This document shows positions 1 through 64,000 of a DNA stretch of 64,000 nucleotides, one piece after another (within the stretch, counting starts at the first letter, position 1; every line of letters starts with the position of its first letter). The stretch covers positions 1,116,001 to 1,180,000 of the forward strand of contig NZ_JACHBQ010000001.1 of NCBI RefSeq assembly GCF_014200405.1. Reading direction: 5' to 3'. Made by a program: the position numbers and the translations under genes. This stretch comes from Cryobacterium roopkundense. Its GTDB lineage: Bacteria > Actinomycetota > Actinomycetes > Actinomycetales > Microbacteriaceae. The notes below the pieces were generated by a model that had not been told where the DNA came from, did not search any database, and saw nothing but the letters and a program-made list of their open reading frames with translations.

Positions 1-1
1 G

Positions 2-892
2 GCGCGAGCAGGAGAGGTCCTTGTGCGAGTCGACGCCGTCTCAGTCAACGGCGCGGACCTGTTGCTTCGGTCGGGGAAGCTTGGCCTTATCACCGGCCGT
101 CGTTTTCCGAAGCAACTAGGAATCGATTTTGTCGGAACACTCATCGCCACCGATCCCGGAGCCGATCTTGGCGGACTATCCATCGGCGACCAGGTCTGGG
201 GCATAGTCGATGAGAAGGGAGGGCCCCGCTCGCTTGCCGAGTTCCTGAGCGTTCCCGCGATCCAGATCGCGCGGGCACCGAACAATCTGAGTTCGGAGGA
301 AGCGGTCACACTCCTTGCCGGCGGCACGACCGCCTATACCGGTCTCGTGGAAAAGGCAGGCGTGCAGCGCGGTGAGCGAGTGCTTGTGCGAGGCGCGGCA
401 GGTGGCGTCGGCAGCGTGGCAGTGCAGCTCGCGAAGATGCTCGGAACACACGTGACGGCGCTCGCGGGTGCGTCAAGCCAAGAATTCGTGAGGGGGCTGG
501 GAGCTGATGCGGTGTACGACTACCGGGTAACGCCGCGTGAGGAGCTGGGCATGTATGACGTCATCTTTGATGCGCACGGGAGTGACCTGCTCGCGTTTCG
601 CCGCCTGCTGGCGCCGGGCGGAAGAATGGTGTCGATCGCGTTCGACAAGAAGGCGCCCATACGCAGCCTTGTGACCATTGCGGCCAGCGCTGCTTTCGGC
701 GCTCGACGCATCCGCTACTTCCTGGGCAAGCCTGAACGGCGGGACTTCCAGCGGCTCACCGCACAGGTCGAGCGGGGAGAGATTCGCTCCATACTCGATC
801 GCGTCTTTCCGCTGGCCCGTGCCGCGGACGCACACGCCGCACTTGAAACCCGCGGCGTACAGGGGAAAGTGGTCATCTCGATCTCAGAGTAG
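2..892 (+). CDS. Zinc-binding dehydrogenase / quinone oxidoreductase-like MDR protein (5' partial)
   Basis: The frame is already open at base 2 (reading ARAGEVLVRV), so the gene begins left of the window and the GTG at 23 is probably internal. The product is a medium-chain dehydrogenase/reductase of the quinone-oxidoreductase type. It has the GroES-like N-terminal fold, then a Rossmann domain with the nucleotide-binding run GAAGGVGSVAVQLAK about 120 residues in. No structural zinc cysteine cluster is seen, which fits NADPH-dependent quinone/enone reductases rather than zinc alcohol dehydrogenases. The substrate cannot be read from the sequence. The stop is about 75 bases before the next gene, which has its own MerR-type promoter, so the two are probably not co-transcribed. 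Confidence 0.85.
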   Translation, partial: ARAGEVLVRVDAVSVNGADLLLRSGKLGLITGRRFPKQLGIDFVGTLIATDPGADLGGLSIGDQVWGIVDEKGGPRSLAEFLSVPAIQIARAPNNLSSEEAVTLLAGGTTAYTGLVEKAGVQRGERVLVRGAAGGVGSVAVQLAKMLGTHVTALAGASSQEFVRGLGADAVYDYRVTPREELGMYDVIFDAHGSDLLAFRRLLAPGGRMVSIAFDKKAPIRSLVTIAASAAFGARRIRYFLGKPERRDFQRLTAQVERGEIRSILDRVFPLARAADAHAALETRGVQGKVVISISE

Positions 893-932
893 GCCTCAAC
901 GGTCAGGCGGTCGATGTGGATGCTGACCGCCC

Positions 933-963
933 TTGACTCTGTGGTGGGAATACGGGTTTGAGT
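933..963 (+). promoter_or_regulatory. MerR-type promoter, site 1 (SpoIIM-like gene)
   Basis: TTGACT at 933-938 and TTGAGT at 958-963 are separated by exactly 19 bases containing CTGTG and a degenerate right half-site. The ATG at 970 lies 7 bases after the -10 box, so the transcript is probably leaderless. It is one of eleven such sites in the window. Confidence 0.7.
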
Positions 964-969
964 GGTCCC

Positions 970-1632
970 ATGACTACACAACCAGGTTTCCGAACGACCA
1001 AACGACGCACCAACGTGCTTCTCAGACCATTTCAGGTCATTCGCGAAAACCGCCGACCGTTTGTCGTCCTGAACGTTGCGCTGTTCGGGCTGTTGGTGGC
1101 GGGTTTCATTGTGGGGATGCTTTTCCCAGAGCTGAGCGCTGGGCAGGTGAACGGGCTTGTCGAGGACGGCACGTTAGACCAAATCGCGCCGCTTCTCGGC
1201 AACGTCTGGTTCTTCGCGCTGGCCATTCTCTTCAACAACGCAGTAAACGTCGGCGCCGTAATCGTCTTGCCCTCCCTTGTCGTGCCGTTTGCCGGCATCG
1301 CATATTTCGGCTATAAAGTGGCCGAGATCGGCCTGACCCTCGCCGCAAGTGGATCGGACCTCTGGGGCGCGATGCTCCCACATCTCGTGACCGTGGTCGT
1401 CGAGATAGAGGCCTATGTACTCCTCGCACTCGGCGCCTACATCCTCGGTCGGTCCTGGATCCTCCCCCGAACAGTCGGTGCCTCCAACCGGCGCTGGGGC
1501 TACCTTCGTGGACTCCAGCAGTTCGGCTGGCTGATCCTGCCCGCTTTCGTGCTGCTGGTCATCGGCGCGCTCTACGAGGCGGTCACGCTGATCTACGTCA
1601 TCCTGCCTCGGGTGGCCGAGCTTGCCGGGTAG
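970..1632 (+). CDS. SpoIIM/DUF95-like membrane protein
   Basis: An integral membrane protein of about 220 residues resembling the stage II sporulation protein M (DUF95) family. A short basic N-terminus is followed by a membrane segment (LFGLLVAGFIVGMLF), a central pair of hydrophobic segments around the FNNAVNVGAVIV run typical of the family, and a C-terminal hairpin ending near ALYEAVTLIYVILP. The ATG at 970 is chosen over the TTG at 958 because that TTG is part of the -10 box. There is no Shine-Dalgarno sequence, which fits a leaderless message. Outside sporulators the family's role is poorly defined; members often sit beside ABC exporters or immunity genes. A damaged paralog lies at 24459-24828 under the same type of promoter. 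Confidence 0.8.
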   Translation: MTTQPGFRTTKRRTNVLLRPFQVIRENRRPFVVLNVALFGLLVAGFIVGMLFPELSAGQVNGLVEDGTLDQIAPLLGNVWFFALAILFNNAVNVGAVIVLPSLVVPFAGIAYFGYKVAEIGLTLAASGSDLWGAMLPHLVTVVVEIEAYVLLALGAYILGRSWILPRTVGASNRRWGYLRGLQQFGWLILPAFVLLVIGALYEAVTLIYVILPRVAELAG

Positions 1633-1647
1633 TGGTCAGGCTGTTAG

Positions 1648-1681
1648 CCCCGCCGCTCTCGTTGGAGCGAGGGCGGCGGGG
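1648..1681. terminator. Hairpin terminator between convergent genes
   Basis: A GC-rich inverted repeat, CCCCGCCGCTCTCG and its near-complement ending GGCGGCGGGG, separates the rightward SpoIIM-like gene from the leftward CPBP gene. A very similar hairpin lies at 30845-30885 after the MerR gene. Confidence 0.6.
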
Positions 1682-1700
1682 TGCCTACGTTGGGGGGAAC

Positions 1701-2612
1701 TTAGCCAGCAGACACAAGCACCTTGGGACCAGCTGCGCTATGTTTCTTGCGCTCGATCAGCCAGACCGTGCCTACTACGGCGACGTTCATAACCATCAGG
1801 ATGATCAGTGAGGCTCCAGGTCCGGAGCCGGAGGCGCGGTCAACTACGGTCGCGTCGTTGCCCGCGAAAAGGGCATTGATGATGCCCACGAGGACGTTAT
1901 TTGAGACATGGAGCGCCATCGCGGCTTCGAGGCCGCCGCTGATCAGCCCCATCAACACAGTGCAAGCGGAGAAAACAAACAGGTAGCTGACAAACCACGG
2001 GTCGATCGACACATGGACGAGGGCGAACAACGAACCCGAAAGGACGATGCCAAGGACGATCGCTGGGCGCACACCGCGAAACCACGACCCGGCCGCAGGA
2101 ACGACTACCCCTCTGAACGCGACTTCCTCGCCAGCGGCCTGCAGGGGAATAGCCAACAAAGTCACGAGAATGATGCCAATCGTGGTGGCCCCGACGTCGA
2201 AGCCGCCCCAACCTGCCGATTCGGGCGCGATGAGGGCAGTGGCAACAACACTGAGCCCGACCAGCAGCACCGAAGCCGCGAAATAGATTCCTAGACGCCG
2301 CCAATCAAACTTGCGGTTGTGGCTAAAGACGCTCCGCCACGAAATTCTTGCTAGCCGAGCCACCAATATCGTTGCGATGAGCGCCGTGATGGCAGTACTG
2401 ATTCCTGACGCCAGGATTGTCAACGGCGTAAGTCGAGGCTTCAGCGGATCCGCAGGACCTTCAATCATTACGACCGCTTGAAAAACTATGATCTGCACAA
2501 GCAGCAATAACACTGGTACGGATATCAGAACGACTAGCGATTTCCACCGGGGGAGACGGAAGTGAACCCCAAAGGGCCGGTCGGATAGGGTGGTGTGAAG
2601 CGGGCTGGTCAT
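1701..2612 (-). CDS. CPBP family intramembrane metalloprotease
   Basis: A multi-pass membrane protein with the CPBP (CAAX protease and bacteriocin-processing, Abi) signature: motif 1 is EEVAFRG, preceded by AAG, followed later by motif HVSID and the HVSNN run in the last third. The glutamates and histidines would bind the catalytic metal within the membrane. The ATG at 2612 is chosen because AGGAG lies six bases upstream; an open frame extends further but has no start signal. In bacteria CPBP proteins act in peptide maturation or bacteriocin self-immunity; the substrate here is unknown. Promoter site 2 lies upstream, giving a leader of about 57 bases. Two further relatives and several fragments occur in the window. 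Confidence 0.87.
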   Translation of the reverse strand: MTSPLHTTLSDRPFGVHFRLPRWKSLVVLISVPVLLLLVQIIVFQAVVMIEGPADPLKPRLTPLTILASGISTAITALIATILVARLARISWRSVFSHNRKFDWRRLGIYFAASVLLVGLSVVATALIAPESAGWGGFDVGATTIGIILVTLLAIPLQAAGEEVAFRGVVVPAAGSWFRGVRPAIVLGIVLSGSLFALVHVSIDPWFVSYLFVFSACTVLMGLISGGLEAAMALHVSNNVLVGIINALFAGNDATVVDRASGSGPGASLIILMVMNVAVVGTVWLIERKKHSAAGPKVLVSAG

Positions 2613-2675
2613 ATCTGTCTCCTGAAAGAAATTGTGATCGCGCACCGGCGGGCCGCGCGGGTCTCCTCTCTCACG

Positions 2676-2706
2676 AGTACACACCTTGTGCTTACAACAC
2701 GGTCAA
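2676..2706 (-). promoter_or_regulatory. MerR-type promoter, site 2 (CPBP protease gene)
   Basis: On the minus strand TTGACC (2706-2701) and TGTACT (2681-2676) are 19 bases apart; the spacer carries GTGTTG...CACAAGGT. It drives the CPBP gene starting at 2612. Confidence 0.7.
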
Positions 2707-2967
2707 GCAAAGAATCTTGCCGCCGGCGGAACACATCGCCCTTCCCTCGGTCGCTTTCCCACGTGGAGCGGTCGGCAGACAGCGGTGAATGGTCACAAGT
2801 AGCGGTCCACGGTGACGTGTTGGATGGATGACTGTGCGATCTCTCTCCAGCGCACCGCACTATGTACATCGGTCGCTGCAATCTGGTCAGCCATTGCGTG
2901 CAGGCAGCGACGGACGCGTCGGCCTGGCGCCGCGGAATTTGTCAAGGTGAATGAGGCCAGTGGGAGT

Positions 2968-3975
2968 TTAGGCGGCTAGTTCGAGCCCTTCATTCTCGAG
3001 GGGTTTGGCGGCTGGTTTGTTGATCCATGCCGTCGCGGGAATGGACAGGATCTTTGGTGCCTGGGTCGTGCTGAATCGCTCTGGGAAGCGTGCGCGTGCC
3101 GCGTCCAGCGTCGCCGCCCGTGCCACGGCCTTCGCCTCGGCGAGGCCGTAGTGAACGTCGGCTGGCGTGTTGAGGCCGATCCCGGAATGGCGATGTTCGT
3201 GGTTGTAGCCGTCGACGAATGAGGCCATGAACGTCTTCGCGTCGGCGAGGGAGCCGAAGCGTTCGGGGAACGTCGGTGCGAATTTCAGGGTCTTGAACCA
3301 CGCCTCGCTGTAGGGATTATCGTTACTCACCCGAGGCCTCGAGTGCGACCTGGTGACCTCCAGATCAGACAACAGCGCGGCGACGGTCTTGGACGTCATC
3401 GACGTGCCGCGGTCGGCGTGAACGACCTGCGGGACGCCGTGAATGCCGAAGATCTCCTTCATCATCTCCACCGCCAGCTCTCCCGATTCCGACGCGTGAA
3501 CATACGCGCCGACGATGTAGCGGGAGTAGATATCGATCATCACGTAAGCATCGAAGTACTTGCCCTTGATCGGGCCGGCAAGTTTCGTAATATCCCAGCT
3601 GAGCACCTGGCCAGGTCCCGTGGCCGTCAGTTCCGGGATCGCCCGGGCCGGGTGGCGTGCCAGGCGGCGGCGGTCCTTGACCTGCTGGTTCTCGTTCAAC
3701 ACCCGATACATCGTTGATATTGAGCACAAGTAGGTGTCTGCGTCGAGTAGCTGGGCGTAGATCTGGATCGGTGGCAGGTCAACGAACGACTTCGAGTTGA
3801 CGACGTCGAGGATCTCCCGGCGGCCCTCGTCGCCGATCTTGTTCGCCGGGACCTGAGCCGGTCCGGGCACCGAGATGCGTCGTTTGCGCGTGGCGGTTGC
3901 TCGAGGGATCCCGACTAGGTCGGCCGCGACGCGAGTCGAGATGCCTCGGCTGGCCAGTTCGCGGTACGCGGTCAT
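2968..3975 (-). CDS. IS3-family transposase OrfB (DDE integrase)
   Basis: A DDE recombinase of 335 residues with an N-terminal helix-turn-helix-like stretch (VAADLVGIPRATATRKRR) and an rve integrase core. The catalytic acidic residues lie in SWDITKL, HADRGTSM and SEAWFKTLK, in the order and spacing of IS3-type OrfB. The HRHSGIG motif typical of the family follows. Its ATG overlaps the stop of OrfA by one base (TAATG), so it is probably made by translational coupling rather than programmed frameshifting. It catalyses cutting and joining of the element ends. Confidence 0.92.
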   Translation of the reverse strand: MTAYRELASRGISTRVAADLVGIPRATATRKRRISVPGPAQVPANKIGDEGRREILDVVNSKSFVDLPPIQIYAQLLDADTYLCSISTMYRVLNENQQVKDRRRLARHPARAIPELTATGPGQVLSWDITKLAGPIKGKYFDAYVMIDIYSRYIVGAYVHASESGELAVEMMKEIFGIHGVPQVVHADRGTSMTSKTVAALLSDLEVTRSHSRPRVSNDNPYSEAWFKTLKFAPTFPERFGSLADAKTFMASFVDGYNHEHRHSGIGLNTPADVHYGLAEAKAVARAATLDAARARFPERFSTTQAPKILSIPATAWINKPAAKPLENEGLELAA

Positions 3976-4409
3976 TACGGCTTCGTGTGCGGTGTTTCGT
4001 CCCGCGAGCTCTTCGAAAGACTTTCGAGTAGCTCGTGCATTTTTGACATGATCTCCAACGCCACCCCCGTCGTTTCCAGGCGCTGCTCGGTCTTGCTCAA
4101 CTGGCGACGCAACCGGGCAATTTCAGCTTGCTCCGGAGTCAACCGGCCAATCTTTTCCCCGGGCTTCTTTCCCGCGAGGACACCGGCGTCACGCAGCTTT
4201 CGCCACTCCGTGATCTGCGAGGAGTAGAGCCCTTCGGTGCGCAGATACGCGCCGCCCTCGTTGTTCTTAATGGCCGTGTCGTACGCGGCGAGGTAGGCAA
4301 GCTTCTGCGCTGGGCTGAACGACCTTCTCGAGGTCGGGCCACCAGCTCGGGGTCCGGGACTACTCATATGACTATCGTCGCGCACTGCGCTCAAAGACGG
4401 ACTGGACAT
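3975..4409 (-). CDS. IS3-family transposase OrfA (helix-turn-helix)
   Basis: A small basic protein with a helix-turn-helix region (AEGLYSSQ-like turn, here TEGLYSSQITEWRKLRD) and a C-terminal coiled-coil stretch (PEQAEIARLRRQLSKTEQRLE), as in IS3-family OrfA proteins that bind the element ends. An alternative internal ATG at 4367 (MSSPGPRAGG) is possible. It overlaps OrfB by one base. Confidence 0.88.
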   Translation of the reverse strand: MSSPSLSAVRDDSHMSSPGPRAGGPTSRRSFSPAQKLAYLAAYDTAIKNNEGGAYLRTEGLYSSQITEWRKLRDAGVLAGKKPGEKIGRLTPEQAEIARLRRQLSKTEQRLETTGVALEIMSKMHELLESLSKSSRDETPHTKP

Positions 4410-4596
4410 GGTGATGATTCCTGATTCTCGCCCTACGTCAAACGGCGGACTTGCTCTGAGGTACTGGCCTCACCCAACCCTGACACGTAGGGCCGCAGCG
4501 CCGTTTTGAATGCCCGCCACGTTGTGGCGGAGGTAGTATTCATCGCTACCCGAACGAGACGCCCGTCGAGACCTCGGTTCGAATCCTCGCGCTAAC

Positions 4597-6030
4597 CTAG
4601 CGTGTGGTTTTCACACCGAGGCCATCCGTCGGGATCTTGGGACGTGGAATGAAGGCGGCGATGACGATGCAGACGACCGCCGCTGCCAGTCCCAGGGTAA
4701 GGGCGAGCATGAACCCTGACTCCGTTGGGCCGGTGTTGCTGCCGCCGGTCATTGCGGACTGTGCCAGCACGGCTCCGACTACGGCAGCTGCGACGCTCGT
4801 GCCCAACGATCGCATGAGCGCGTTGAGCCCGTTGGCGGCTCCGGTCTCGCTCGCGGGAACGGCCTGCATGATGAGGGCCGGCATCGCGGCGTATCCGAGA
4901 CCGATCCCCACGCCAACGAGAGTGTTGACGATGAGGATCTGCCAGAGAGTCGCGTGGAAGAGTAAGGCGCCCCCGTAGCTGATCGCGATGACCACGGCTC
5001 CGGCGATCAGCAACGGCTTCGGGCCATGTACTCGCTGAATGCGCCCGGCGACGGGTGCCATCGCCATCATCGCAAGGCCCGAAGGAGCGAGCACGAGTGC
5101 GGCAGCGAGCAGAGAAAGTCCGAGTCCGATTCCTGTAGTGGTTGGCAGCGCGAGCAGCTGCGGGAAGACGATGTTAGAGGCGAACAAGGCAAACCCCATG
5201 GCAATGGACGCGAGGTTGGTGAGCAACACCGGTCCGCGTGCGGTTACCCGGAGGTCGACAAGAGGGTCGGTGGTACGGAGCTCGAAAACGCCCCAGGCAC
5301 AGAGCACAACGATGCCGCCGATGAGCAGGGTGAGGGTCCGCGGGTCGCCCCAGCCCCATTCTCCGCCGCGAGACACGGCGATGAGGGATCCGACCAGTCC
5401 GACCGTGAGGCCGGCTATTCCGATGATGTCGAGCCTGCCGGCTGTGCGGGACGTGTTGGCAGGCACGAGGACGGCATACAGAACCAGGCAAATCGCGGTC
5501 AGAGCCGCGGCGATCCAGGACAGGGCATGCCAATCGAGGTTGTCGGCGACCAGTGCGCTGATGGGGAGGCCGAGCGCTCCGCCGACCCCGAGGGTCGCGC
5601 TGACGAGTGCGATGGCCGAGCCGAGGCGACGCGGGGGTAAGACGTCTCGAAGGATGGCGATTCCTAGCGGGATGACGCCGGCAGCCGTTCCCTGGAGTAC
5701 TCGGGCGATGATCATCGGGGGGAGGGTGTCGGACAGCGCTGCGAGGATCGCTCCGAGGAGCTGGAGCACGAGCAACACCATTGCGATGCGTCGTTTGCCA
5801 TATATGTCGCCGAGTCGACCGGCGATGGGACTGCTGATCGCGGCAGCGACCAGGGTGGCGGTGATGACCCACGCGGTGCCTTCGCTCGTGGCGTTGAGCA
5901 GCTGGGGCAGCCGGGGCTGCAGGGGGATCAGGATCGTTTGCATGAACGCAGCGCTCACGCCCGCCAGCGCAAGGGTGGCCACCACGAGATTGGGATTGGC
6001 GGTGCGCGTCAGTAACGTTCGGTCTGTCAT
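4597..6030 (-). CDS. MFS transporter, DHA2 (EmrB/QacA-like) drug:H+ antiporter family
   Basis: A membrane transporter of about 477 residues with many hydrophobic segments. The MFS loop motif appears as GRLGDIYGKRR between segments 2 and 3, and motif C-like GVGGALGLPISA in segment 5, which marks drug antiporters. The length and number of segments suggest the 14-segment DHA2 group. The start at 6030 is supported by AAGGAC upstream. A TetR gene lies 107 bases upstream on the same strand, a common arrangement for a repressor controlling its own efflux pump. The exported compound is unknown. Confidence 0.87.
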   Translation of the reverse strand: MTDRTLLTRTANPNLVVATLALAGVSAAFMQTILIPLQPRLPQLLNATSEGTAWVITATLVAAAISSPIAGRLGDIYGKRRIAMVLLVLQLLGAILAALSDTLPPMIIARVLQGTAAGVIPLGIAILRDVLPPRRLGSAIALVSATLGVGGALGLPISALVADNLDWHALSWIAAALTAICLVLYAVLVPANTSRTAGRLDIIGIAGLTVGLVGSLIAVSRGGEWGWGDPRTLTLLIGGIVVLCAWGVFELRTTDPLVDLRVTARGPVLLTNLASIAMGFALFASNIVFPQLLALPTTTGIGLGLSLLAAALVLAPSGLAMMAMAPVAGRIQRVHGPKPLLIAGAVVIAISYGGALLFHATLWQILIVNTLVGVGIGLGYAAMPALIMQAVPASETGAANGLNALMRSLGTSVAAAVVGAVLAQSAMTGGSNTGPTESGFMLALTLGLAAAVVCIVIAAFIPRPKIPTDGLGVKTTR

Positions 6031-6137
6031 TGTCTGAGTCCTTTTAGATGAGTGCGCGCGAGCGCGCCAAAGAGGTCGCCGTGCCAATCGGTCGTGACGA
6101 TCGTGGCCGGCGATGGAAAGTAGAGACTAAGCGGGTG

Positions 6138-6707
6138 TCAGCTGGATGGCCAGTTGCTCAGCGTGGTGTGCAGCGCGTCGAGGACGCGCTCCCACGATGC
6201 GCTGGAGGATCGAGCGCCACGGCTGAAGCCTCCGCCGCGTTCAAGGAGAACGAAGCCGTGAAAGGTTGCGTGCAGCAGTCGCACCGCATCCGTCTCATCG
6301 GGTTCGTTCAACGCGTAGCCGCGCAGGATCGCCCTGGTCATGGCCGCATGGCGTGCGGCGGCGCTATGCTCGGCGACATCGGGCTCCAACGTCATTTGTG
6401 TCGCGGCGTACCGGCCGGGATGACGCGTGGCGTACGCGCGGTACGCGTTGGCGAAGGCGATGAGTGCGTCGTGTCCCGCGCGCCCGGCAAGGGCCGCGCC
6501 GACCTGGTCAGCGAGTTCGGCCAAGGAGAGCACCGCCACACCGGACCGCAGTTCGTGCAGGCTGCGGACGTGCGCGTACAGGCTGGCGTCTTTGACCTCG
6601 AAGAGCCGCGCGACAGCGGACATCGACACACTCTCGAAGCCGTCCTTGTCAGCTAGGTCGGCAGCGGCGTCGATGATGCGGGCGGGCGTGAGTCCTGCAC
6701 GAGCCAT
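6138..6707 (-). CDS. TetR family regulator (WHG-type C-terminal domain)
   Basis: A repressor of 189 residues. The N-terminal helix-turn-helix spans about residues 10-55 (SMSAVARLFEVKDASLYAHV), and the C-terminal ligand-binding domain resembles the WHG group, with RLLHATFHGFVLLE near the end. It lies between a divergent SGNH hydrolase gene and a downstream MFS efflux gene. The intergenic CCTAGG repeats are the likely operator. Inference: it represses itself, the pump and perhaps the hydrolase. Confidence 0.88.
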   Translation of the reverse strand: MARAGLTPARIIDAAADLADKDGFESVSMSAVARLFEVKDASLYAHVRSLHELRSGVAVLSLAELADQVGAALAGRAGHDALIAFANAYRAYATRHPGRYAATQMTLEPDVAEHSAAARHAAMTRAILRGYALNEPDETDAVRLLHATFHGFVLLERGGGFSRGARSSSASWERVLDALHTTLSNWPSS

Positions 6708-6726
6708 GAGTTAACCTTTCTCTTTT

Positions 6727-6762
6727 CCTAGGACCATACTAGAGTTACCTAGGAGTCCTAGG
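6727..6762. promoter_or_regulatory. Triple CCTAGG operator between the TetR and hydrolase genes
   Basis: The palindrome CCTAGG occurs at 6727, 6748 and 6757. The last two form CCTAGG-AGT-CCTAGG, and the sequence around all three is roughly symmetrical. The position between divergent starts at 6707 and 6809 suits binding by the TetR protein. Confidence 0.55.
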
Positions 6763-6808
6763 CAACTGGTTGTCAAACCGTTTGCGCAAACCATCAGGAA
6801 AGGTAGTC

Positions 6809-7963
6809 ATGACCGAGTGGATTACGACCGAGATAGATGAGGACCTGGTGCACGGTGCTGTGGAACTCGAGCGCACCCCCGGAGGTGTGCTGCCCCATCG
6901 GCTTCCCTCGTGGGCGCGCCGTCAGTTCGCTGATGAGTACCTTGCGCGCGTGGAAAGCCAGCCGTCGGGTGTTCGCCTGATCTTCCGAACGCGCGCCACG
7001 GCAATCGAGCTGGACCTGATGTCGACGCGAACAGCGTTCAAGGGCGGCCCAGTCCCGGCGGATGGAAAGCTCGACCTGTATGTGGACGGACTGCTCGTAG
7101 CTCAGTGGGCCGTGCGTGCGGGCATTCTTCACGTCGTCGACATGATGACGCAGGAAACTGACACCCAGACCAGACCATCATCGACGTCCACGTTCCGGGG
7201 ATTGCCGGCATCGGACAAGGAAGTGCAGATCTGGTTGCCGCAGTCGGAGACGACGGAAATACTCGAACTGCGAAGTGACGCCCCTATTCTCAGCGGGTTG
7301 GGCCGCCCTCGACGCGCCTGGCTGCACCATGGAAGCTCGATCAGCCACGGGTCGACTGCCGAGAGTCCCAGCGCCACCTGGCCGGCGATCGCATCGACGA
7401 TGGCCGATACGGACCTGATCAACCTGGGATTCAGCGGCAACGCGCTGCTCGACCCGTTCGTCGCTCGCACAATGCGAGACACAGCCGCCGATGTGATCAG
7501 CATCAAGATAGGAATCAACCTGACGAACACAGACATTATGCGAGTACGTGCCTTCGTGCCGGCCGTCCATGGATTCCTCGACACGATCCGCGACGGGCAT
7601 CCGACCATTCCACTCCTAGTGGTCTCTCCGATCTTCTGTCCGATGCAGGAGGACACGCCAGGACCCATTGCTCCGGACTTCAGCGGTGGACAGCTCACCT
7701 TTCATGCCACAGGGGATCCCGCTGACCCTACGCGTTTGACGCTGACAATGATCCGCAGCCTCCTGGCGCAGGTCGTGGCTGAACGCGCAGTCGACGATCC
7801 GAATCTGCACTACTTGGATGGCCGTGAGCTGTTCGGGGAACAAGACAGTGTCGAAACGCCTCTTCCGGACGGGCTTCACCCGAATCCAGCCGGGCACCGC
7901 AGAATCGGCGACCGCTTCGGTGAGTACGTCTTCGGAAACGCGGGTGTGTTCGCGGACCGGTAG
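6809..7963 (+). CDS. SGNH/GDSL-type hydrolase
   Basis: A protein of 384 residues. The first ~165 residues form a beta-rich N-terminal domain like the accessory domain of two-domain SGNH hydrolases. The catalytic half follows: block I is GSSISHG with probable nucleophile Ser177, block III is GINLTN, and block V is DGLHPNPAGH with Asp354 and His357 completing the triad. The ATG at 6809 is preceded by AGGAAAGG. No signal peptide is seen, so it is probably cytoplasmic. Family members deacetylate or de-esterify small molecules or sugars; the substrate is unknown. It is divergent from the TetR gene and may be under the same operator. Confidence 0.83.
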   Translation: MTEWITTEIDEDLVHGAVELERTPGGVLPHRLPSWARRQFADEYLARVESQPSGVRLIFRTRATAIELDLMSTRTAFKGGPVPADGKLDLYVDGLLVAQWAVRAGILHVVDMMTQETDTQTRPSSTSTFRGLPASDKEVQIWLPQSETTEILELRSDAPILSGLGRPRRAWLHHGSSISHGSTAESPSATWPAIASTMADTDLINLGFSGNALLDPFVARTMRDTAADVISIKIGINLTNTDIMRVRAFVPAVHGFLDTIRDGHPTIPLLVVSPIFCPMQEDTPGPIAPDFSGGQLTFHATGDPADPTRLTLTMIRSLLAQVVAERAVDDPNLHYLDGRELFGEQDSVETPLPDGLHPNPAGHRRIGDRFGEYVFGNAGVFADR

Positions 7964-8289
7964 CGACTCGGATCAGGTCGGCCGGCCTCTCATGCTCGTG
8001 GGGTGGATTCCCTTGCCGACCCGGACATCGACATGTGCGCGGCGCGCTCGGTCACGGTCAGTGCCCTTCCTCCCAGTTTCATGGTTGCTAGCAGGACCGA
8101 GCGACTACACCTGCCCGGCCTGTCCGGACGAGACCACCGATCATTTGCATCGGCGATGATCGATCAACACGTCGATCGAGAATCCGATCTTCGCTTTGAC
8201 CTTCTTTAGCGCGTTCTTCGTCCCCAGGAGGATCTCGGCCGTGGTCTTGGGGCTCGCTACGCATCGGTTGGCCGCGCGGGCCAGCCTCT
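7964..8289. other. Intergenic stretch without a confident gene
   Basis: No gene with a start signal is seen. On the minus strand, bases around 8160-8250 read in one frame as TTAEILLGTKNALKKVKAK and neighbouring residues, which look protein-like. The frame joins out-of-frame duplicated DNA further upstream, so at most this is the tail of a lost gene whose family I cannot name. Confidence 0.35.
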
Positions 8290-8325
8290 GGCTGCGGCTG
8301 CGGCTGCGGCTGCGGCTGCGGCTGC
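8290..8325. repeat. GGCTGC hexanucleotide tandem repeat, six units
   Basis: Six perfect head-to-tail copies of GGCTGC, followed by a degenerate AAGCGCTGC. It sits directly beside the truncated CPBP copy. Depending on frame it would encode polyalanine or Gln-Pro repeats on the minus strand. Confidence 0.95.
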
Positions 8326-8347
8326 AAGCGCTGCGACACCGTTGAGG

Positions 8348-8549
8348 CCGAGCCAGCCGGGCGCGTCGGGGTAGTTGCAGCCGAGGAGGATCATCGGTGC
8401 GTGCCCGAGTCCCCAGGTGACGCCCGGCAACACAACCGCCGGTACCGTTCCGAGCGGCATGAGCTTCGGGAGAAGCCAGCCTCGCCAGCCGAGTTCCTCT
8501 CCGAGTGCCGGAAGCAGGTTGAGGAACGCCGCCACGGGGAGCATGAGCA
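8348..8549 (-). pseudogene. CPBP protease fragment, duplicate of part of the gene at 9628-10623
   Basis: These 202 bases match 9950-10151 in the same orientation with about nine differences by eye. They encode the central catalytic part (LGEELGWRGW... to ...YPDAPGWLG), but both ends of the gene are missing. The frame runs into the GGCTGC repeat on one side. The active motif EELGWRG is intact, while WHAP has become GHAP. It is a non-functional duplicate. Confidence 0.85.
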
Positions 8550-8606
8550 ATAGTGCTCTTCGGCCATAGCGCCTTGCGATGGGGCAGCCATGCCTCAGTC
8601 GCCGGC

Positions 8607-9014
8607 TTAGTCGAACACGGCGTACGCCTCGACTTCGACGAGCACGTCGGCTTCGAACAAGATCTCAACGCCGATGAGTGACGCCGGTGGCATCGGCTGC
8701 GATAGACCGACTTCCCGGGCTACAAGGTCGACGCCTGCCATGAAGTCGCCCATCTTCTCGGGCGACCACTGGGTAACGAAGAACCGCAGGCGCACGACGT
8801 CGGCAAAGGTCGCCCCCGCGCTGGCGAGCCCACGGGCGGTATTGCGCAGCGCTTGGGCAACCTGCCTGGCGAGGTCGTCGGGCAGATGGTCAGTGTCGGC
8901 GTCGCGGCCAATTTGGCCAGCGACATGCACATGGCGGCTGCCCGTGGCAACGGAGACGTGGGCATAAGGAACGGGCTGGATCATGCCTTCGGGGGATAGC
9001 AGCAGAACGGTCAT
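8607..9014 (-). CDS. RidA family protein (YjgF/TdcF type)
   Basis: A protein of 135 residues with the RidA fold: the strand HVHVAGQIG, a central helix, the run DVVRLRFFVTQ, and the C-terminal PPASLIGVEILFEADVLVEVEA that supplies subunit contacts. In archetypal RidA an Arg in the PxRxxxxV context contacts the imine substrate; here the equivalent position reads PPASLIGV, without Arg. This may therefore be one of the related Rid subgroups with another activity. It is divergent from an HxlR regulator at 9094, and the two share an 80-base control region. Confidence 0.87.
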   Translation of the reverse strand: MTVLLLSPEGMIQPVPYAHVSVATGSRHVHVAGQIGRDADTDHLPDDLARQVAQALRNTARGLASAGATFADVVRLRFFVTQWSPEKMGDFMAGVDLVAREVGLSQPMPPASLIGVEILFEADVLVEVEAYAVFD

Positions 9015-9093
9015 AGGTAGTCCTCAATTCGAATCGAGTCGGTACCCTATGTCTACCTAGTGCACGAAGGGAACTTCAACGAGACTAAGTGTC

Positions 9094-9474
9094 ATGAACG
9101 ACACCTCCCACCCCGACGCGGGCCTGCTCCAGGTCAATGCACCGCACCGCGAACTCCTCGATCAGGTTCTCGACAAGTGGTCGATACAGGTGCTCGATGT
9201 GCTGTGTGGCCGCCCCATGCGTTTCAACGAACTGCGCCGCGAGATCCGCGTCGTCGGTCAGAAGTCACTCACCACGACCCTTCGACGACTCGAGCGCAAC
9301 GGTATGGTCGAACGCGTCGTGATCGCTACCCGGCCCTTCGGCGTCGAGTACCGAATTGCCCCGATTGGCGATACGCTCAATGAGCTCATCGACGCGCTCC
9401 TGCGCTGGACGACGGCGAACATGCCTGAGGTGGAGCGGGCACGGGCACGATTCGACGACGTGGATGAGACGTGA
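9094..9474 (+). CDS. HxlR family winged-helix regulator
   Basis: A regulator of 126 residues with the HxlR signature: DKWSIQVLDVLCGRPMRFNEL at the start of the winged helix, then QKSLTTTLRRLERNGMVER as recognition helix and wing. It is divergent from the RidA gene. The intergenic region has TAGGTAG (about 9013-9019) and CTACCTA (about 9053-9060), an inverted pair that could be the operator. Some HxlR proteins sense electrophiles through an N-terminal Cys; here the only Cys is in VLCGRP. Confidence 0.87.
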   Translation: MNDTSHPDAGLLQVNAPHRELLDQVLDKWSIQVLDVLCGRPMRFNELRREIRVVGQKSLTTTLRRLERNGMVERVVIATRPFGVEYRIAPIGDTLNELIDALLRWTTANMPEVERARARFDDVDET

Positions 9475-9627
9475 CAACGAGTCTCTGGAATCGCTCAAGC
9501 TGACTGAGGGGGCCGATCGTCCAGTCGGGAGTTGCCTCCGGCAAGTCGCAGGATGGTCGCGGCTGCGGTCGCACAACGCATGCCGGTGCACCGGTCACAC
9601 GCTGCGGTCGCTCGTTTTCGATTCCCG

Positions 9628-10623
9628 TTAGCGCGAGCGGGGGACTGCCTCGTCGATTGCTGCCGGCTCCGCTTCGGCCGCGGTCCGCGCGGTCGGGGGG
9701 CGGCGGAATTGACCGGTGGCGACGAGGACGATGACGAGTGCGAGCGGGACGATCCATCCGCTCCATCCCAGGGGGGTCGCCTGCGTGGTGTCGATGTGTT
9801 CTCCCGCCATGGAGAAGATCAGGATGGTGCCGGCGGCCCCGTTGAACGCTGCGTGTGCAAGGGCCGCGGGCCACACAGAGTTGGAGCGAAGTCGCAGCCA
9901 GCCGAAGACCGCGCCAACGAGGATGCACAAGCCGACCATCATGGTGAGTCCGAGCCAGCCCGGCGCGTCGGGGTAGTTGTAGCCGAGGAGGATCATCGGT
10001 GCGTGCCAGAGTCCCCAGATGACGCCCGAGATCACAATCGCCGGTACCGTTCCGAGCGGCATGAGCTTCGGGAGAAGCCAGCCTCGCCAGCCGAGTTCCT
10101 CTCCGAGTGCCGGAACCAGGTTGAGGAACGCCGCCACGGGGAGCATGAGCAGCTGGATGGCGACGAGCATGCCGAGATCAATCGTCAACTCGCCCGACCC
10201 CGCAGCTTGTGCCCGTTGGGCGAGGTCCTGCTCGAATCCCGAGAAGTTCACGAAGTCTGCCGGATACACCCCCAGCAGTGCACCAATTGGGAGCGAGACG
10301 AGAACGAGCGCGATTGGCACGAAGATTCCCACGAGGGAGTATTTGACCAGTCGGTGTACGGGCTTCAGCGGCCAGAGCCCGAGCACTCTGGCTTTCTGCC
10401 GATCCCGGTCGATGAAGAACACCATGATCAGTGCGGCGATCGCGGGAGTCGCCATGGTCGCGACTGCGACGGTCCCGATCATGCCCGTCGGGCTATCGAT
10501 TCCGTCGCCGAACCAGAGCGGGAGCGCGATAGCCCACGCGAGCACAAAGGCGATCGACAGGAAGATTGCAATGGACCGGATGTCGCGGCCACTCAGTCGA
10601 GAACGTGCTGGGGCGTCAAGCAT
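9628..10623 (-). CDS. CPBP family intramembrane metalloprotease
   Basis: A membrane protein of about 331 residues. The N-terminus is hydrophobic, and the central CPBP core is GEELGWRG (motif 1), GLWHAPMILLGYNYP (motif 2) and HAAFNGAAG (last motif). This is the CPBP group with EELGWRG, common in actinobacteria. The ATG at 10623 has a strong GGAGGAG five bases upstream. A GTG at 10653 would overlap the stop of the upstream gene (GTGA) and is the alternative. It lies just downstream of an HTH-DUF3887 gene on the same strand and probably shares its transcript. A 202-bp piece of this gene is duplicated at 8348. Confidence 0.88.
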   Translation of the reverse strand: MLDAPARSRLSGRDIRSIAIFLSIAFVLAWAIALPLWFGDGIDSPTGMIGTVAVATMATPAIAALIMVFFIDRDRQKARVLGLWPLKPVHRLVKYSLVGIFVPIALVLVSLPIGALLGVYPADFVNFSGFEQDLAQRAQAAGSGELTIDLGMLVAIQLLMLPVAAFLNLVPALGEELGWRGWLLPKLMPLGTVPAIVISGVIWGLWHAPMILLGYNYPDAPGWLGLTMMVGLCILVGAVFGWLRLRSNSVWPAALAHAAFNGAAGTILIFSMAGEHIDTTQATPLGWSGWIVPLALVIVLVATGQFRRPPTARTAAEAEPAAIDEAVPRSR

Positions 10624-10649
10624 GGGAGCTCCTCCGGAGGTGTGGTCGC

Positions 10650-11258
10650 TCACTGCGTCTGATCCGGGAGGATGTGCAGGCCAGTAATGGCCCGGTCGTC
10701 ACGGAAGGAGATCCGCGCAGTGTAATCGCCCGCCTCCATGGAGAGCGGCGTGTTGGTCACCGTCACATCGCTGGCTCGCGACACGACCGGTTCTCCCTGG
10801 CCTTCGAACCCCCCGGACAAGCCCACAATCTGTGACCACGCCGCCGCCAGGGCATCCTCCGACAGCCCGTCACGCATAGCCGGGTCGAATCGCTCGGTGA
10901 CGAGCTCCCACCGGCCGGCGGCAAGGTCGTGGACGATTGATCGGGCCAATTCGGCGGCGTCGTTGAGGGGTGTGGTGTTCATGGGTTCTCCGGTTCGTGG
11001 GTCAATGGGTTTGCCGTAGCGCTGAAAAGCTGCCTGTCTGCTCACACCAAGAGCGTCGCCGATGGTCTGCCACGTAGCGCCGCGCTCACGCGACTGCTGC
11101 ACGACGGCGCGAACGACATCGTCTGCAGCCGTCTGGATTCGGAGCGAGTACCCGATCGCGCCGGCGAAGTCGTCGCCGTCGGTCAGAACGCGTGCCGCGA
11201 GGAATGCGTCTGCGTGCCGCTTGAGGTCTTGCATTGCATGTGTCACGTTGTTTTGCAT
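10650..11258 (-). CDS. Helix-turn-helix protein fused to a DUF3887-like domain
   Basis: The first ~90 residues carry a helix-turn-helix of the kind found in small actinobacterial regulators (ATWQTIGDALGVSRQAAFQRYG). The second half, from about residue 95, resembles DUF3887, an NTF2-like fold found in secreted hydrolases and in fusions with such regulators (AAGRWELVTERFDPAMRDGL and QIVGLSGGF). It is transcribed with the CPBP protease gene downstream (27-base gap). The start is uncertain: ATG 11258 has no Shine-Dalgarno, and a second ATG lies at 11234. The upstream region has two GCATGTGT direct repeats around 11236-11266 that might be its own binding site. The function of the fusion is unknown. 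Confidence 0.75.
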   Translation of the reverse strand: MQNNVTHAMQDLKRHADAFLAARVLTDGDDFAGAIGYSLRIQTAADDVVRAVVQQSRERGATWQTIGDALGVSRQAAFQRYGKPIDPRTGEPMNTTPLNDAAELARSIVHDLAAGRWELVTERFDPAMRDGLSEDALAAAWSQIVGLSGGFEGQGEPVVSRASDVTVTNTPLSMEAGDYTARISFRDDRAITGLHILPDQTQ

Positions 11259-11322
11259 GTGTAAACCCTAGCTTTACAGCGCTCGTTTTTGCAACAAAAA
11301 ATATCGCCGGATGGACTCCAGG

Positions 11323-11353
11323 TTGACTCTGTGCCGAGGACACGGTGTGTTCT
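11323..11353 (+). promoter_or_regulatory. MerR-type promoter, site 3 (DUF418 gene)
   Basis: TTGACT (11323-11328), a 19-base spacer with ACTCTGTG-N5-GACACGGT, and TGTTCT (11348-11353). The DUF418 start at 11383 follows with AAAGGAG. Confidence 0.72.
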
Positions 11354-11382
11354 CGACTGTCACCTCTTGAAAGGAGACCGAC

Positions 11383-12417
11383 ATGCCGCCTCGTCTCACA
11401 CCCGGCGCAACCCAGCGCTGGGCCGTCATCGACGCACTGAGAGGGTTCGCGCTCTGTGGAATCTTGCTAGTCAATATCCCCGACATCGTGCAGCTCGGAT
11501 ACGGGCTGGAACAAGACAGCGCGCCCGTCGCAGGAAAAGAAGCACTGGAATGGTTGGTCCAAACTCGATTCGTTCCAATTTTCACGTTCCTTTTCGGAAT
11601 GAGCCTGACTTTCGTGGCGCATGGAGCGCGCCGTGGTGAGCGACGACCGTGGTCGGCACTTGTCGCCCGGTTGATGGCGCTCTTCGTCATCGGGCTTCTG
11701 CATTCCCTGATTTATCCCGGAGAGGTGCTGCGTGAGTACGCCGTCATTGGGCTGTTGGTCGTACCGGTCGTGCTTCTCGCCCCACGAACCGTGCAGCTTG
11801 TCCTCGGCGTCGTGCTCGTGGTCGCCGCCTATGCCGCAACCGGTGGCGGACTCGCCGCCACACCTGGACTCATGTTGTTGGGGGCCGCTCTGGGCGCCTT
11901 TGGTCTCGGCCAAGCGCTTGACACCAGATCGCGGGCAGTGGTGGCGACGTTCGCGATTTCGATGGTGCTGCTAATTCCAGGTCTGCTCTGGCAGGGGACT
12001 GCACCCGGTGATCCCCGGTTCTTGACCCCCGGGTCCGTGGCCGGCCTCATTATGGCTTCCATCTACGTAACCGGTCTGTCTTTCCTGTGGAACACCCCCG
12101 CGCGAAAGCTTGTGACAGTGCTCTTCGAACCTATTGGGCGGATGTCGCTGAGCAACTACGTGGGAGCATCCGTGATCGTCTTCTCTGTCAGCGCTGTCGT
12201 CGACTTCACCACCATGACCACGATCGGGCCCGTTCTCCTGCTGGCGCTCGGCATCCTCGTCATGCAGAACGTCGCCAGCCGCGTGTGGTTGCACTACTTC
12301 AGGTACGGGCCCGTCGAATGGATCTGGCGCATGGTCACCTGGCGCGAGCGTATTTCCCTCGGCGCAGCGCCACCGACAACCCCACGCCGGGACGCGGCGG
12401 GTGCCGCGGCCGTCTAG
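11383..12417 (+). CDS. DUF418 family membrane protein (YeiB-like)
   Basis: A membrane protein of 344 residues. The N-terminal RWAVIDALRGFALCGILLVNIP is diagnostic for DUF418 and related acyltransferase-like membrane proteins. The loop VPIFTFLFGMSL and the C-terminal RMSLSNYVGAS are further family landmarks. Relatives are thought to move or modify envelope components, but the biochemical role is not established. AAAGGAG lies before the ATG, and promoter site 3 is 30 bases upstream. Its stop codon overlaps the stop of the convergent MFS gene (CTAG). Confidence 0.87.
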   Translation: MPPRLTPGATQRWAVIDALRGFALCGILLVNIPDIVQLGYGLEQDSAPVAGKEALEWLVQTRFVPIFTFLFGMSLTFVAHGARRGERRPWSALVARLMALFVIGLLHSLIYPGEVLREYAVIGLLVVPVVLLAPRTVQLVLGVVLVVAAYAATGGGLAATPGLMLLGAALGAFGLGQALDTRSRAVVATFAISMVLLIPGLLWQGTAPGDPRFLTPGSVAGLIMASIYVTGLSFLWNTPARKLVTVLFEPIGRMSLSNYVGASVIVFSVSAVVDFTTMTTIGPVLLLALGILVMQNVASRVWLHYFRYGPVEWIWRMVTWRERISLGAAPPTTPRRDAAGAAAV

Positions 12418-13613
12418 CGTGACGGGAAGGCGTGCCTTCGGCCGAAGGCGACTGTCAGGAGAGCGAGCGCCGACAGTGCAATCATCGCAACGGGGAGCGT
12501 AGCCGGTCCGCTGTCGTCTACCAGGAGCGCCCCGATCGCTCCTCCGCCGAAGATGGCAAGGTTGAAGGCTGTGGTGAGCATCGCGTTCGCAACGTCGACG
12601 CTCTCGCCGGCCGCATCGCCGATCGCCGTCTGAAGCTGTGTCGCGGCGCCGCCGAATGCGACGCCCCACAGGGCGACGGCGAGGATTGTCACGGGGAGCG
12701 ACGCCGGGAAGGCGAGCAGCAGTGCACCGGCAATGACAAAAGTCGTGGTGCTCGCGAGGGTGAGGCGTCGAAGCGAACGGTCGATGAGGGTGCCCGTAAT
12801 CCAGATACCGACCAGTGCGGCGGCTCCGAAGGCGAAGAGGGCGACGTCGGGGCGGAGATCGACCCCCACGCCGTCGAGGTAGGGTGCGATGTACGTGTAG
12901 AGCAGATTGTGGGAGAGCATCCAGGCGAACACCACTCCGAGTACCACGGCCACGCCCGGGATCACGAGTACACGTCCGAGGGGGAGTCGGGTGTCTGATC
13001 GTTGTCCTGGCGCGTTCGGCACGAATGCGAGCACCAAGAGCACGACGACCACCGTGAGTGCGGAGACGCCGGCAAAGGACCACCGCCAGCCCACGATCGA
13101 GCCGAGCCAAGCGCCGAGCGGTGTCCCAATCGAGAGCGCGAGCGGGGTGCCGGCCATGGCGATCGCGAGGGCGCGGCCCGCGTGTTCGGGGGCGGCGATG
13201 CGGCGCGCGTAGCCCGCCAGCATGCCCCAGATCAGTCCGGAGAACGCCCCGGCAATGAATCGCACAATGAGCGCGGTCACGAGAGTCGGCGCGATCGCTG
13301 TGAGGGTGTTCGCGAGCAAGAAGCCGAGCAGTCCGACGACAAGCAGCGGCTTGCGGGATGCGCCCCGCGTCATCGCGATTGTGGGGATGGCCGCGATGAC
13401 AGTACCGAGTGCATAAGCGGTGACCAGCTGCCCGACGGCGCCGTCGCTGACTTGGAACTCGGCGGCGAGCTGGGGGAGCAGCCCGGCCGGAAGCGTTTCC
13501 GTCATGATGATGATGAATCCCGAGAGAGCCATCAGGACGAGAGCGAGGACGGGCAGTCGATTTTTGTGGTCCGACTCTATCGAGGCGGTGGATTCGGGTA
13601 GTGAAACGGTCAC
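12414..13613 (-). CDS. MFS transporter, DHA1 (AraJ/YdhP-like)
   Basis: A 12-segment transporter of 399 residues. The N-terminal segment contains TETLPAGLLPQLA, a hallmark of the AraJ/YdhP branch of the DHA1 family. Motif C is seen in AIAMAGTPLALSIGTPLGAWLG. Substrates of this branch include sugars, purine analogues and drugs, and cannot be told from sequence. It is divergent from a TetR gene whose operator-like palindromes lie between the two starts. It converges on the DUF418 gene with overlapping stop codons. Confidence 0.87.
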   Translation of the reverse strand: MTVSLPESTASIESDHKNRLPVLALVLMALSGFIIIMTETLPAGLLPQLAAEFQVSDGAVGQLVTAYALGTVIAAIPTIAMTRGASRKPLLVVGLLGFLLANTLTAIAPTLVTALIVRFIAGAFSGLIWGMLAGYARRIAAPEHAGRALAIAMAGTPLALSIGTPLGAWLGSIVGWRWSFAGVSALTVVVVLLVLAFVPNAPGQRSDTRLPLGRVLVIPGVAVVLGVVFAWMLSHNLLYTYIAPYLDGVGVDLRPDVALFAFGAAALVGIWITGTLIDRSLRRLTLASTTTFVIAGALLLAFPASLPVTILAVALWGVAFGGAATQLQTAIGDAAGESVDVANAMLTTAFNLAIFGGGAIGALLVDDSGPATLPVAMIALSALALLTVAFGRRHAFPSR

Positions 13614-13633
13614 TGATATCTCTCCTCAATTTA

Positions 13634-13696
13634 TGGAACGAACGTTCCAATAGTGATCAAGAAGTCGTGGTATGTCAAACTGGAACGAACGATCCG
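13634..13696. promoter_or_regulatory. Two TGGAACGAACGTTCCA-type operators between MFS and TetR genes
   Basis: TGGAACGAACGTTCCA at 13634-13649 is a near-perfect palindrome. A second, weaker copy TGGAACGAACGATCCG is at 13681-13696. They lie between the divergent starts at 13613 and 13708, as expected for a TetR-type repressor. Confidence 0.65.
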
Positions 13697-13707
13697 AAAG
13701 GGCTGAG

Positions 13708-14313
13708 ATGGCACAAATGGGACGACCGAGGGCCTTCGTGGAGCACGAGGTGCTCGACGTTGCAATGCAGGTGTTCTGGCGGCACGGTTATGAGGCGTCG
13801 TCGATCGCGGAACTTCGTGCGGCGACCGGTCTCTCAGCCGCGAGCCTCTACGGCGCCTTCGGGTCCAAGGAGGGCCTGTTCCAGCGTGCGATCGAGCACT
13901 ATATCGCCGGGCCGGGACGGGTCAGCGAACTCGTCGGCGACCTGACACTCGACCCGCTCGATGCGCTCGGCCAGATGCTTCACGGGACTATCACGATGCA
14001 GTCCGACCCCGCGCATCCGGGTGGTTGTCTCGTCGCGGTGTCGGCGACCGTTGGCGCGGGCGGAGACGATGACGTCGCGGCCCGAAGAGTCGTCGCCGAA
14101 CGTCGCGCGGAGGACCGTTCAGGCATCGAGGCGTGCATCCGTCGAGGTGTCGATACCGGTGCGAACCGCGCCGATCTCGATCCTGCGATATCGGCGGTCA
14201 TGGTGCACTCCTTTGTGCTGGGTGTCTCCACGCAACTGATCGATGGTGTCCCGCCCGCAGCGCTTCATGCCGCTGCCGACCTCCTCCTCAACGGCTTCCA
14301 TCGTCCGTTCTGA
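13708..14313 (+). CDS. TetR family regulator
   Basis: A repressor of 201 residues with an N-terminal HTH (SSIAELRAATGLSAASLYGAFGSKEGLF) of the AcrR group and a C-terminal domain like TetR_C of YfiR/AcuR relatives. The ATG at 13708 (AAGGG upstream) is preferred over the one at 13672, which would place an operator inside the coding region. It probably represses the divergent MFS gene and itself. Confidence 0.88.
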   Translation: MAQMGRPRAFVEHEVLDVAMQVFWRHGYEASSIAELRAATGLSAASLYGAFGSKEGLFQRAIEHYIAGPGRVSELVGDLTLDPLDALGQMLHGTITMQSDPAHPGGCLVAVSATVGAGGDDDVAARRVVAERRAEDRSGIEACIRRGVDTGANRADLDPAISAVMVHSFVLGVSTQLIDGVPPAALHAAADLLLNGFHRPF

Positions 14314-14393
14314 CCCCTGGCGCCCGTCTGTCGAGCGGTCGGTGAGTCGTCTCACTAGATTCGCGCCTGCCCGGAGTGCGACGGCCGTGCCAG

Positions 14394-15572
14394 CTAGCGC
14401 AGGAGCACTTTACGCTGAGCCCGCGCCCTCGGGGGTTTTGACGGGGCCTTCCGGGCGACGGAAGCGCCCACCTCGGCTGAAGGCGGCGTTGTCGGACGCC
14501 TATCCGGATCGCCCTGGGCATTCCAGATCTTGGCGATGGCCCAGGCGACCGCGGCGATGGGCACCGCCAGCACTGCACCGGTGATCTGGCCCAGGACGGT
14601 CCCGGCGGTTAGCGCCACAAGGATGACAAGCGGGTGCAGCTTAAGAGAGTTGCCCATCACGACAGGCTGCAAAAAGGTGCCTTCGAGCTGGTTGACCGCA
14701 ACCACGATGGCAAGAACGATCAGGGCCACAACCCAGCCGTTGAAGACCAGAGCGACGAGTGCTGCGAGGATTCCGGTCGCTGTTGCGCCGACCAGGGGGA
14801 TAAATGCCCCGACGAATACCAGCGCGGCCAGCGGGAGCGCAAGCGGCACCTGAAGAATCATGAGGCCGATACCGATGGCTGCAGCATCCACAAACGCGAC
14901 GATCGCCGTTCCTCGAACGTATCCGCCGAGTACACGCACGGTTGTGCTGCCGACACGCTCGCCTCTGGCACGGCGTTCGTCCTTCAGCGGGCTGATGAAA
15001 AACTCCCAGATCTTCGGACCGTCTTTGAGGAAGAAGAAGAGGATGACGATCGCGAGGACACCGCCGGTGGCGAGCTGGCCGGCCACGGAGACCCCTGCGA
15101 GCGCACCGGAGCTGAACTGGCTGCTGGTCAGGAAACCGACAACACCGTCGATGGCAGAGTCAATCTGTTCCTGCTCGATCGGCAGCGGACCATTGATGAG
15201 GAACCCCTGCAGAGTTTCGATGCCATCGGCAGCGGCAACGACCAGCTCATCGACCTGGTTCTCAACCGCAAGAACGATGAGGGTGCTGACTGTGCCGAAG
15301 ATGACGATGCCCACGAGCAGCGTGATCCACGTCGCAGCGAGGGAGGAGAGTCCGCGCCCCTTCAAAAACCTCATCACGGGAGAAGCCGCGGAGGCAATGA
15401 TGAGGGCGGTCAGTACCGGTATGACAACAAGCTGCAACTGGACCAGGCCCCAGACGACTGTTGAAGCGAGCACGATTGCCAGCAGGACCTGGCCGCTGCG
15501 CAGTCCGAGCCAGCCGATCCTGTCGGTCAGGAGAGTATTTAGTGATGTCTTGGATGTATCTGAAGCGGTCAT
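14394..15572 (-). CDS. AI-2E family transporter (PerM/YdiK-like)
   Basis: A membrane protein of about 392 residues with the layout of the AI-2E transporter family: two N-terminal hydrophobic segments, a soluble region with amphipathic helices (about residues 100-180), and four to five C-terminal segments including LPLAALVFVGAFIPLVGAT and NQLEGTFLQPVVMG. The last two are strong family motifs. The ATG at 15572 has AAGGA upstream; an ATG at 15599 is also possible. The basic tail after the last segment is cytoplasmic. Relatives export autoinducer-2 or exchange Na+/Li+ for protons; the role here is open. Confidence 0.85.
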   Translation of the reverse strand: MTASDTSKTSLNTLLTDRIGWLGLRSGQVLLAIVLASTVVWGLVQLQLVVIPVLTALIIASAASPVMRFLKGRGLSSLAATWITLLVGIVIFGTVSTLIVLAVENQVDELVVAAADGIETLQGFLINGPLPIEQEQIDSAIDGVVGFLTSSQFSSGALAGVSVAGQLATGGVLAIVILFFFLKDGPKIWEFFISPLKDERRARGERVGSTTVRVLGGYVRGTAIVAFVDAAAIGIGLMILQVPLALPLAALVFVGAFIPLVGATATGILAALVALVFNGWVVALIVLAIVVAVNQLEGTFLQPVVMGNSLKLHPLVILVALTAGTVLGQITGAVLAVPIAAVAWAIAKIWNAQGDPDRRPTTPPSAEVGASVARKAPSKPPRARAQRKVLLR

Positions 15573-15637
15573 GTGATCCTTGTACAGGTCTGAGTTCATG
15601 GGGCGGGCCGGTGAACCGGGTCCGTAAACCGGGGCGG

Positions 15638-16372
15638 TCAGGCGGAAAGGGAGACGCCTTCCTCGGACGCGCCCGTGCGAGCCCGCTGGAGAACGTCTTG
15701 CTGGGCAGAGTTGTACAGTTCGCGGAGCGCCTCGGAGATCGTTTGTCGCGCTTCGTGGTCGCGCCGCCATCGACCGGGACGACGATGGCCTGACCACGGG
15801 CGGTCGGGGGATCGCCAGTTGGCTCTCGCGGCGACCATTCTGTGGGCCACGCGCTCCCGTGTGGTTTCGTCTGCGTTGCTGTGCAGGCCATCGAACTCGA
15901 GCCTGATCGTGTCAGGCTCCGTGAGCACCATCTGCCTCAGTCCGGACACTGATTCCGCTGCGGAAAGCGTCGTGAAGATGTGGACAAGCGCCTGGTCTGC
16001 CACAGACAGCCGCGACGCCAAGGCTTCGAAGCCCCTGGGAGTGTGAACGGGTGCATGATCGCGCAGAATCGCCGCCATGTCAGATCGGGCACGATGCAAA
16101 CGCTCGATCTCCTCCTGCACGCATACGTCGAGTTGCTGCAGGCCACCCAGCACCACGACGCCATCCTCATCTGCGCGCACCTGCGCTAGCGGAACTCCCA
16201 GTTCCGCTATGCGCCGCACCTGAATCAGCCGCACGAGATGATGCACTTGGTACTGCTTGTATCCGTTGTCTTTGCGCTCGGGAGCGTCGAGCAGCCCAAG
16301 CGAGTGATAGTGCCGAACCGCATTGACCGTCGTTCCCGCGAGATCCGCGAGTTCACGAGTGCTCCACGTCAC
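15638..16372 (-). CDS. MerR family regulator (paralog 1)
   Basis: The N-terminal MerR HTH is clear: TWSTRELADLAGTTVNAVRHY, then the wing NGYKQYQVHHLVRLIQVRR. A dimerisation helix and a C-terminal domain of ~160 residues follow, without metal-binding cysteines or a TipA-like domain I can recognise. The start is the GTG at 16372 with GGAGG upstream. The DNA-binding part is very close to that of the MerR at 30036, so both probably recognise the same operator. It lies downstream of an ABC exporter pair on the same strand (about 100-base gap). I see no 19-bp-spacer promoter directly upstream of this gene. Confidence 0.9.
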   Translation of the reverse strand: MTWSTRELADLAGTTVNAVRHYHSLGLLDAPERKDNGYKQYQVHHLVRLIQVRRIAELGVPLAQVRADEDGVVVLGGLQQLDVCVQEEIERLHRARSDMAAILRDHAPVHTPRGFEALASRLSVADQALVHIFTTLSAAESVSGLRQMVLTEPDTIRLEFDGLHSNADETTRERVAHRMVAARANWRSPDRPWSGHRRPGRWRRDHEARQTISEALRELYNSAQQDVLQRARTGASEEGVSLSA

Positions 16373-16474
16373 GAAATCCTCCGTCGTTGAATAAAAAGAC
16401 CGTCGCTATCCGGCACGTTCGCGCCGGCCCGAGGTCAGCGGCGGCAATCGCCGCCACCGACCCATTGAGGGTTC

Positions 16475-17290
16475 TTACGGTTCGCGGCGCGCCGTGCGCC
16501 ACAGACCGATCGAGAGAGGGATTCCGACCCACACCAGGACCGAGACAAGCAGTTTCGCCCAGGCGTCCGCCGTCATCAGCCCGCTCATGAGAGCGCCAAG
16601 AGTGCTGGTCATGTCCAGCCACTCAGCAGGTCTCAGCGGCTCGATGGCAAAACTGAGGATCGACCATACCGTCGGCAGACCGAGGTATGCCACGATCGCC
16701 ACCGGTGTGCTCAAGAACGCAAGCCCGAAGGCGATGCCCTGTGCCACAAGCAAGATGAGCGCAAAGGCGGTACCGAGAATGATCGGCCTATCGATCTCCC
16801 ACGAGCCACCCGTGTCGAGCCACACGATGCCGATGAGGTTGAACACGGCGGAGACCGCAAGGGTCACAACCATGAGCACCATGCCGAGATAGCTTGCCGA
16901 GGCGAGCTTGGCGAGCGCGACACGTGTACGCCGAGGTTCGAGAGTGAACGTCGTGAGCGCCGTGCGGGTGGACCATTCGCTCGTCGACGCCATCACTCCG
17001 ATCAGTGGCAAAAGCAAGAGCTGGCCGGCGGAAGCGCCCGACACGAAGTTTGTGAAGGACAGGCCGTCGGCTGTGCCCGTGACCAGCGGCAATGTGATCA
17101 GACCTGCACTGATCACCGCGATTGTGACAAGCAACCACACCCCGGAGCGAGTGTCTACCTGCTTCCGAAGTTCGACAGACGCGAGGCGCAGAAACGGCAC
17201 ACCTTCCGTCGGGCGGATGCGCCGGCCCTGCGGGAATGGGCTATCTGACGCGACCAACGTCGAATCGTGCCTGATGTCTGGAGTAGTCAT
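16475..17290 (-). CDS. ABC-2 type transporter permease
   Basis: A permease of 271 residues with six hydrophobic segments. It has the start typical of actinobacterial ABC-2 permeases (RLASVELRKQVDTRSGVWLLV) and the SEWSTRTALTTFTLEPRR motif after segment 2. The start overlaps the end of the ATPase gene (ATGA at 17287-17290). With that ATPase it would form an exporter of unknown substrate. A similar ATPase/permease pair is at 32844-34649. Confidence 0.87.
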   Translation of the reverse strand: MTTPDIRHDSTLVASDSPFPQGRRIRPTEGVPFLRLASVELRKQVDTRSGVWLLVTIAVISAGLITLPLVTGTADGLSFTNFVSGASAGQLLLLPLIGVMASTSEWSTRTALTTFTLEPRRTRVALAKLASASYLGMVLMVVTLAVSAVFNLIGIVWLDTGGSWEIDRPIILGTAFALILLVAQGIAFGLAFLSTPVAIVAYLGLPTVWSILSFAIEPLRPAEWLDMTSTLGALMSGLMTADAWAKLLVSVLVWVGIPLSIGLWRTARREP

Positions 17291-18183
17291 GCGGGTACAT
17301 CCCCTCGCCCGTGCTGGGCGGTCATAGCGAAGAACAGTTCTTCGAGTCCGGCGTTCGAGGCCGGGTGGAGGTCGGTCACGACGATTGCCGCCCCGAGGGC
17401 GATCCGACCGACATCGTCCACAGATGCTGAGGTCGACAGCCCGTCCGCAACACGGGTGACATCAAAACCGGCGACGGTTAAGGCTCGGCTGAGTGCGTTA
17501 TCGTCCAAGCTGCGCACCGACGTGCCTTTCGCGGCGAGCAGCTCGGCAGCGCTTCCTTTGGCGAGCACCCTGCCCCGCCCGATGATGACGAGGTCGTCGG
17601 CGACGGCTTCGACCTCGAGCAAGAGGTGGGATGAGAGCAACACAGTGCCGCCCGAGGCAGCGAACGACGTGAGAACGCCCCGCATCCACCGAATTCCCGC
17701 GGGATCGAGCCCGTTCGACGGTTCGTCGAGAATCAGCACGGCGGGGTCGCCGAGCAGGGCGTTAGCAAGGCCAAGCCGCTGGCGCATGCCGAGGGAGTAG
17801 CCGCGAAGACGCCCAGCCCCCTCCTTCGCCGTCAGTCCCACGATCTCGAGTACGTCGTCGGCTCTGCCCGCCGGCATGCCCATGAGCTGCGCCGAGAGTG
17901 CGAGTGATTCTCGGCCAGTGCGACCCGGGTGTTGGGCGCCCGCATCGAGCAGCACACCGACGTGGCGGCCCGGGTTGTCAAGGGAACGGAACGGAACGCC
18001 GAGCACGCTGCTGCTACCCGACGTGGGTTTGGCGAGGCCGACGAGCATACGCATCGTCGTCGACTTTCCGGCACCATTGGGGCCGAGGAATCCCGTAATG
18101 CGGCCAGGCTCGGCGGAGAACGATACGTCGTCGACCGCCGGCGAGTTTCGGTAGCGCTTGGTGAGATTGGTTGCGGTAATCAT
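17287..18183 (-). CDS. ABC transporter ATP-binding protein
   Basis: An ATPase of 298 residues: Walker A GPNGAGKST (about residues 35-43), signature YSLGMRQRLGLA, Walker B VLILDEPSNGLDP, and a switch His in LLSSHLLLEVE. It has the BcrA/CcmA-type C-terminal extension seen in drug and bacteriocin immunity exporters. It is the first gene of the leftward ATPase-permease-MerR group and is divergent from a histidine kinase gene at 18290. Confidence 0.9.
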   Translation of the reverse strand: MITATNLTKRYRNSPAVDDVSFSAEPGRITGFLGPNGAGKSTTMRMLVGLAKPTSGSSSVLGVPFRSLDNPGRHVGVLLDAGAQHPGRTGRESLALSAQLMGMPAGRADDVLEIVGLTAKEGAGRLRGYSLGMRQRLGLANALLGDPAVLILDEPSNGLDPAGIRWMRGVLTSFAASGGTVLLSSHLLLEVEAVADDLVIIGRGRVLAKGSAAELLAAKGTSVRSLDDNALSRALTVAGFDVTRVADGLSTSASVDDVGRIALGAAIVVTDLHPASNAGLEELFFAMTAQHGRGDVPA

Positions 18184-18289
18184 GTGTCCAAGAATCGCTC
18201 AGTGCGCTCCCACGCAAATCAGCGCATGGTCTCGTCTCCCTCCACCTTTGGGTTGAGGCGGTAGAGCGTTAGGGAGGAACAACTGCGGG

Positions 18290-19624
18290 ATGCAACCACC
18301 TACGCTGGAGAACGTGACCAACAGGCAGCGCTCCGGCCCCGCCGCTGTGGCGGCTGGGGTTTTCGCTGCATCCAGCGCGCGCGGAGCGTCGACCCTGGTA
18401 GCCGGTGCTCCGCGCCTCGGACCGTGGTCGCGAATCTGGCGGTACCTCGTGGCGGGGGCAATCGGTTTGAGCTTGTGGGGCGCCGTCATCGCGGCGTACA
18501 GCGCGCCGAGGGGCATCGAGTTGACCGCCGACGACGTCGCCGTGATTGGCGGCTTCGTCACTCTGGATCTCGTCGCCGGTCTCGTTGCGGTCGCGGTCCT
18601 GCCGGCACGCCACCGCCACCCGATGATCGCGTCGGTGGTATCCGTCGGCCTCACGGTGATCTCTAGCTTCGCGGTGGGACCGGCGATGCTTGCCGTCGTG
18701 TCGATGAGCACTCGTCGGCGCTGGAAGCCAGCCGTCGCCATTGGCTTCCTCTGGGTCGGGTCCGCGTTGATCAACGAGCTGGTGCTCCGACCACGTGTGC
18801 CCGGCACGACCTCGGACCTCGCCTTTACCTGGGCGGGTGGCGGCTTGGCTGTCGCCGTCTACGCTGTCTGTGTGTCGACAGGCTTCTACATCGGTGCGCG
18901 GCGTGAACTGCTTGCTTCCCTGCGCGACCGGGTAGAAAACGCCGAACGTGAACAGACCCTTCGTGCACAGTCGGCGCGGGAGTCTGAGCGCACCCGGATC
19001 GCACGCGAGATGCACGACGTGCTCGCGCATCGCATCTCGCTCGTGAGCCTGCACGCGGGAGCGCTGAATTACCGAACCGACCTCACCCGCGTTGAGACCG
19101 CGGAGGCGGCAACGGTCATACAGAACAACGCACAGCTCGCGTTGACCGAGCTTCGACAGATCCTCGGTGTGCTGCGTTCGAGCGATGGAGATGAGCATGC
19201 AGAGCCCCCGCAGCCCACCCTTGCAGAGCTGCCTGCCTTGCTCGCCGACTCCCGGGAGGCCGGGATGGACGTCACCATGAGAGTTGTTGAATTGGATCTG
19301 GGTGACGGCCCACGAGGATCGGCGTTCGAAGGGCTTTCCGATTCGGTGTCTCGAACCGCCTACCGAATCGTTCAGGAAGCCCTCACCAATGCTCGTAAGC
19401 ACGCGGGGAGGGCACCTGTGAATCTTGTACTGGAAAAGCGCGTCGACGAGTTGCTGGTCGTCGTGCGTAACCCGCGCGGGCGAGGGATCGAGACCGAACT
19501 TCGTGGCAGCGGCGTCGGGCTCTTGGGCCTGCGGGAGCGCGCCGAGCTTTCCGGCGGCAGTCTCGACTACGGGATCGACCGCGGGGATCGCTTTGTCGTG
19601 ACGGCGAGGCTGCCGTGGGCGTGA
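18290..19624 (+). CDS. NarL-type sensor histidine kinase
   Basis: A protein of 444 residues with four to five N-terminal membrane segments, then a HisKA_3 dimerisation helix (ERTRIAREMHDVLAHRIS with phosphoacceptor His242) and an HATPase_c domain (IVQEALTNARKHA N-box, GSGVGLLGLRERAELSGG G-box). No extracellular sensor domain is present, so it probably senses within the membrane. GGGAGG lies nine bases before the ATG. Its response regulator follows with an overlap. It is divergent from the ABC ATPase gene at 18183, a likely target. Confidence 0.9.
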   Translation: MQPPTLENVTNRQRSGPAAVAAGVFAASSARGASTLVAGAPRLGPWSRIWRYLVAGAIGLSLWGAVIAAYSAPRGIELTADDVAVIGGFVTLDLVAGLVAVAVLPARHRHPMIASVVSVGLTVISSFAVGPAMLAVVSMSTRRRWKPAVAIGFLWVGSALINELVLRPRVPGTTSDLAFTWAGGGLAVAVYAVCVSTGFYIGARRELLASLRDRVENAEREQTLRAQSARESERTRIAREMHDVLAHRISLVSLHAGALNYRTDLTRVETAEAATVIQNNAQLALTELRQILGVLRSSDGDEHAEPPQPTLAELPALLADSREAGMDVTMRVVELDLGDGPRGSAFEGLSDSVSRTAYRIVQEALTNARKHAGRAPVNLVLEKRVDELLVVVRNPRGRGIETELRGSGVGLLGLRERAELSGGSLDYGIDRGDRFVVTARLPWA

Positions 19625-20277
19625 CGACACGCGTCGCGATCGTTGATGACGATGCTCTCGTTCGTGCGGGCCTGCGGATGATCCTGGGTGGTGATTCCTC
19701 GCTGAGCGTCGTGGGCGAGGCCTCCGACGGTCGTGAAGCGCTCGACATGATCGCGAGAGCGTCTCCGCACGTGGTGCTGATGGACATCCGGATGCCGCTG
19801 CTGGATGGCCTCGAGGCCACGAAGGCCTTGACACGCCGTGGCGACCAGGTTCGAATTATCGTGTTGACGACATTTGACACGGACGAGCTTGTCGTCACGG
19901 CTCTGCGATACGGCGCGGTCGGCTTTCTGCTGAAAGACACGTCGCCAGGCAATATCGTCGACGCAGTGCGACGTGTGGCCGCGGGGGAGTCGATACTGTC
20001 ACCGAGCGTCACGGCCCAGCTCATCGCCAAGGTGACGGGCGGCTCGCACGCCGAACGCGAGCGCGCCGTCGTTTTGCTCGAGGGGTTGACCGATCGCGAG
20101 CGTGAAGTTGCGATCGCCGTCGGTCGCGGGCTCTCGAACACCGAGATCTCGGTGCAACTCTTCATGGGCGTCGCGACGGTCAAGACGCACATCGGGCACG
20201 TCTTCGTGAAGCTGGATGCCACCAACCGCGTCCAGGTCGCTCGCGTGGTGCACGACGCTCAACTCGCGAGCGAGTAA
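19615..20277 (+). CDS. NarL/LuxR-type response regulator
   Basis: A regulator of 220 residues: receiver domain (VDDDALVRAG, phosphoacceptor Asp57 in LMDIRMP, Lys in LKDTS) and a C-terminal LuxR HTH (LTDREREVAIAVGRGLSNTEI). The GTG at 19615 has GAGG five bases upstream; a GTG at 19621 overlapping the kinase stop (GTGA) is the alternative. It is the cognate partner of the kinase by position. Confidence 0.9.
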   Translation: MGVTTRVAIVDDDALVRAGLRMILGGDSSLSVVGEASDGREALDMIARASPHVVLMDIRMPLLDGLEATKALTRRGDQVRIIVLTTFDTDELVVTALRYGAVGFLLKDTSPGNIVDAVRRVAAGESILSPSVTAQLIAKVTGGSHAERERAVVLLEGLTDREREVAIAVGRGLSNTEISVQLFMGVATVKTHIGHVFVKLDATNRVQVARVVHDAQLASE

Positions 20278-20293
20278 AGGGACGAGCCGCGTT

Positions 20294-20785
20294 TCACTGG
20301 GAGGTGCGTGGGGGCAATACCTTGACGCAATCCTCCCGCAACGGCGTCAGTACGGCCTCGGCGATATCTTCCAGCCCGTGAACTTCTGCTGGCGTCAGGT
20401 GTGCGAACACATTGCGGCGCACCTGCGCGCAATACCCGGGCTCCGTCACGGCCACGATATCCGCCCCGGCATCGGTCAATTTGGCCAGGGTCCTGCGAGC
20501 GTCGCGGGGATCGCTGCTGCGGGTTATCCATCCTCGCTCCTGCAGTCGGGCCACTATCCGCGATAGATGCGAAGGGGTGACGCTTGCGGTCGCGGCCAAG
20601 CGAGTCATGTGGATTTCGCGTTCTTCGCTGAGCGACAGCCATCGCAGGACCTGATACTCCGCGTGACTCAACTTCGCGACGCGCTCCAAGTACGTGTCCA
20701 GCTCAGCCGGCAGCCACATCATGACTCCGACAAGCAATGACCAGGTTCGGTCCTCGTGACTGGACAATCGCTCTTCAAAGGCCAT
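20294..20785 (-). CDS. MarR family regulator
   Basis: A winged-helix repressor of 163 residues: LSHAEYQVLRWLSLSEER, then TRLAATASVTPSHLSRIVARLQERGWITRS as recognition helix, and DPRDARRTLAKLTDAG as the wing. It is divergent from a quinone-oxidoreductase-like gene at 20882, with palindromic sites between them. It most likely represses that gene and itself until a small ligand or oxidant is sensed. Confidence 0.9.
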   Translation of the reverse strand: MAFEERLSSHEDRTWSLLVGVMMWLPAELDTYLERVAKLSHAEYQVLRWLSLSEEREIHMTRLAATASVTPSHLSRIVARLQERGWITRSSDPRDARRTLAKLTDAGADIVAVTEPGYCAQVRRNVFAHLTPAEVHGLEDIAEAVLTPLREDCVKVLPPRTSQ

Positions 20786-20803
20786 GCCTGAATTCTATAA
20801 CGT

Positions 20804-20847
20804 TTGCCACGGCAAGCATTCCCGTCTAGTGTTGCTTTCCGTGGCAA
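20804..20847. promoter_or_regulatory. MarR operator candidates
   Basis: TTGCCACGGCAA at 20804-20815 is a near-perfect dyad. A related element, TTTCCGTGGCAA, lies at 20836-20847. Both are in the gap between the MarR gene and the divergent oxidoreductase. Confidence 0.55.
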
Positions 20848-20881
20848 GGAAAAACCTTGCTCAGTCGAACAGGAGATAACG

Positions 20882-21784
20882 ATGCGAGCTGCACGCTTCC
20901 ACCGGTACGGAGACCCAGACGTTCTAGTTGTGGAGGAAGCTGCCGAACCTCACGCCGGGGCGAACTCGATTCGGATCAGGGTAAAGGCGGTGAGTGACAA
21001 TGCCATCGACTACCTTCTTCGCGCCGGCACCCTGCAGGATTTGCTCCCTCTAGACCTTCCTGCGATTCCTGGACGCGACGCCGTCGGAGTCATGGATGAG
21101 GTTGGGGAAGGGGTGACGGATTCCAGCGTCGGCGACCTCGTCTTCGGGCTCGGCGGTGTGAGCGACACAACGGCGGAGTTCGCAGTGCTGACCGCATGGA
21201 GCGCGGTGCCTCCGCAATGGTCCATCGAGCAGGCGGCCGCCGCGGGGCTCGCATCTGTTACCGCGGCAGGCGCGATCAACGCTCTCGGCGATCTGACCGG
21301 TCGGACGCTATTGATCGAAGGTGCTTCGGGAGCTGTAGGAAGCGCTGCGACGGCCTTGGCAATTGCCGCCGGAGCCACAGTAATCGGTACGGCGAGCCCC
21401 GCGAACCATAAGCACCTCGCCGACCTCGGGGCTACTGCGACGACCTATGGGCCCGGTCTGGCCGAACGCGTCGCTGCATTGGCGCCGGAGGGAGTGTTCG
21501 CGGCCTTGCATGCTGCACCATCGCCGGCCCTGGTCGATCTTGTGGACATCGTCGGCGACAAGTCCCGCGTGGTGTCAGTGGTGGGCACGGAGGAAGCCGC
21601 GCGGCTAGGAGTCCGCATCGTGAACGCTGAGAATGACTCCGCACTCCTGGAACAGACTGCCGAACTCGGCAGGCGTGGACTCTACTTTCCGCGTGTGGGC
21701 CACGTATTGCCGCTCGCATCCATGAGTCCGGCGCACAAGCTAGCTTCGGCTGGCGCTGGCAAAGTCGTGGTGATTGTGAGCTGA
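20882..21784 (+). CDS. NADP-dependent quinone oxidoreductase-like MDR protein
   Basis: A zinc-independent medium-chain reductase of 300 residues. The N-terminal MRAARFHRYGDPDVLVVEE is typical of the family, and the cofactor site is GASGAVGSAATALAIAAGA near residue 145. The ATG at 20882 is preceded by AGGAG. It probably reduces quinones or other electrophiles with NADPH. Control by the divergent MarR protein is inferred from the shared intergenic palindromes. Confidence 0.88.
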   Translation: MRAARFHRYGDPDVLVVEEAAEPHAGANSIRIRVKAVSDNAIDYLLRAGTLQDLLPLDLPAIPGRDAVGVMDEVGEGVTDSSVGDLVFGLGGVSDTTAEFAVLTAWSAVPPQWSIEQAAAAGLASVTAAGAINALGDLTGRTLLIEGASGAVGSAATALAIAAGATVIGTASPANHKHLADLGATATTYGPGLAERVAALAPEGVFAALHAAPSPALVDLVDIVGDKSRVVSVVGTEEAARLGVRIVNAENDSALLEQTAELGRRGLYFPRVGHVLPLASMSPAHKLASAGAGKVVVIVS

Positions 21785-21951
21785 GGCCGGTCGACCCGCA
21801 CTTGACCGTGTGGTCGCAACACGGTGTGAACTGAGCGAAGAGCACAGCGGATGTCGATGGACCCATTCTCCATGTCCTCCTTGCAGACGCCGATCGAGAT
21901 GCTCAAAAAGTGCGAATAGCAACGAAATCACCCCGATGAAAGCTGGCGAAA

Positions 21952-22332
21952 ATGACAGACCTGGATGCGATCACCAAGCTCGAGGCAGCGATCAACTCCC
22001 ATGACGCGACGAGCATCGCAGCGTGCTTCTCCGCCGACTATGTGTCCGAAACCCCTCATCATCCGTCTAGGAATTTCGAGGGTCGTGCAACCGTGCTGCG
22101 TAACTGGACGGCGATTCTCAACCGATTTCCAAATCTGACGGCGCGAGTTCTTCGTCGCGCGATCAATGGCGACGACGTCTGGTCGGAATGGGAGATGGAC
22201 GGCGCCGTGGCTGACGGCACTTCGGCGGGAATCGTCGGCCCCGTAATCTGGCGCACCGATTCGAACGGCCTGGTGTCCTGGGCGCGTTTCTACCTCGAGC
22301 CTGCAACCGCTCGGCCGATCAGGCATTCCTGA
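21952..22332 (+). CDS. SnoaL/NTF2-like protein
   Basis: A protein of 126 residues with a small cone-shaped NTF2 fold: helix LEAAINSHDATSIAACFSADYV, then strands ending in WARFYLEP. SnoaL-like proteins include cyclases, isomerases and ligand-binding proteins; the activity is not predictable. It precedes a small membrane protein gene on the same strand (27-base gap). Confidence 0.78.
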   Translation: MTDLDAITKLEAAINSHDATSIAACFSADYVSETPHHPSRNFEGRATVLRNWTAILNRFPNLTARVLRRAINGDDVWSEWEMDGAVADGTSAGIVGPVIWRTDSNGLVSWARFYLEPATARPIRHS

Positions 22333-22359
22333 AATACCACCCAGTAGAAACGAGACGAC

Positions 22360-22560
22360 ATGCTCAGAGTGACTGGAACGATTCTTCTCGCCGTCGGCTT
22401 CCTGATGCTGGCCGGCGCGTGGGCCATCACCGACCCTTTCGCCACCGATGCGAATATCGGGGCCGGCGGGCTCATCCTGATTGGCTGGCCTGCAGGAGCG
22501 GTTGGCTTGTTGATCTTGCTCGTCGACGGAATCCTCAGGCTGCGCAGGCGTGACGCTTGA
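22360..22560 (+). CDS. Small two-segment membrane protein
   Basis: A protein of 66 residues with two hydrophobic segments (about residues 4-24 and 35-57) and a basic C-terminus (RLRRRDA), as in many uncharacterised actinobacterial small membrane proteins. It probably forms an operon with the SnoaL-like gene. No family is recognised. Confidence 0.6.
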   Translation: MLRVTGTILLAVGFLMLAGAWAITDPFATDANIGAGGLILIGWPAGAVGLLILLVDGILRLRRRDA

Positions 22561-22869
22561 CCAAGCTCCGAGCACCTTGAGTCCGACCCACAGCGGTGGT
22601 CGCCCAGCATCCTCCGTGCCCTCGCGCGCGGCGCCGAACGATTCACAGACATCACGGCGGTCGTGGCCGGTCTTTCCGCGAGGATGCTCACAGTGCGCCT
22701 GAAGACACTGGAGGCAGCCGAACTCGTCCACTGGACCGTCGTGCCCACCACGCCCGTCATGGTCCGCCATCACCGGACACCCCGCGGCGTTGACCTCATC
22801 ACCGCGCTACGGCCGATCGCAGGACACGTTCAGCGCTGCGAGGGCGAGGGCGGCCCGATCGGGTCATAG
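22561..22869 (+). pseudogene. HxlR-type regulator lacking its N-terminus
   Basis: The frame following the stop at 22558 has no start codon but encodes an HxlR winged helix: RWSPSILRALARGAERFTDI, then LSARMLTVRLKTLEAAELV, ending at a TAG at 22867. The first ~15 residues and the start are missing. A GTG at 22663 could start only a shortened product without the first helices. It overlaps the tail of the convergent hydrolase gene by a few bases. Confidence 0.7.
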
Positions 22870-24405
22870 CCGGCACGTTGCGTCAGCCGGAGGGGTCGTG
22901 AGATCGACAAGGTAAGCGACGACGGCGGAGTCGATACACTCGTTTGCCGAGATCACTGACCCGTGCTGCGCCCCCTCAACGGTCAGCAGGCTTCCACCCA
23001 ACGTTTCGGCGAGGTTGATGCCACCCTGATGCGGAGTGACCGGGTCACCCGTCACTGACACTGTCAATGTTGGAGGCAGACCCTCGATATCGGTCGCATA
23101 AGGGAAACCCAGCGTCGGTTCAACCGGCCAGCCCTCACACAGGGCGGGCGCGGCCTTCACAGGCGTCCCCGGGTCGAGGAAAGGGGCGGCGGCGAGTGCG
23201 GCGCCGACGAGCTCAGCCTGGCCCGCCGGGCTGAAGCGGTCCTCGTCCAGGCAGTCGATGGCCACCGTCGCCTCCGCGGAATTGGCATAGCCGCCGTCGG
23301 AGGACCGTTCGTGGTACAGGTCTCTGAGCCAAAGAAGGGTGTCACCACGACCCGCAGCGAGTTCCGTGAGGCCAGCGATGACGAGCGGCCAGAATTCGGC
23401 ACTGTACATCCCCATGACAACGCCGTCGTTGGCTGCCGTGTAGCTCAGCTCACGACCTTCGCCGGCTGGGAGCGGCGTCTCGAGGAGGGGACGCACGAGC
23501 TGTTGGTACGTCTGTGTCGCGGAGTCAGGTTGCGTGCCGAGTGGGCAGTCGCCCTGTGTCGCGCAGAATTCCGCGAGTGACTCGAAGCCTTGCTGCAGCC
23601 CCGCCCATTGCGAGACGTTTCGTTCTTGAGTCCCCGTATGCGGATCCATCGCACCGTCGAGCACCAGGGCTCGCACGTTCTCCGGGAACATTTCTGCGTA
23701 CACGGCACCCAACCTGGTGCCGTAGCTCACCCCGACGTAACTGAGATGGTCGTCGCCGAACACGGCCCGCAGAACATCCAAGTCCTGGGCCGCATCCCTC
23801 GTTCCCAGGTGCGCTAAGACGTCGATGCCGCCGACGCTGTCGGCGCAGGCGTCGACAAGAGGGCGCGAATCTGGCAGAGACAACAGACTCGCGGCCAAGG
23901 CGTCATCGTCACGCTCTCCATCGGTGTAGCAGTCGATCGCCGGTGTGCTGGTGCCGGTTCCGCGTGGATCAAACCCGACGAGATCGAATTGCGCGGTGAT
24001 GGGACTGTCCACCCACGCGTTCGCCACATCAGCCGAGTACCCGATCCCGGGTAGTCCGGGACCCCCAGGATTGATGAAGAGCGATCCGATCGGCTCCGTG
24101 CCTGTCGCGGGGATGCGGAAGACAGCGATTTGCGCGGTACCAACGTCGGGGTTCTCGTAGTCGATGGGAACCTCGACGTGCCCACACTCACCCGGAATGA
24201 GGACATCGCCGGTTTGGACGGGCGTCTCGCAGGGCTCGAGAGTGAGCTCTTGATCGTAGAAGCTCTCGAGCGACACCGCTGCTTCCTGCGACTGGGGCGA
24301 GGGAACACACGCGCTCAACAGCAGCACCACCGGCACTATTGCGGCGAGCGCACGGAGGCGACTTCGGACTGGACCTAATGGTCGGTGCATAATTTTCCGC
24401 GACAT
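22864..24405 (-). CDS. TAP-like alpha/beta hydrolase lipoprotein (tripeptidyl-aminopeptidase family)
   Basis: A secreted, lipid-anchored hydrolase of about 513 residues. The signal peptide ends in lipobox LLSAC with Cys33 as the lipid site. The alpha/beta hydrolase core has the oxyanion run NPGGPG, the nucleophile elbow GVSYGTRLG with Ser227, and a C-terminal TAP-like domain with PVTPHQGG and the catalytic His in GAQHGSV. Relatives are the Streptomyces SlpD/E and Tap peptidases, which remove peptides from polypeptide N-termini. The ATG at 24405 lies exactly 7 bases after the -10 box of promoter site 4, so a leaderless message is likely. It is a paralog of the gene at 30901. Confidence 0.88.
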   Translation of the reverse strand: MSRKIMHRPLGPVRSRLRALAAIVPVVLLLSACVPSPQSQEAAVSLESFYDQELTLEPCETPVQTGDVLIPGECGHVEVPIDYENPDVGTAQIAVFRIPATGTEPIGSLFINPGGPGLPGIGYSADVANAWVDSPITAQFDLVGFDPRGTGTSTPAIDCYTDGERDDDALAASLLSLPDSRPLVDACADSVGGIDVLAHLGTRDAAQDLDVLRAVFGDDHLSYVGVSYGTRLGAVYAEMFPENVRALVLDGAMDPHTGTQERNVSQWAGLQQGFESLAEFCATQGDCPLGTQPDSATQTYQQLVRPLLETPLPAGEGRELSYTAANDGVVMGMYSAEFWPLVIAGLTELAAGRGDTLLWLRDLYHERSSDGGYANSAEATVAIDCLDEDRFSPAGQAELVGAALAAAPFLDPGTPVKAAPALCEGWPVEPTLGFPYATDIEGLPPTLTVSVTGDPVTPHQGGINLAETLGGSLLTVEGAQHGSVISANECIDSAVVAYLVDLTTPPADATCRL

Positions 24406-24411
24406 AGAACG

Positions 24412-24442
24412 AGCAGACACTATGTGGACGGCACCGAGTCAA
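24412..24442 (-). promoter_or_regulatory. MerR-type promoter, site 4 (TAP-like hydrolase 1)
   Basis: Minus strand: TTGACT (24442-24437), a 19-base spacer with CGGTGCCG...CACATAGT, and TCTGCT (24417-24412). The ATG of the hydrolase is 7 bases downstream. Confidence 0.7.
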
Positions 24443-24458
24443 GCGCACATCCGCCGGC

Positions 24459-24828
24459 CTAACTCGTCAGTAGTGCGGGAATGAGGTAGATGGTCTCATA
24501 GGCCTCATAGAGGGAGCCGACGATGTGAAATGCGAATGCTGCCAGGCCCATCCAGCCCAGCTGGCGCAGGCCATGAACGTACCCGCTGCGATGGTTCAGC
24601 TTTCCGACCCTAGCGGGTCGCAGCCACGCCCGTCCGAGCCAGCAGAAACGCGACGTCGTCGAGTGATCCCCCCGCCACGACAGATGCGTTTCGGGATGCG
24701 GTGATGGTTGGAAACAGCGCACCCACGGCCATGCCGCTAAGTATCAGTCCATACACGAAGACGTTCGTTGCTAGATATGCGCGGAGATTTCCACGGATGA
24801 TCTGCAGGGGACGGGTGAAGAGTCGCAT
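24459..24828 (-). pseudogene. SpoIIM-like gene with an out-of-frame internal deletion
   Basis: The first part (ATG 24828, RPLQIIRGNLRAYLATNVFV...) aligns with the N-terminus of the SpoIIM-like protein at 970. The last part, in another frame (GRAWLRPARVGKLNHRSGYV...), aligns with its C-terminus. About 100 central residues are missing and the join near 24635 is out of frame, so only a ~72-residue product could be made. The promoter (site 5) and a GGAGC ribosome site are intact, which suggests recent loss. Confidence 0.82.
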
Positions 24829-24886
24829 GGGTGTTGCTCCAGAATCTCGTGCCTATCGACAGCCGTGGGTCGGCTGATGCACAACC

Positions 24887-24917
24887 AGTGGACACCGCCT
24901 TGTCGCGACAGGGTCAA
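24887..24917 (-). promoter_or_regulatory. MerR-type promoter, site 5 (broken SpoIIM-like gene)
   Basis: Minus strand: TTGACC (24917-24912), a 19-base spacer beginning CTGTCGCGACA, and TCCACT (24892-24887). The right half-site is the least conserved of the set. Confidence 0.6.
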
Positions 24918-24961
24918 CCGCCGTCGTATCCGCAGCGCATCGGAGACCAATAGGCGGGGGA

Positions 24962-25135
24962 CTATTCGTCGTCGCTCCACGTCGAGTCGGGGTCGATCAG
25001 CCAGTGCTGTCGCAGGGTGAGGGCTCGCTCGAGGCTGGCAAGGGCCGTTGCGACGATGAGCGTGCTGTTCGCCCCGGCGGGGAGAAGCATCGGCGACGTG
25101 AAGCTTCCGATCCGCTCGGAGATCGCCTGCTGCAA
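24962..25135 (-). CDS. Short open frame of unknown function (possible gene remnant)
   Basis: The frame from a TTG at 25135 to TAG at 24962 encodes 57 residues ending WLIDPDSTWSDDE, with a helical look (ANSTLIVATALASLERALTLR). There is no ribosome site before the TTG. It lies just behind the end of the broken carboxylesterase gene, so it may be the tail of a deleted gene. I do not recognise the family. Confidence 0.25.
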   Translation of the reverse strand: MQQAISERIGSFTSPMLLPAGANSTLIVATALASLERALTLRQHWLIDPDSTWSDDE

Positions 25136-25155
25136 GGAGGATTCATCTGCTTCAC

Positions 25156-26437
25156 CTATCGGATCGGGCCGTCGTAGCGGAGCCAGAAGTCGATGGCTGC
25201 CGCACGCGGTCGAGGGGACATGACGCCGCCGTTCGGACCAAAGCCCATGACGTCGTCAGAGGCGTGTGCAACCTTCGCCCAGGATGGCAGGCCGCTTCCG
25301 TTAGGGTCGCCGGTCTGCACGACGTTGAGCCAGTATCCGCTCATCTGGTCGCGGAGCATGTAATCGGACTCTTCGTAAACGTTGTCGTTGTCGGTGCCGA
25401 GGTTGTCGTACGCATAGGCGACTTCGGCGCCGTGGTAGGCACCGAACTTCTCGAGGCCCTCCGTCGGGGGAACGTGCGAGAAGAAGTACAGGTACGCGTT
25501 CTCATCGCCGCTGTCTGTCTGCAGCCGGGCCCAGCGGAGCATCGCCCGAGTCATGACACCGTCGGTGTGCGCCTGGAGCGAGGAATCGAGAACACGCTTC
25601 TCTGTATCACCCGGGTAGATTCCCACGAATCGCTCCGCTTCGTCGCCGTACTTCTCGCGCACCGACACCTGGTAGTCGGAAACTGTCGTCTCGGGCGGGC
25701 TTGCCAGGGCCAGCGACGCTTCGTCCGCGTTGCTCCCCACGAGACTCGGGACGCCCAACTGCTCTCCTGGCGCGTAGATCTCGGCGGCCGCGATTTTGAG
25801 TACGTACCCGTCTACGGAGGGGCGCCAGTGGCTGGTGAGCGAACCCGCCAGATGTTGAGGGCGAGACTCTCCGCGCTCACGGGATACGGGTCGAGGAATG
25901 TGTCCTCGAATGGCACCTTGACCATCTGCGCGCGCGCGTGAAGAAAGTCGACGTGCTTTGGATGGGTGCGGAGGAAAAGCGGTCGCCGGTGAATACTCCC
26001 GTGCGCGGCTGGAGGGGCTGGGGAGCACGCCAGCGCAGCTTGCCCACCGGGGCGTGGGCATAGGGGATGCCAGCGAAGATCCCTGTTGATCGGTCATCGA
26101 TGAGTACGCCACGCACCAGGCCGTCGTGAGTCGGGACAACCTCGGTGGGCTGGGGATCATTGCCTCCGGCGTCGCGAACCGTCGGCGGCGGGTACATGCC
26201 GACAGCCGTGGTGCACACGATCGCCGCGGCCAGCATCCAGGCGCCGGTCTGCAGTAACACATGGCCTCGAAGCCATCGGCGGGCGGCGGCGCCAGCCGCC
26301 ACCAGCAGGACGCCGATGAGTGCCCAACCCCACCATGGGCTTCGATTCAGCCACAAGACTAGCGCCGCGGTGGCCGTGAGCGGCACCAACGGAAGCCAGC
26401 GTATGAGCGATTTCGTGATGCCGGCATTCCGGCTCAT
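25156..26437 (-). pseudogene. Membrane-anchored type B carboxylesterase, frameshifted and internally deleted
   Basis: The ATG at 26437 overlaps the stop of the preceding serine hydrolase (ATGA). Three membrane segments are followed by the start of a carboxylesterase domain (FAGIPYAHAPVGKLRWRAPQ). Near 25935 the frame shifts in a CG-repeat (GCGCGCGCG): the correct continuation, MVKVPFEDTFLDPYPVS to LNIWR, is in another frame. The central region with the nucleophile GESAG is absent. The third frame resumes at WRPSVDGYVLKIAAAEIY and runs to a normal C-terminus with Glu (NADEASL) and His (GAYHGAEV) regions. It cannot be a working esterase. Confidence 0.85.
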
Positions 26438-27555
26438 GGAGAGCAGATGGCGGTGTCGATCAGGCCGCGGAGTCGGGCATCCGCTTCTATAGACGTAGCG
26501 TTCTGAGTTACCGCGATGGCGGCGGCGCGGCCGTCTTCCGTAGCCGCCACCCGGCTGACAGTGCCGGGAACATCGCCACCGTGTCCCCAAGCTGTCACTC
26601 CGCAGGAGACCTCAAAAGAGATGAGGCCCAGCCCGTAGGCGGCGCCCTCCCAGAGCGAATCGGCCGGGATCGTCTTGTGCATTTCGTCGAGCTGCGCATC
26701 CGCCACGACGTCGCCGTGCGCGAGTGCGGAGTAGAACAAGGTCAGGTCCTCGGTCGTCGACACCATCGCGCCGGCCGCGTGTCCCCAGGAAGGATCGAAG
26801 TCGGTGAAATCGACCGGGGAATCGCCCAGAGGAATATAGCTGTGAGGATGATGGCCACGGATGACTTGTTCGCCCTGTTCGGGGAAATAGGTGTCGTCGA
26901 GACCGAGGGGAATGACGATGCGTTTGTCTATCTCTTCGGCCAACGGCCTGCCTGAGACGGCCTCGATGATCAGCCCAGCCAGGATGTAGTTTGCATTGCT
27001 GTACGCGAAGCTCGCCCCAGGCGCGTTCGAGACGGGATGCGTGAAGGCGAGATCGAGTGAGGCCCGCGGTGATATGTATCGGTGCTGCCATTCCAGCAGG
27101 TGGTCGCCGATGTCGCCGTCCATGTCGGGCAGCCCGCTCGTGTGCTGCAGCAGTTGACGCACGGTGATGTCGTGTCCGGTTACCTGCGGGTGCCGGATTA
27201 CTCCCGGGAGGTAGGTCTCGACAGCCGCATCGAGAGAAATGGTACCAGCGCCGACCAGTTGCATGACAATGGCGGCGGTGAAAGTTTTGGTGTTGCTCCC
27301 GATCCTGATTTGGCTGTCGGCCCGCACCTTGTCGGGCAGGCCGAGCTCCACCACACCAGACGCGTAGGTGCGAACCCTCTCGCCGGAGGAGCGAACGGCG
27401 ACCAATCCTGCGGGCCACGCGTCGACGGTCATGGTGCGCTCGAGAGCGGCGCCGACAGGGTCGCGGGCCAGTGAGTTGTGCGTGGCCCCAGAGGGAATGC
27501 CGGACAGGATGAACATCAATGCGGATGCGGCGGCGATGGTCGGTGACATCTTCAT
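26434..27555 (-). CDS. Serine beta-lactamase/D,D-peptidase family hydrolase (class C type)
   Basis: An exported serine hydrolase of 373 residues with a signal peptide over about residues 1-25. The beta-lactamase (Pfam PF00144-type) active site is present: S87-N-T-K90, Y185-S-N187 and a final WGHGG box in place of KTG. This combination is that of the D-alanyl-D-alanine carboxypeptidase R61/esterase group, so it may act on cell-wall peptides, beta-lactams or esters. Promoter site 6 ends 10 bases before the ATG, so the leader is very short or absent. The next gene on this strand, a broken carboxylesterase, overlaps by ATGA. Confidence 0.88.
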   Translation of the reverse strand: MKMSPTIAAASALMFILSGIPSGATHNSLARDPVGAALERTMTVDAWPAGLVAVRSSGERVRTYASGVVELGLPDKVRADSQIRIGSNTKTFTAAIVMQLVGAGTISLDAAVETYLPGVIRHPQVTGHDITVRQLLQHTSGLPDMDGDIGDHLLEWQHRYISPRASLDLAFTHPVSNAPGASFAYSNANYILAGLIIEAVSGRPLAEEIDKRIVIPLGLDDTYFPEQGEQVIRGHHPHSYIPLGDSPVDFTDFDPSWGHAAGAMVSTTEDLTLFYSALAHGDVVADAQLDEMHKTIPADSLWEGAAYGLGLISFEVSCGVTAWGHGGDVPGTVSRVAATEDGRAAAIAVTQNATSIEADARLRGLIDTAICSP

Positions 27556-27564
27556 GATCTCTCA

Positions 27565-27595
27565 ATGAGAATCTATGTGCTCAGCACAGGGTCAA
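27565..27595 (-). promoter_or_regulatory. MerR-type promoter, site 6 (serine hydrolase)
   Basis: Minus strand: TTGACC (27595-27590), a 19-base spacer with ACCCTGTG-N5-CACATAGA, and TCTCAT (27570-27565). It forms a divergent pair with site 7. Confidence 0.75.
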
Positions 27596-27644
27596 GTCTT
27601 TTCTTTCGTCCCTTGCATGCTGCTGCCGCCGCCGGGAGTGGAGC

Positions 27645-27675
27645 TTGACTGTGCGCCGGGAACACAGTCTTGACT
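27645..27675 (+). promoter_or_regulatory. MerR-type promoter, site 7 (broken CPBP gene)
   Basis: TTGACT (27645-27650), a 19-base spacer with GTGCGCCGGGAACACAGT, and TTGACT again at 27670-27675. The ATG at 27682 is 7 bases after the -10 box. Confidence 0.7.
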
Positions 27676-27681
27676 ATCCCC

Positions 27682-27995
27682 ATGGACAAGATTCTCGATT
27701 CGACATCTGCACGCCTACGATTCTCCAGGTCTTCATCCAGTTCGGTCTGGGATCTGTGTACTACCTGGCACGTCGCTTCAGCGGTTCCTTGGTGCCGGCG
27801 ATGATCTTGCACGGCCTGTGGGACTTCTCGACCTTCTCGTCCAACGTCCCCTACGCCGGGATTGCCTCGCCGTTCATCGGAGTGGCCGCAGTAGTCGTGG
27901 TCCTGGTTCTTCTTCGCCGGGACAAGCGCAGGGGCTTGGGCCACGCGGCGCCCCTCCGTGAGGCAGTGCTGACGGAGGTCCCGCATAGAGCCTGA
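27682..27995 (+). pseudogene. Truncated CPBP protease gene
   Basis: The ATG at 27682 (MDKILDSTSARL) is correctly placed for leaderless initiation from site 7, but its frame stops after about 39 codons. A different frame from about 27717 encodes the last part of a CPBP protein (TILQVFIQFGLGSVYYLARR, then the HGLWDFS metal-ligand motif and a final membrane segment). The catalytic EExxxR part is gone, so an internal out-of-frame deletion has removed most of the gene. Confidence 0.8.
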
Positions 27996-28097
27996 GGGGG
28001 AGCCGGTGGGGACGGACGCCTCGTTCGGTGGTTTCGAGGTCTGCGATCGCGGAGAACGCTGCCCTGGTAATCGGTCTGGTGGTCATCCTTGAGCGAT

Positions 28098-29045
28098 TCA
28101 TGCTGGTGGCCGGTTCTCGCGGGCGGCTGCGATCGTCGCGAGCGCCAATCTCGCCGTCTCCGCGACGAGCGCGTCATCGTATGCCGTGTCGGGGTCGTTT
28201 CGAGTTGTGAAGACCGTGATGACCAACGGAATGCCGTCCGGGGGGATCACGACGGCGACGTCGTTGCGGATCGCTCCGGCGCCTCCGGATTTGTCGGCGA
28301 CTTCCCAACCCTCCGGCGCCCCGGCACGAATCAGGGTGTCCCCGGTCGCATTTCCCGTCATCCAGTCGATGAGGGTGGAACGGTCGGCGTCATCCAGAAT
28401 CTCGCCCGAGACGATTCGCTCGAGGGTCTTCGTGAAGGCTCGCGGAGTCGACGTGTTGGCCGTGTTGTCGATGGTGACCGTGTTCAGACCAGGCTCGTTG
28501 TCGACGACGTCGGTCACGGTGTCGCCGTACCCTTCGAGGATCTTGTCGAGGCCGGCTGGGCCTCCGAATTGCTTGAGCATGAGGTTCATGGCGGTGTTGT
28601 CACTCGTGCGTATGGCCGCCATGGCGACATCACCGAGTGGCAGGCCTGTGTCGAGGTGTTCGCTGGTGACAGGGGAGTAGCCGGACTCGAGGACATCCGC
28701 CTCAGACCAGGTGACGACACGGTCCAGCTCTTCAGGCGTCGTCTGGTCGAGCAGGGCTGCTGCGGCCAGCATTTTGAGAGTCGATGCGTAGCCAAAGCGG
28801 CTGCCGCCTCGGTAGTCGAGGGTCGAGCCGTCAGCGGTATCGGTCACGCTGAGCCCGATCCGAGCGTCGTACTGGTCCTCTAGTTCGCCTAGTGCGGTCT
28901 GCAACGCTGAGTCCGCCGGTTCCGTGGCGGCCCGCGAAGGCATACCGGGTGGCGCGTTCGGCTCCGCCGCGGTGCATCCGGAGGATGCGACCATCAGTAG
29001 CGATCCGAGGACGATCGTCGTCCACCGTTTGTTCTGGGTAGCCAT
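28098..29045 (-). CDS. Class A beta-lactamase, lipoprotein
   Basis: All class A active-site motifs are in place: S88-T-L-K91 (SxxK), S148-D-N150, E184-P-G-L-N188 (Glu-166 equivalent) and K251-S-G. The signal peptide ends in VASSGC with Cys24 as the likely lipid site, so the enzyme is probably tethered outside the membrane. The length of 315 residues is normal. The ATG at 29045 has AAGGAGG upstream. It lies among genes with MerR-type promoters, but I find no such site directly upstream. By family it hydrolyses penicillin-type beta-lactams; spectrum unknown. Confidence 0.93.
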   Translation of the reverse strand: MATQNKRWTTIVLGSLLMVASSGCTAAEPNAPPGMPSRAATEPADSALQTALGELEDQYDARIGLSVTDTADGSTLDYRGGSRFGYASTLKMLAAAALLDQTTPEELDRVVTWSEADVLESGYSPVTSEHLDTGLPLGDVAMAAIRTSDNTAMNLMLKQFGGPAGLDKILEGYGDTVTDVVDNEPGLNTVTIDNTANTSTPRAFTKTLERIVSGEILDDADRSTLIDWMTGNATGDTLIRAGAPEGWEVADKSGGAGAIRNDVAVVIPPDGIPLVITVFTTRNDPDTAYDDALVAETARLALATIAAARENRPPA

Positions 29046-29166
29046 GACTGCCTCCTTAGTCTTGTGTTGTGTCGGAGCCAGGCCGCTCGGGCGCAATTCT
29101 CCCAGCTTGATGCCTCACTCACCCCGGTAGTACCCATGCAGGCGAAGCAGGGCTGGGGCTTCCTCA

Positions 29167-29238
29167 ATCGTGGTCCCGGTCATTCTTCGCCGGGACAAGC
29201 GCAGGGGCGTGAGCCGGGCGGCGTTCCTCCCCGGCTGA
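29167..29238 (+). pseudogene. Second remnant of a CPBP protease C-terminus
   Basis: The sequence CTTCGCCGGGACAAGCGCAG and its surroundings repeat the C-terminal end of the truncated CPBP gene at about 27895-27950. The frame reads IVVPVILRRDKRRGVSRA and stops at 29236. Only the last ~24 codons remain. Confidence 0.65.
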
Positions 29239-29262
29239 GAGGAACACCGACCGGTCTGATGC

Positions 29263-29829
29263 TCACAAGCCGAGGAGGCCGAGGACGCCGGACGCCGCGA
29301 TCGCGATGACACTCGTCCACAGCACAATCGCCACGATCTGCCACAGCATGACCCAGCCCTTCCGGACGCCTGTGCTGACGAAAAACGCGGCGGTCAGCAT
29401 CGTGGGGAGGGCGAGAGGGGCGAGGATGCTCGTGCCGGGGACTCCGAACTTGACCATCCAGCGACCCAGGCGCGCCCGGCCCTTCGAGCGTCCGTTCGGC
29501 TTCGGGTCAAGCGAGTCAGGCGCGTCGGGCGCGTCGGCGGGCAGCTCCTGCCCGCCAGCACCTACGAGTACAGGCTTCGCCGCACTCCGCGCGACGACGC
29601 GCTCGCGGATCCGGGACCCCAGGAAGACCACGCCGAAGACGCAAAGGATGTTACCGGTCGCGCCTGCGATTGCGGCTACGACAGGGTTGATACCCGCGAT
29701 AATGCCGAAGGCTGCTGCACCTTCGCCCTCGATATAGGGGATCGCACCGGCAATTGCGACGATCAAGGGGTGGAGGATGTCGGGAACCTGCTCGATCAAG
29801 CTCCGAAGCCACTCGTAGGGGGTGTCCAT
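29263..29829 (-). CDS. Small multidrug-export-like membrane protein
   Basis: A membrane protein of 188 residues. It has the IPYIEGEGAAAFGIIAG motif in the first membrane region and GVPGTSILAPLALPTMLTAAF in the second half, with a hydrophilic loop rich in Asp/Pro between. This resembles the proteins annotated as small multidrug export (COG2426-like), with a re-entrant glutamate reminiscent of DedA-type folds. Transport activity is not established for most members. Promoter site 8 lies upstream with a leader of ~57 bases and AGAAAGG before the ATG. It is divergent from the MerR gene at 30036. Confidence 0.75.
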   Translation of the reverse strand: MDTPYEWLRSLIEQVPDILHPLIVAIAGAIPYIEGEGAAAFGIIAGINPVVAAIAGATGNILCVFGVVFLGSRIRERVVARSAAKPVLVGAGGQELPADAPDAPDSLDPKPNGRSKGRARLGRWMVKFGVPGTSILAPLALPTMLTAAFFVSTGVRKGWVMLWQIVAIVLWTSVIAIAASGVLGLLGL

Positions 29830-29892
29830 GTTGAACCTTTCTGGGGAGTCCCGATCCGGGGCGACCGTTCGGCCGACACGTGAGATAGCTTT

Positions 29893-29923
29893 AGCAAAGA
29901 CCGTGTGCTCGCCACAGAGTCAA
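29893..29923 (-). promoter_or_regulatory. MerR-type promoter, site 8 (small multidrug-export-like gene)
   Basis: Minus strand: TTGACT (29923-29918), a 19-base spacer with ACTCTGTG-N5-CACACGGT, and TTTGCT (29898-29893). The -35 box is 25 bases from that of divergent site 9. Confidence 0.75.
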
Positions 29924-29948
29924 GCGAGTGCGACAACACAGCGGAACC

Positions 29949-29979
29949 TTGACCCTGTGGCGGGAACATAGTTTTCACT
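29949..29979 (+). promoter_or_regulatory. MerR-type promoter, site 9 (MerR gene, probable autoregulation)
   Basis: TTGACC (29949-29954), a 19-base spacer with ACCCTGTG-N5-AACATAGT, and TTCACT (29974-29979), about 57 bases before the MerR start. Its presence upstream of a MerR gene is the main reason for assigning the whole set to this family. Confidence 0.75.
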
Positions 29980-30035
29980 GGTGTTGACGAGCGCAGCCGA
30001 TGCTGCCGGCCGCCAGCGAAAGGACGGAGTCTGTG

Positions 30036-30812
30036 ATGACGTGGAGCACGCGCGAGGTGGCAGAACTCGCCGGGACGACGGTGAACACGGTCCGTCATTA
30101 CCACCAGACGGGCATGCTCGAACAGCCCGAGCGAACATCCAATGGGTATAAGCAGTACGGAGCCCGCCATCTGGTGAGGCTGCTGCAGATACGTCGGCTT
30201 CGTGACCTCGACGTGCCCCTCGCGCAGATCGAGTCAATGGATTTCGGCGGAGAGACACCGGCGACGGCGCTGAGGGCGGTCGACGCTGACCTGGCTGTGA
30301 GCATCAAGCGGCTTACGCGTGCTCGTGCCGAGATCCGGGCGATCCTGGACGGGACTACGGCCACCGATGTGCCGGCGGGCTTCGAACACCTTGCCGGCCG
30401 GTTGTCCAGCTCGGAGCGTGCCCTCATGCTCGTGATGTCGCAGCTCTACGACGAGTCGGCGATGGCCGACATGAAGAAGATGGTTGAGGCGGAGGCGGAG
30501 GATGCCGGCGTCGAATTTGATGCGCTGGCTCCCGACGCTGATGACGCCACCCGGCAAGAACTCGCCGAGGCGCTTGCCCCGCAGCTCGCTCAACACATCA
30601 TTGACTACCGATGGCTGGCCGACCCGAAGGCGCATTCTCCGAAGGGTTCGCGGGTTACGCAGGAGACACTTCTCGAGGCCGCCGTGGAACTGTACAGCGA
30701 ATCCCAGCTGGACGTCCTCGCACGCGCGAGCGTCATCGCGACCGAGCTGGCCGCTGAGAGCAACAACCCGACCTCGGGCACAAACGATCCTGGAGACCCG
30801 CCAGTTCTCTAG
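30036..30812 (+). CDS. MerR family regulator (paralog 2)
   Basis: A regulator of 258 residues. The MerR HTH is TWSTREVAELAGTTVNTVRHY, and the wing is NGYKQYGARHLVRLLQIRR. A dimerisation coil and a helical C-terminal domain of ~150 residues follow, without recognisable metal or drug-binding motifs. The DNA-binding half is nearly the same as in the MerR at 15638. The ATG at 30036 follows AAGGACGGAG. As a MerR protein it should bend and untwist DNA at promoters with a 19-bp spacer, which is what all eleven sites have. The inducer is unknown; an envelope-active compound is inferred from the targets. Confidence 0.9.
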   Translation: MTWSTREVAELAGTTVNTVRHYHQTGMLEQPERTSNGYKQYGARHLVRLLQIRRLRDLDVPLAQIESMDFGGETPATALRAVDADLAVSIKRLTRARAEIRAILDGTTATDVPAGFEHLAGRLSSSERALMLVMSQLYDESAMADMKKMVEAEAEDAGVEFDALAPDADDATRQELAEALAPQLAQHIIDYRWLADPKAHSPKGSRVTQETLLEAAVELYSESQLDVLARASVIATELAAESNNPTSGTNDPGDPPVL

Positions 30813-30844
30813 CGAGATCCCGCGGGTGCATCCGCTGCTGCCGA

Positions 30845-30885
30845 TGACCCCGCCGCTCTCGTCGTAAACGAGGACAGCGGGGTCA
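30845..30885. terminator. Bidirectional hairpin terminator
   Basis: TGACCCCGCCGCTCTCGT and its complement ending ACAGCGGGGTCA form a long stem with a short AT-rich loop between the convergent MerR and hydrolase genes. Confidence 0.75.
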
Positions 30886-30900
30886 TGATGCCGGATTCTG

Positions 30901-32493
30901 CTACCGCGAGCAGCGCGCCCCTTCCTCAGGAAGCTCGAGGTTGATCAGGTAGTCCGCCACTCTCTCGTCTACACAGTCGATTCCGGAGGAGATCGTGCCG
31001 TGTTCGTTGACATCGACGGTTAATAGTCGAGCGCCGAGGGTTTCAGCGAGGCTGATCCCGCCGTCATGAGGCGTTACCGGATCTCCGATGGCGGAGGTCA
31101 CGAGTACCTGGGGAAGTCCCTCGATGTCCGTGGCGTACGGGAAGCCGAGCGTGGATTTGCCGGGCCAGTCCGCGCATCCATTCAGTGACGCAGGGTCGGT
31201 GCCCGAGTCGATGAACGGTGCTGCTTCGTTCACCTTGTTGCCGAGGTCGCTCATCTCCTTCTCAGTGAGGCGTTCCTCGTCGACGCAGTTGATCGCGAAA
31301 GTCGCCTCCAAACTATTGGCGTATTCTCCGGTCGCCGAGCGGCCGTGGTGGCCGTCTCTCAGCGCGAGAAGCGCATCCGGCCGGCCTGCTTGCAGCTCGG
31401 CCAGCCCGTGTGCGATGCCTGGCCAGAGACTCTCCGAATACAAACCGGAGAGAATTCCGTCGCCCGCGGAGACGAAGGTCAGCTCACGGCCGTCGGCTGC
31501 CAGTAGCGGCTCCGTGACGAGCGGCTGTAACAGCCCCTGCACCGCAGCGGTCGCCAGTGCGGGGTCGGTCCCGAGTGGGCACGGATCCTGCGTTGCACAG
31601 AACTCTGCAAAACGGTCGAAGGCGGCTTGTATCCCCGCGGATTGTTGTAGCTGGCGTCCCTGGGTGTCTTGGAGCGGGTCCACGGCGCCGTCGAGAACGA
31701 GCGCGCGAACCTTGTCGGGGAACATCTCGGCGTACACAGTGCCGAGGCGCGAACCGTAGCTCAGGCCCGCGTAGGTGAGCTTGTCGTCGCCGAGAGCGGA
31801 GCGGAGGATGTCCATGTCACGCGCGACATCACGTGTTCCGAGGTGCGCGAGCATCTGCTCACCCCCTGACCCTTCAGCGCACTTGTCTGCGATCGCGCGG
31901 GTGGTCTCTTCTGTCCAGGTGCCGAATGCAGAGAGGGGTGCACCGGCGTCGCGTTCTTCGCCGGTGTAGCAGTTGACCGAGGGGCTCGTCAGTCCGACTC
32001 CACGCGGGTCGAACCCGACAATATCGAACTGCTCGGCGATGGGTCCGCCCGTCCAGACCGCCGCCATCCAGGCAGCAAAAGTCGTCGCCTGCGTTCCGGG
32101 TCCGCCCGGGTTGACCACAACGGAACCCAAACGGTCACTGCCACTGGCAGCGATACGAGACACCGCGATCTCGACCATCTCTCCGCCGAGGTTTTCGTAG
32201 TCGAGCGGAACCTCCAGCGTCGCACAATCCGCCTTTTCTGCTGCCGCGATGATCTGGGGGACGGGTGGCTGAGAACTCACAATCGTTGGGTCACAGGGCC
32301 CGAACACGAGATCCTGCTCCATGAACTGCTCGAGTCCTGCGCCACCTGCTTTGTCGTCATCGGTGGGAGAGGCGCAGCCCGCAAGGAACAACAGGGAGGC
32401 GACCGCTCCGGAGGCAAGTACCGCTGTCATCCATCGGCTGCGGGGAGTGTCATCGTGTCGACTCCGCTTTCGGTCGTCGGTCAGATTCGTCAC
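30901..32493 (-). CDS. TAP-like alpha/beta hydrolase lipoprotein 2
   Basis: A paralog of the hydrolase at 22864, of 530 residues. The signal peptide ends in lipobox LAGC with Cys40. The core has NPGGPG, the nucleophile elbow GLSYGSRLG with Ser245, and the TAP-like C-terminal domain (PVTPHDGG, VNEHGTI with the catalytic His). The GTG at 32493 overlaps the stop of a 33-codon upstream frame (GTGA), so translation is probably coupled to it. Expected location is the outer face of the membrane, acting on peptides or peptide-like compounds. Expression is from promoter site 10. Confidence 0.88.
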   Translation of the reverse strand: MTNLTDDRKRSRHDDTPRSRWMTAVLASGAVASLLFLAGCASPTDDDKAGGAGLEQFMEQDLVFGPCDPTIVSSQPPVPQIIAAAEKADCATLEVPLDYENLGGEMVEIAVSRIAASGSDRLGSVVVNPGGPGTQATTFAAWMAAVWTGGPIAEQFDIVGFDPRGVGLTSPSVNCYTGEERDAGAPLSAFGTWTEETTRAIADKCAEGSGGEQMLAHLGTRDVARDMDILRSALGDDKLTYAGLSYGSRLGTVYAEMFPDKVRALVLDGAVDPLQDTQGRQLQQSAGIQAAFDRFAEFCATQDPCPLGTDPALATAAVQGLLQPLVTEPLLAADGRELTFVSAGDGILSGLYSESLWPGIAHGLAELQAGRPDALLALRDGHHGRSATGEYANSLEATFAINCVDEERLTEKEMSDLGNKVNEAAPFIDSGTDPASLNGCADWPGKSTLGFPYATDIEGLPQVLVTSAIGDPVTPHDGGISLAETLGARLLTVDVNEHGTISSGIDCVDERVADYLINLELPEEGARCSR

Positions 32494-32591
32494 TGCCCGG
32501 GACCTTCCTGGTACGGGGTGATGTCGATGCTTTCTGTGGGCGGTAAGGCGAGCGCTGCGGGGTCGATTGGCTCTGGGCGGTGCACGATCAT
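32490..32591 (-). CDS. 33-residue upstream small ORF coupled to the lipoprotein hydrolase
   Basis: The ATG at 32591 follows AAGGAGAACC, the best ribosome site in this region. The frame encodes 33 residues (MIVHRPEPIDPAALALPPTE, then SIDITPYQEGPGQ) and stops in TGA overlapping the hydrolase GTG by four bases. It has no membrane segment or signal. It may be a leader that couples or tunes translation, or a small protein in its own right. Confidence 0.6.
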   Translation of the reverse strand: MIVHRPEPIDPAALALPPTESIDITPYQEGPGQ

Positions 32592-32638
32592 GGTTCTCCT
32601 TAAACTGAGGTTCTGGTTGCCACCTGCGTGACTCCTGA

Positions 32639-32669
32639 ATGAAAGACCCTGTGGATGGCACAGGGTCAA
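32639..32669 (-). promoter_or_regulatory. MerR-type promoter, site 10 (TAP-like hydrolase 2)
   Basis: Minus strand: TTGACC (32669-32664), a 19-base spacer with the perfect dyad ACCCTGTG-N5-CACAGGGT, and TTTCAT (32644-32639). It is the most symmetrical operator of the set and a good reference for the motif. Confidence 0.8.
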
Positions 32670-32726
32670 GCCCCGGCAACGAATTCGCTGTCATCCACGA
32701 CGCGACGGTCCTCACAACCCATCGGT

Positions 32727-32757
32727 TTGACTGTGTCCTAGGCACATGGAGTTCACT
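32727..32757 (+). promoter_or_regulatory. MerR-type promoter, site 11 (ABC exporter)
   Basis: TTGACT (32727-32732), a 19-base spacer with GTGTCCTAGGCACATGG, and TTCACT (32752-32757). It is divergent from site 10 and upstream of the ABC ATPase gene. Confidence 0.72.
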
Positions 32758-32843
32758 CGAAATCATCGTCGGCGTGGGTCGGCGGTGAACGGGAGGCCAC
32801 TTGACCTGCCGCTTCTGAGGCACAAGGACACGGAGCTCCTCTT

Positions 32844-33770
32844 TTGATTGAAGCCCACTCTCTGACCAAACGTTATGGCGCCAAGACCGCCGTCGACGCC
32901 ATCAGCTTCACCGCGCGCCCAGGCCTGGTGACCGGATTCCTCGGGCCGAACGGCGCCGGCAAAACGACGACAATGCGGATGATCGTGGGTCTCGACCGCC
33001 CGTCCGGCGGGTCGGTGACGGTGAACGGCAAACCGTACGCCGAGCACCGCGCGCCGCGGCACCAGGTCGGGGCTCTGCTCGACGCCACAGCGGTGCACGC
33101 CGGGCGAAGCGCCCGCAACCACCTGCTCGCGATCGCAGCGACGCATCGCATGGGCACGAATCGGGTGGACGAGGTCATCGGCATGACCGGTCTCGAATCC
33201 GTGGCGCGTAAACGCGTGGGCGGCTTCTCGCTCGGCATGGGCCAGCGGCTTGGCCTCGCCGTGGCGTTGCTCGGCGACCCAGCCACCCTCATCCTTGACG
33301 AACCGGTCAATGGTCTCGACCCCGAGGGCGTCGCCTGGGTGCGCGTGTTCCTGCGCAGTCTTGCCGCCGAGGGACGCACCGTGTTCCTGTCCTCGCACTT
33401 GATGAGCGAGATGGCGCAGACCGCCGACCACATCATCGTTCTCGGGCGGGGGAGGATCGTGGCGGATGCCCCGGTGGGCGACATCCTCGCGAGGGCCGGT
33501 GGCGACTTCGTGCGGGTCCGCTCACCCGAGGTGGTGCGTCTCGCGGCGATCCTCGAGGCGGAGGTCGGTGCCGTCACGCTTGAGGGGCCCGACCTGCTGT
33601 CGGTGACGGGCATTGCCGCACGGCGGATCGCGGAGTTGGCCGCCGGAGCGGGCATCGCTGTTTACGAACTCACCCCGATCGCGGGCTCCCTCGAAGCTGC
33701 CTATATGACGTTGACTCGGAGCGAAGTCGAATACCAGACGACGCAGACGCGTGCGGGGGAGAACCGATGA
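32844..33770 (+). CDS. ABC transporter ATP-binding protein (BcrA-type)
   Basis: An ATPase of 308 residues starting at a TTG with GGAG upstream. It has Walker A GPNGAGKTT, signature GGFSLGMGQRLGLA, Walker B LILDEPVNGLDPEG and switch His in LSSHLMSEMA. It is of the BcrA-like group that exports antibiotics or bacteriocins for self-protection. A permease gene follows with ATGA overlap. It is controlled from promoter site 11, which puts it in the MerR regulon. Confidence 0.9.
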   Translation: MIEAHSLTKRYGAKTAVDAISFTARPGLVTGFLGPNGAGKTTTMRMIVGLDRPSGGSVTVNGKPYAEHRAPRHQVGALLDATAVHAGRSARNHLLAIAATHRMGTNRVDEVIGMTGLESVARKRVGGFSLGMGQRLGLAVALLGDPATLILDEPVNGLDPEGVAWVRVFLRSLAAEGRTVFLSSHLMSEMAQTADHIIVLGRGRIVADAPVGDILARAGGDFVRVRSPEVVRLAAILEAEVGAVTLEGPDLLSVTGIAARRIAELAAGAGIAVYELTPIAGSLEAAYMTLTRSEVEYQTTQTRAGENR

Positions 33771-34649
33771 GCTCCACTGCCACGAAGAGCTTTGCGCCCT
33801 CGGGTCACAATCTTGGGTTCGGGGGGCATCCTCTGGTCGGAGTGGGTGAAGCTTCGCAGCATCCGCTCGACGTGGTGGCTGTATGGGATGCTGTTTGCCG
33901 TCACAGTAGGTTTGGGCGCGCAAGTGGCATCCGCGCTCGGCTTCGGCACCGCGGACGTCGAGCCCACCCGCGAAGCGCTGCAGGCTCTGGGGGTGTACAC
34001 GAGCGCTGTCAGCACAGACTTCACGGGCCTGATCGTGAGCGTTCTCGCCGTGCTGTTCATGGCGGGCGAGTACGGATCGGGAATGATCGGCACGACTCTG
34101 ACGTCAGTCCCCAAGCGCGTGCCCGCCCTGCTCGCCAAAGCGATCGTCTTTGCCGTGGTGACCTTCGCGGTGAGCGCAGTGGCCGTCGTGATCACTGCCC
34201 TGCTCTCGGTCGCCATGTTGTCGGGACGGGGCATCGGCATCGACCTGGGCGACGCGCTCTACTGGCGTGCGCAGCTGGGCGTCGTGCTGTACCTCGTGCT
34301 TGCTGGTCTCATCGGGTTCGCGATTGGCGCGATCCTCCGCAGCACAACGGGGGGCATTGCGGTGGCGCTAGGCGTGTTGTTCGCGGCGCCGATCGCGGTG
34401 AGCCTGTTCATCAAGGGCTCGTCGCAGATGTGGATTCAGAATGTTGGGGGCCTGCTGCCGACAGAACTGGGAGAAGCCCTCTTCAGCCACCCCGGCCAGT
34501 GGGCGTTCATCGCTCCCGGCGCGCCCCCGCTGCAACCGACGCCCGGCCTCTGGGCGTTTGAACCCTGGCAGGCGGGACTCCTGCTCCTCGCCTGGGTGAT
34601 CGCGTTGCTCGCCGTCGCCGCGACGCTTCTCAAGCGCCGCGACGTATGA
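33767..34649 (+). CDS. ABC-2 permease with an apparent one-base frameshift in a G6 tract
   Basis: The natural start is the ATG at 33767, overlapping the ATPase stop (ATGA). It reads MSSTATKSFAPSGHNLGF, then leaves the permease frame at a run of six G (33821-33826). The body of the permease (ILWSEWVKLRSIRSTWWLYG, six membrane segments, the GEYGSGMIGTTLTSVPKR motif) is in the next frame; one G fewer would join the two parts perfectly. A TTG at 33792 gives an uninterrupted but odd alternative start. Either this is a sequencing indel, a true mutation, or slippage at the tract. Partner of the ATPase at 32844. Confidence 0.82.
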
Positions 34650-34901
34650 CACCCGCCACAAACGAGAAAAGCGCCACTCCACAAGATGACGGTTCAGAGC
34701 TCCATGATGCGTTCGAGGCGCTGCGGGTGGCTTGAACAAATGAGTTTCCGGCAGATTGCCACCCGCTGACGACCAAGCACTGACGGTTCACCGGTCACAA
34801 CCAAACGTCGGTAGTTACACGGATGGACTCCACTACCCCCGTGCGTAGCGTCGAAGGTGAGCCGTATGTCTGCGGCCTAAACGAACACTTACGGAGAACA
34901 G

Positions 34902-36458
34902 ATGTCCACCAGCCACCTTGCCCACGAGCCACGCGAGGCGCCCCAGACCTCTTGCGCTTACGACTACATCGTCGTTGGTGCAGGAACCGCGGGAAGCGTC
35001 ATCGCCGCACGCCTGACGGAACGTCCCGACGTTCGCGTACTTCTGATTGAAGCAGGTTCTGCCACGGCCCTGCCCGACATGGCCATTCCCGTCGTGTGGC
35101 CGACGCTCCTTGGATCGTCGGCGAGCTGGGGCGACCAGACCGTGGTCCAAGACTTCACTGGCCAGACCATCCCTGCCCCGCGTGGCAAGGCCCTTGGCGG
35201 TTCGTCCAGCATCAACGGCCTGACCTTTGCTCGTGGCCACCGCTCGAGCTATGACGCCTGGGTAGATCAGGGCGCGACGGGCTGGGGATTCGACGATCTG
35301 CTGCCCTATTTCCAGCGCAGTGAATCAGCCCCGGAGCGTGACCCGGCCCTTCGCGGCAACGTCGGCCCGCTGACCATTGGGCCGACGCCCGAGCCCAGCC
35401 CTGCCGTGCTGGCGGCGCTCGCTGCTGCGGTGGGAGTTGGATTCGCTGCGGCCGATGACATCAGTGGTGGACTGGAGACGGGTTTTGGCCTGGCCGACGT
35501 CAACGTCAAGAATGGTGAGCGCGAAAGCGCAGCGGATGCCTACCTGCGGCCGGTGATGCGCCGCCCGAATCTCGATGTGGTCACCGACTCGATCGTGAGC
35601 CGCCTCATAATTACCGACGGAGTGTGCACGGGCGTCATCTACTCGACCGGAGCCGTGACCACCTCGGCAGCTGCGATGAAAGAGGTCATCCTGACGGCCG
35701 GTGCCATCGGCTCGGCCCAACTGCTGCTCCTGTCGGGAGTGGGGCCGGCGCAGCACCTCGCCGAGCTCGGAATCGACGTCGCTGTGGACCTGCCCGGCGT
35801 CGGGGCAAACCTGCACGATCACCCGATGTCGACGGTGCTCTACGAAGCGGCCGAGCACCTCACGACCAACCCCGCCAACGTCTGGGGCCAGGGCATCGGG
35901 CTCGTGCAGACCGACAACGCCCTCGACGGGCCCGACCTGCAAATCCTGCTGATCTCCCAGCCTTATCGAGCGCAGACGTTGCCCGGGACCGACAATGGGT
36001 ACGCCATCGGCTTCTCCGCAGTGGTGCCCCACAGTCGTGGAACGGTTCGTTTGGCCAGTGCTGACCCGATCGCGGCCCCGGTCATCGATCCGAACTACCT
36101 GTCGGACCCGCGCGATGTTGAGGTCATGAAGGTGGGCCTGCGTGTGGCGCGCGAGATCGGGCGCGCCGAGGAGCTCTCCGCGTGGCGTGGCGCGGAGGTC
36201 CAGCCGGGGCGTCCTCTTCACGACGAGGCAGCCGTTCTTGAGTACCTGCGCGAGAGCCTGCTGGTCTACTTCCACTACGCGGGCACGTGCCGCGTCGGCA
36301 CCGACGACCTCGCCGTCGTCGATCTAGATCTGCGGGTGCGTGGCATTGCCTGCCTTCGCGTTGCGGATGCTTCGATCATGCCGTCGCCCGTGTCGGCCAA
36401 CACCAACGCGACCGTGTACGCGATAGCCGAGCGCGCTGCTGAACTCATCGCGGGATAG
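34902..36458 (+). CDS. GMC family FAD-dependent oxidoreductase (choline dehydrogenase-like)
   Basis: A flavoenzyme of 518 residues with the N-terminal FAD site YIVVGAGTAGSVIAARL and second GMC signature GGSSSINGLTFARG. The C-terminal catalytic pair is His458 in YFHYAGTCRVG and Asn502 in ANTNATVYA. The family oxidises alcohols such as choline, long-chain or aromatic alcohols; the substrate here is unknown. Upstream (about 34785-34802) is the imperfect palindrome GGTTCACCGGTCACAACC, a possible regulator site. A strong hairpin follows the stop. Confidence 0.9.
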   Translation: MSTSHLAHEPREAPQTSCAYDYIVVGAGTAGSVIAARLTERPDVRVLLIEAGSATALPDMAIPVVWPTLLGSSASWGDQTVVQDFTGQTIPAPRGKALGGSSSINGLTFARGHRSSYDAWVDQGATGWGFDDLLPYFQRSESAPERDPALRGNVGPLTIGPTPEPSPAVLAALAAAVGVGFAAADDISGGLETGFGLADVNVKNGERESAADAYLRPVMRRPNLDVVTDSIVSRLIITDGVCTGVIYSTGAVTTSAAAMKEVILTAGAIGSAQLLLLSGVGPAQHLAELGIDVAVDLPGVGANLHDHPMSTVLYEAAEHLTTNPANVWGQGIGLVQTDNALDGPDLQILLISQPYRAQTLPGTDNGYAIGFSAVVPHSRGTVRLASADPIAAPVIDPNYLSDPRDVEVMKVGLRVAREIGRAEELSAWRGAEVQPGRPLHDEAAVLEYLRESLLVYFHYAGTCRVGTDDLAVVDLDLRVRGIACLRVADASIMPSPVSANTNATVYAIAERAAELIAG

Positions 36459-36486
36459 CTCCGGCTGATCGGCAACCAACGCTATC

Positions 36487-36526
36487 GCGTGCGCCGGCTG
36501 TCCCTCCGGGGGCCGTCGGCGCACGC
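36487..36526. terminator. Hairpin terminator between GMC and LuxR genes
   Basis: GCGTGCGCCG (36487-36496) and CGGCGCACGC (36517-36526) form a perfect ten-base stem, with a smaller stem nested in the loop, between two convergent genes. Confidence 0.65.
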
Positions 36527-36566
36527 GGCCTTCACCGCGATGTTCGTGCGCGAATGCCGACGCCCC

Positions 36567-39314
36567 CTATTGCGGCGGCTTCCGGAGCTTGGAACGCGAG
36601 GCCACGCCCGTTTTGCGCAGAACGGCCGAGACATGCGATTCCACCGTGCGCACGCTCACAAACAGCTCCGCGGCAATCTCTCGATTTGTCTTGCCGCTCA
36701 GCACTGCCGCCAGCACCCGGTTCTCTGATGCGGTCAGCCGAGACGGTGAACGACTTAGCCCTGACCCGCCTCGGGTCGCGCTCACCCGCGCGCTGACCCG
36801 TGCGCAGACATCGGCGTGATCGCTCTGCCTGGCCCGCTCCATCGCGGTGCTCAGTTCGTTCCTGCCGAGCGTGACCCGGCGCAGTCGAGTGAGAACCAGG
36901 GCTCGCTGAAGCCGACTGAGCGCCTCATCGGCCAGGCGCCCGGCCGCCACCGCGAGGTCTACGGCGCGTTCAGCTTCGGCTACGGCGCCGGTCAGGTCGC
37001 CCGAGGCCGCCAGATACATCGACGTCACCCGGTGCAATCCGATGCGCGAGATCGGCCGCGAGCGGGTCGCGAGAAACGCCCGAACGGATGCGAGGTGTAT
37101 GCCCGCATCAGCATTCTCACCGTTCATGATCAACGCTTCAATGAGCGGCAGGTCAACGCGAAACCGGCTGCCCAGCTCAACAAGTTCCAGGCGGTCGGCG
37201 CAGTCAGCGGCCCGACGCAGGTGGGCGACGGCACCGGGCCAGTCTTCGGTGGCGAACGCCGAGAAGCCCCGCAGGGCGGGAGCGATCACGTCTCGAAACA
37301 GACCGGTTCCGAGGTCAGACGATTCCCCGCGGGCAATGAGCTCGGCGACCCCGGTGTGATCCCCGCGGGCGAGCATCTCCAGGCCAAGGATCGGAAGCGC
37401 CGAAGCGGGCAAATCCGCAGAGCGGATGTCGTGACCTGACTCCGTCATCAGTCGTCGGGTGGCAGCGACATCCGCGCCAATGACCTCGACGAGGGCTGCA
37501 TGAGCCAGGAAGAGGCCTTCGACCCCGTCTTTACCTTCACTCCGTGCCCACTCGACGAGTTCCGCGAGGTCTCGTCGCGACGCGGCGACATCGTCGATGA
37601 GGTGAGCGTGGAATCCTCGCGTCGCGAGGCCCGTGTCGTCGAGGCCCACCACCAGCTGAATCCCTTGGCGTCGGGTGCTGTCGTCGACAAGCTGATGATT
37701 GAGACCGCCGCCACCGTCGAGCTGGGCCCGAATCATTCCCTTGATGGCACGATGGGTCGCGTTCGGAGCATCCGCCGTCTCGAGCACGGCTAACGCGGCA
37801 GCAGCTGCCGCGGCGCGTACGCTCACCGTCATGAGATCGTCGGCCACTGCGTTCGCCTGCACGATGGCCGTACGCACCGCATCAGTCGACACAGTCCCGA
37901 CGTGACTTTCCAGGAAGCGGGCGACGGCATCCTGACCGTGGTTCCACGCGAGCGCGCTGCTCGACAGCGCGATGAAAGCATCGTACTGGTGCACGTCGAG
38001 CAGCGTCGCCGACACCCTGTCCAACGCTCGCAGGCTGGCAGCCATGTCGCCGGCAGAAAACAGCTGTTGGGCCTGGCTGAGCAGGCGATCCGGGTAGTGC
38101 TCCGAGCGCGGATCGGTCCGGTCCACAGCTTGGGCCGCGAAGTGCGCTGATCGAAGGCGCGCGCCACGTTGGCGCATCACGACGGATGCGGCGGTGAGGC
38201 ACACGGCGATGTGTTCGCGGGGCCCGGTGGGCTCCGACAGCTGAAGATGCTGGGCTTGCACCACCACATCGGGCACGGCGTGCGCGATGAACGCGTGCAA
38301 CTCGCGGCGACGTGCGGGGGTCAGGCGTGCGGCCGCAGCCGAGGCCTGCAGGGGATGTCCGGCCCGTGCCGTCTTCGTGGTGATGACGAGAAAACCAGCG
38401 GCCTCGGCTTCGTCCACGGCCGCCGCATCAATCTCGGCGAAGCGCAAAACCGAAGCCAGCAGTTCGAATCGAGGGTGCCCGAGCAGGGCGACGATCGACA
38501 CCACGTCGGCGGCGGGCTCGCTCAGATTCTGCAATCGTCGGGCAATTGCCACGGCGAGAGAGGGCGGAGCCGCGAGCGTACCGACCGGGCGCGCACCGAG
38601 TTCGCCGAGGTGTCCGCCGGCGATGACTTCGAGCGCCCACAGCGGATTCCCGCCTGTGTGCTCGTGAAGTGCGACGACCTGGGCTCGTGTCATCGTGGAT
38701 GGCCAGTGCGGCCGCGTCACGGACTCCAGCTCGTTGACAGACAGGCCGCCGAGTGGAAATAGATCGCGGCGATCGAACGCCAGCCCCACGGTCCCGCCAG
38801 CCGTGTCGGGGGAGTCCCGGCTGGCGGCAAGGAGATAGACCGGATGCCGGTCGAGCCTCCGGGTGGCGCGCTCCACGGCGGCCAGTGATTCCGCGTCGGC
38901 CCATTGCAGGTCGTCGATGACGATCACCACGGGAGTGGAGGCTGAGCACTCTTCCAGGATGCTCTCCAGTGCGATCGCCGCGGCCAGCGACGGCAGGTCG
39001 GTCGATGCGGGCTGCTGCCCGAGCGCGATCTGGAGGAAGTAGCGATACTCCGAGGGAAGGCTCGGCAGTGATGACAGGTCGAGACGCGCGAGGAGGTCCC
39101 ACAACATGCTGTACGCGGTGTACCGTTCGGCGAATGCCGGGCTCGCCCGCAACACGACGACGCCCGTATCAGTGAACTGTCGCGCGGCGTCGGCGACGAG
39201 GGTGGACTTGCCGACACCCGGCTCGCCGATCACGAGGATGCGTCGCGATGGTCGCTCGGCCAGCGATGCAATCGTTGCCAGCAGCTCTATCCGGGGCATC
39301 GCTGATTCGGTCAT
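36567..39314 (-). CDS. Large LuxR-type regulator with AAA ATPase domain (LAL/MalT-like)
   Basis: A protein of 915 residues. Walker A GEPGVGKST is at about residues 30-38 and Walker B VVIVIDDLQWAD near 130. A long helical, TPR-like middle follows (about 350-830), then a C-terminal LuxR HTH (LTASENRVLAAVLSGKTNREI ... TVESHVSAVLRK). Such proteins act as ATP-dependent activators of catabolic or secondary-metabolite genes. Its ATG is only six bases after the stop of the TetR gene, so the two are co-transcribed and probably co-translated. The adjacent convergent GMC gene is a possible target. Confidence 0.9.
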   Translation of the reverse strand: MTESAMPRIELLATIASLAERPSRRILVIGEPGVGKSTLVADAARQFTDTGVVVLRASPAFAERYTAYSMLWDLLARLDLSSLPSLPSEYRYFLQIALGQQPASTDLPSLAAAIALESILEECSASTPVVIVIDDLQWADAESLAAVERATRRLDRHPVYLLAASRDSPDTAGGTVGLAFDRRDLFPLGGLSVNELESVTRPHWPSTMTRAQVVALHEHTGGNPLWALEVIAGGHLGELGARPVGTLAAPPSLAVAIARRLQNLSEPAADVVSIVALLGHPRFELLASVLRFAEIDAAAVDEAEAAGFLVITTKTARAGHPLQASAAAARLTPARRRELHAFIAHAVPDVVVQAQHLQLSEPTGPREHIAVCLTAASVVMRQRGARLRSAHFAAQAVDRTDPRSEHYPDRLLSQAQQLFSAGDMAASLRALDRVSATLLDVHQYDAFIALSSSALAWNHGQDAVARFLESHVGTVSTDAVRTAIVQANAVADDLMTVSVRAAAAAAALAVLETADAPNATHRAIKGMIRAQLDGGGGLNHQLVDDSTRRQGIQLVVGLDDTGLATRGFHAHLIDDVAASRRDLAELVEWARSEGKDGVEGLFLAHAALVEVIGADVAATRRLMTESGHDIRSADLPASALPILGLEMLARGDHTGVAELIARGESSDLGTGLFRDVIAPALRGFSAFATEDWPGAVAHLRRAADCADRLELVELGSRFRVDLPLIEALIMNGENADAGIHLASVRAFLATRSRPISRIGLHRVTSMYLAASGDLTGAVAEAERAVDLAVAAGRLADEALSRLQRALVLTRLRRVTLGRNELSTAMERARQSDHADVCARVSARVSATRGGSGLSRSPSRLTASENRVLAAVLSGKTNREIAAELFVSVRTVESHVSAVLRKTGVASRSKLRKPPQ

Positions 39315-39320
39315 GGTCGG

Positions 39321-39959
39321 TCAGGCCGAGGCCGTGCGTGGCGTTGAACCAGCTCGTGGCGTTGAACCCGCAGAGAGCAGGTGTGAGAGCAGAACGAAAA
39401 CATCGTCCGGGTTGCATCCGTCGGGGTCGGCCAGCCAAGCGATATCAAGGCCATCGAAGACCACGGCACAGAGCTGGGCCACGGCCTCCGGCCCGCCCGG
39501 CAGGTCGACCTGCGCCGCCTCAAGCCACGCATCCGTCGTGCGTTTCGCGGTTTGGCGATACAGGGTGTACTGCCGGCGCGCCAAGTCGCGCATTGCCGGC
39601 GTTCGCAGCGACAGACTGGTGAGCTCGTAGAGGGCCAGTTGCGCCCCTGGATCATCGGCTTCGACCACCTTCCACGCACCTCGGAACGACTCCAGCAGGG
39701 TGGCGGGGGCGCTGACGGCCGCCCGATCCATGGCCTCGCTGAACTTGTCGAGAACGGATGCCACGACGGCCTCCATGAGGTCGTCCTTCCCCGCGAACCA
39801 GTAGTGCACGGTGCCGAGCGGGAGGCCGGCCTCCTCGGCGATCTTACGAGTGGTGGCCGCCGACACTCCTTCGCGGGCCAGCACGCGCAGGGCCGCGTCG
39901 ATGAGTTCCGTGCGCTTTCCTGCGGAGGCGCGATCGCGGGATCTCGACATTACGGTCAT
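39321..39959 (-). CDS. TetR family regulator
   Basis: A repressor of about 210 residues: HTH SAATTRKIAEEAGLPLGTVHYWFAGKDDL and a C-terminal ligand domain. The start is ATG 39959 or 39950. A -10-like GATAAT on the minus strand (about 39968-39963) ends just upstream, so a leaderless message is possible. The C-terminus carries a short duplicated stretch (AGSTPRAGSTPR). It lies directly upstream of the large LuxR regulator and probably controls that operon. Confidence 0.87.
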   Translation of the reverse strand: MTVMSRSRDRASAGKRTELIDAALRVLAREGVSAATTRKIAEEAGLPLGTVHYWFAGKDDLMEAVVASVLDKFSEAMDRAAVSAPATLLESFRGAWKVVEADDPGAQLALYELTSLSLRTPAMRDLARRQYTLYRQTAKRTTDAWLEAAQVDLPGGPEAVAQLCAVVFDGLDIAWLADPDGCNPDDVFVLLSHLLSAGSTPRAGSTPRTASA

Positions 39960-40047
39960 CTCGGTATTATCTCACACAATGAGGTCATTTGAACTGGACG
40001 TTTGATCCGGTCAGATGACCAGTATCAGGCGCCGACCCAGGACGACG

Positions 40048-40388
40048 TCAGCCCGTGATCCTGGCTCCATCGAGGTCCGCGAGCTTCGCGCCCACGAATG
40101 CCCGGGCTGCCGCCGAGGTCTGCTGTCGGATGCGGAGGCGATATGGTCGAGGACCGCAGTGATGGTCTCTGGCCTGGTGATGTCGAGTACCTGAATGTCG
40201 AGTTCGACGCCGGCCGCGGCCGCCGCAGCGCCGAGGTGCTCTGCCGATTCGGGATCCCGCAGCGTGGCGACGGTACTCCACCCGGCTCGGGCCGCGGCGA
40301 TCGAGACCGCCAGGCCGATACCGGAGGAGGTACCGGTGATCAGGGCCACGTTCGGTGCGGACGACGAAGATTCGGTGGTGTGTGACAT
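40048..40388 (-). pseudogene. Short-chain dehydrogenase remnant with internal deletion
   Basis: The N-terminal third of an SDR is intact (NVALITGTSSGIGLAVSIAAARAGW, then DIQVLDIT). It joins out of frame near 40130 to what looks like an SDR C-terminal tail (SAAARAFVGAKLADLDGARITG is shortened here to ARAFVGAKLADLDG). The catalytic Ser-Tyr-Lys region is missing, so no enzyme can be made. Confidence 0.75.
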
Positions 40389-40545
40389 TGTTTCCATGTA
40401 GTGAGTCCAGAAATCGAGCCCTGACGGAGCATCCGAGGAAGTACCGAGATACCGAAGTGCCGAGATGGCAGAGTCATCCTTGAGAGGTAGGAGCCGGCGA
40501 CTTCGGAGGGACGACCCCTTAGTGCTGACGCGTCAGGCTGGAAAC

Positions 40546-40983
40546 ATGAACACACTGAAGCTCCTCCCTCTCTTCGCCGCCGCCGCTGTTACCGGCCTCA
40601 CCCTCACCGGGTGCTCCAGCGTCATTGACAAAATTCAGCCTGAGAAGGCCCATGAATTCGCTTCCACCCAAGACCTCGCGCGGGACTGGAACCAGACCGC
40701 GGACTGGCTGCCCGCCGACTCGACCCAGATCAAGATACGGGAGGCGTCGACAGGCGGCCCCGCGATTCTGGCGACGACGACGGATGACGACCTCGATCCC
40801 GCACAGTGCGTCGAAACCGAACGGCAATCCGCGCCCACCTACTCCGACGACTGGTCGCCCACAGACGTGTACGTGGATCACGTCTTCGCGTGCGGAAACT
40901 GGGCCGTCATCAAGACCGACGGCGGATGGTACGGCTGGACGCCCAATGACCCCGACGAGAAGGCCGCGTCGCCGGCACAATGA
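40546..40983 (+). CDS. Lipoprotein of unknown function
   Basis: A protein of 145 residues with a signal peptide and lipobox LTGC (Cys about residue 21), followed by a small extracytoplasmic domain with two further Cys (AQCVETER and FACGNW) that may form a disulfide. The ATG at 40546 is preferred because it begins the signal peptide. The perfect palindrome CTGACGCGTCAG lies at 40525-40536, just upstream. It precedes the two-component/ABC operon by 31 bases and may sense or serve it, though no family is recognised. Confidence 0.75.
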   Translation: MNTLKLLPLFAAAAVTGLTLTGCSSVIDKIQPEKAHEFASTQDLARDWNQTADWLPADSTQIKIREASTGGPAILATTTDDDLDPAQCVETERQSAPTYSDDWSPTDVYVDHVFACGNWAVIKTDGGWYGWTPNDPDEKAASPAQ

Positions 40984-41014
40984 CTGTGAGAAGTTCAGCG
41001 CCTACGGTTGAACC

Positions 41015-42220
41015 ATGATCCGCATCCTCTCACGCCGACAACTCACGGTGGATGCCGCGATCGCGGTGGTCCTTCTCCTCGCGCGCAGCGTGCTGGGATA
41101 CGACACGTACGTAGTGTTCTGGGTGGCCGTGGGCATGGCCGTCGCCCTCCTGGTGCGCCGGCTCAGCCCCGCTGTCGCCCTCAGCGTGGCCTGGTGCACG
41201 GTGGCGGTTCAACTCGCTTCAGGGTCGCCTCCCGATGTGGCGAATGTGGCCATCCTCCCGGTTCTCTACGCCACCGGGGCCTATGGCCCCCGCCTCGTCT
41301 GCTGGCTCGGCCTGGCATCGGTACCAGTGGGGGCGGCCGTCGCGACCGTCTACGTGCTCATTCTGCAATCGGGCGGTCTGGACAACCTCGCGGGCTTGGT
41401 GTTGCAGGTGCGCACTGGCGAGGCTTTTCAGCCCGGCGCTCCCGGTGTGATCGGTTTCACGAGCGCCCTCGCGCTCTTCGGGTTGAGCTGGGCGTTGGGC
41501 CTGCTCGCCTCGACCTGGGGTAAGGCACGCGCGGGCTCGGCGGCACTACTGGCGGCGGAGGCCGAGCAGGCGGCGGCTCTGCGCGAAGTTGCCGTAGAGC
41601 AGGAACGCACGCGCATCGCCCGTGACATGCACGACGTCGTGGCGCATTCCCTCGCCGTCGTGATCGCTCAGGCCGACGGCGGCCGGTATGCCCGCGCAGC
41701 CAATCCCGAGGCAGCGGATGAGGCCTTCCGCACCATCGCGACGACGGCCAGAGAGGCCCTCGGCGACGTGCGCGTGCTGCTGCGCCAGTTGCGCTCGAAA
41801 GACACAGCCGGCCCGCAGCCGACGATGGAAGACCTCGATCGCCTCGTTGACCAGCTGCGCGCCGCCGGCCTCACGATCGAACGCGCGGACGAGGGTCAGC
41901 CTGTCCGGCTCGGCTCCGGGCAACAACTCGCGATCTATCGCGTCGTGCAGGAATCGCTGACGAACGTGCTGCGTCACGGCGACAGCAGCGAGTCGGTCAT
42001 CATCCGCTTCACCTGGACGGACACCGCCGTTGAGTTCGCCGTCGCGAGCGGGCTCAGAAGTCCCCGCACGTCTCTCACTGGCCCGCCCGGTCACGGCCTG
42101 GATGGGATGCGCGAACGCGCGATCCTCGCCGGAGGAACCTTCGACGCCGGAGTGCGGGGCGATCGGTTCGTTGTGCGTGTGTCGCTGCCGGTCGTCACCG
42201 GGGGAGCGACTCCCGTATGA
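41015..42220 (+). CDS. NarL-type sensor histidine kinase
   Basis: A protein of 401 residues with about five membrane segments in the first 165 residues. The HisKA_3 helix ERTRIARDMHDVVAHSLA has phosphoacceptor His206; the HATPase domain has IYRVVQESLTNVLRHG and GHGLDGMRERAILAGG. It lacks an obvious external sensor loop, as in intramembrane-sensing kinases linked to ABC transporters. The end overlaps the regulator start (ATGA). Confidence 0.9.
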   Translation: MIRILSRRQLTVDAAIAVVLLLARSVLGYDTYVVFWVAVGMAVALLVRRLSPAVALSVAWCTVAVQLASGSPPDVANVAILPVLYATGAYGPRLVCWLGLASVPVGAAVATVYVLILQSGGLDNLAGLVLQVRTGEAFQPGAPGVIGFTSALALFGLSWALGLLASTWGKARAGSAALLAAEAEQAAALREVAVEQERTRIARDMHDVVAHSLAVVIAQADGGRYARAANPEAADEAFRTIATTAREALGDVRVLLRQLRSKDTAGPQPTMEDLDRLVDQLRAAGLTIERADEGQPVRLGSGQQLAIYRVVQESLTNVLRHGDSSESVIIRFTWTDTAVEFAVASGLRSPRTSLTGPPGHGLDGMRERAILAGGTFDAGVRGDRFVVRVSLPVVTGGATPV

Positions 42221-42882
42221 CCGACCCGATCCGCGTCGCTCTCGTTGACGACCAGGCCCTCTTTCGCGCCGGCCTGCGCCTGCTGATCTCGTCCCAGCCC
42301 GATCTCGAGTGCGTGGGCGAGGCCGGAAACGGAGCCGACGGCATCCGCATGGTCGCGGAAGCGCGGCCCGACGTGGTGCTGATGGACATTCGCATGCCTG
42401 TCATGAACGGAATTGAAGCCACCACCCGCATCGTTGACGCGTCGATCGCGGCCGACGGCGGCCCGCGCATCATCGTGCTGACCACCTTCGACCTCGATGA
42501 GGCCGCCGCGCGCGCGATTCGGGGTGGAGCGAGCGGTTTCGTGCTCAAAGATGCCGACCCGGAGTTCTTGCTCGCGGCCGTCCGCACGGTGCACGCCGGG
42601 GCGTCCGTGATTGCGGCGGCCCAGATCATCGAACTGTTCGAGAGCTTCGGTACGAAGCGGATGCCCGCGGCGCCGCCTGCCGCCTACACCCGGCTCACCC
42701 CCCGGGAACAGGAGATCTTCGCCCTGGCTGCCCGGGGACTCAGCAATGCCGAGATCGCGGCGGCTGAGTTTCTCAGCGAGGCGACCGTGAAGACCCACAT
42801 CAGTCGCACCCTGACCAAGCTCGACCTGCGCGACCGGGTGCAACTGGTCGTCTACGCCTACGAGAACTCGCTCATCGCATAG
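42217..42882 (+). CDS. NarL/LuxR-type response regulator
   Basis: A regulator of 221 residues with a receiver domain (Asp57 in LMDIRMP) and LuxR HTH (LTPREQEIFALAARGLSNAEI, then VKTHISRTLTKL). Start overlaps the kinase gene. The ABC exporter genes follow 84 bases downstream and are its likely targets. Confidence 0.9.
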   Translation: MTDPIRVALVDDQALFRAGLRLLISSQPDLECVGEAGNGADGIRMVAEARPDVVLMDIRMPVMNGIEATTRIVDASIAADGGPRIIVLTTFDLDEAAARAIRGGASGFVLKDADPEFLLAAVRTVHAGASVIAAAQIIELFESFGTKRMPAAPPAAYTRLTPREQEIFALAARGLSNAEIAAAEFLSEATVKTHISRTLTKLDLRDRVQLVVYAYENSLIA

Positions 42883-42965
42883 TTCCACCGTGTCATCCCT
42901 GCGGTGTAGACGAAACCATCCCAGCGCCCGACTCGGCCCGAGCGGGTGCTGGGCAGACTTGAGAC

Positions 42966-43727
42966 ATGAAACCAACAGCGACCGATCTCGGCCTCGTCGC
43001 CCGGGCTGCCCACCTGCACAAGTCATACGGAACCACGAATACCCGGGTAAACGCGCTCACCGACGTGAGTGTCGGCATCCGTCGCGGCGAATTCACGGCC
43101 ATCATGGGGCCCAGCGGTTCAGGAAAATCAACCCTCATGCACATCATGGCCGGCCTCGACACACCGACCAGCGGATCGGTCTGGCTCGGTGATACCGACA
43201 TCTCCCGGCTCGATGACTCGAGCCTGACCGTGCTGCGCCGCCGCCGGGTGGGCTTCATCTTCCAGTCGTTCAACCTCGTGCCGACACTGGACATCAGCGG
43301 CAACATCCTGTTGCCCTTCGAACTCGACGGCCGTGCGCCGACGGCTGAGGAACAGGCATGGATCGACCGCCTGATCGCGGTCCTCGGCCTCACCGATCGG
43401 CTGCGGCACCGCCCCCACGAGCTCTCCGGCGGGCAGCAGCAACGCGTGGCGATCGCCCGCGCCCTGTCGACCCGGCCCGACCTCGTGTTCGCCGACGAGC
43501 CGACCGGCAACCTGGACTCCCGCACCTCGCGGGAGGTACTCACGCTGCTGCAGACCGCGAGCCGCGAATACGGCCAGAGCATTGCGATGGTGACACACGA
43601 CCCGGTTGCCGCGAGCTACGCCAACCGCATCGTGCTGCTGAACGACGGCCGGGTGGTCGACGACCGCGGCCGCAGTTCCGCCGAAGAGATCAGCAGCATC
43701 ATGCTCGGCATGGAGGCGCTGTCATGA
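42966..43727 (+). CDS. ABC transporter ATP-binding protein (MacB/LolD type)
   Basis: An ATPase of 253 residues: Walker [11 protein letters not shown]-loop [12 protein letters not shown], signature [15 protein letters not shown], Walker [12 protein letters not shown] and switch His THDP. These are the features of MacB-like mechanotransmission ABC systems, which pair with FtsX-type permeases. The permease gene overlaps its stop (ATGA). By analogy with other kinase-regulator-ABC sets, it may protect against envelope-active peptides. Confidence 0.92.
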
Positions 43728-45124
43728 CGCTCCTTCTGCGCGCGTTTCGGGAGCACGCGCCGAGCATCCTCGTCGCGGCGCTGTCGAGCGCCTTCGGCGT
43801 CAGCCTGATTTCGATCACCGGCGTGCTGACCGAGGTCATCAGCGACGCCGACCTGAACAGCGAAACTCTCACGTTTATCCTGTCGTTCATCGCGGTCGTG
43901 TTCATCGTGATTGCCCTCTACGTGGGCGCATTGGTGACGGCGAACACGTTCGCCACGATCATCGCGGGCCGGGTGCGCACGATCGCGCTGCTGCGGCTGA
44001 TCGGCTCGAGCGCTGCGATGCAGCGGCGTGCCGTGGCCAGGGAAGGGCTCACCGTCGGAGTCGTCGGCGCGCTCCTGGGCGGGATTGTCGGCGTGCTGTT
44101 CCCCATAGTGGTCGTCTGGGTCGGGGTGGCCGGCGGCATGATTCCGGGCGGCACCTACACCTACCTGACAGCAACGATGCTGCTGCCCGCGGCGGCGGTA
44201 GCCCTCACCACGACGGCGGCTTCCTGGGTGGGATCGCGCCGGGTGCTCTCGGTGTCGCCGATGGATGCCCTCGGTGCTGCCGGCGAACAATCAATCGGTG
44301 AGCAGACCGCTCGACGAACGCGCAACCGCGTGGCGCTGCTGGACTTTCTTGTGGGCAACGTGATCCTCGGGGTGGCCGTCTTTATCGGGCAGACGAGCCC
44401 GCTCGCTGTTCTGATCGGCCTCGTCGGGGGAATCCTGTCGTTCTCCGGGGTCGTGATGGGGGCATCCGTTGTGATGCCGCGCGCCCTTCGGGCGATCGGC
44501 CGGGTGTTCGGATCGAGCCCCACGGCATGCCTGGCGCGCGAAAACGCGGTCCGGTACCCGGAGCGCAGCGCCCGCACGACGATCGGCTTGGTCATCGGCG
44601 TCACCCTGATAACGACCTTCGCGGTCACAGCCGCGAGTTACCAGAGGATTATCGAGACGGCACAGGAGGCGATGCCGGGGGTCTACGAAAGCGTAGGCCC
44701 GGTATTGACCGTAACGGTGGCGGTGTTCTCGGTGCTGATGGGATTCAGCGCCCTGATCGCGGCCGTGGGAATGGTCAACAACCTCTCGCTCAATGTGCTG
44801 CAGCGCACCCGGGAACTCGGACTGCTGCGCGCACTCGGCTTCACCGCGCTCCAGATTCGCCGCATGATCCTCATCGAAAGCGCCCAGCTCAGCGCTGCCG
44901 CGGTCGCCGTGGGGCTCGTGCTCGGAACGTTCTACGGCTGGGCCGGGGCGCAGTCCCTGATCGGCGGGATTCCCGGGTCGCCGGGAATCGTAATGCCGAT
45001 CGTGCCGCTCGACCTGATCGGCGTGATCGTGGCAGCGGCAGCGGGACTCGCGGCGGTGGCGTCGATCGCGCCCTCACGCCGTGCGACCCGCATCACCCCC
45101 GTCGCGGCGCTCGCGACCGCATAG
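43724..45124 (+). CDS. FtsX-like ABC permease
   Basis: A permease of 466 residues with a segment near the N-terminus and two FtsX domains of three membrane segments each, the second beginning near MVNNLSLNVLQRTRELGLLRALG. That RTRELGLLRA motif is the coupling helix of this family. It lacks the large periplasmic domain of MacB, as usual for Gram-positive versions. The ATG at 43724 is translationally coupled to the ATPase gene. It is the last gene of the kinase-regulator-ABC operon. Confidence 0.9.
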   Translation: MTLLLRAFREHAPSILVAALSSAFGVSLISITGVLTEVISDADLNSETLTFILSFIAVVFIVIALYVGALVTANTFATIIAGRVRTIALLRLIGSSAAMQRRAVAREGLTVGVVGALLGGIVGVLFPIVVVWVGVAGGMIPGGTYTYLTATMLLPAAAVALTTTAASWVGSRRVLSVSPMDALGAAGEQSIGEQTARRTRNRVALLDFLVGNVILGVAVFIGQTSPLAVLIGLVGGILSFSGVVMGASVVMPRALRAIGRVFGSSPTACLARENAVRYPERSARTTIGLVIGVTLITTFAVTAASYQRIIETAQEAMPGVYESVGPVLTVTVAVFSVLMGFSALIAAVGMVNNLSLNVLQRTRELGLLRALGFTALQIRRMILIESAQLSAAAVAVGLVLGTFYGWAGAQSLIGGIPGSPGIVMPIVPLDLIGVIVAAAAGLAAVASIAPSRRATRITPVAALATA

Positions 45125-45413
45125 GTGCCTGTTCCTGCTCGTCAGGAATTTCTTCCCTGCAGACCGGTAGCGTCTCCGCTGACGTCTTTCTGGAATCCTC
45201 CTCGCCGCGGCCCTCCGTCTGCGCGTCGTCCCGTGGACCGCTGCCGGCGCGTAAACGGGGAGCGTCGGGGCGGTTCACTTTGCAACGGGTGCTCCTTCAT
45301 ACGCCGCGACCGTGCACCCAGATCGGCCTCGCCACTGAGGCGGCTGCAGTGGTGCGGGGTCACGTCCGGCCGGGTGGTGTGATTCGTCGCCACCGCGCAG
45401 ACTTATGGCGGGT
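45125..45413. other. Intergenic stretch, no gene seen
   Basis: No start signal, protein-like frame or RNA structure stands out between the permease stop and the 149-bp repeat. It could be left-over DNA at the island edge. Confidence 0.4.
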
Positions 45414-45562
45414 TGCCCACCATTTACCTACCTAAATCAACCGTGATCGACCAGGACTGTCCGGCTAAGATCGGAGGTAGTGAACCGCTTGGTTTGCTGC
45501 AAAGACATGGGAACCCGTGAGGTTCCGAGACATTCGGTGTCGACCACAACTGCTCCGGTTTG
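45414..45562 (+). repeat. 149-bp direct repeat, left copy
   Basis: The sequence from TGCCCACCATTTACC to CTGCTCCGGTTTG recurs at 54781-54929 with one difference (C at 45547, T at 54914). Its right edge coincides exactly with the left end of the IS21-family element. Confidence 0.97.
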
Positions 45563-45705
45563 TGGCGAGTAGCGCTTGTAGGTAGCGGTAGTCCAGCGAC
45601 TCGGTAGCAGGATTCCGGGAACACGGTAGCGCTGGCGCTAATGAACTGCTGGGCTGTGGAAGGACAACGCGCAAGGCGTTGTCGTTCCATTGTTAAGGGC
45701 GGGTC

Positions 45706-47295
45706 ATGGCGGATTATCGGAAAATATTGGGGTTGTTGCTCGAGGGGCGGAGCTACCGCGAAGTCGTAGAGATCGCTGGGTGCTCGCATCGCGACGTCGC
45801 CCGGGTCCGGCAAGAGGTCCAGGAACGAGGTGTCACCTCGGCGGTCGCGGTCAGCGACGCCGAGCTGACGGAATGGTTCCCCGACGGGCGCCGGAAAGTG
45901 TCGGCGGAGTATGACCAGCCCGACTTGTCTCGGGTTCTGGCATCAATGAAGGCGAACCGGCACTTCACGTTGCTGCTGGCGTGGCGTCGGTACGTCGACG
46001 CCAAGGACGCCGGGAAAAAGTACGGGTACTCGCAGTTCTGCGCCCTGTTCACCGGCTACCTCCGCACCCACGATCTCGTCGCGGTGCTGCGCCATGAGCC
46101 GGGTCGGGCGATGCTGGTCGACTGGGCCGGCGACACGATGGACATCGTTGACACGATCACCGGCGAGGTGGTCCGAGCGATCTTGTTCGTCGCGGTGTTG
46201 CCGTTTTCAGGGCTTCTGTTCTGCCGAGCTTACGCGGATATGAAGTCCCCGGCGTGGCTCGATGCGCACGTTCGAGCGTTCGCATTCTTCGGCGGCGTGA
46301 CGCAGATCGTCGTGCCGGACAACCCGACGACCTCCACTCACCAGACACATAAGGGCGATGCGGAGCGGGTCGTCAACGCGAGGTATCAGCAGCTCGCGGA
46401 TCACTACCAGACCGCGATTGTCCCGGCCCGAGTGAAGAAACCCCGCGATAAGGCGGCTGCGGAGAACGCGGTGAACGTGGTCAACAAACGAGTCATCGGC
46501 TACCTCGAGGACGACGTCTTCACGACGCTGAGCGAGTTGAATACGGCGATCGAAGAGCGCGTGCGTGAGATCAACCATGACATCCGCCGCGCCGACGACA
46601 CGACCAGGTGGGAACGCTTCGACATGGAGGAGCGCGAGTTGCTCGGCCCTTTGCCCGATGCCGGGTTCGAGGATGTGCAGTGGAAGGAGCTGAAGGTGGC
46701 CCGGAATTACCACGTCACCGCGGACACGCAACGGTATTCCGTGCCCTTCGGGTTGGCGGGCAAGCTGCTGCGGGTTCGGCTGACGTCGTCCCTGGTGACG
46801 GTCTTCGACGGGCACGAGAGCATCTGCGAACATCCTCGGCTGACGGGGAGGAAAGGCCAGTACTCGACTCTTCCGGACCACGTCCCGCCGCAGCACCGCG
46901 ATATCGACGGGTTGTGGTCAAGGCGGTGGTTCATCGACCGGGCGCGCAGCGTTGGGCCGGCCACCGTCACGGTGATCGAGCACATCCTCGACAGCCAGGT
47001 GATCGAGGCGCAGGGCTACCTGGCCTGCCAGAACATCCTCGACGGGCTCGGTAAGAACAACCGGGAACGGCTGGAGGCGGCCTGCCAGGCACTCGTGAAC
47101 CGAGGCACCCATCCGACGTATTCGACGCTGAAACGGTTGATGGCGGCGATCGATAGTGACGCGAAGAAGCCCCGGCCGGTGACCCCGGCAGCCTCGACAG
47201 GCAAACGCAGCAACACGGTCGTGTTCCGCGACACCATCTCGGACGTTTACGTCCGCGATGCCTCCCACTACGCAGGCGACGAGGAGGGGAAGTGA
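45706..47295 (+). CDS. istA: IS21-family transposase IstA
   Basis: A DDE transposase of 529 residues. The N-terminal HTH lies in SYREVVEIAGCSHRDVARVRQ, and an rve core has acidic residues in MLVDWAGD, VVPDNPTT and KAAAENAV. The C-terminal beta-barrel-like Mu-type domain lies around RYSVPFGLAGKLLRVRL. It works with IstB and has the usual IS21 length. The istB start overlaps its stop. Confidence 0.93.
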   Translation: MADYRKILGLLLEGRSYREVVEIAGCSHRDVARVRQEVQERGVTSAVAVSDAELTEWFPDGRRKVSAEYDQPDLSRVLASMKANRHFTLLLAWRRYVDAKDAGKKYGYSQFCALFTGYLRTHDLVAVLRHEPGRAMLVDWAGDTMDIVDTITGEVVRAILFVAVLPFSGLLFCRAYADMKSPAWLDAHVRAFAFFGGVTQIVVPDNPTTSTHQTHKGDAERVVNARYQQLADHYQTAIVPARVKKPRDKAAAENAVNVVNKRVIGYLEDDVFTTLSELNTAIEERVREINHDIRRADDTTRWERFDMEERELLGPLPDAGFEDVQWKELKVARNYHVTADTQRYSVPFGLAGKLLRVRLTSSLVTVFDGHESICEHPRLTGRKGQYSTLPDHVPPQHRDIDGLWSRRWFIDRARSVGPATVTVIEHILDSQVIEAQGYLACQNILDGLGKNNRERLEAACQALVNRGTHPTYSTLKRLMAAIDSDAKKPRPVTPAASTGKRSNTVVFRDTISDVYVRDASHYAGDEEGK

Positions 47296-48062
47296 TGTTC
47301 ACCAGCATCGATTACGACAAGTTCCGGGCCCTGCGCGTGACCCACGTCGCGACGCGCCTGGAGGAACTCATCCAAGACGAAGGCAACGACACCCTCACCC
47401 CCGAGCAGCTGTTCCTGACCGCGGTCGACGACGCGTTGGAGTCCCGTCGTATCAACAAGGTCGACAAGCTCATCCGCCAAGCTGCTTTCCCGATCCCGGG
47501 GGCCACGGTCGCGGAGGTCGACTACCGCGACGGGCGCGGGATCACCCCAGTCAGAATGCGACGCTATGCCGCCCATGACTGGCGCTCCGATGCGACGAAC
47601 CTCCTCATTATTTCGCCCACCGGAGGCGGGAAGACCTACCTCGCCTGCGCGCTGGCCATCGGCGCCTGCCAGAGTGAGCACTCCGTTCTCTACTTCCGGA
47701 TGGACGACCTCGCCCGAAGGCTTGTCATCGCCCGCGGCGACGGAATCGCCCATCAGAAGCTGTTGAACGAGCTCTCCAACATCGACCTGCTCATCATCGA
47801 CGACTTCCTCACAGTCGGCATCGACAGCGACGCCGCCAGCGACTTGTTCGCGATCCTCGCGAACAGGGAACACCGACTACCCACGATGATCGCCTCGCAG
47901 ACCGGGCCAAAGCACTGGGTCGCCGAGCTGCCCGACCGGGTCGCCGCGGACTCGATCGTGAACCGCCTCGCCAACAACGCCCGGATCATCAACCTCGGCC
48001 AGATTGACATGCGCCGGCACCGCAACGACCAAGCCCGCGCCCACGAGACCTACTGGGAGTGA
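47292..48062 (+). CDS. istB: IS21-family helper ATPase IstB
   Basis: An AAA+ ATPase of 256 residues related to DnaC: Walker A SPTGGGKTYLA, Walker B LLIIDDF, and the C-terminal RLANNARIINL with the arginine finger region. It starts at GTG 47292 (GTGA overlap) or ATG 47295. IstB loads the transposase onto target DNA. Confidence 0.93.
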   Translation: MMFTSIDYDKFRALRVTHVATRLEELIQDEGNDTLTPEQLFLTAVDDALESRRINKVDKLIRQAAFPIPGATVAEVDYRDGRGITPVRMRRYAAHDWRSDATNLLIISPTGGGKTYLACALAIGACQSEHSVLYFRMDDLARRLVIARGDGIAHQKLLNELSNIDLLIIDDFLTVGIDSDAASDLFAILANREHRLPTMIASQTGPKHWVAELPDRVAADSIVNRLANNARIINLGQIDMRRHRNDQARAHETYWE

Positions 48063-48067
48063 CCGAA

Positions 48068-48094
48068 GCGGCCCGGGCGCAAAACCCGGGCCGC
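48068..48094 (+). terminator. Hairpin after istB
   Basis: GCGGCCCGGG and CCCGGGCCGC form a perfect ten-base stem with a CGCAAAA loop inside the IS21 element, between the istB stop and the right end. Confidence 0.65.
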
Positions 48095-48160
48095 TACCGG
48101 CTCTTCAGAACTGCGCTACCAGGTGCCTGGACTACCGCTACCATCAAGCGCCACTCGCCA

Positions 48161-48883
48161 GGGGCAGCTCGGGGCATGGGCGCGGAGCATGCACGCCTCT
48201 TCATCGAGGAAGGCGCGCGGATTGTCATCGGCGACATCCTTGACGCTGAGGGGCAGGCGCTGTCTGTCGAACTGGGAGAAAATGTTGTCTACGTTCATCT
48301 GGACGTGACGAAACCGGGCGACTGGATCCACGCTGTCGACACGGCCGTCCAGCGCTTCGGCGGCCTGGATATCCTCGTGAACAACGCGGGCATCGCAGAG
48401 TTCGCGCCCATCGCGGAGACGTCCATGGCCTTGTGGGATCGAACCCTCGCGGTGAATCTCACGGGCCCGTTCCGCGGAGTCATGGCCGCCCTGTCCGAAC
48501 TGAAGAAATCGGGACGTGCGTCCATTATCAACCTGTCCTCGACGGCAGGCTTTGTCGGTTACGAAGGGCTCAGCGTTTACAACGCCTCCAAATTCGGGGT
48601 CCGCGGACTGACGAAATCCATGGCCCTAGACCTGGCGAAGCACGGTATCCGCGTGAACTCCGTGCATCCTGGCGTCATCAAGACTCCGCTGTCGGCGGGC
48701 CTCAGTGAGAGCCCCAGCCATGTCGCCATGCGCCGCATGGGCGAGCCACGAGAGGTGTCCTATCTGGTGCTCTTTCTTGCCAGCGATGAAGCTTCGTTCT
48801 GCACGGGCGCTGAATACCTTGCGGACGGCGGGGAAATCGCCGGCCTAGCCAACAACGCCATCTTGTCGCGCCACACCGTCTGA
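48161..48883 (+). pseudogene. SDR family oxidoreductase, 5' end replaced by the IS21 right end
   Basis: From base 48161 the frame matches the intact SDR at 48949 residue by residue (GMGAEHARLFIEEGARIVIGD against GMGAAHARTMIREGARVVIGD), but the first ~13 residues with the first beta strand are gone. The frame stays open back through the IS end to a GTG at 48059, overlapping the istB stop. A fusion protein keeping the cofactor loop GAARGMG could therefore be made. The catalytic part is intact (Ser in NLSST, YNASK). It is most likely inactive, but this is not certain. Confidence 0.75.
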
Positions 48884-48948
48884 CACCCGCACGCCCGTGC
48901 GCCCAAGCGAGACAAATTCGAAAACACGAATGTTGAAGGAGCAGAACC

Positions 48949-49707
48949 ATGGCACGTTTAGCGGGAAAAGTAGCACTGATCAGTGGAGCCGCTCAGGGAA
49001 TGGGCGCGGCACATGCGCGCACCATGATTCGGGAAGGCGCCCGCGTTGTCATCGGAGACATCGGAGATGCCCAGGGTCAAGCGCTCGCCGAAGAGCTCGG
49101 AGACAATGCCAGATACGTTCATTTGGACGTCACCGAGTCTGAGGACTGGGACCGGGCCGTTGCGGTCGCAGTTGGGAGCTTCGGGGGTCTGGACATTCTG
49201 GTGAACAACGCTGGAATCGCGGAATTCGTGAGCCTGGAGGACACGACCATGGAGCTCTGGGACAGGACGCTTGCCATCAACCTCGCCGGCGCTTTTCGAG
49301 GGATTCAGGCGGCCCTGCCCGCGCTGAAGCAATCCGAGCACGCATCCATCATCAACATCTCTTCGATCGCCGGATTCGTCGGGTTTGAGGGGTTGGGTGT
49401 CTATAACGCTTCGAAGTTCGCCCTGCGCGGGCTGACCAAGTCGGTGGCCCTTGACCTTGCGGACGATGGTATTCGAGTGAACTCGGTGCACCCCGGCGGG
49501 GTGAGAACTCCGATGACGGTTGGGCTGAGTGCGAACCCGAGCAACACGGCTATGCATCGCCTGGGTGAGCCTGAAGAAGTGTCGAACCTCGTTCTCTTCC
49601 TTGCCAGCGATGAATCCTCATTCTGTACGGGAGCTGAGTACCTCGCGGATGGTGGCGAAGCAGCGGGCCTTTCTAACCTGATACCGCTGTCGCGTGTCGT
49701 GGTTTAA
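48949..49707 (+). CDS. SDR family oxidoreductase (classical, NAD(P)-dependent)
   Basis: A classical short-chain dehydrogenase of 252 residues. It has the cofactor loop SGAAQGMG, Asp in VVIGDIGD favouring NAD(H), NNAG, and the catalytic Ser (INISSIAGFVG), Tyr and Lys (YNASKFA). It resembles bacterial cyclohexanol/3-alpha-hydroxysteroid dehydrogenases. GAAGGAG lies before the ATG. It is a tandem relative of the truncated SDR upstream. In this catabolic setting it may oxidise an alcohol made by a monooxygenase. Confidence 0.9.
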   Translation: MARLAGKVALISGAAQGMGAAHARTMIREGARVVIGDIGDAQGQALAEELGDNARYVHLDVTESEDWDRAVAVAVGSFGGLDILVNNAGIAEFVSLEDTTMELWDRTLAINLAGAFRGIQAALPALKQSEHASIINISSIAGFVGFEGLGVYNASKFALRGLTKSVALDLADDGIRVNSVHPGGVRTPMTVGLSANPSNTAMHRLGEPEEVSNLVLFLASDESSFCTGAEYLADGGEAAGLSNLIPLSRVVV

Positions 49708-50002
49708 TCCGGCCAGATAGTCACAGGACCTGCCGGCTGGACGGCCCGCGGCAGAGTCGATGCGTGCCGCTCATCTCCGATCCGGTCACCGCAGCCGCGG
49801 TGATGCGGATCTGAATGGCGATCACGGAGGTGATTCCGGGCACCACGGCTGGGAGTGCCGAGGTGCCCGCAATCCGTGCAGGGACGGCCTTGAGCTGTTT
49901 TCCGGGCGTAGCAATGGCGCGACACTGGGGCGTCGAGCGCGACGAATGCGACGAGAGATACCGCGTTTGAGGATAGCGTTGCCTCGCATTGGGAAACGTC
50001 GG

Positions 50003-51478
50003 TCAGTCGCGGCGGGGAAGTTGGATTCCGTACTGCGCCAGTTTGCGGTACACCGTGGCGCGGCTCATTCCCAGCTCGGCCGCCGCACTTTCTGAGGTCG
50101 CGCCGGGTCTATTTAGCACGCGCACGATCTCGTCGCGCTCGAACGCCTTGATGCGCGAAAGGTGCTCGCTGCGGGACAGCATCTCGGGCGGAAGGTGACG
50201 CACATCGACCACGTCGGTGCGACTCGCGGCCTCTCTCACAGTCTGAGCGAGTTCCTCGACGTTTCCCGGCCAGGCGTAGTCGGTAAGCGCCCGCGACGCG
50301 GAAGTCGTGAAATCGACCTCGCGGCGGCGCGCCCTCCAGGCGAGATGGTTGGCGAGGGGCATGATATCCGCCGCCCGTTCACGCAGCGGCGGCACTTGCA
50401 CGACGGTCTCGACAAGGCCGCGCAACGGCAGCGGGATGGCGTCAAAATGCTCCGCGGACACTGGGCAGGCAGTCGCGTCGGAAGTACGCTCGCCGACCAG
50501 CATTGTCCGCAAGCGCTCGGCAGCGGGAGAGGAAAGATCATCAACGTCGCAGAGTACGAACCCGGTGTTGGGACGGCTAAGCTCGGGCGTCCAGACCGAG
50601 AACCACGAATCCGTGTCGCGCGGCGCTGGGGAACGTACAGCAAACAGCCGGTCGTGAGGATGCACCTGCCGAACCGCTTGTGCCAACAACGTAGCTCGTC
50701 CCGAACCTCGCTCGCCCACAGCTGCAACCATACGACCCGCGGTGAGGGCTTCGACGGTGCGGGTGACGGCCTTGTTCCAGACATCCGACAGATCACGCAG
50801 CGGAGCGTTCTCCGACTGCTCTCGCAGACCCTCGATGCGAAAGACCTGGCCGCGTGTTACCCGGCGGGGGTTGCGTCCCTGCGATCGAGCAAGCATGAGG
50901 TTCGCGGTCGATGTTGCAGCCGTCTGCGCCAACGCGAGCAGCAGGTCAGACGCTTTCTCCGACCAAGTCGTCAGGTTCACCGCGCCTTCGAGTCGACCGC
51001 TCACAGGGTCGAAAACCGGGGCAGCCGCACAGGTGTAGAGCCGCAAGCTCAGGGTGTAGTGATCCTCCGCCCGCACGAGGGTCGGCACTCGATCGGCGAG
51101 AGCGAGACCGAGGCCATTGGTGCCCGCCTGCCGTTCTGAGTACGAGAACCCCGGCGCCAAGTGCACATCGTCGAGTGCGTGCAATAGCTGGCGGTCTCCG
51201 CTGAATCGATTGAGCACGAGTCCGTCGGCATCGGTGAGCATGAGTCCGACAGGTTCGGACGAAAGCGTGTCGTGCAAATCCGTCAGGACCTCACGCCCAC
51301 ACTCGACGAACAGCGACTCGTCGTCGTAAGTGCCTGAGAACGTGGGCTGGACGTCTTCGAGGGAGACACCGTAATTTTCGCTGCGTTGCCATGAAGCCAG
51401 CAGGCGTGGGGAGATCGTCCGCATCGGCGCACTGTTCAAGAATGCACGGGAAGGCAAGTCGTGAGCGTCCATCGGCAC
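50003..51478 (-). CDS. AcoR/MimR-type transcriptional activator (GAF, degenerate AAA, Fis HTH)
   Basis: A regulator of 491 residues. The N-terminal domain (about 20-200) has the GAF-like run of acetoin/MimR activators (SERQAGTNGLGLALADR). A central ATPase-like domain has a weak Walker A (GERGSGRATLLA) and no GAFTGA loop, so it should not contact sigma-54. The C-terminal Fis HTH is SESAAAELGMSRATVYRKLAQYG. This domain pattern is that of MimR, which activates propane/phenol-type monooxygenase genes in mycobacteria and rhodococci. It is divergent from the amidohydrolase operon, with a TCTCA-N3-TGAGA site between. Confidence 0.88.
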   Translation of the reverse strand: MPMDAHDLPSRAFLNSAPMRTISPRLLASWQRSENYGVSLEDVQPTFSGTYDDESLFVECGREVLTDLHDTLSSEPVGLMLTDADGLVLNRFSGDRQLLHALDDVHLAPGFSYSERQAGTNGLGLALADRVPTLVRAEDHYTLSLRLYTCAAAPVFDPVSGRLEGAVNLTTWSEKASDLLLALAQTAATSTANLMLARSQGRNPRRVTRGQVFRIEGLREQSENAPLRDLSDVWNKAVTRTVEALTAGRMVAAVGERGSGRATLLAQAVRQVHPHDRLFAVRSPAPRDTDSWFSVWTPELSRPNTGFVLCDVDDLSSPAAERLRTMLVGERTSDATACPVSAEHFDAIPLPLRGLVETVVQVPPLRERAADIMPLANHLAWRARRREVDFTTSASRALTDYAWPGNVEELAQTVREAASRTDVVDVRHLPPEMLSRSEHLSRIKAFERDEIVRVLNRPGATSESAAAELGMSRATVYRKLAQYGIQLPRRD

Positions 51479-51537
51479 CTTTGCGTTAGTCGGTCAAGAT
51501 CAGCCTAGGTGTTCCGAGCACTGTGTTATGCGCACCA

Positions 51538-51552
51538 ATCTCAGAATGAGAC
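51538..51552. promoter_or_regulatory. Putative activator binding site
   Basis: TCTCAGAATGAGA (51539-51551) is an inverted repeat with three central bases, midway between the divergent regulator and amidohydrolase genes. Related TGAGAC-type palindromes bind AcoR-like activators. Confidence 0.5.
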
Positions 51553-51632
51553 GCCACCGCCGCTCCGCTGGGGCGGGCGTCCCCTAACTTGGAAGGAATA
51601 ATCGAATCCCCGCATGCAGCAAAGGAGCAGGT

Positions 51633-52676
51633 ATGTATCAGAAGGATGGCGAGAGCTACTTTATTGTCGACGCCCATGTGGCGCTCTGGGACGCGCGCCC
51701 TGAGAATCAGCGCAACATTCACGGCAAGCAGTTCATCGACTGCTTCTACGACTACCACGCCAACCTGTCCCCAGTATCGGAGAAGTGGCCCTACGAGGAA
51801 TACCTCTATCAGGGTGGCGAGCGTTTCATAAAGGATATTTTCACCGACGGCTACGTCGACCACGCCATTTTCCAGCCTGCCCACCTCGGCGAGTTTTACA
51901 ACACGGGCTTCGGGCAGACCGAAGAAGCGTTCGCACTCACCCAGGCGAACCCTGGGCGGCTCACCTACAACCACAATTTCGACCCACGCAACGGCGAGGC
52001 TGGCCTCGACCAGCTGCGCGCCGACGCTGAGCGCTTCAACTTGAAGGGTGTCAAGCTCTACACCGCCGAGTGGCACGGCGACTCCCGGGGCTACAAGCTC
52101 AACGACCCCTGGACCTACCGGTACTTCGAGTTGTGCCGCGAGCTGGGAATCCGCAACATTCATGTGCACAAGGGGCCGACAATCCGCCCACTTGATCGAG
52201 ATGCCTTCGACGTGGCCGATGTCGACCACGCAGCGACCGACTTTACCGACCTCAACTTCATCGTCGAGCACGTGGGCCTGCCCCGCCTCGAAGATTTCTG
52301 CTGGATAGCTACGCAGGAACCCAATGTTCACGGAGGGCTTGCGGTAGCGATGCCGTTCATTCACACGCGCCCGCGCTACTTCGCCCAGATCATGGGGGAG
52401 TTGCTCTATTGGATTGGGGAAGACCGCATCCAGTTCTCCTCCGACTATGCGATCTGGACCCCGCGCTGGCTCATCGAAGCCTTCGTGGACTTTCAGATCC
52501 CAGAGGACATGACGGAGTACGCACCCATCACGATCGAGCAGAAGCGCAAGATCCTCGGCCTTAACGCGGCGAAGATGTACGACATTCCGGTGCCGGTCGA
52601 ACTTCAGCTTCCTAACGCCGATGAGACGGCGACAGGGCCGCGCCAGCCCGAACGTGCCGATCTGGCTCCAGTGTGA
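51633..52676 (+). CDS. Amidohydrolase-2 family protein of the diiron-monooxygenase gene neighbourhood
   Basis: A TIM-barrel metal-dependent hydrolase of 347 residues (VDAHVALWD near the N-terminus, FIVEHVGLPR, SSDYAIW near the end) with the length of the amidohydrolase gene that follows the four monooxygenase subunit genes in propane/phenol (prm/mim) clusters. It may be needed for monooxygenase activity or maturation rather than for substrate hydrolysis. GGAG lies upstream. The next two genes overlap, giving a three-gene operon. No monooxygenase genes are in the window. Confidence 0.87.
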   Translation: MYQKDGESYFIVDAHVALWDARPENQRNIHGKQFIDCFYDYHANLSPVSEKWPYEEYLYQGGERFIKDIFTDGYVDHAIFQPAHLGEFYNTGFGQTEEAFALTQANPGRLTYNHNFDPRNGEAGLDQLRADAERFNLKGVKLYTAEWHGDSRGYKLNDPWTYRYFELCRELGIRNIHVHKGPTIRPLDRDAFDVADVDHAATDFTDLNFIVEHVGLPRLEDFCWIATQEPNVHGGLAVAMPFIHTRPRYFAQIMGELLYWIGEDRIQFSSDYAIWTPRWLIEAFVDFQIPEDMTEYAPITIEQKRKILGLNAAKMYDIPVPVELQLPNADETATGPRQPERADLAPV

Positions 52677-53500
52677 TGGCCGCCACAACGCTGCCGGCCA
52701 CGCTGGCGGCCACTCTGCACGGAGTGGCAGAGGTACCGGGGCCGCTCACGGAGGGCCGCGTGCTGAGGGCCTTGGATTCAGTCATCGACCCGGAGCTCGA
52801 TGAACCTATCACCGACCTTGGATTCGTGCGCTCGGTGACGCTGACGGGTTCGAGCGTCGAGGTTCACCTGCGTCTGCCCACGTCATTCTGCGCACCGAAC
52901 TTCGCCTATCTGATGGCGTCAGACGCCAAGGACGCCCTCACCGCACTCCCAAATGTCGGAGTCGTGACCGTCGAACTCGACGACCACCATGACTCCGACA
53001 TCATCAACAGCGGACTGGTGGCGGACGCCGGCTATAAAGGAACGTTCCTCCACGAGGCAGAGAATGATCTCGACGAGTTGCGGGCCACATTTCAGCGTAA
53101 GGCCCACACCGCAGCGATGGAGCGCTCGCTCACCGAGTTCCTCCGTGCTCGGCCTGAACTGGCCGAGACGGCGCTCGCAAACGTGGTGTTGGGCGATCTG
53201 CCCGACGACTCGGCAAAGGCTGCCCTGCTGAGGCGCCGGGTGACGATCGGCCTAAGTACCGTCGACTCCGCATCGGTGCTCGTCGACGAGAGGGGATCGC
53301 CATACCCCGCGGTATTAGCTGCCCTCGCCCTGCGCCGGGCTCGATCGACTCGTATCTCGATCGACGGCAACGCTCATTTCTGCCGGGGCTTGCTCGCAAC
53401 TCGGTATCCGGGCTCCGAGGTCGACCTAATGCCCAAGGCAGAGCAGAGTTACTTCCCCTTATCCTCAATCATTCGCACGCACAAAAGGAAAATTGCATGA
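52676..53500 (+). CDS. DUF59/MIP18-type iron-sulfur assembly-like protein
   Basis: A protein of 274 residues. The N-terminal ~95 residues form a DUF59 domain (VIDPELDEPITDLGFVRSV, with Cys in SFCAPNFAYL). A less conserved C-terminal half (from about 125) ends with HFCRGLLATRYPGSEVDLM. This layout is known for the DUF59 gene next to the amidohydrolase in prm/mim clusters. It starts at ATG 52676, overlapping the previous stop (TGATG); a GTG at 52673 is also possible. It probably helps assemble the metal centre of the monooxygenase. Confidence 0.85.
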   Translation: MAATTLPATLAATLHGVAEVPGPLTEGRVLRALDSVIDPELDEPITDLGFVRSVTLTGSSVEVHLRLPTSFCAPNFAYLMASDAKDALTALPNVGVVTVELDDHHDSDIINSGLVADAGYKGTFLHEAENDLDELRATFQRKAHTAAMERSLTEFLRARPELAETALANVVLGDLPDDSAKAALLRRRVTIGLSTVDSASVLVDERGSPYPAVLAALALRRARSTRISIDGNAHFCRGLLATRYPGSEVDLMPKAEQSYFPLSSIIRTHKRKIA

Positions 53501-54531
53501 GCACCATGAGAGCCGTTCAGGTCGTTGATTACCATCAAAAACTCGTCATGACCGAGGTTCCAAAACCTACGATCACCGGTCCGTTCGACGTGATTGTAAG
53601 GATCGGAGGCGCAGGGGTGTGCCGCACGGACCTGCACATCCTCGAGGGGCAATGGGAACAGAAGTCGGGAGTCACCCTCCCGTACACGATCGGTCACGAG
53701 AACGCCGGCTGGGTCGATGAGATCGGCGGTGCCGTGACGAATGTGGCTGTCGGCGACAAAGTGATCGTGCATCCGATCATCACCTGCGGGTTTTGCCGTG
53801 CGTGCCGATCCGGTGACGACGTACATTGCACCGAGAGCGCCTTTCCGGGGATCGACACCCACGGCGGCTACGCCGAATACCTGAAGACCTCGGCTCGCAG
53901 CATCGTGCGTATCGCTGACACCCTCGAACCGGCGGATGTTGCCGCGCTCGCAGACGCGGGCCTCACTGCTTATCATGCAGCGGCCAAGGCAGCCCGCCAC
54001 CTGCGCCCCGCTGATCGCTGCGTCATTATTGGTGCGGGCGGGCTCGGGCATATCGGAATTCAGGTGCTGAAAGCTCTCACGGCCTCGGAGCTGATCGTCG
54101 TCGACCGCAATCCGGCTGCCATCGAACTCGCTATGTCGCTTGGCGCCGATCACGGCGTGATCGCCGACGGTTCACACGTCGACCGAGTTCTTGAGCTGAC
54201 TGGTGGCGCAGGAGCTGAGGCTGTTCTGGACTTCGTCGGCGAGGGCGGGTCGACAGCCGAGGGTATTCGAATGTTGCGCCAAGCCGGCGACTACTACGTC
54301 GTAGGCTACGGCGAGAATATCGACGTTCCCACGATCGACATCATTTCGAGCGAGATTAACTTCATCGGCAACCTCGTGGGTAGCTATACCGATCTCACCG
54401 AGTTGATGGTGCTTGCCGCACGAGGCCAGGTCACACTGCACACGACGTCCTACGCCCTCGACGACTTCCAGCAAGCGGTCGACGACCTTGGGTCCGGGCT
54501 CGTTCGCGGGCGCGCCATTCTCATCCCCTGA
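53497..54531 (+). CDS. Zinc-dependent alcohol dehydrogenase (MDR, NAD-linked)
   Basis: An alcohol dehydrogenase of 344 residues. Catalytic zinc ligands are in GVCRTDLH and GHENAG. The structural zinc site is CGFCRACRSGDDVHC, and the cofactor loop is GAGGLGHIGIQVLKA. In propane-type clusters the equivalent enzyme oxidises the alcohol formed by the monooxygenase. The start overlaps the DUF59 gene (ATGA). Confidence 0.92.
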   Translation: MSTMRAVQVVDYHQKLVMTEVPKPTITGPFDVIVRIGGAGVCRTDLHILEGQWEQKSGVTLPYTIGHENAGWVDEIGGAVTNVAVGDKVIVHPIITCGFCRACRSGDDVHCTESAFPGIDTHGGYAEYLKTSARSIVRIADTLEPADVAALADAGLTAYHAAAKAARHLRPADRCVIIGAGGLGHIGIQVLKALTASELIVVDRNPAAIELAMSLGADHGVIADGSHVDRVLELTGGAGAEAVLDFVGEGGSTAEGIRMLRQAGDYYVVGYGENIDVPTIDIISSEINFIGNLVGSYTDLTELMVLAARGQVTLHTTSYALDDFQQAVDDLGSGLVRGRAILIP

Positions 54532-54658
54532 AACCAGCTGCGTCGCACCAGACGCGGCTGCTCACAATTCTCGTGTTTTGTTGTGAGGGAATCGCCATCG
54601 GCCATCGCTCGCTAGGCTGCCCGTTCCAGGGGAACACCCGGTAAAGGAGTCTCTACAA

Positions 54659-54742
54659 GTGCTCGGCAAAGGCGTCCGCCCAGAGGGTGGTCTGTTGCCG
54701 AAATGGTGGAACGGCCAGGTCGGATTTGGTTTTCCGACATGA
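54659..54742 (+). CDS. 27-residue open frame, possibly the 5' stub of a lost gene
   Basis: A GTG at 54659 preceded by AAAGGAG opens a frame of 27 codons (MLGKGVRPEGGLLPKWWNGQ...), ending 38 bases before the right copy of the 149-bp repeat. The good ribosome site and abrupt end suggest a gene cut off when the repeat/tRNA boundary formed. I do not recognise the protein. Confidence 0.35.
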   Translation: MLGKGVRPEGGLLPKWWNGQVGFGFPT

Positions 54743-54780
54743 CCGAAAGCGCTCGACGTCCTAGTAATCGATCGTCTTTA

Positions 54781-54929
54781 TGCCCACCATTTACCTACCT
54801 AAATCAACCGTGATCGACCAGGACTGTCCGGCTAAGATCGGAGGTAGTGAACCGCTTGGTTTGCTGCAAAGACATGGGAACCCGTGAGGTTCCGAGACAT
54901 TCGGTGTCGACCATAACTGCTCCGGTTTG
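54781..54929 (+). repeat. 149-bp direct repeat, right copy
   Basis: It matches 45414-45562 except for one base. It ends where the tRNA 3' sequence begins. Confidence 0.97.
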
Positions 54930-54932
54930 GCA

Positions 54933-54966
54933 GGGGGCCGCAGGTTCAAATCCTGTCAGCCCGACA
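54933..54966 (+). other. 3' end of a tRNA gene (T-arm and acceptor strand only), probable att site
   Basis: GCAGG-TTCAAAT-CCTGT (54940-54956) forms a T-arm with five pairs and a normal seven-base loop. It is followed by acceptor strand CAGCCCG, discriminator A and CA. The matching 5' half (CGGGCTG) is not found upstream, so this is a remnant and not a complete tRNA. Integrases commonly leave such 3' ends at island borders. A terminator follows directly. Confidence 0.7.
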
Positions 54967-54968
54967 AA

Positions 54969-54998
54969 AGTCCTGATAAACCTAGGTTTATCAGGACT
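54969..54998 (+). terminator. Rho-independent terminator after the tRNA remnant
   Basis: A perfect 30-base palindrome with arms AGTCCTGATAAACCT and AGGTTTATCAGGACT is followed by CTTTTC. Confidence 0.85.
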
Positions 54999-55123
54999 CT
55001 TTTCGTTTAGAAACACGTGTCGTCACCATTTACCCACCGTTTGCGCATCGCATATGAGCCCGAATCCCGGAATCTTCATTGCATCTCGGTGAGAGGCCAG
55101 TGCTCGCGGAGTCGTATGTATCT

Positions 55124-56546
55124 CTCCCTTACGATTTCAGTGAGATGGCCTTCGGGGCCGCGCGCGATTCTTTCGCATTCGCTATCTCTTTGGCTCGGGC
55201 GCTCGCGAGTGCTCTATTCGCGCGTGCTTCGGTCATGGCAATCTGCGCTTTGGGCGCCCAGAGGCTCCCCAAAGGGGCTTCTCCGCTCTGGTTGGCCGTC
55301 GTGTCGTAGGCCGCTCGGTAGGTGCGGGGCGGGTGTCCGTTGTGTGCATCCAGGAAGGCGCGGATATCGCTGGCGTAATCGGTGGCCGTGTCCACGCGCA
55401 TACTGGCCAGCCGCATCAGCACCAGAACCTGGTTCAACCGGGCCCGGTTCCGGAACATGAATGCTCGTGTCTGGAGCATCTGCCGGATCTCCCGCAGGGG
55501 TTGTTCGACGGCACCGTTGGAGGAGACCGGTGGGATCTGTGCTCGCCGTTCAGTCTGCCGCCGCATCCAAGTCATGTTCTTGGCCATCCACCCGTTCGTC
55601 AGCAACAGCGTTGGTCGGCTGATGACCTCGGCCTCGAACGCATCCCACTGCTCCCGGGAGGTGAAGGCCCCGTGGAAAACCTGCCGCAGACGGTCGTCAG
55701 CGGCGACCTTGTCGCTCTTGAACGCTGCGCGAACCCGTTCGGTGAGGTGGTGCTCGCAGTAGTGAACCAGATCCATCGCTGCCCAATCTCCCCAGTGAGA
55801 AATGATGCCCGCGATGATCGCCCTGTCCTGATCACAGACGATTGAGTCAGGTTTTCCGGGCAGTGAGCCAAGGAATTCCGCCCACGCGGCGCCGTCGCCG
55901 ACCGGGGCAGCTTCGACCTTCCAGAGCCGGCCATTCTTGCCGTCCTTGTCATACCCAAAGGCAGCCAAAATGCAGTAGAGGGCGAGGCTCTTGCCCGTCA
56001 GGGGATCGGTCCAGAAGAAGGTCGACGAGTCGAGCACGAGCACCGACGGCCACTGAGTCACAAGGTGTCTGGCAGCGACCGCGGGCACAACGTCGGCCAT
56101 CCAATCCGCGACGGTCTGCCCATTGATCACCTCCCGGCGTGCGCCCGTCTTGCCGATGTTCCCTCGAGCCCGAACCCGTTTCGCAGCGTCGGTATAGGTC
56201 TGGCCACGGCCGATATCCACAAGCGCCCCAGCGATCTCACGCACCAAGTACTCGCCCTGGGCCGGCGCCACTGGGCCCTCGTGAGAGGCGATGTGGTTCT
56301 CGCACTCCACACAAGTCGAATCCGCCGCGATCGTCCTGCTCATCGCCCCCAGGAACCGGTGATAAGACCCATCCGGAAGCACACACCGCCACCGCTGCTT
56401 CGCGCGGCCGCCCATGCGCTGAATTCCATCACGGACGATGCGGGAGGATTTATGGCCACGTGGACATTTCCCAGCGTCACTGCTCATGGCGAGCCATATC
56501 GATCACGAAATCAGGGTAGGCCTATCTCACTGAAATCGTAAGGGGG
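55124..56546 (-). mobile_element. IS256-superfamily (IS1249-like) insertion sequence
   Basis: A single transposase gene lies between inverted ends sharing CCCTTACGATTTCAGTGAGAT. The flanks ATGTATCT (55116-55123) and ATGTATCC (56547-56554) match at seven of eight bases and are probably the target duplication, the length expected for this family. Confidence 0.85.
55129..56487 (-). CDS. IS1249-like transposase
   Basis: A protein of 452 residues. The N-terminal zinc ribbon-like start is CPRGHKSSRIVRDG...QRWRC, followed by a second Cys pair CVECENH. A DDE core has acidic residues in VLVLDSSTFF, IVCDQDRAI and SSNGAVEQPLRE. The C-terminal residues are encoded by the inverted repeat itself. Assignment to the IS1249 subgroup of IS256 is by overall layout. 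Confidence 0.85.
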   Translation of the reverse strand: MSSDAGKCPRGHKSSRIVRDGIQRMGGRAKQRWRCVLPDGSYHRFLGAMSRTIAADSTCVECENHIASHEGPVAPAQGEYLVREIAGALVDIGRGQTYTDAAKRVRARGNIGKTGARREVINGQTVADWMADVVPAVAARHLVTQWPSVLVLDSSTFFWTDPLTGKSLALYCILAAFGYDKDGKNGRLWKVEAAPVGDGAAWAEFLGSLPGKPDSIVCDQDRAIIAGIISHWGDWAAMDLVHYCEHHLTERVRAAFKSDKVAADDRLRQVFHGAFTSREQWDAFEAEVISRPTLLLTNGWMAKNMTWMRRQTERRAQIPPVSSNGAVEQPLREIRQMLQTRAFMFRNRARLNQVLVLMRLASMRVDTATDYASDIRAFLDAHNGHPPRTYRAAYDTTANQSGEAPLGSLWAPKAQIAMTEARANRALASARAKEIANAKESRAAPKAISLKS

Positions 56547-56554
56547 ATGTATCC

Positions 56555-57429
56555 CTGGGTAGGGTTTTGTTTATGCTGATCAGGGAAGTTTCTGCGTTTG
56601 TGCGTGGAGCTGTTGGGCCTGGCCCACGGATTTGATTGAGAGTCGCCGGGTCGCAGGATCAAATCCCGGGAAATCTCTTTGGTCAGGGATTCCATTGCGT
56701 CAGCTCTCGGTCACAGGTCACGATTATCACGATCGCCCGAAGCTGACGAACCGGAGCGTGGGCTGGCAGCGCGAGTTGCACCAGCTTCGAGCGTCTCGAG
56801 GAGGCTCTGCTTCCTCAGCAACCTGGACGCCCAAGGCTAGAGAAGTTCGTGAGTCTTTGCGTTTGTGGGCGCCAGCGTTATTGACGTTTGGGGCCACGGG
56901 GTGATATTGCCAGGAGCGCAAATACTCATACTTTTGCTGGTGCGTGGCGAAGGTGGTCTGAGGGGGCGTTCGTGGAGACTTCTTGATCCGCACGACGGAC
57001 AACACCGCAGCGGTGGGGACAGCAGTGGGGACAGCAGTGGTTGCTATGGCCGTTGGTATCCCCGTGATGGTCATGCGTGTTCGTCCTTCGAACGGCGGTT
57101 CGTGAGGTGATCGCTGCTGCCCTATTTTTCCGTTCCGATCACTCGAAATCAGTGAACGACCATACTCGCCGGCAGAAGTACATCCAGCGTCTTTCCCAAT
57201 ACCTGCCGTATCGCGGCGCTATGCTGCGTCGCTCGGCCCACTTGCTGGTGCGGATCACGTTTACTATGACGGGCGCCGGGGTATCCGCCGCCAGCAGTGG
57301 CCGATATCACGCGCCAATGGGCAGACCAACCACCACCCAGGCATTCCGGGAACATGCCCGCATGCAGTAGCTCGGCCGTCATGACCCTCACAAAGGCCGC
57401 CACCGCAGTAGCGCAGCCGGGAATTCGGG
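56555..57429. other. Stretch of ~875 bases without a confident gene
   Basis: Open frames here lack ribosome sites and family features. The longest, on the minus strand at 56727-57074, begins MTITGIPTAIATTAVPTAVP, and its start contains a short tandem duplication (GGGGACAGCAGT twice around 57012-57040). It probably is degraded DNA at the edge of the mobile region. Confidence 0.4.
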
Positions 57430-58914
57430 TCAGCGGATGCGTCTGTGCACCGACTGCACGCTGAGGTACGCGCGCAGACCCTCCGGTCCGAATTCTGCGC
57501 CGAGGCCCGAGTCGTGGCGGCCCGCGAACGGCGCGGCGTGGTTGGACGCGAAGAACCCGAGGCCGACCGAGCCGGTATCGAGCCGCGGCGCGAGGGCGAA
57601 CGCGGCGTCGGGGTCTTCCGAGAAGATCGTGCCGCCGAGGCCGAACGGCGTGTTGTTGGCAATCTCCACCGCGTCGTCAAGCGAGGAGTACCGCATGATC
57701 GACAGCACCGGGCCGAAGATCTCTTCCTGCGCGATGCGCATGCCGGGGGTGACGCCCGCGAACACGGTCGGTTTCACGTAGAAACCCCGGTCAAAGCCGG
57801 AAGGCACGTCACCGCCGGTCGTAGCGCGGGCGCCTTCGGCGATACCGCTCCGAATGTACTCGCGCACAACCTGCTCCTGGGCCCGGGTGGCCGAAGGCCC
57901 GAACACCGTCGCCGGGTCCATCGGGTCGCCCTGCGGCGCCGCGGCAATGGTCGCGGTGACCATGTTGACAAGCTCGTCGTACCGGTCCGCTGGCGCGAGG
58001 ATGCGTGTCGAGATGTAGCAGGTCTGCCCGGTATTGCGCATGCAGCTGCGAATCAGCACCTTCGACATAGCCTCGAGGTCGACATCGGGCAGCACCAGGG
58101 CCGACGACTTACCGCCGAGCTCGAGGGTCACCGGGCGCAGCAGCGTGCCGCAGGACGCGGCGATCGAGCGGCCGACCGGCGTCGACCCGGTGAAGGCGAC
58201 CTTGCTGATGCCCGGGTGCTTCACGAGGGCGTCGCCGAAGCTGCCGGGCCCGGTCACGAGGTTGATGACCCCGGCCGGAATTCCGGCGGCGACCGCGGCA
58301 TCGAGAATGAGTCGCACCGACAGCGGCGTCGGCGACGCCGGCTTGATGACGACCGTGCAGCCCGCCATCAGTGCTGGGGCCAGCTTGGCCACGACCAGGT
58401 TGATCGGAAAGTTCCACGGGGCGATCAGCGCGCAGACCCCGACCGGGTCGAGGCGCACCACGGTTTCGGCCGAACCGTCAGGGAACGGGCGAATGTCGGG
58501 AGTCTCGAGCAGGGGAGCGAGCGAGGCGAAGTAGCGAAAGATCGAGGCCGCGTTCGCCGCCGCCTTCGAGGTCTCCGAAACCGGCGATCCGTTCTCCCAG
58601 GTATTTGTGTGCGAGATGGCTTCGGCCCGTGTTTCGACCTCGGCTGCCAGTCGCATAAGCAGGCGGGCTCGCTCTGCGGGGGCCACGTCGCGCCATCCGC
58701 TGTCGCCGCTGTTGGAACCCGTGAAGGCACGACGGGCCGCGACCACGGCCGCGTCGAGGTCGGCGATTGATGCCTGCGGCACCGAACCCCATACCTCCCC
58801 TGTCGCCGGGTTGGTCACCTCTGTGCGCCCCGGTCCCGTGGAGCGCCGCCAGATGCCATCGATGAAGTGGTCGTCGGTGTGCGTGTACGGCAGAGTCGCG
58901 TGCAGCAGGCCCAT
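57430..58914 (-). CDS. Aldehyde dehydrogenase (CreC-like position)
   Basis: An aldehyde dehydrogenase of 494 residues: APWNFPINL cofactor loop, catalytic Glu in TLELGGKSS, catalytic Cys in NTGQTCYIS, and EEIFGPVLS. The ATG at 58914 overlaps the HD gene stop by one base (TGATG). It is the last gene of the leftward operon. In the cre pathway it oxidises hydroxybenzaldehyde-type products to acids using NAD(P)+. Confidence 0.92.
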   Translation of the reverse strand: MGLLHATLPYTHTDDHFIDGIWRRSTGPGRTEVTNPATGEVWGSVPQASIADLDAAVVAARRAFTGSNSGDSGWRDVAPAERARLLMRLAAEVETRAEAISHTNTWENGSPVSETSKAAANAASIFRYFASLAPLLETPDIRPFPDGSAETVVRLDPVGVCALIAPWNFPINLVVAKLAPALMAGCTVVIKPASPTPLSVRLILDAAVAAGIPAGVINLVTGPGSFGDALVKHPGISKVAFTGSTPVGRSIAASCGTLLRPVTLELGGKSSALVLPDVDLEAMSKVLIRSCMRNTGQTCYISTRILAPADRYDELVNMVTATIAAAPQGDPMDPATVFGPSATRAQEQVVREYIRSGIAEGARATTGGDVPSGFDRGFYVKPTVFAGVTPGMRIAQEEIFGPVLSIMRYSSLDDAVEIANNTPFGLGGTIFSEDPDAAFALAPRLDTGSVGLGFFASNHAAPFAGRHDSGLGAEFGPEGLRAYLSVQSVHRRIR

Positions 58915-59558
58915 CAGAGCACGCCGATGCGCAGCAGCGATTCGGAGCGTTCCAGCTCGCACACGGCCATATCGAGGCCGGCGGCGGTGATCAGTTCCGG
59001 CAGAATGTCGGTGCGCAGCCGAGAGCAGTATGACGAGGGCGTCTGCCCGAACCAGCCGGAGGCGAGGGCGATTCCGGCCGTCGTGAAGCGCCACAGCCGA
59101 TCGGAATCGCGCACGAGGGAGTCCTCGATCGAATAGGACTCCGCCCGGGTGTCGTGGCCGTCGATGATGTCGGTCACCCGGACTACGAACTTCTCGCTGT
59201 AGCCGAGGGCTGGCAGCACCTCGCGGGCGATGTCGCAGCCCCTGGCTTCGTGTTGGTAGCGGATGTCGGCCTGCCGCCAGTTGGCACCGAACCCCTCCGA
59301 GATGATCTTGGTCTCGTCGACGCGGGCCCAGCCGGTGTCGTGCAGCAGAATGGCAACCCGCACCACGAGGGCGTCGGCCTCGGGGTAGACGAGGCAGAGC
59401 CGCTCGGCAAAGGCGAACGAGATGGGGATGTGGATGTCGTTGCCCCGGGTGCGCATCTCGGTGACCACGGCGCGCCAGAGCGGGTCGAGGTCGGTCAGCA
59501 GCGTGTCGGCCTGTCTGATCGGGGAGGTGTCGACGGCGTGGACGGTATGTAGTGTCAT
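58914..59558 (-). CDS. HD-domain phosphohydrolase (CreD-like position)
   Basis: A protein of 214 residues. The HD metal site is His73-Asp74 (LLHDTGW) with further His/Asp in YQHEARG and IIDGHDT. HD enzymes of this size are metal-dependent phosphohydrolases. In this operon it would remove the phosphate from the oxidised aryl phosphate. The ATG at 59558 follows GGAAAG contained in the end of the reductase gene. Substrate is inferred from context only. Confidence 0.83.
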   Translation of the reverse strand: MTLHTVHAVDTSPIRQADTLLTDLDPLWRAVVTEMRTRGNDIHIPISFAFAERLCLVYPEADALVVRVAILLHDTGWARVDETKIISEGFGANWRQADIRYQHEARGCDIAREVLPALGYSEKFVVRVTDIIDGHDTRAESYSIEDSLVRDSDRLWRFTTAGIALASGWFGQTPSSYCSRLRTDILPELITAAGLDMAVCELERSESLLRIGVL

Positions 59559-59563
59559 GGTCT

Positions 59564-60856
59564 TTACTTTCCGGCCAGCGCGGGAGCCGCGGACACGAGC
59601 TTCTTGAGCGGGATGGTCACGTCGCCGGCCAGGTCGGCTGGCACGTTCTGGCCGTGGTTCAGAGCGCCGCGCACGGCAATGAAATCCAGGGGCTTGTTGA
59701 TGCAGTCCGCCGCGATGAGTTGGCCGGCGCGGTAGTACAGCACCGAGAACTTCTCGCTGTCGGGTTCGCCGCGCAGCACGATCTGGTCGTGCCCGCCGCT
59801 GAGGCCGGCGATCTGCAGCTTCAGGTCGGCCTGGTCGCTCCAGAACCACGGCACCGTGGAGTATTCGGCGGGCAGCCCCAGCAGAGTCGCGGCAGCGACC
59901 TTGCCCTGTTCGATCGCGTTCTGCACGCTCTCGAGGCGCAGCCGGGCCACGCCGCCGGGCGTGATCGACGGGTTGGGCAGGTTGGCACAGTCGCCGGCAG
60001 CGACCGTGAACCCGTCGGAGCAGAGGGCGCTGCCGTCGACGACGATGCCGTTATCGATGGCGAGCCCGAGCTGTTCGGCCAGCTCGGTGCGCGGAATCAC
60101 GCCGACCCCGATCAGCACGACGTCGGCCGGTACGACGGTTCCGTCGCCGAGTTCAACCCCGGTGACCCGGTCGTGCTCGCCGAGAAACCGCACGACCTGG
60201 GCGTTCAGCACCACGCGGGTGCCGCGGCGCCGGTGCGCCTGCAGGTAGAACTCGCTTGTCTGCTCGCTGACGGCGCGACCGACGAGGCGAGGGGCGGCCT
60301 CCAGTACGGTGACCGTGAGGCCGGCGACGCGAGCCCCGGCGGCGACCTCGAGGCCGATGAAACCGCCTCCGACGACGACCAGCTTGCGGGCGCTTCCGAG
60401 CGCCTGTTCGAGCTGCGTGGCATCCGTCGCCGTGCGCAGGTAGCCGACGCCCTCGAGTTCTGAGCCGTCGAACGGAATCTGGCGCGGCACGGCCCCGGTC
60501 GTCAGGGCGAGCCGGGCGAAGTCGAAGCGGCGGCCGGATTCGGCCACGGCTGTGCCGCCGGAACCGTCGCGGCTGATGCTGACAATACGTTCGCGGGTGA
60601 CGAGTTCGATGTTGTGCTCGCGGTAGAAGTCGTGGGTGCGAAAGGTCAGGGAATCGGCCGTGATCTCGCCCTTCAGAAACGCCTTCGAGAGCGGCGGCCG
60701 CTGGTACGGCGCGTGCGGCTCCTCGCCGACGAGCACGATCGGGTCGGTGTCTCCGAGCTCGCGCAGCGAACACGCGAGCTGCACGCCGGCCTGGCAGTTG
60801 CCGATGATGAGGGTTCCGAGTGACGCGTGGCGAGCGGATGCGGCAGTGTCGGTCAT
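59564..60856 (-). CDS. FAD-dependent ferredoxin reductase (rhodocoxin/putidaredoxin reductase type)
   Basis: A flavoprotein of 430 residues. The first dinucleotide site is altered (LIIGNCQAGVQLA in place of the usual GxGxxG), followed by RPPLSKAFLKG. NAD site: VVVGGGFIGLEVAAGA. FAD site 2: GFTVAAGDCANLPN. A C-terminal reductase domain follows. It passes electrons from NAD(P)H to the adjacent [2Fe-2S] ferredoxin and so to a P450. It starts two bases after the ferredoxin stop. Confidence 0.92.
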   Translation of the reverse strand: MTDTAASARHASLGTLIIGNCQAGVQLACSLRELGDTDPIVLVGEEPHAPYQRPPLSKAFLKGEITADSLTFRTHDFYREHNIELVTRERIVSISRDGSGGTAVAESGRRFDFARLALTTGAVPRQIPFDGSELEGVGYLRTATDATQLEQALGSARKLVVVGGGFIGLEVAAGARVAGLTVTVLEAAPRLVGRAVSEQTSEFYLQAHRRRGTRVVLNAQVVRFLGEHDRVTGVELGDGTVVPADVVLIGVGVIPRTELAEQLGLAIDNGIVVDGSALCSDGFTVAAGDCANLPNPSITPGGVARLRLESVQNAIEQGKVAAATLLGLPAEYSTVPWFWSDQADLKLQIAGLSGGHDQIVLRGEPDSEKFSVLYYRAGQLIAADCINKPLDFIAVRGALNHGQNVPADLAGDVTIPLKKLVSAAPALAGK

Positions 60857-60858
60857 CT

Positions 60859-61170
60859 CTACACCTGCGTTTCCGGTGTGGCCACGCGAATGTCGGCGTC
60901 GCCTAGCTTCAGCTGGCAGGAGAGCCGCGAGTTTTCTTCACGATCGATGGCGGTGCCGTCGAGCATGTCGTCTTCGAGGTCTTCCATCGCGGGGAACACG
61001 CTGCCGGCGCAGACGAAGACGTGACAGGTGGCGCACGAGAGGCTGCCACCGCACTCGGCGACGATGCCCGGCACGCCGTTACGCACGGCCGTCTCCATGA
61101 CGGAGTCGCCGGCGAATCCCGCGACGGCGGTTTCTCTGCCGGTGGCGGAGATGTAGGTTACAGACGGCAT
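60859..61170 (-). CDS. [2Fe-2S] ferredoxin (rhodocoxin/adrenodoxin type)
   Basis: A ferredoxin of 103 residues with the pattern Cys40-x5-Cys46-x2-Cys49-x35-Cys85 (ECGGSLSCATCHV and RLSCQL). This is the vertebrate/bacterial P450-partner type, not the plant type. AAGGAG precedes its ATG. It sits between an SDR and its reductase in the cre-like operon and is the probable donor to a P450 encoded elsewhere. Confidence 0.94.
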   Translation of the reverse strand: MPSVTYISATGRETAVAGFAGDSVMETAVRNGVPGIVAECGGSLSCATCHVFVCAGSVFPAMEDLEDDMLDGTAIDREENSRLSCQLKLGDADIRVATPETQV

Positions 61171-61179
61171 TTTTTCTCC

Positions 61180-61986
61180 TTACAGAAACTGTCGGCCACC
61201 GTCGACCACGAGGGTCTGGCCGGTGATGTATCGGGAGCCGGGGCCGGCCAAAAACAGGGCCGCCCCAACGATGTCGTCGGGTTCGCTGGCCCGTTTGATG
61301 GAGCCTCGCTCCACGCCGTACTCGGCGGCGCCCTCAATGAGGCCGTAGCTGGCCTCGGTGAGGGTGAAGCCGGGCGCGATCGCGTTCACGGTCACGTCGC
61401 GCACGCCGAGCTCCTTGGCGAGTACCCGGGTCAGGGCGATCACCCCGCCCTTCGAGGCCACATAGTGCGCCCACTGGGCGGAGCCGCTGAGTACGGTCGC
61501 GCTGGACAGGTTGATGATCGCGGCGCCGGGCGCGAGGTAGGGGGAGCAGGCCCGCGTGACGAGCCAAGGGCCCTTGAGGTTGACGGCCATCACGCGGTCC
61601 CACTCGTCCACGTCGATGTCTTCGAAAGGGGAGCGGGTGATGGTCGCGTAGATCGCGGCATTGTTGATGATGACGTCGATCTGGCCGGTGCTGCCCGCCG
61701 CACCGGTGTAGCCCGAGAAAGCGGCGGCATCCGCTGCCAGCTGTGTCACCGAATCGAGCGCGGTGACGTTGGCGTGGAGGGCGAGGGCAGTGCCGCCGGC
61801 GGCCTCGACGAGGGCCACGGTCTGCTGTGCGCCCTCGAGGTTGGTGTCGGCGACGACCACTCGGTCGCCCTGGCCCGCGAAGCCCAGCGCAAAGGCACGG
61901 CCCAGCCCGCCGGCGGCGCCGGTGATCAGCACCGTTCTGGCGGTGTTCTGCCCATGAGCGGGCTGGTCCGTGCGCGGATCAGGCAT
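61180..61986 (-). CDS. SDR family alcohol dehydrogenase (CreG-like position)
   Basis: A classical SDR of 268 residues: TGAAGGLG cofactor loop, VVVADTN with Asp favouring NAD(H), NNAA, catalytic Ser (NLSSATV) and YVASKGG (Tyr, Lys). The ATG at 61986 overlaps the preceding gene by eight bases. By position it would oxidise the hydroxymethyl-phenol to the aldehyde. Confidence 0.88.
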   Translation of the reverse strand: MPDPRTDQPAHGQNTARTVLITGAAGGLGRAFALGFAGQGDRVVVADTNLEGAQQTVALVEAAGGTALALHANVTALDSVTQLAADAAAFSGYTGAAGSTGQIDVIINNAAIYATITRSPFEDIDVDEWDRVMAVNLKGPWLVTRACSPYLAPGAAIINLSSATVLSGSAQWAHYVASKGGVIALTRVLAKELGVRDVTVNAIAPGFTLTEASYGLIEGAAEYGVERGSIKRASEPDDIVGAALFLAGPGSRYITGQTLVVDGGRQFL

Positions 61987-63904
61987 GGCTGCCTTCGAAG
62001 ACGGTGCCGTCGAGGGCCTCGAAGCCGGCTGGCTCGAGGGCGTCCTCAAGCTGGCTGGCCGCGTCGCCGGCTAGGGTGAGGTCGTGAGTGTGCCCCTCGA
62101 CGATCGTGACGGTGCCGTTGTTGCCGTCGACGCGCAGCCACTGGCCAGTCGTGATCTGCGCCGAGGCGGTGCCGGTTCCAGTGACGGCCGGCATGCCATA
62201 TTCGCGGCAGACGATGGCCGCGTGGCTCATCATGCCGCCGATGTCGGTGACGGTGGCGCGAATCTTGCCGAAGATCGGTCCCCACGACGGGGCCGTGACG
62301 GGGGCGACGAGGATATCGCCCTCCTGCACTTCGGAGAGCTGGTCGGAGCTGCTGATGACTCGGGCCGGTCCTTCGGCCACGCCGCTCGAGGCCGCCATTC
62401 CGCGAAACTCGCCCTCCGGCGCGTCGGAGTCGCCGAGCCAGTTCTTGATCTGGTCGCTCGTGATGCCCCAGAGCATGAGGGTGAAGGGTTCGGTGATCAC
62501 GGCCGGCGGGGTATTGAGGGCAGGCTGCGGGCGCTGCTGCTGCAGGGCGTCCACGATCGCTCGGCGGCGTTCGACCTCGTCGGGCCAGTAGTCCGGCCCG
62601 ATCGCAGGGGCGCCGACAGCCCAGCCGGTGACGTAGTCGAAGAGCGCCTCGCGCACCTCGTCGCGGCGCAAAAAGAACATGCCGTCGGCCTCGGCCCAGA
62701 AGCCCTGCTGCTGCAGCATGGCCGACAGTTCGCGGGCCTTGCGCCAGAAGACGCCCATGGTCCAGTGCTCGATGTAGAAGTTGTGGTTCTCCACGTAGGG
62801 GTAGACCTGGCGGGCCAGGCCGAGCTTGCCCTCGAAGGCGGCGAGCTGTTCGGGGCTGAGGAGCTCCGAGTACTCTTCGGTGATGCGGTCGCGTTCGGCG
62901 ACGAGCTCGGCGACCGGGCGGTCGATGACCTGGCCGGCCTGCAGGCGGCCGATGTAGTCGCGAATGTAGCCGAGCGGCAGTTCGAGGTGGTCGATCCAGT
63001 ACTTGTCGTGGGCGTAGAAGCCGTTGCCGACGGTGAAGTTGAACCAGGGGTCCTTCGCCTCGTTCCAGGCGGCGATCCATTCGGCGCCAGCGGATGCCGC
63101 GGCCAGGCCTACAAGGGTCGCTTCCGGGTTCTCGGTATCACCGAACAGGCCGGTGAGGCCGAGCTCAACGGCGAGTTTGGCGAGCTTCTTGAGTTCGTCG
63201 TCGGGCCGGAAGAGCTCCATGTCGACGCCCTGCACCATTTTGGCAACGGCCTGGTCGGGAATGCCGGGAAAGACCTCCTTGCAGAAGCTGAAGAAGTCGA
63301 GGTAGGCGACGTAGCCGAGGTTGAGAAACTCGAAGTGGTACTGCCAGGCGCGGTAGGTCAGCGCGATGAGCTCGTCATAGCGGGCGAGCAGATCGTTGTT
63401 CGGGCCGGTGCCCTTGCCGCTTGTGACGTCGTCGATGTCGACCCGGTCGGGCAGCGCCTCGAATGAGAGGGCACCGAGCTCGTCGATCGTGCCGCGGATC
63501 TTGCCCTGCCACTGCTCGAGCAGGGTCTCCCAATTCTGAAAGTAGTGGCCGGCGCGGGCCATGAACTCGGGCACGCGCGGGGCGATCTCGGCTTCGGGCA
63601 CGCCGACCGGCGACATGAAGACGTAGCCGTTGTGGATGCGGAATTCGATGCCGTTGGCCGGCGGAATGAGCAGGTGGCGGGTGTTGTACTGGCCGAGGCA
63701 GCTGACGGCGAACTCGAAGCCGATGGTCTCGAAGGGCTTGGTCACGGTCGGCCAGTGCTGGCTGTCGCAGAACCAGAACTTGCCTTGCTCAACCTCGCGG
63801 CGGTTCTCCTGAAACACCAAGTTGTACGCGTACAGATCTTTCCAGCCTTCGGCGCCGGCGGCGGGGGCCTGGTCGTAGGGGCTGGGAAATGACTTCTCTG
63901 TCAT
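61979..63904 (-). CDS. PEP-utilising-enzyme-type protein with phosphohistidine swivelling domain (CreH/CreI-like)
   Basis: A protein of 641 residues. The last ~90 residues form a PEP-utilisers mobile domain with phospho-acceptor His561 in DIGGMMSHAAIVCREYGMPAV. The long N-terminal part has no ATP-grasp motifs and resembles the companion subunit of two-part phenylphosphate or 4-cresyl-phosphate synthases. Such enzymes use ATP to phosphorylate a phenolic hydroxyl through the histidine. The nucleotide-binding subunit should be a separate gene and is not seen here. It is the first gene of the leftward operon within the window and overlaps the SDR by eight bases. Confidence 0.85.
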   Translation of the reverse strand: MTEKSFPSPYDQAPAAGAEGWKDLYAYNLVFQENRREVEQGKFWFCDSQHWPTVTKPFETIGFEFAVSCLGQYNTRHLLIPPANGIEFRIHNGYVFMSPVGVPEAEIAPRVPEFMARAGHYFQNWETLLEQWQGKIRGTIDELGALSFEALPDRVDIDDVTSGKGTGPNNDLLARYDELIALTYRAWQYHFEFLNLGYVAYLDFFSFCKEVFPGIPDQAVAKMVQGVDMELFRPDDELKKLAKLAVELGLTGLFGDTENPEATLVGLAAASAGAEWIAAWNEAKDPWFNFTVGNGFYAHDKYWIDHLELPLGYIRDYIGRLQAGQVIDRPVAELVAERDRITEEYSELLSPEQLAAFEGKLGLARQVYPYVENHNFYIEHWTMGVFWRKARELSAMLQQQGFWAEADGMFFLRRDEVREALFDYVTGWAVGAPAIGPDYWPDEVERRRAIVDALQQQRPQPALNTPPAVITEPFTLMLWGITSDQIKNWLGDSDAPEGEFRGMAASSGVAEGPARVISSSDQLSEVQEGDILVAPVTAPSWGPIFGKIRATVTDIGGMMSHAAIVCREYGMPAVTGTGTASAQITTGQWLRVDGNNGTVTIVEGHTHDLTLAGDAASQLEDALEPAGFEALDGTVFEGSHA

Positions 63905-64000
63905 TGGTAAACCATTCTCGAAGTGGTGCGTCGGGGTAAGCGGAGAGGGAGCAGACGAGCGGATGGCGCGGGTCGGGCGGGAAAATGGGGTGCGGCGGGT
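63905..64000. other. Upstream region of the cre-like operon (window edge)
   Basis: The 96 bases before the PEP-type gene contain no convincing end of another gene. The ribosome site is weak. An operon promoter or an inter-operonic gap may lie here, but the window ends. Confidence 0.3.

Follow-up and report, generated by a model that had tools for sequence, protein, structure and literature searches.

A candidate MerR-type regulon of envelope, efflux and hydrolase genes in Cryobacterium roopkundense and related Micrococcales

The multidrug regulators of the TipA class in the MerR family (TipAL, SkgA and Mta), as outlined in published extracts, combine autoregulation with the activation of several proteins, the arrangement that we propose for the locus described here. 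The TipA N-terminal domain is the best PDB sequence match (2vz4, E 2.8e-12) of MerR1, the candidate regulator of this locus, and both possess a helical C-terminal part, predicted in the case of MerR1; however, the TipAS domain (PF07739) is not among the 25 families listed, of 26, for 50 MerR1 homologues at E<=1. BmrR and EcmrR, in the excerpted accounts, bind a dyad inside a 19-bp spacer, as is found in the present elements, and BmrR chains of 276-277 residues are similar in size to MerR1 with its 258 residues. In contrast to these systems, no GyrI-like domain is listed for MerR1 or its homologues, the elements here nearly always lack the -11 adenine, and a dozen promoters take the place of a single efflux gene. 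The metal and redox regulators CueR, ZntR, CadR and SoxR have the winged helix and the long helix in common with MerR1, and the outer operator bases of the present elements resemble those of the ZntR consensus ACTCTGGAGT..., as excerpted from PMC1526738 (see also excerpts of PMC9909328, PMC7762955, PMC7722741 and PMC5045206).

The window, a stretch of 64,000 nucleotides from Cryobacterium roopkundense (contig NZ_JACHBQ010000001.1, 1,116,001 to 1,180,000), contains 12 elements of one promoter design within 32 kilobases (Table 1). Each consists of TTGACY, 19 bases and then T-N4-T, with a spacer dyad near ACYCTGTG-N5-CACARRGT that is centred on position 14 of the element in 84 sites from relatives; a palindromic operator inside a -35/-10 spacer of 19-20 bp is a mark of the MerR family. 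An earlier note on this DNA had counted eleven sites with TTGACY, 19 bases and a T-rich -10 box, and a perfect dyad at 32639; all eleven exist and read in this way, and the sequence agrees as to the dyad, but a twelfth site (21802) had been missed. The positions which that note gave for 2676, 24412, 24887, 27565, 29893 and 32639 are left ends, all of these sites being on the minus strand. The DNA stretch holding the sites has no Rfam match.

Table 1. Candidate promoter/operator elements and neighbouring genes in the window
Feature	Position	Strand	Remarks
MerR-type promoter/operator	933..963	+	ahead of a gene for a membrane protein; ATG 970 a putative leaderless start
Membrane protein, candidate target of site 933	970..1632	+	clusters with four other site-driven proteins
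CPBP/Rce1-like intramembrane protease, candidate target	1701..2645	-	PF02517
MerR-type promoter/operator	2676..2706	-	5' of CPBP protease gene
MerR-type promoter/operator	11323..11353	+	5' of DUF418 gene
DUF418 membrane protein, candidate target	11383..12417	+	PF04235
MerR2, second MerR	15638..16372	-	recognition-helix Asn as in MerR1; identity to MerR1 41%
MerR-type promoter/operator (twelfth)	21802..21832	+	119 nt 5' of SnoaL-like gene
SnoaL-like protein, perhaps controlled by site 21802	21952..22332	+	PF12680
TAP-like alpha/beta hydrolase, candidate target	22864..24405	-	PF00561, PF08386; lipoprotein-type signal by eye
MerR-type promoter/operator	24412..24442	-	5' of TAP-like hydrolase gene; putative leaderless start
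Broken homologue of 970-1632 protein, two pieces	24480..24813	-	behind site 24887
MerR-type promoter/operator	24887..24917	-	weakest of the 12; precedes broken gene
Beta-lactamase-fold serine hydrolase, candidate target	26434..27555	-	PF00144; best NCBIfam AmpH, below cut-off
MerR-type promoter/operator	27565..27595	-	5' of serine hydrolase gene
MerR-type promoter/operator	27645..27675	+	precedes truncated CPBP remnant
ORF with CPBP C-terminal remnant	27645..27995	+	PF02517 positions 57-92 of 93, 22.9 bits, cut-off 22.4
Class A beta-lactamase	28098..29096	-	NF033103 259.4 bits, cut-off 200; just 3' of export gene
'Small multidrug efflux protein' (PF06695/DedA-like?)	29263..29829	-	commonest candidate target besides MerR
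MerR-type promoter/operator	29893..29923	-	5' of small export gene; divergent from 29949
MerR-type promoter/operator	29949..29979	+	5' of merR1 itself
MerR1, MerR-family regulator, 258 aa	30036..30812	+	proposed regulator; lacks cysteine; C-terminal part predicted helical
TAP-like hydrolase, candidate target	30901..32493	-	PF00561, PF08386; start 145 nt after site 32639
MerR-type promoter/operator	32639..32669	-	perfect dyad; 5' of second TAP-like gene
MerR-type promoter/operator	32727..32757	+	5' of ABC exporter
ABC exporter, candidate target	32844..34649	+	ATPase 32844-33770 (PF00005); ABC-2 permease 33792-34649 (PF12679)

A union pattern with at most one mismatch occurs at 11 places in the 4.53-Mb genome, 11/11 of them in this stretch, and its backwards-read control at none. 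This pattern was derived from the window sites themselves, and the independent evidence comes from other genomes: a tighter pattern has 23 exact matches in 11 other genomes of a family-level sample of 150 genomes, and no match in the 150 when read backwards. In the scan of the genome that the earlier note had proposed, the motif is absent, at up to one mismatch, from everything outside this stretch. A matrix built from the 12 sites scores them at 32.5-42.4 bits, while no other position in the window exceeds 9.7. Since T persists at positions 26 (87%) and 31 (89%) of the 84 sites in relatives when only the first 24 columns are scored, the 19-bp spacer is not an artefact of selection.

MerR1 has the N-terminal winged helix of its family. 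Its predicted structure, a monomer model of mean pLDDT 85.7 in which confidence falls to 62-65 in blocks 61-80 and 101-110, shows a helix at 75-104 and then helices between 117 and 243, which corresponds to the long helix used for dimerisation in the family and to an effector domain set apart at the C terminus. In a fold search with the whole of MerR1 the matches were taken up by the N-terminal domain. A metal sensor of the MerR, CueR, ZntR or CadR kind was rejected, as MerR1 is devoid of cysteine and its best NCBIfam score is 45.1 bits, where the cut-off is 151.45; SoxR was likewise rejected, given the missing cysteines of the four-cysteine [2Fe-2S] site and a SoxR model that is not listed for MerR1.

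Homologues of MerR1 (query 30039-30812) are encoded by 24/150 genomes of the family sample, and all of the 12/150 that carry the exact motif are among them (12/12; hypergeometric p 1.6e-11, relatedness ignored). An order-level sample of 297 genomes has such homologues in 38, including 13 of the 15 motif genomes; eight genomes occur in both samples (G000, G002, G049, G078, G079, G106, G141 and G142), of which G000 and G078 carry the motif. The exact motif is absent from 12/24 (family) and 25/38 (order) of the genomes with a homologue, and looser sites are present at most MerR loci. Among 58 loci picked by the MerR gene alone, both window MerRs included, 51 show a site no farther than about 1.5 kb away, against 2 with the reversed matrix, and 7 have none found nearby; the other comparison regions were partly picked for containing the motif. 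G194 has three exact sites, yet its best MerR1 match reaches only E 2e-14 at 34%, and G167 has one poor-looking site and distant MerRs only. The recognition-helix residue also varies with the operator: where the helix has N, operator position 10 is T in 64/64 sites, and where it has K, this position is C in 9/9, although the latter pairing may come from one or few clades. Co-occurrence, adjacency at MerR loci and this residue/base correlation together make the MerR1 subfamily very probably the regulator of the sites, a pairing suggested by comparative evidence. The earlier claim of a MerR-type regulon, including a site directly ahead of the MerR gene at 30036, agrees with all of these, and merR1 is probably autoregulated. 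Judged from the same comparisons, the putative switch is one that recurs in related genera. Searches of the open-access literature found no earlier account of such a circuit, and to that extent its description as undescribed stands.

In the survey of targets, 94 sites led to 91 target ORFs (three sites had none), picked with their start codons by a simple rule of length and GC3 in place of a gene caller; two apparently wrong-frame ORFs were dropped and 89 compared with Pfam. MerR (15), the small export protein (14), the 970-1632 family (5) and TAP-like hydrolases (5) recur among the 91. The Pfam classes of the 89, where one protein can fall in two, include CPBP (8), PF00144 (5), luciferase-like (flavin) monooxygenases (4), ABC (4), PF13354 (3), PrsW (3) and MFS (2). 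A hydrophobic segment is present in 49/67 non-MerR targets (>=120 aa, locus L107 of C. lactosi included) versus 237/837 background ORFs from the window and loci L074-L105. The earlier statement that all targets are membrane or exported proteins is mostly right but too broad: flavin monooxygenases, SDR and SnoaL-like targets are not envelope genes. Sites 24887 and 27645 precede gene remnants. The name 'SpoIIM-like' for the 970-1632 protein gained no support, as three members of its cluster tested against Pfam had no match even at E<=1. The export protein itself matches no Pfam family at E<=1, and a fold search with it gave nothing below E 2; 15/35 of its homologues match PF06695 at E<=1 (best 4.6e-4) and one PF09335, the former family being homologous to DedA/VTT according to a passage of PMC7818093. 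The class A beta-lactamase downstream is possibly co-transcribed with the export gene. C. lactosi L107 keeps the divergent site, with no export gene found in the stretch, and encodes a full-length relative of the CPBP remnant with its own site.

We consider it probable that the 12 elements are MerR-operator promoters run by MerR1 and that a ligand triggers them to switch on envelope, efflux and hydrolase genes. MerR1, presumably as a dimer, would bind ACYCTGTG-N5-CACARRGT in the 19-bp spacer and, without ligand, hold the promoters off; by analogy with the MerR family, the ligand-bound form would kink the DNA and bring the -35 and -10 boxes into alignment. Activation would reach merR1 itself, the divergent small-export gene and the genes for the unnamed membrane family, CPBP, DUF418, TAP-like and beta-lactamase-fold proteins and the ABC exporter. 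The trigger would most likely be an antimicrobial small molecule or another harmful compound, perhaps detected through the helical C-terminal part, which lacks cysteine. Antimicrobial defence likewise appears the likeliest role, and the target list is consistent with the envelope-defence or antimicrobial reading of the earlier note. The same regulon and regulator could, with rather low probability, respond instead to envelope damage or a lipid-carrier imbalance, MerR sensing a lipid or membrane intermediate; membrane repair would then fall to the DedA-like protein, the intramembrane proteases and the unnamed membrane family. The resemblance of the commonest non-regulator target to PF06695, the CPBP and PrsW proteins and the membrane enrichment fit this, but possible drug-modifying or exporting targets (PF13354, ABC, MFS, flavin monooxygenases) occur as well.

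As for the regulator, MerR2 could be the main binder of the sites, or both MerRs could bind them as cross-talking paralogues, which we regard as distinctly unlikely. The recognition-helix Asn and identity shared with MerR1 speak for such a role, as does the occurrence of more than one such MerR in some relatives (five matches in G108, three in G078); however, the MerR2/ABC operon has no site at 16360-16480 or 18150-18420 (best -3.5 and -4.7 bits), whereas most MerR loci have one. The earlier note had named this second MerR for its nearly identical HTH; with no site at its own operon, its part in the regulon is only putative. An origin of the elements as copies of a spreading repeat that share no regulator, such as a mobile promoter or the scar of an insertion, is largely refuted and was rejected as very improbable. 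It would account for the clustering of the sites within 32 kb, close to a gene at 2968-3975 with an integrase core (transposase-like), and for the two sites ahead of gene remnants, but outside positions 0-33 the 84 sites hold at most 0.42 bits per column; as conservation ends at the promoter borders, there is no longer repeat unit, and in the family sample every genome with the motif also encodes this one MerR subfamily, which argues against it as well. With MerR1 as its proposed regulator, a group of Micrococcales would gain a regulon that is defined by sequence and whose operator code can be read. As the operator marks the targets, it hints at what several membrane families of unknown function may do (small export/DedA-like, 970-1632 family, CPBP and DUF418).

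At a usual -10 box, a flipped -11 adenine takes part in strand opening. The boxes described here nearly always lack it, A being found at position 27 in 8% of the 84 sites, a less biased figure than that of the window-trained matrix, which disfavours A there. Some of the targets appear to be leaderless. In 13/91 the start codon comes 7-8 nt after T31, which would place T31 near -7; for this reason a different register of the -10 box was rejected. The BmrR model, as presented in the published extract, relies on the -11 adenine, and its absence here offers a direct test of the generality of MerR distortion. We tentatively entertain, as possible rather than probable, that a MerR subfamily not described before, whose helical sensor domain has gone unrecognised, runs an expandable antimicrobial-immunity regulon in Micrococcales from such -11-A-less, partly AUG-starting promoters; if true, this would tie a variant of MerR activation, with opening without a flipped -11 A or with a different sigma factor, to leaderless messages.

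Among plasmid records, the 20 matches listed of 116 all fall within TAP-like and ABC ATPase genes. The two sites between merR1 and the export gene show no extra conservation relative to PH31-O1 (57/62 bases, surroundings 134/147); relative to C. lactosi they are more conserved than their surroundings (52/62 versus 89/147).

Comparison of sequences shows that the sites belong to a single conserved class of operator-promoter linked to one subfamily of MerR proteins, and the merR gene itself is preceded by one of them. Inspection recovered all 11 sites claimed in the earlier note, each with TTGACY, a 19-base spacer containing a dyad close to ACYCTGTG-N5-CACARRGT (perfect at 32639) and a -10 box of the form T-N4-T, and added a twelfth at 21802-21832 (+); six of the 12 lie on each strand. 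A scan of the complete genome (4,531,652 bases), which that note had proposed, returned only those 11 places for the 11-site pattern at up to one mismatch, and the same pattern read backwards gave no match. A tighter pattern had seven exact and four one-mismatch matches, all inside the window, while one of three places with two mismatches and one of 20 with three fell there; read backwards it gave 16 matches at up to three mismatches. A matrix trained on the 12 window sites gives them 32.5-42.4 bits, and no other place in the window scores above 9.7.

The other scan proposed, that of related genomes, showed that the exact pattern recurs. Cryobacterium is placed in Microbacteriaceae, Micrococcales, and the pattern was found in 12 of 150 genomes of the family (with 23 matches in genomes other than the window's own) and 15 of 297 of the order, the backwards control giving no match in either sample. 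Homologues of the proposed regulator MerR1, searched with 30039-30812 as query, are encoded by 24 of the family genomes, including all 12 with the motif (E<=1e-20), and by 38 of the order genomes, including 13 of the 15 with the motif (E<=1e-40); treating genomes as unrelated, the hypergeometric p is ~1.6e-11 and ~2.8e-11, respectively. The closest named homologues are from Cryobacterium. The two exceptions in the order sample, G167 and G194, have distant MerRs only: the former has a single match with a poor dyad and the latter three good matches. In G194 a divergent pair of sites is near a CPBP relative (59% to the CPBP remnant of the window). Half of the MerR1-bearing genomes of the family sample and 25 of the 38 from the order do not have the exact pattern; many of them have looser sites.

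Picking loci solely for a MerR1 homologue gave 58, of which 51 carry a site of at least 13 bits within ~1.5 kb, as against two with the reversed matrix. In the recognition helix of MerR1, residue 17 (the N in TTVNTVRHYH) covaries with operator position 10: Asn accompanies T at 64 of 64 sites and Lys accompanies C at nine of nine, even though the matrix favours T, while Arg is mixed (C in two of four). The Lys/C cases may derive from one or a few changes in the tree. Lys-type operators resemble CTGCCCC...GGGCATGG, and this second operator class was seen in the relatives' stretches L092-L094, L096, L098, L153 and L155, in the company of MerRs with Lys in the recognition helix except in L098, a stretch without a MerR. 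Position 10 is C in one window site, that at 27645, which lies ahead of a gene remnant. A cluster denser than that of the window occurs at G108 C8:155000-194999 (L075, L076), where 40 kb contain 17 sites of at least 18 bits as well as four MerR homologues.

Thirty-three stretches of relatives, scored on the first 24 matrix columns only (17 bits), gave a less biased set of 84 sites; the reversed 24-column matrix yielded none at 14, 16, 18 or 20 bits. T occurs at column 26 in 87% and at column 31 in 89% of the 84, and because these columns of the -10 box lay outside the selection the 19-bp spacer is real. The dyad is centred on position 14 (69% complementary, versus 14-37% at seven other centres; 94 sites), and every column outside positions 0-33 carries at most 0.42 bits. 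The -10 box approximates T-Y-N-A-C-T (12 window sites with L074-L105 and L107); A at position 27, the -11 base, is found in 8% of the 84 sites and in one of 94 found with the full matrix, and TANNNT in none of the 94. In 14 of 91 targets, namely at sites 933 and 24412 and at 12 in relatives, the start codon chosen is 6-8 nt past T31, the last base of the box (7-8 nt in 13); this supports the register of the box and suggests that these messages may be leaderless.

MerR promoters as such are already known. One survey gives 19- or 20-bp spacers for all 28 confirmed examples (PMC7722741). The -11 adenine is described as the most conserved base, whose flipping-out initiates strand opening, and is central to the model from the BmrR work (PMC9909328, PMC7722741). 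The Cryobacterium system differs from these in its -10 box, its putative leaderless starts, the size of the marked regulon and the unrecognised C-terminal part of its regulator. Among the papers listed from an open-access library, none describes the regulon, called undescribed in the earlier note. By analogy with the family, MerR without ligand would repress the promoters and distortion of the DNA would activate them.

MerR1 (258 aa) has MerR_1/MerR domains and no cysteine, and its predicted structure shows residues 75-104 as one long helix and the C-terminal part as helical; among the matches listed, structural similarity spans mostly residues 1-108, and among the listed Pfam matches of 50 homologues no known effector domain is prominent. 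Divergent from its gene is an export gene with homologues annotated as 'small multidrug efflux protein', and one site stands ahead of each of the two genes. Both sites are retained in Cryobacterium sp. PH31-O1 and C. lactosi. Compared with C. lactosi, the sites are more conserved than the sequence around them (52/62 versus 89/147 bases identical), but not compared with PH31-O1 (57/62 versus 134/147); no export gene was found in L107, the stretch from C. lactosi.

The 91 target ORFs from the window and relatives cluster chiefly as MerR (15), small-export protein (14), the family of the membrane protein at 970-1632 (5) and TAP-like (5), followed by CPBP, serine hydrolase, ABC ATPase and flavin monooxygenase (4 each). 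Pfam, run on 89 of these and allowing a protein to fall in several families, gave CPBP/Rce1 (8), TAP-like (6), PF00144 (5), luciferase-like monooxygenase and ABC (4 each), PF13354, PrsW and DUF418 (3 each) and MFS (2). Three members of the 970-1632 family, called SpoIIM-like in the earlier note, gave no Pfam match at E<=1. By crude hydropathy and ORF calling, 49 of 67 non-MerR targets have a hydrophobic segment versus 237 of 837 other ORFs; hence membrane or exported proteins, which the earlier note took to be the only targets, are enriched without being exclusive. This gene content suggests that the regulon answers antimicrobial or noxious compounds, the main rival reading being a role in envelope repair. 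A class A beta-lactamase passing the NCBIfam cut-off adjoins the export gene downstream in the window and may be co-transcribed with it. Two window targets, at sites 24887 and 27645, are broken remnants; C. lactosi has a full-length CPBP relative of the latter, with its own site. ARAGORN calls a tRNA-Ser at 32007-32104 inside the TAP-like gene, probably spuriously.

Gene remnants and fragments in the window
Feature	Position	Remark
Homologue of 970-1632, remnant	24480-24813	in two pieces
CPBP C-terminal part, gene remnant	27645-27995	
CPBP fragment	8341-8550	89% like 9628-10653 over 70 residues
Carboxylesterase ORF, gene remnant	25156-26262	in relatives, matches are split into several pieces

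The second MerR, MerR2 (15638-16372), has 41% identity to MerR1 and the identical helix Asn. The matrix scan detected no site at its operon, nor the motif within the region 15638-18183, where MerR2 comes after an ABC exporter. The best model for the linked ABC ATPase is a lantibiotic-protection ATPase, below cut-off; this protein and the site-driven ATPase at 32844 are 46% alike.
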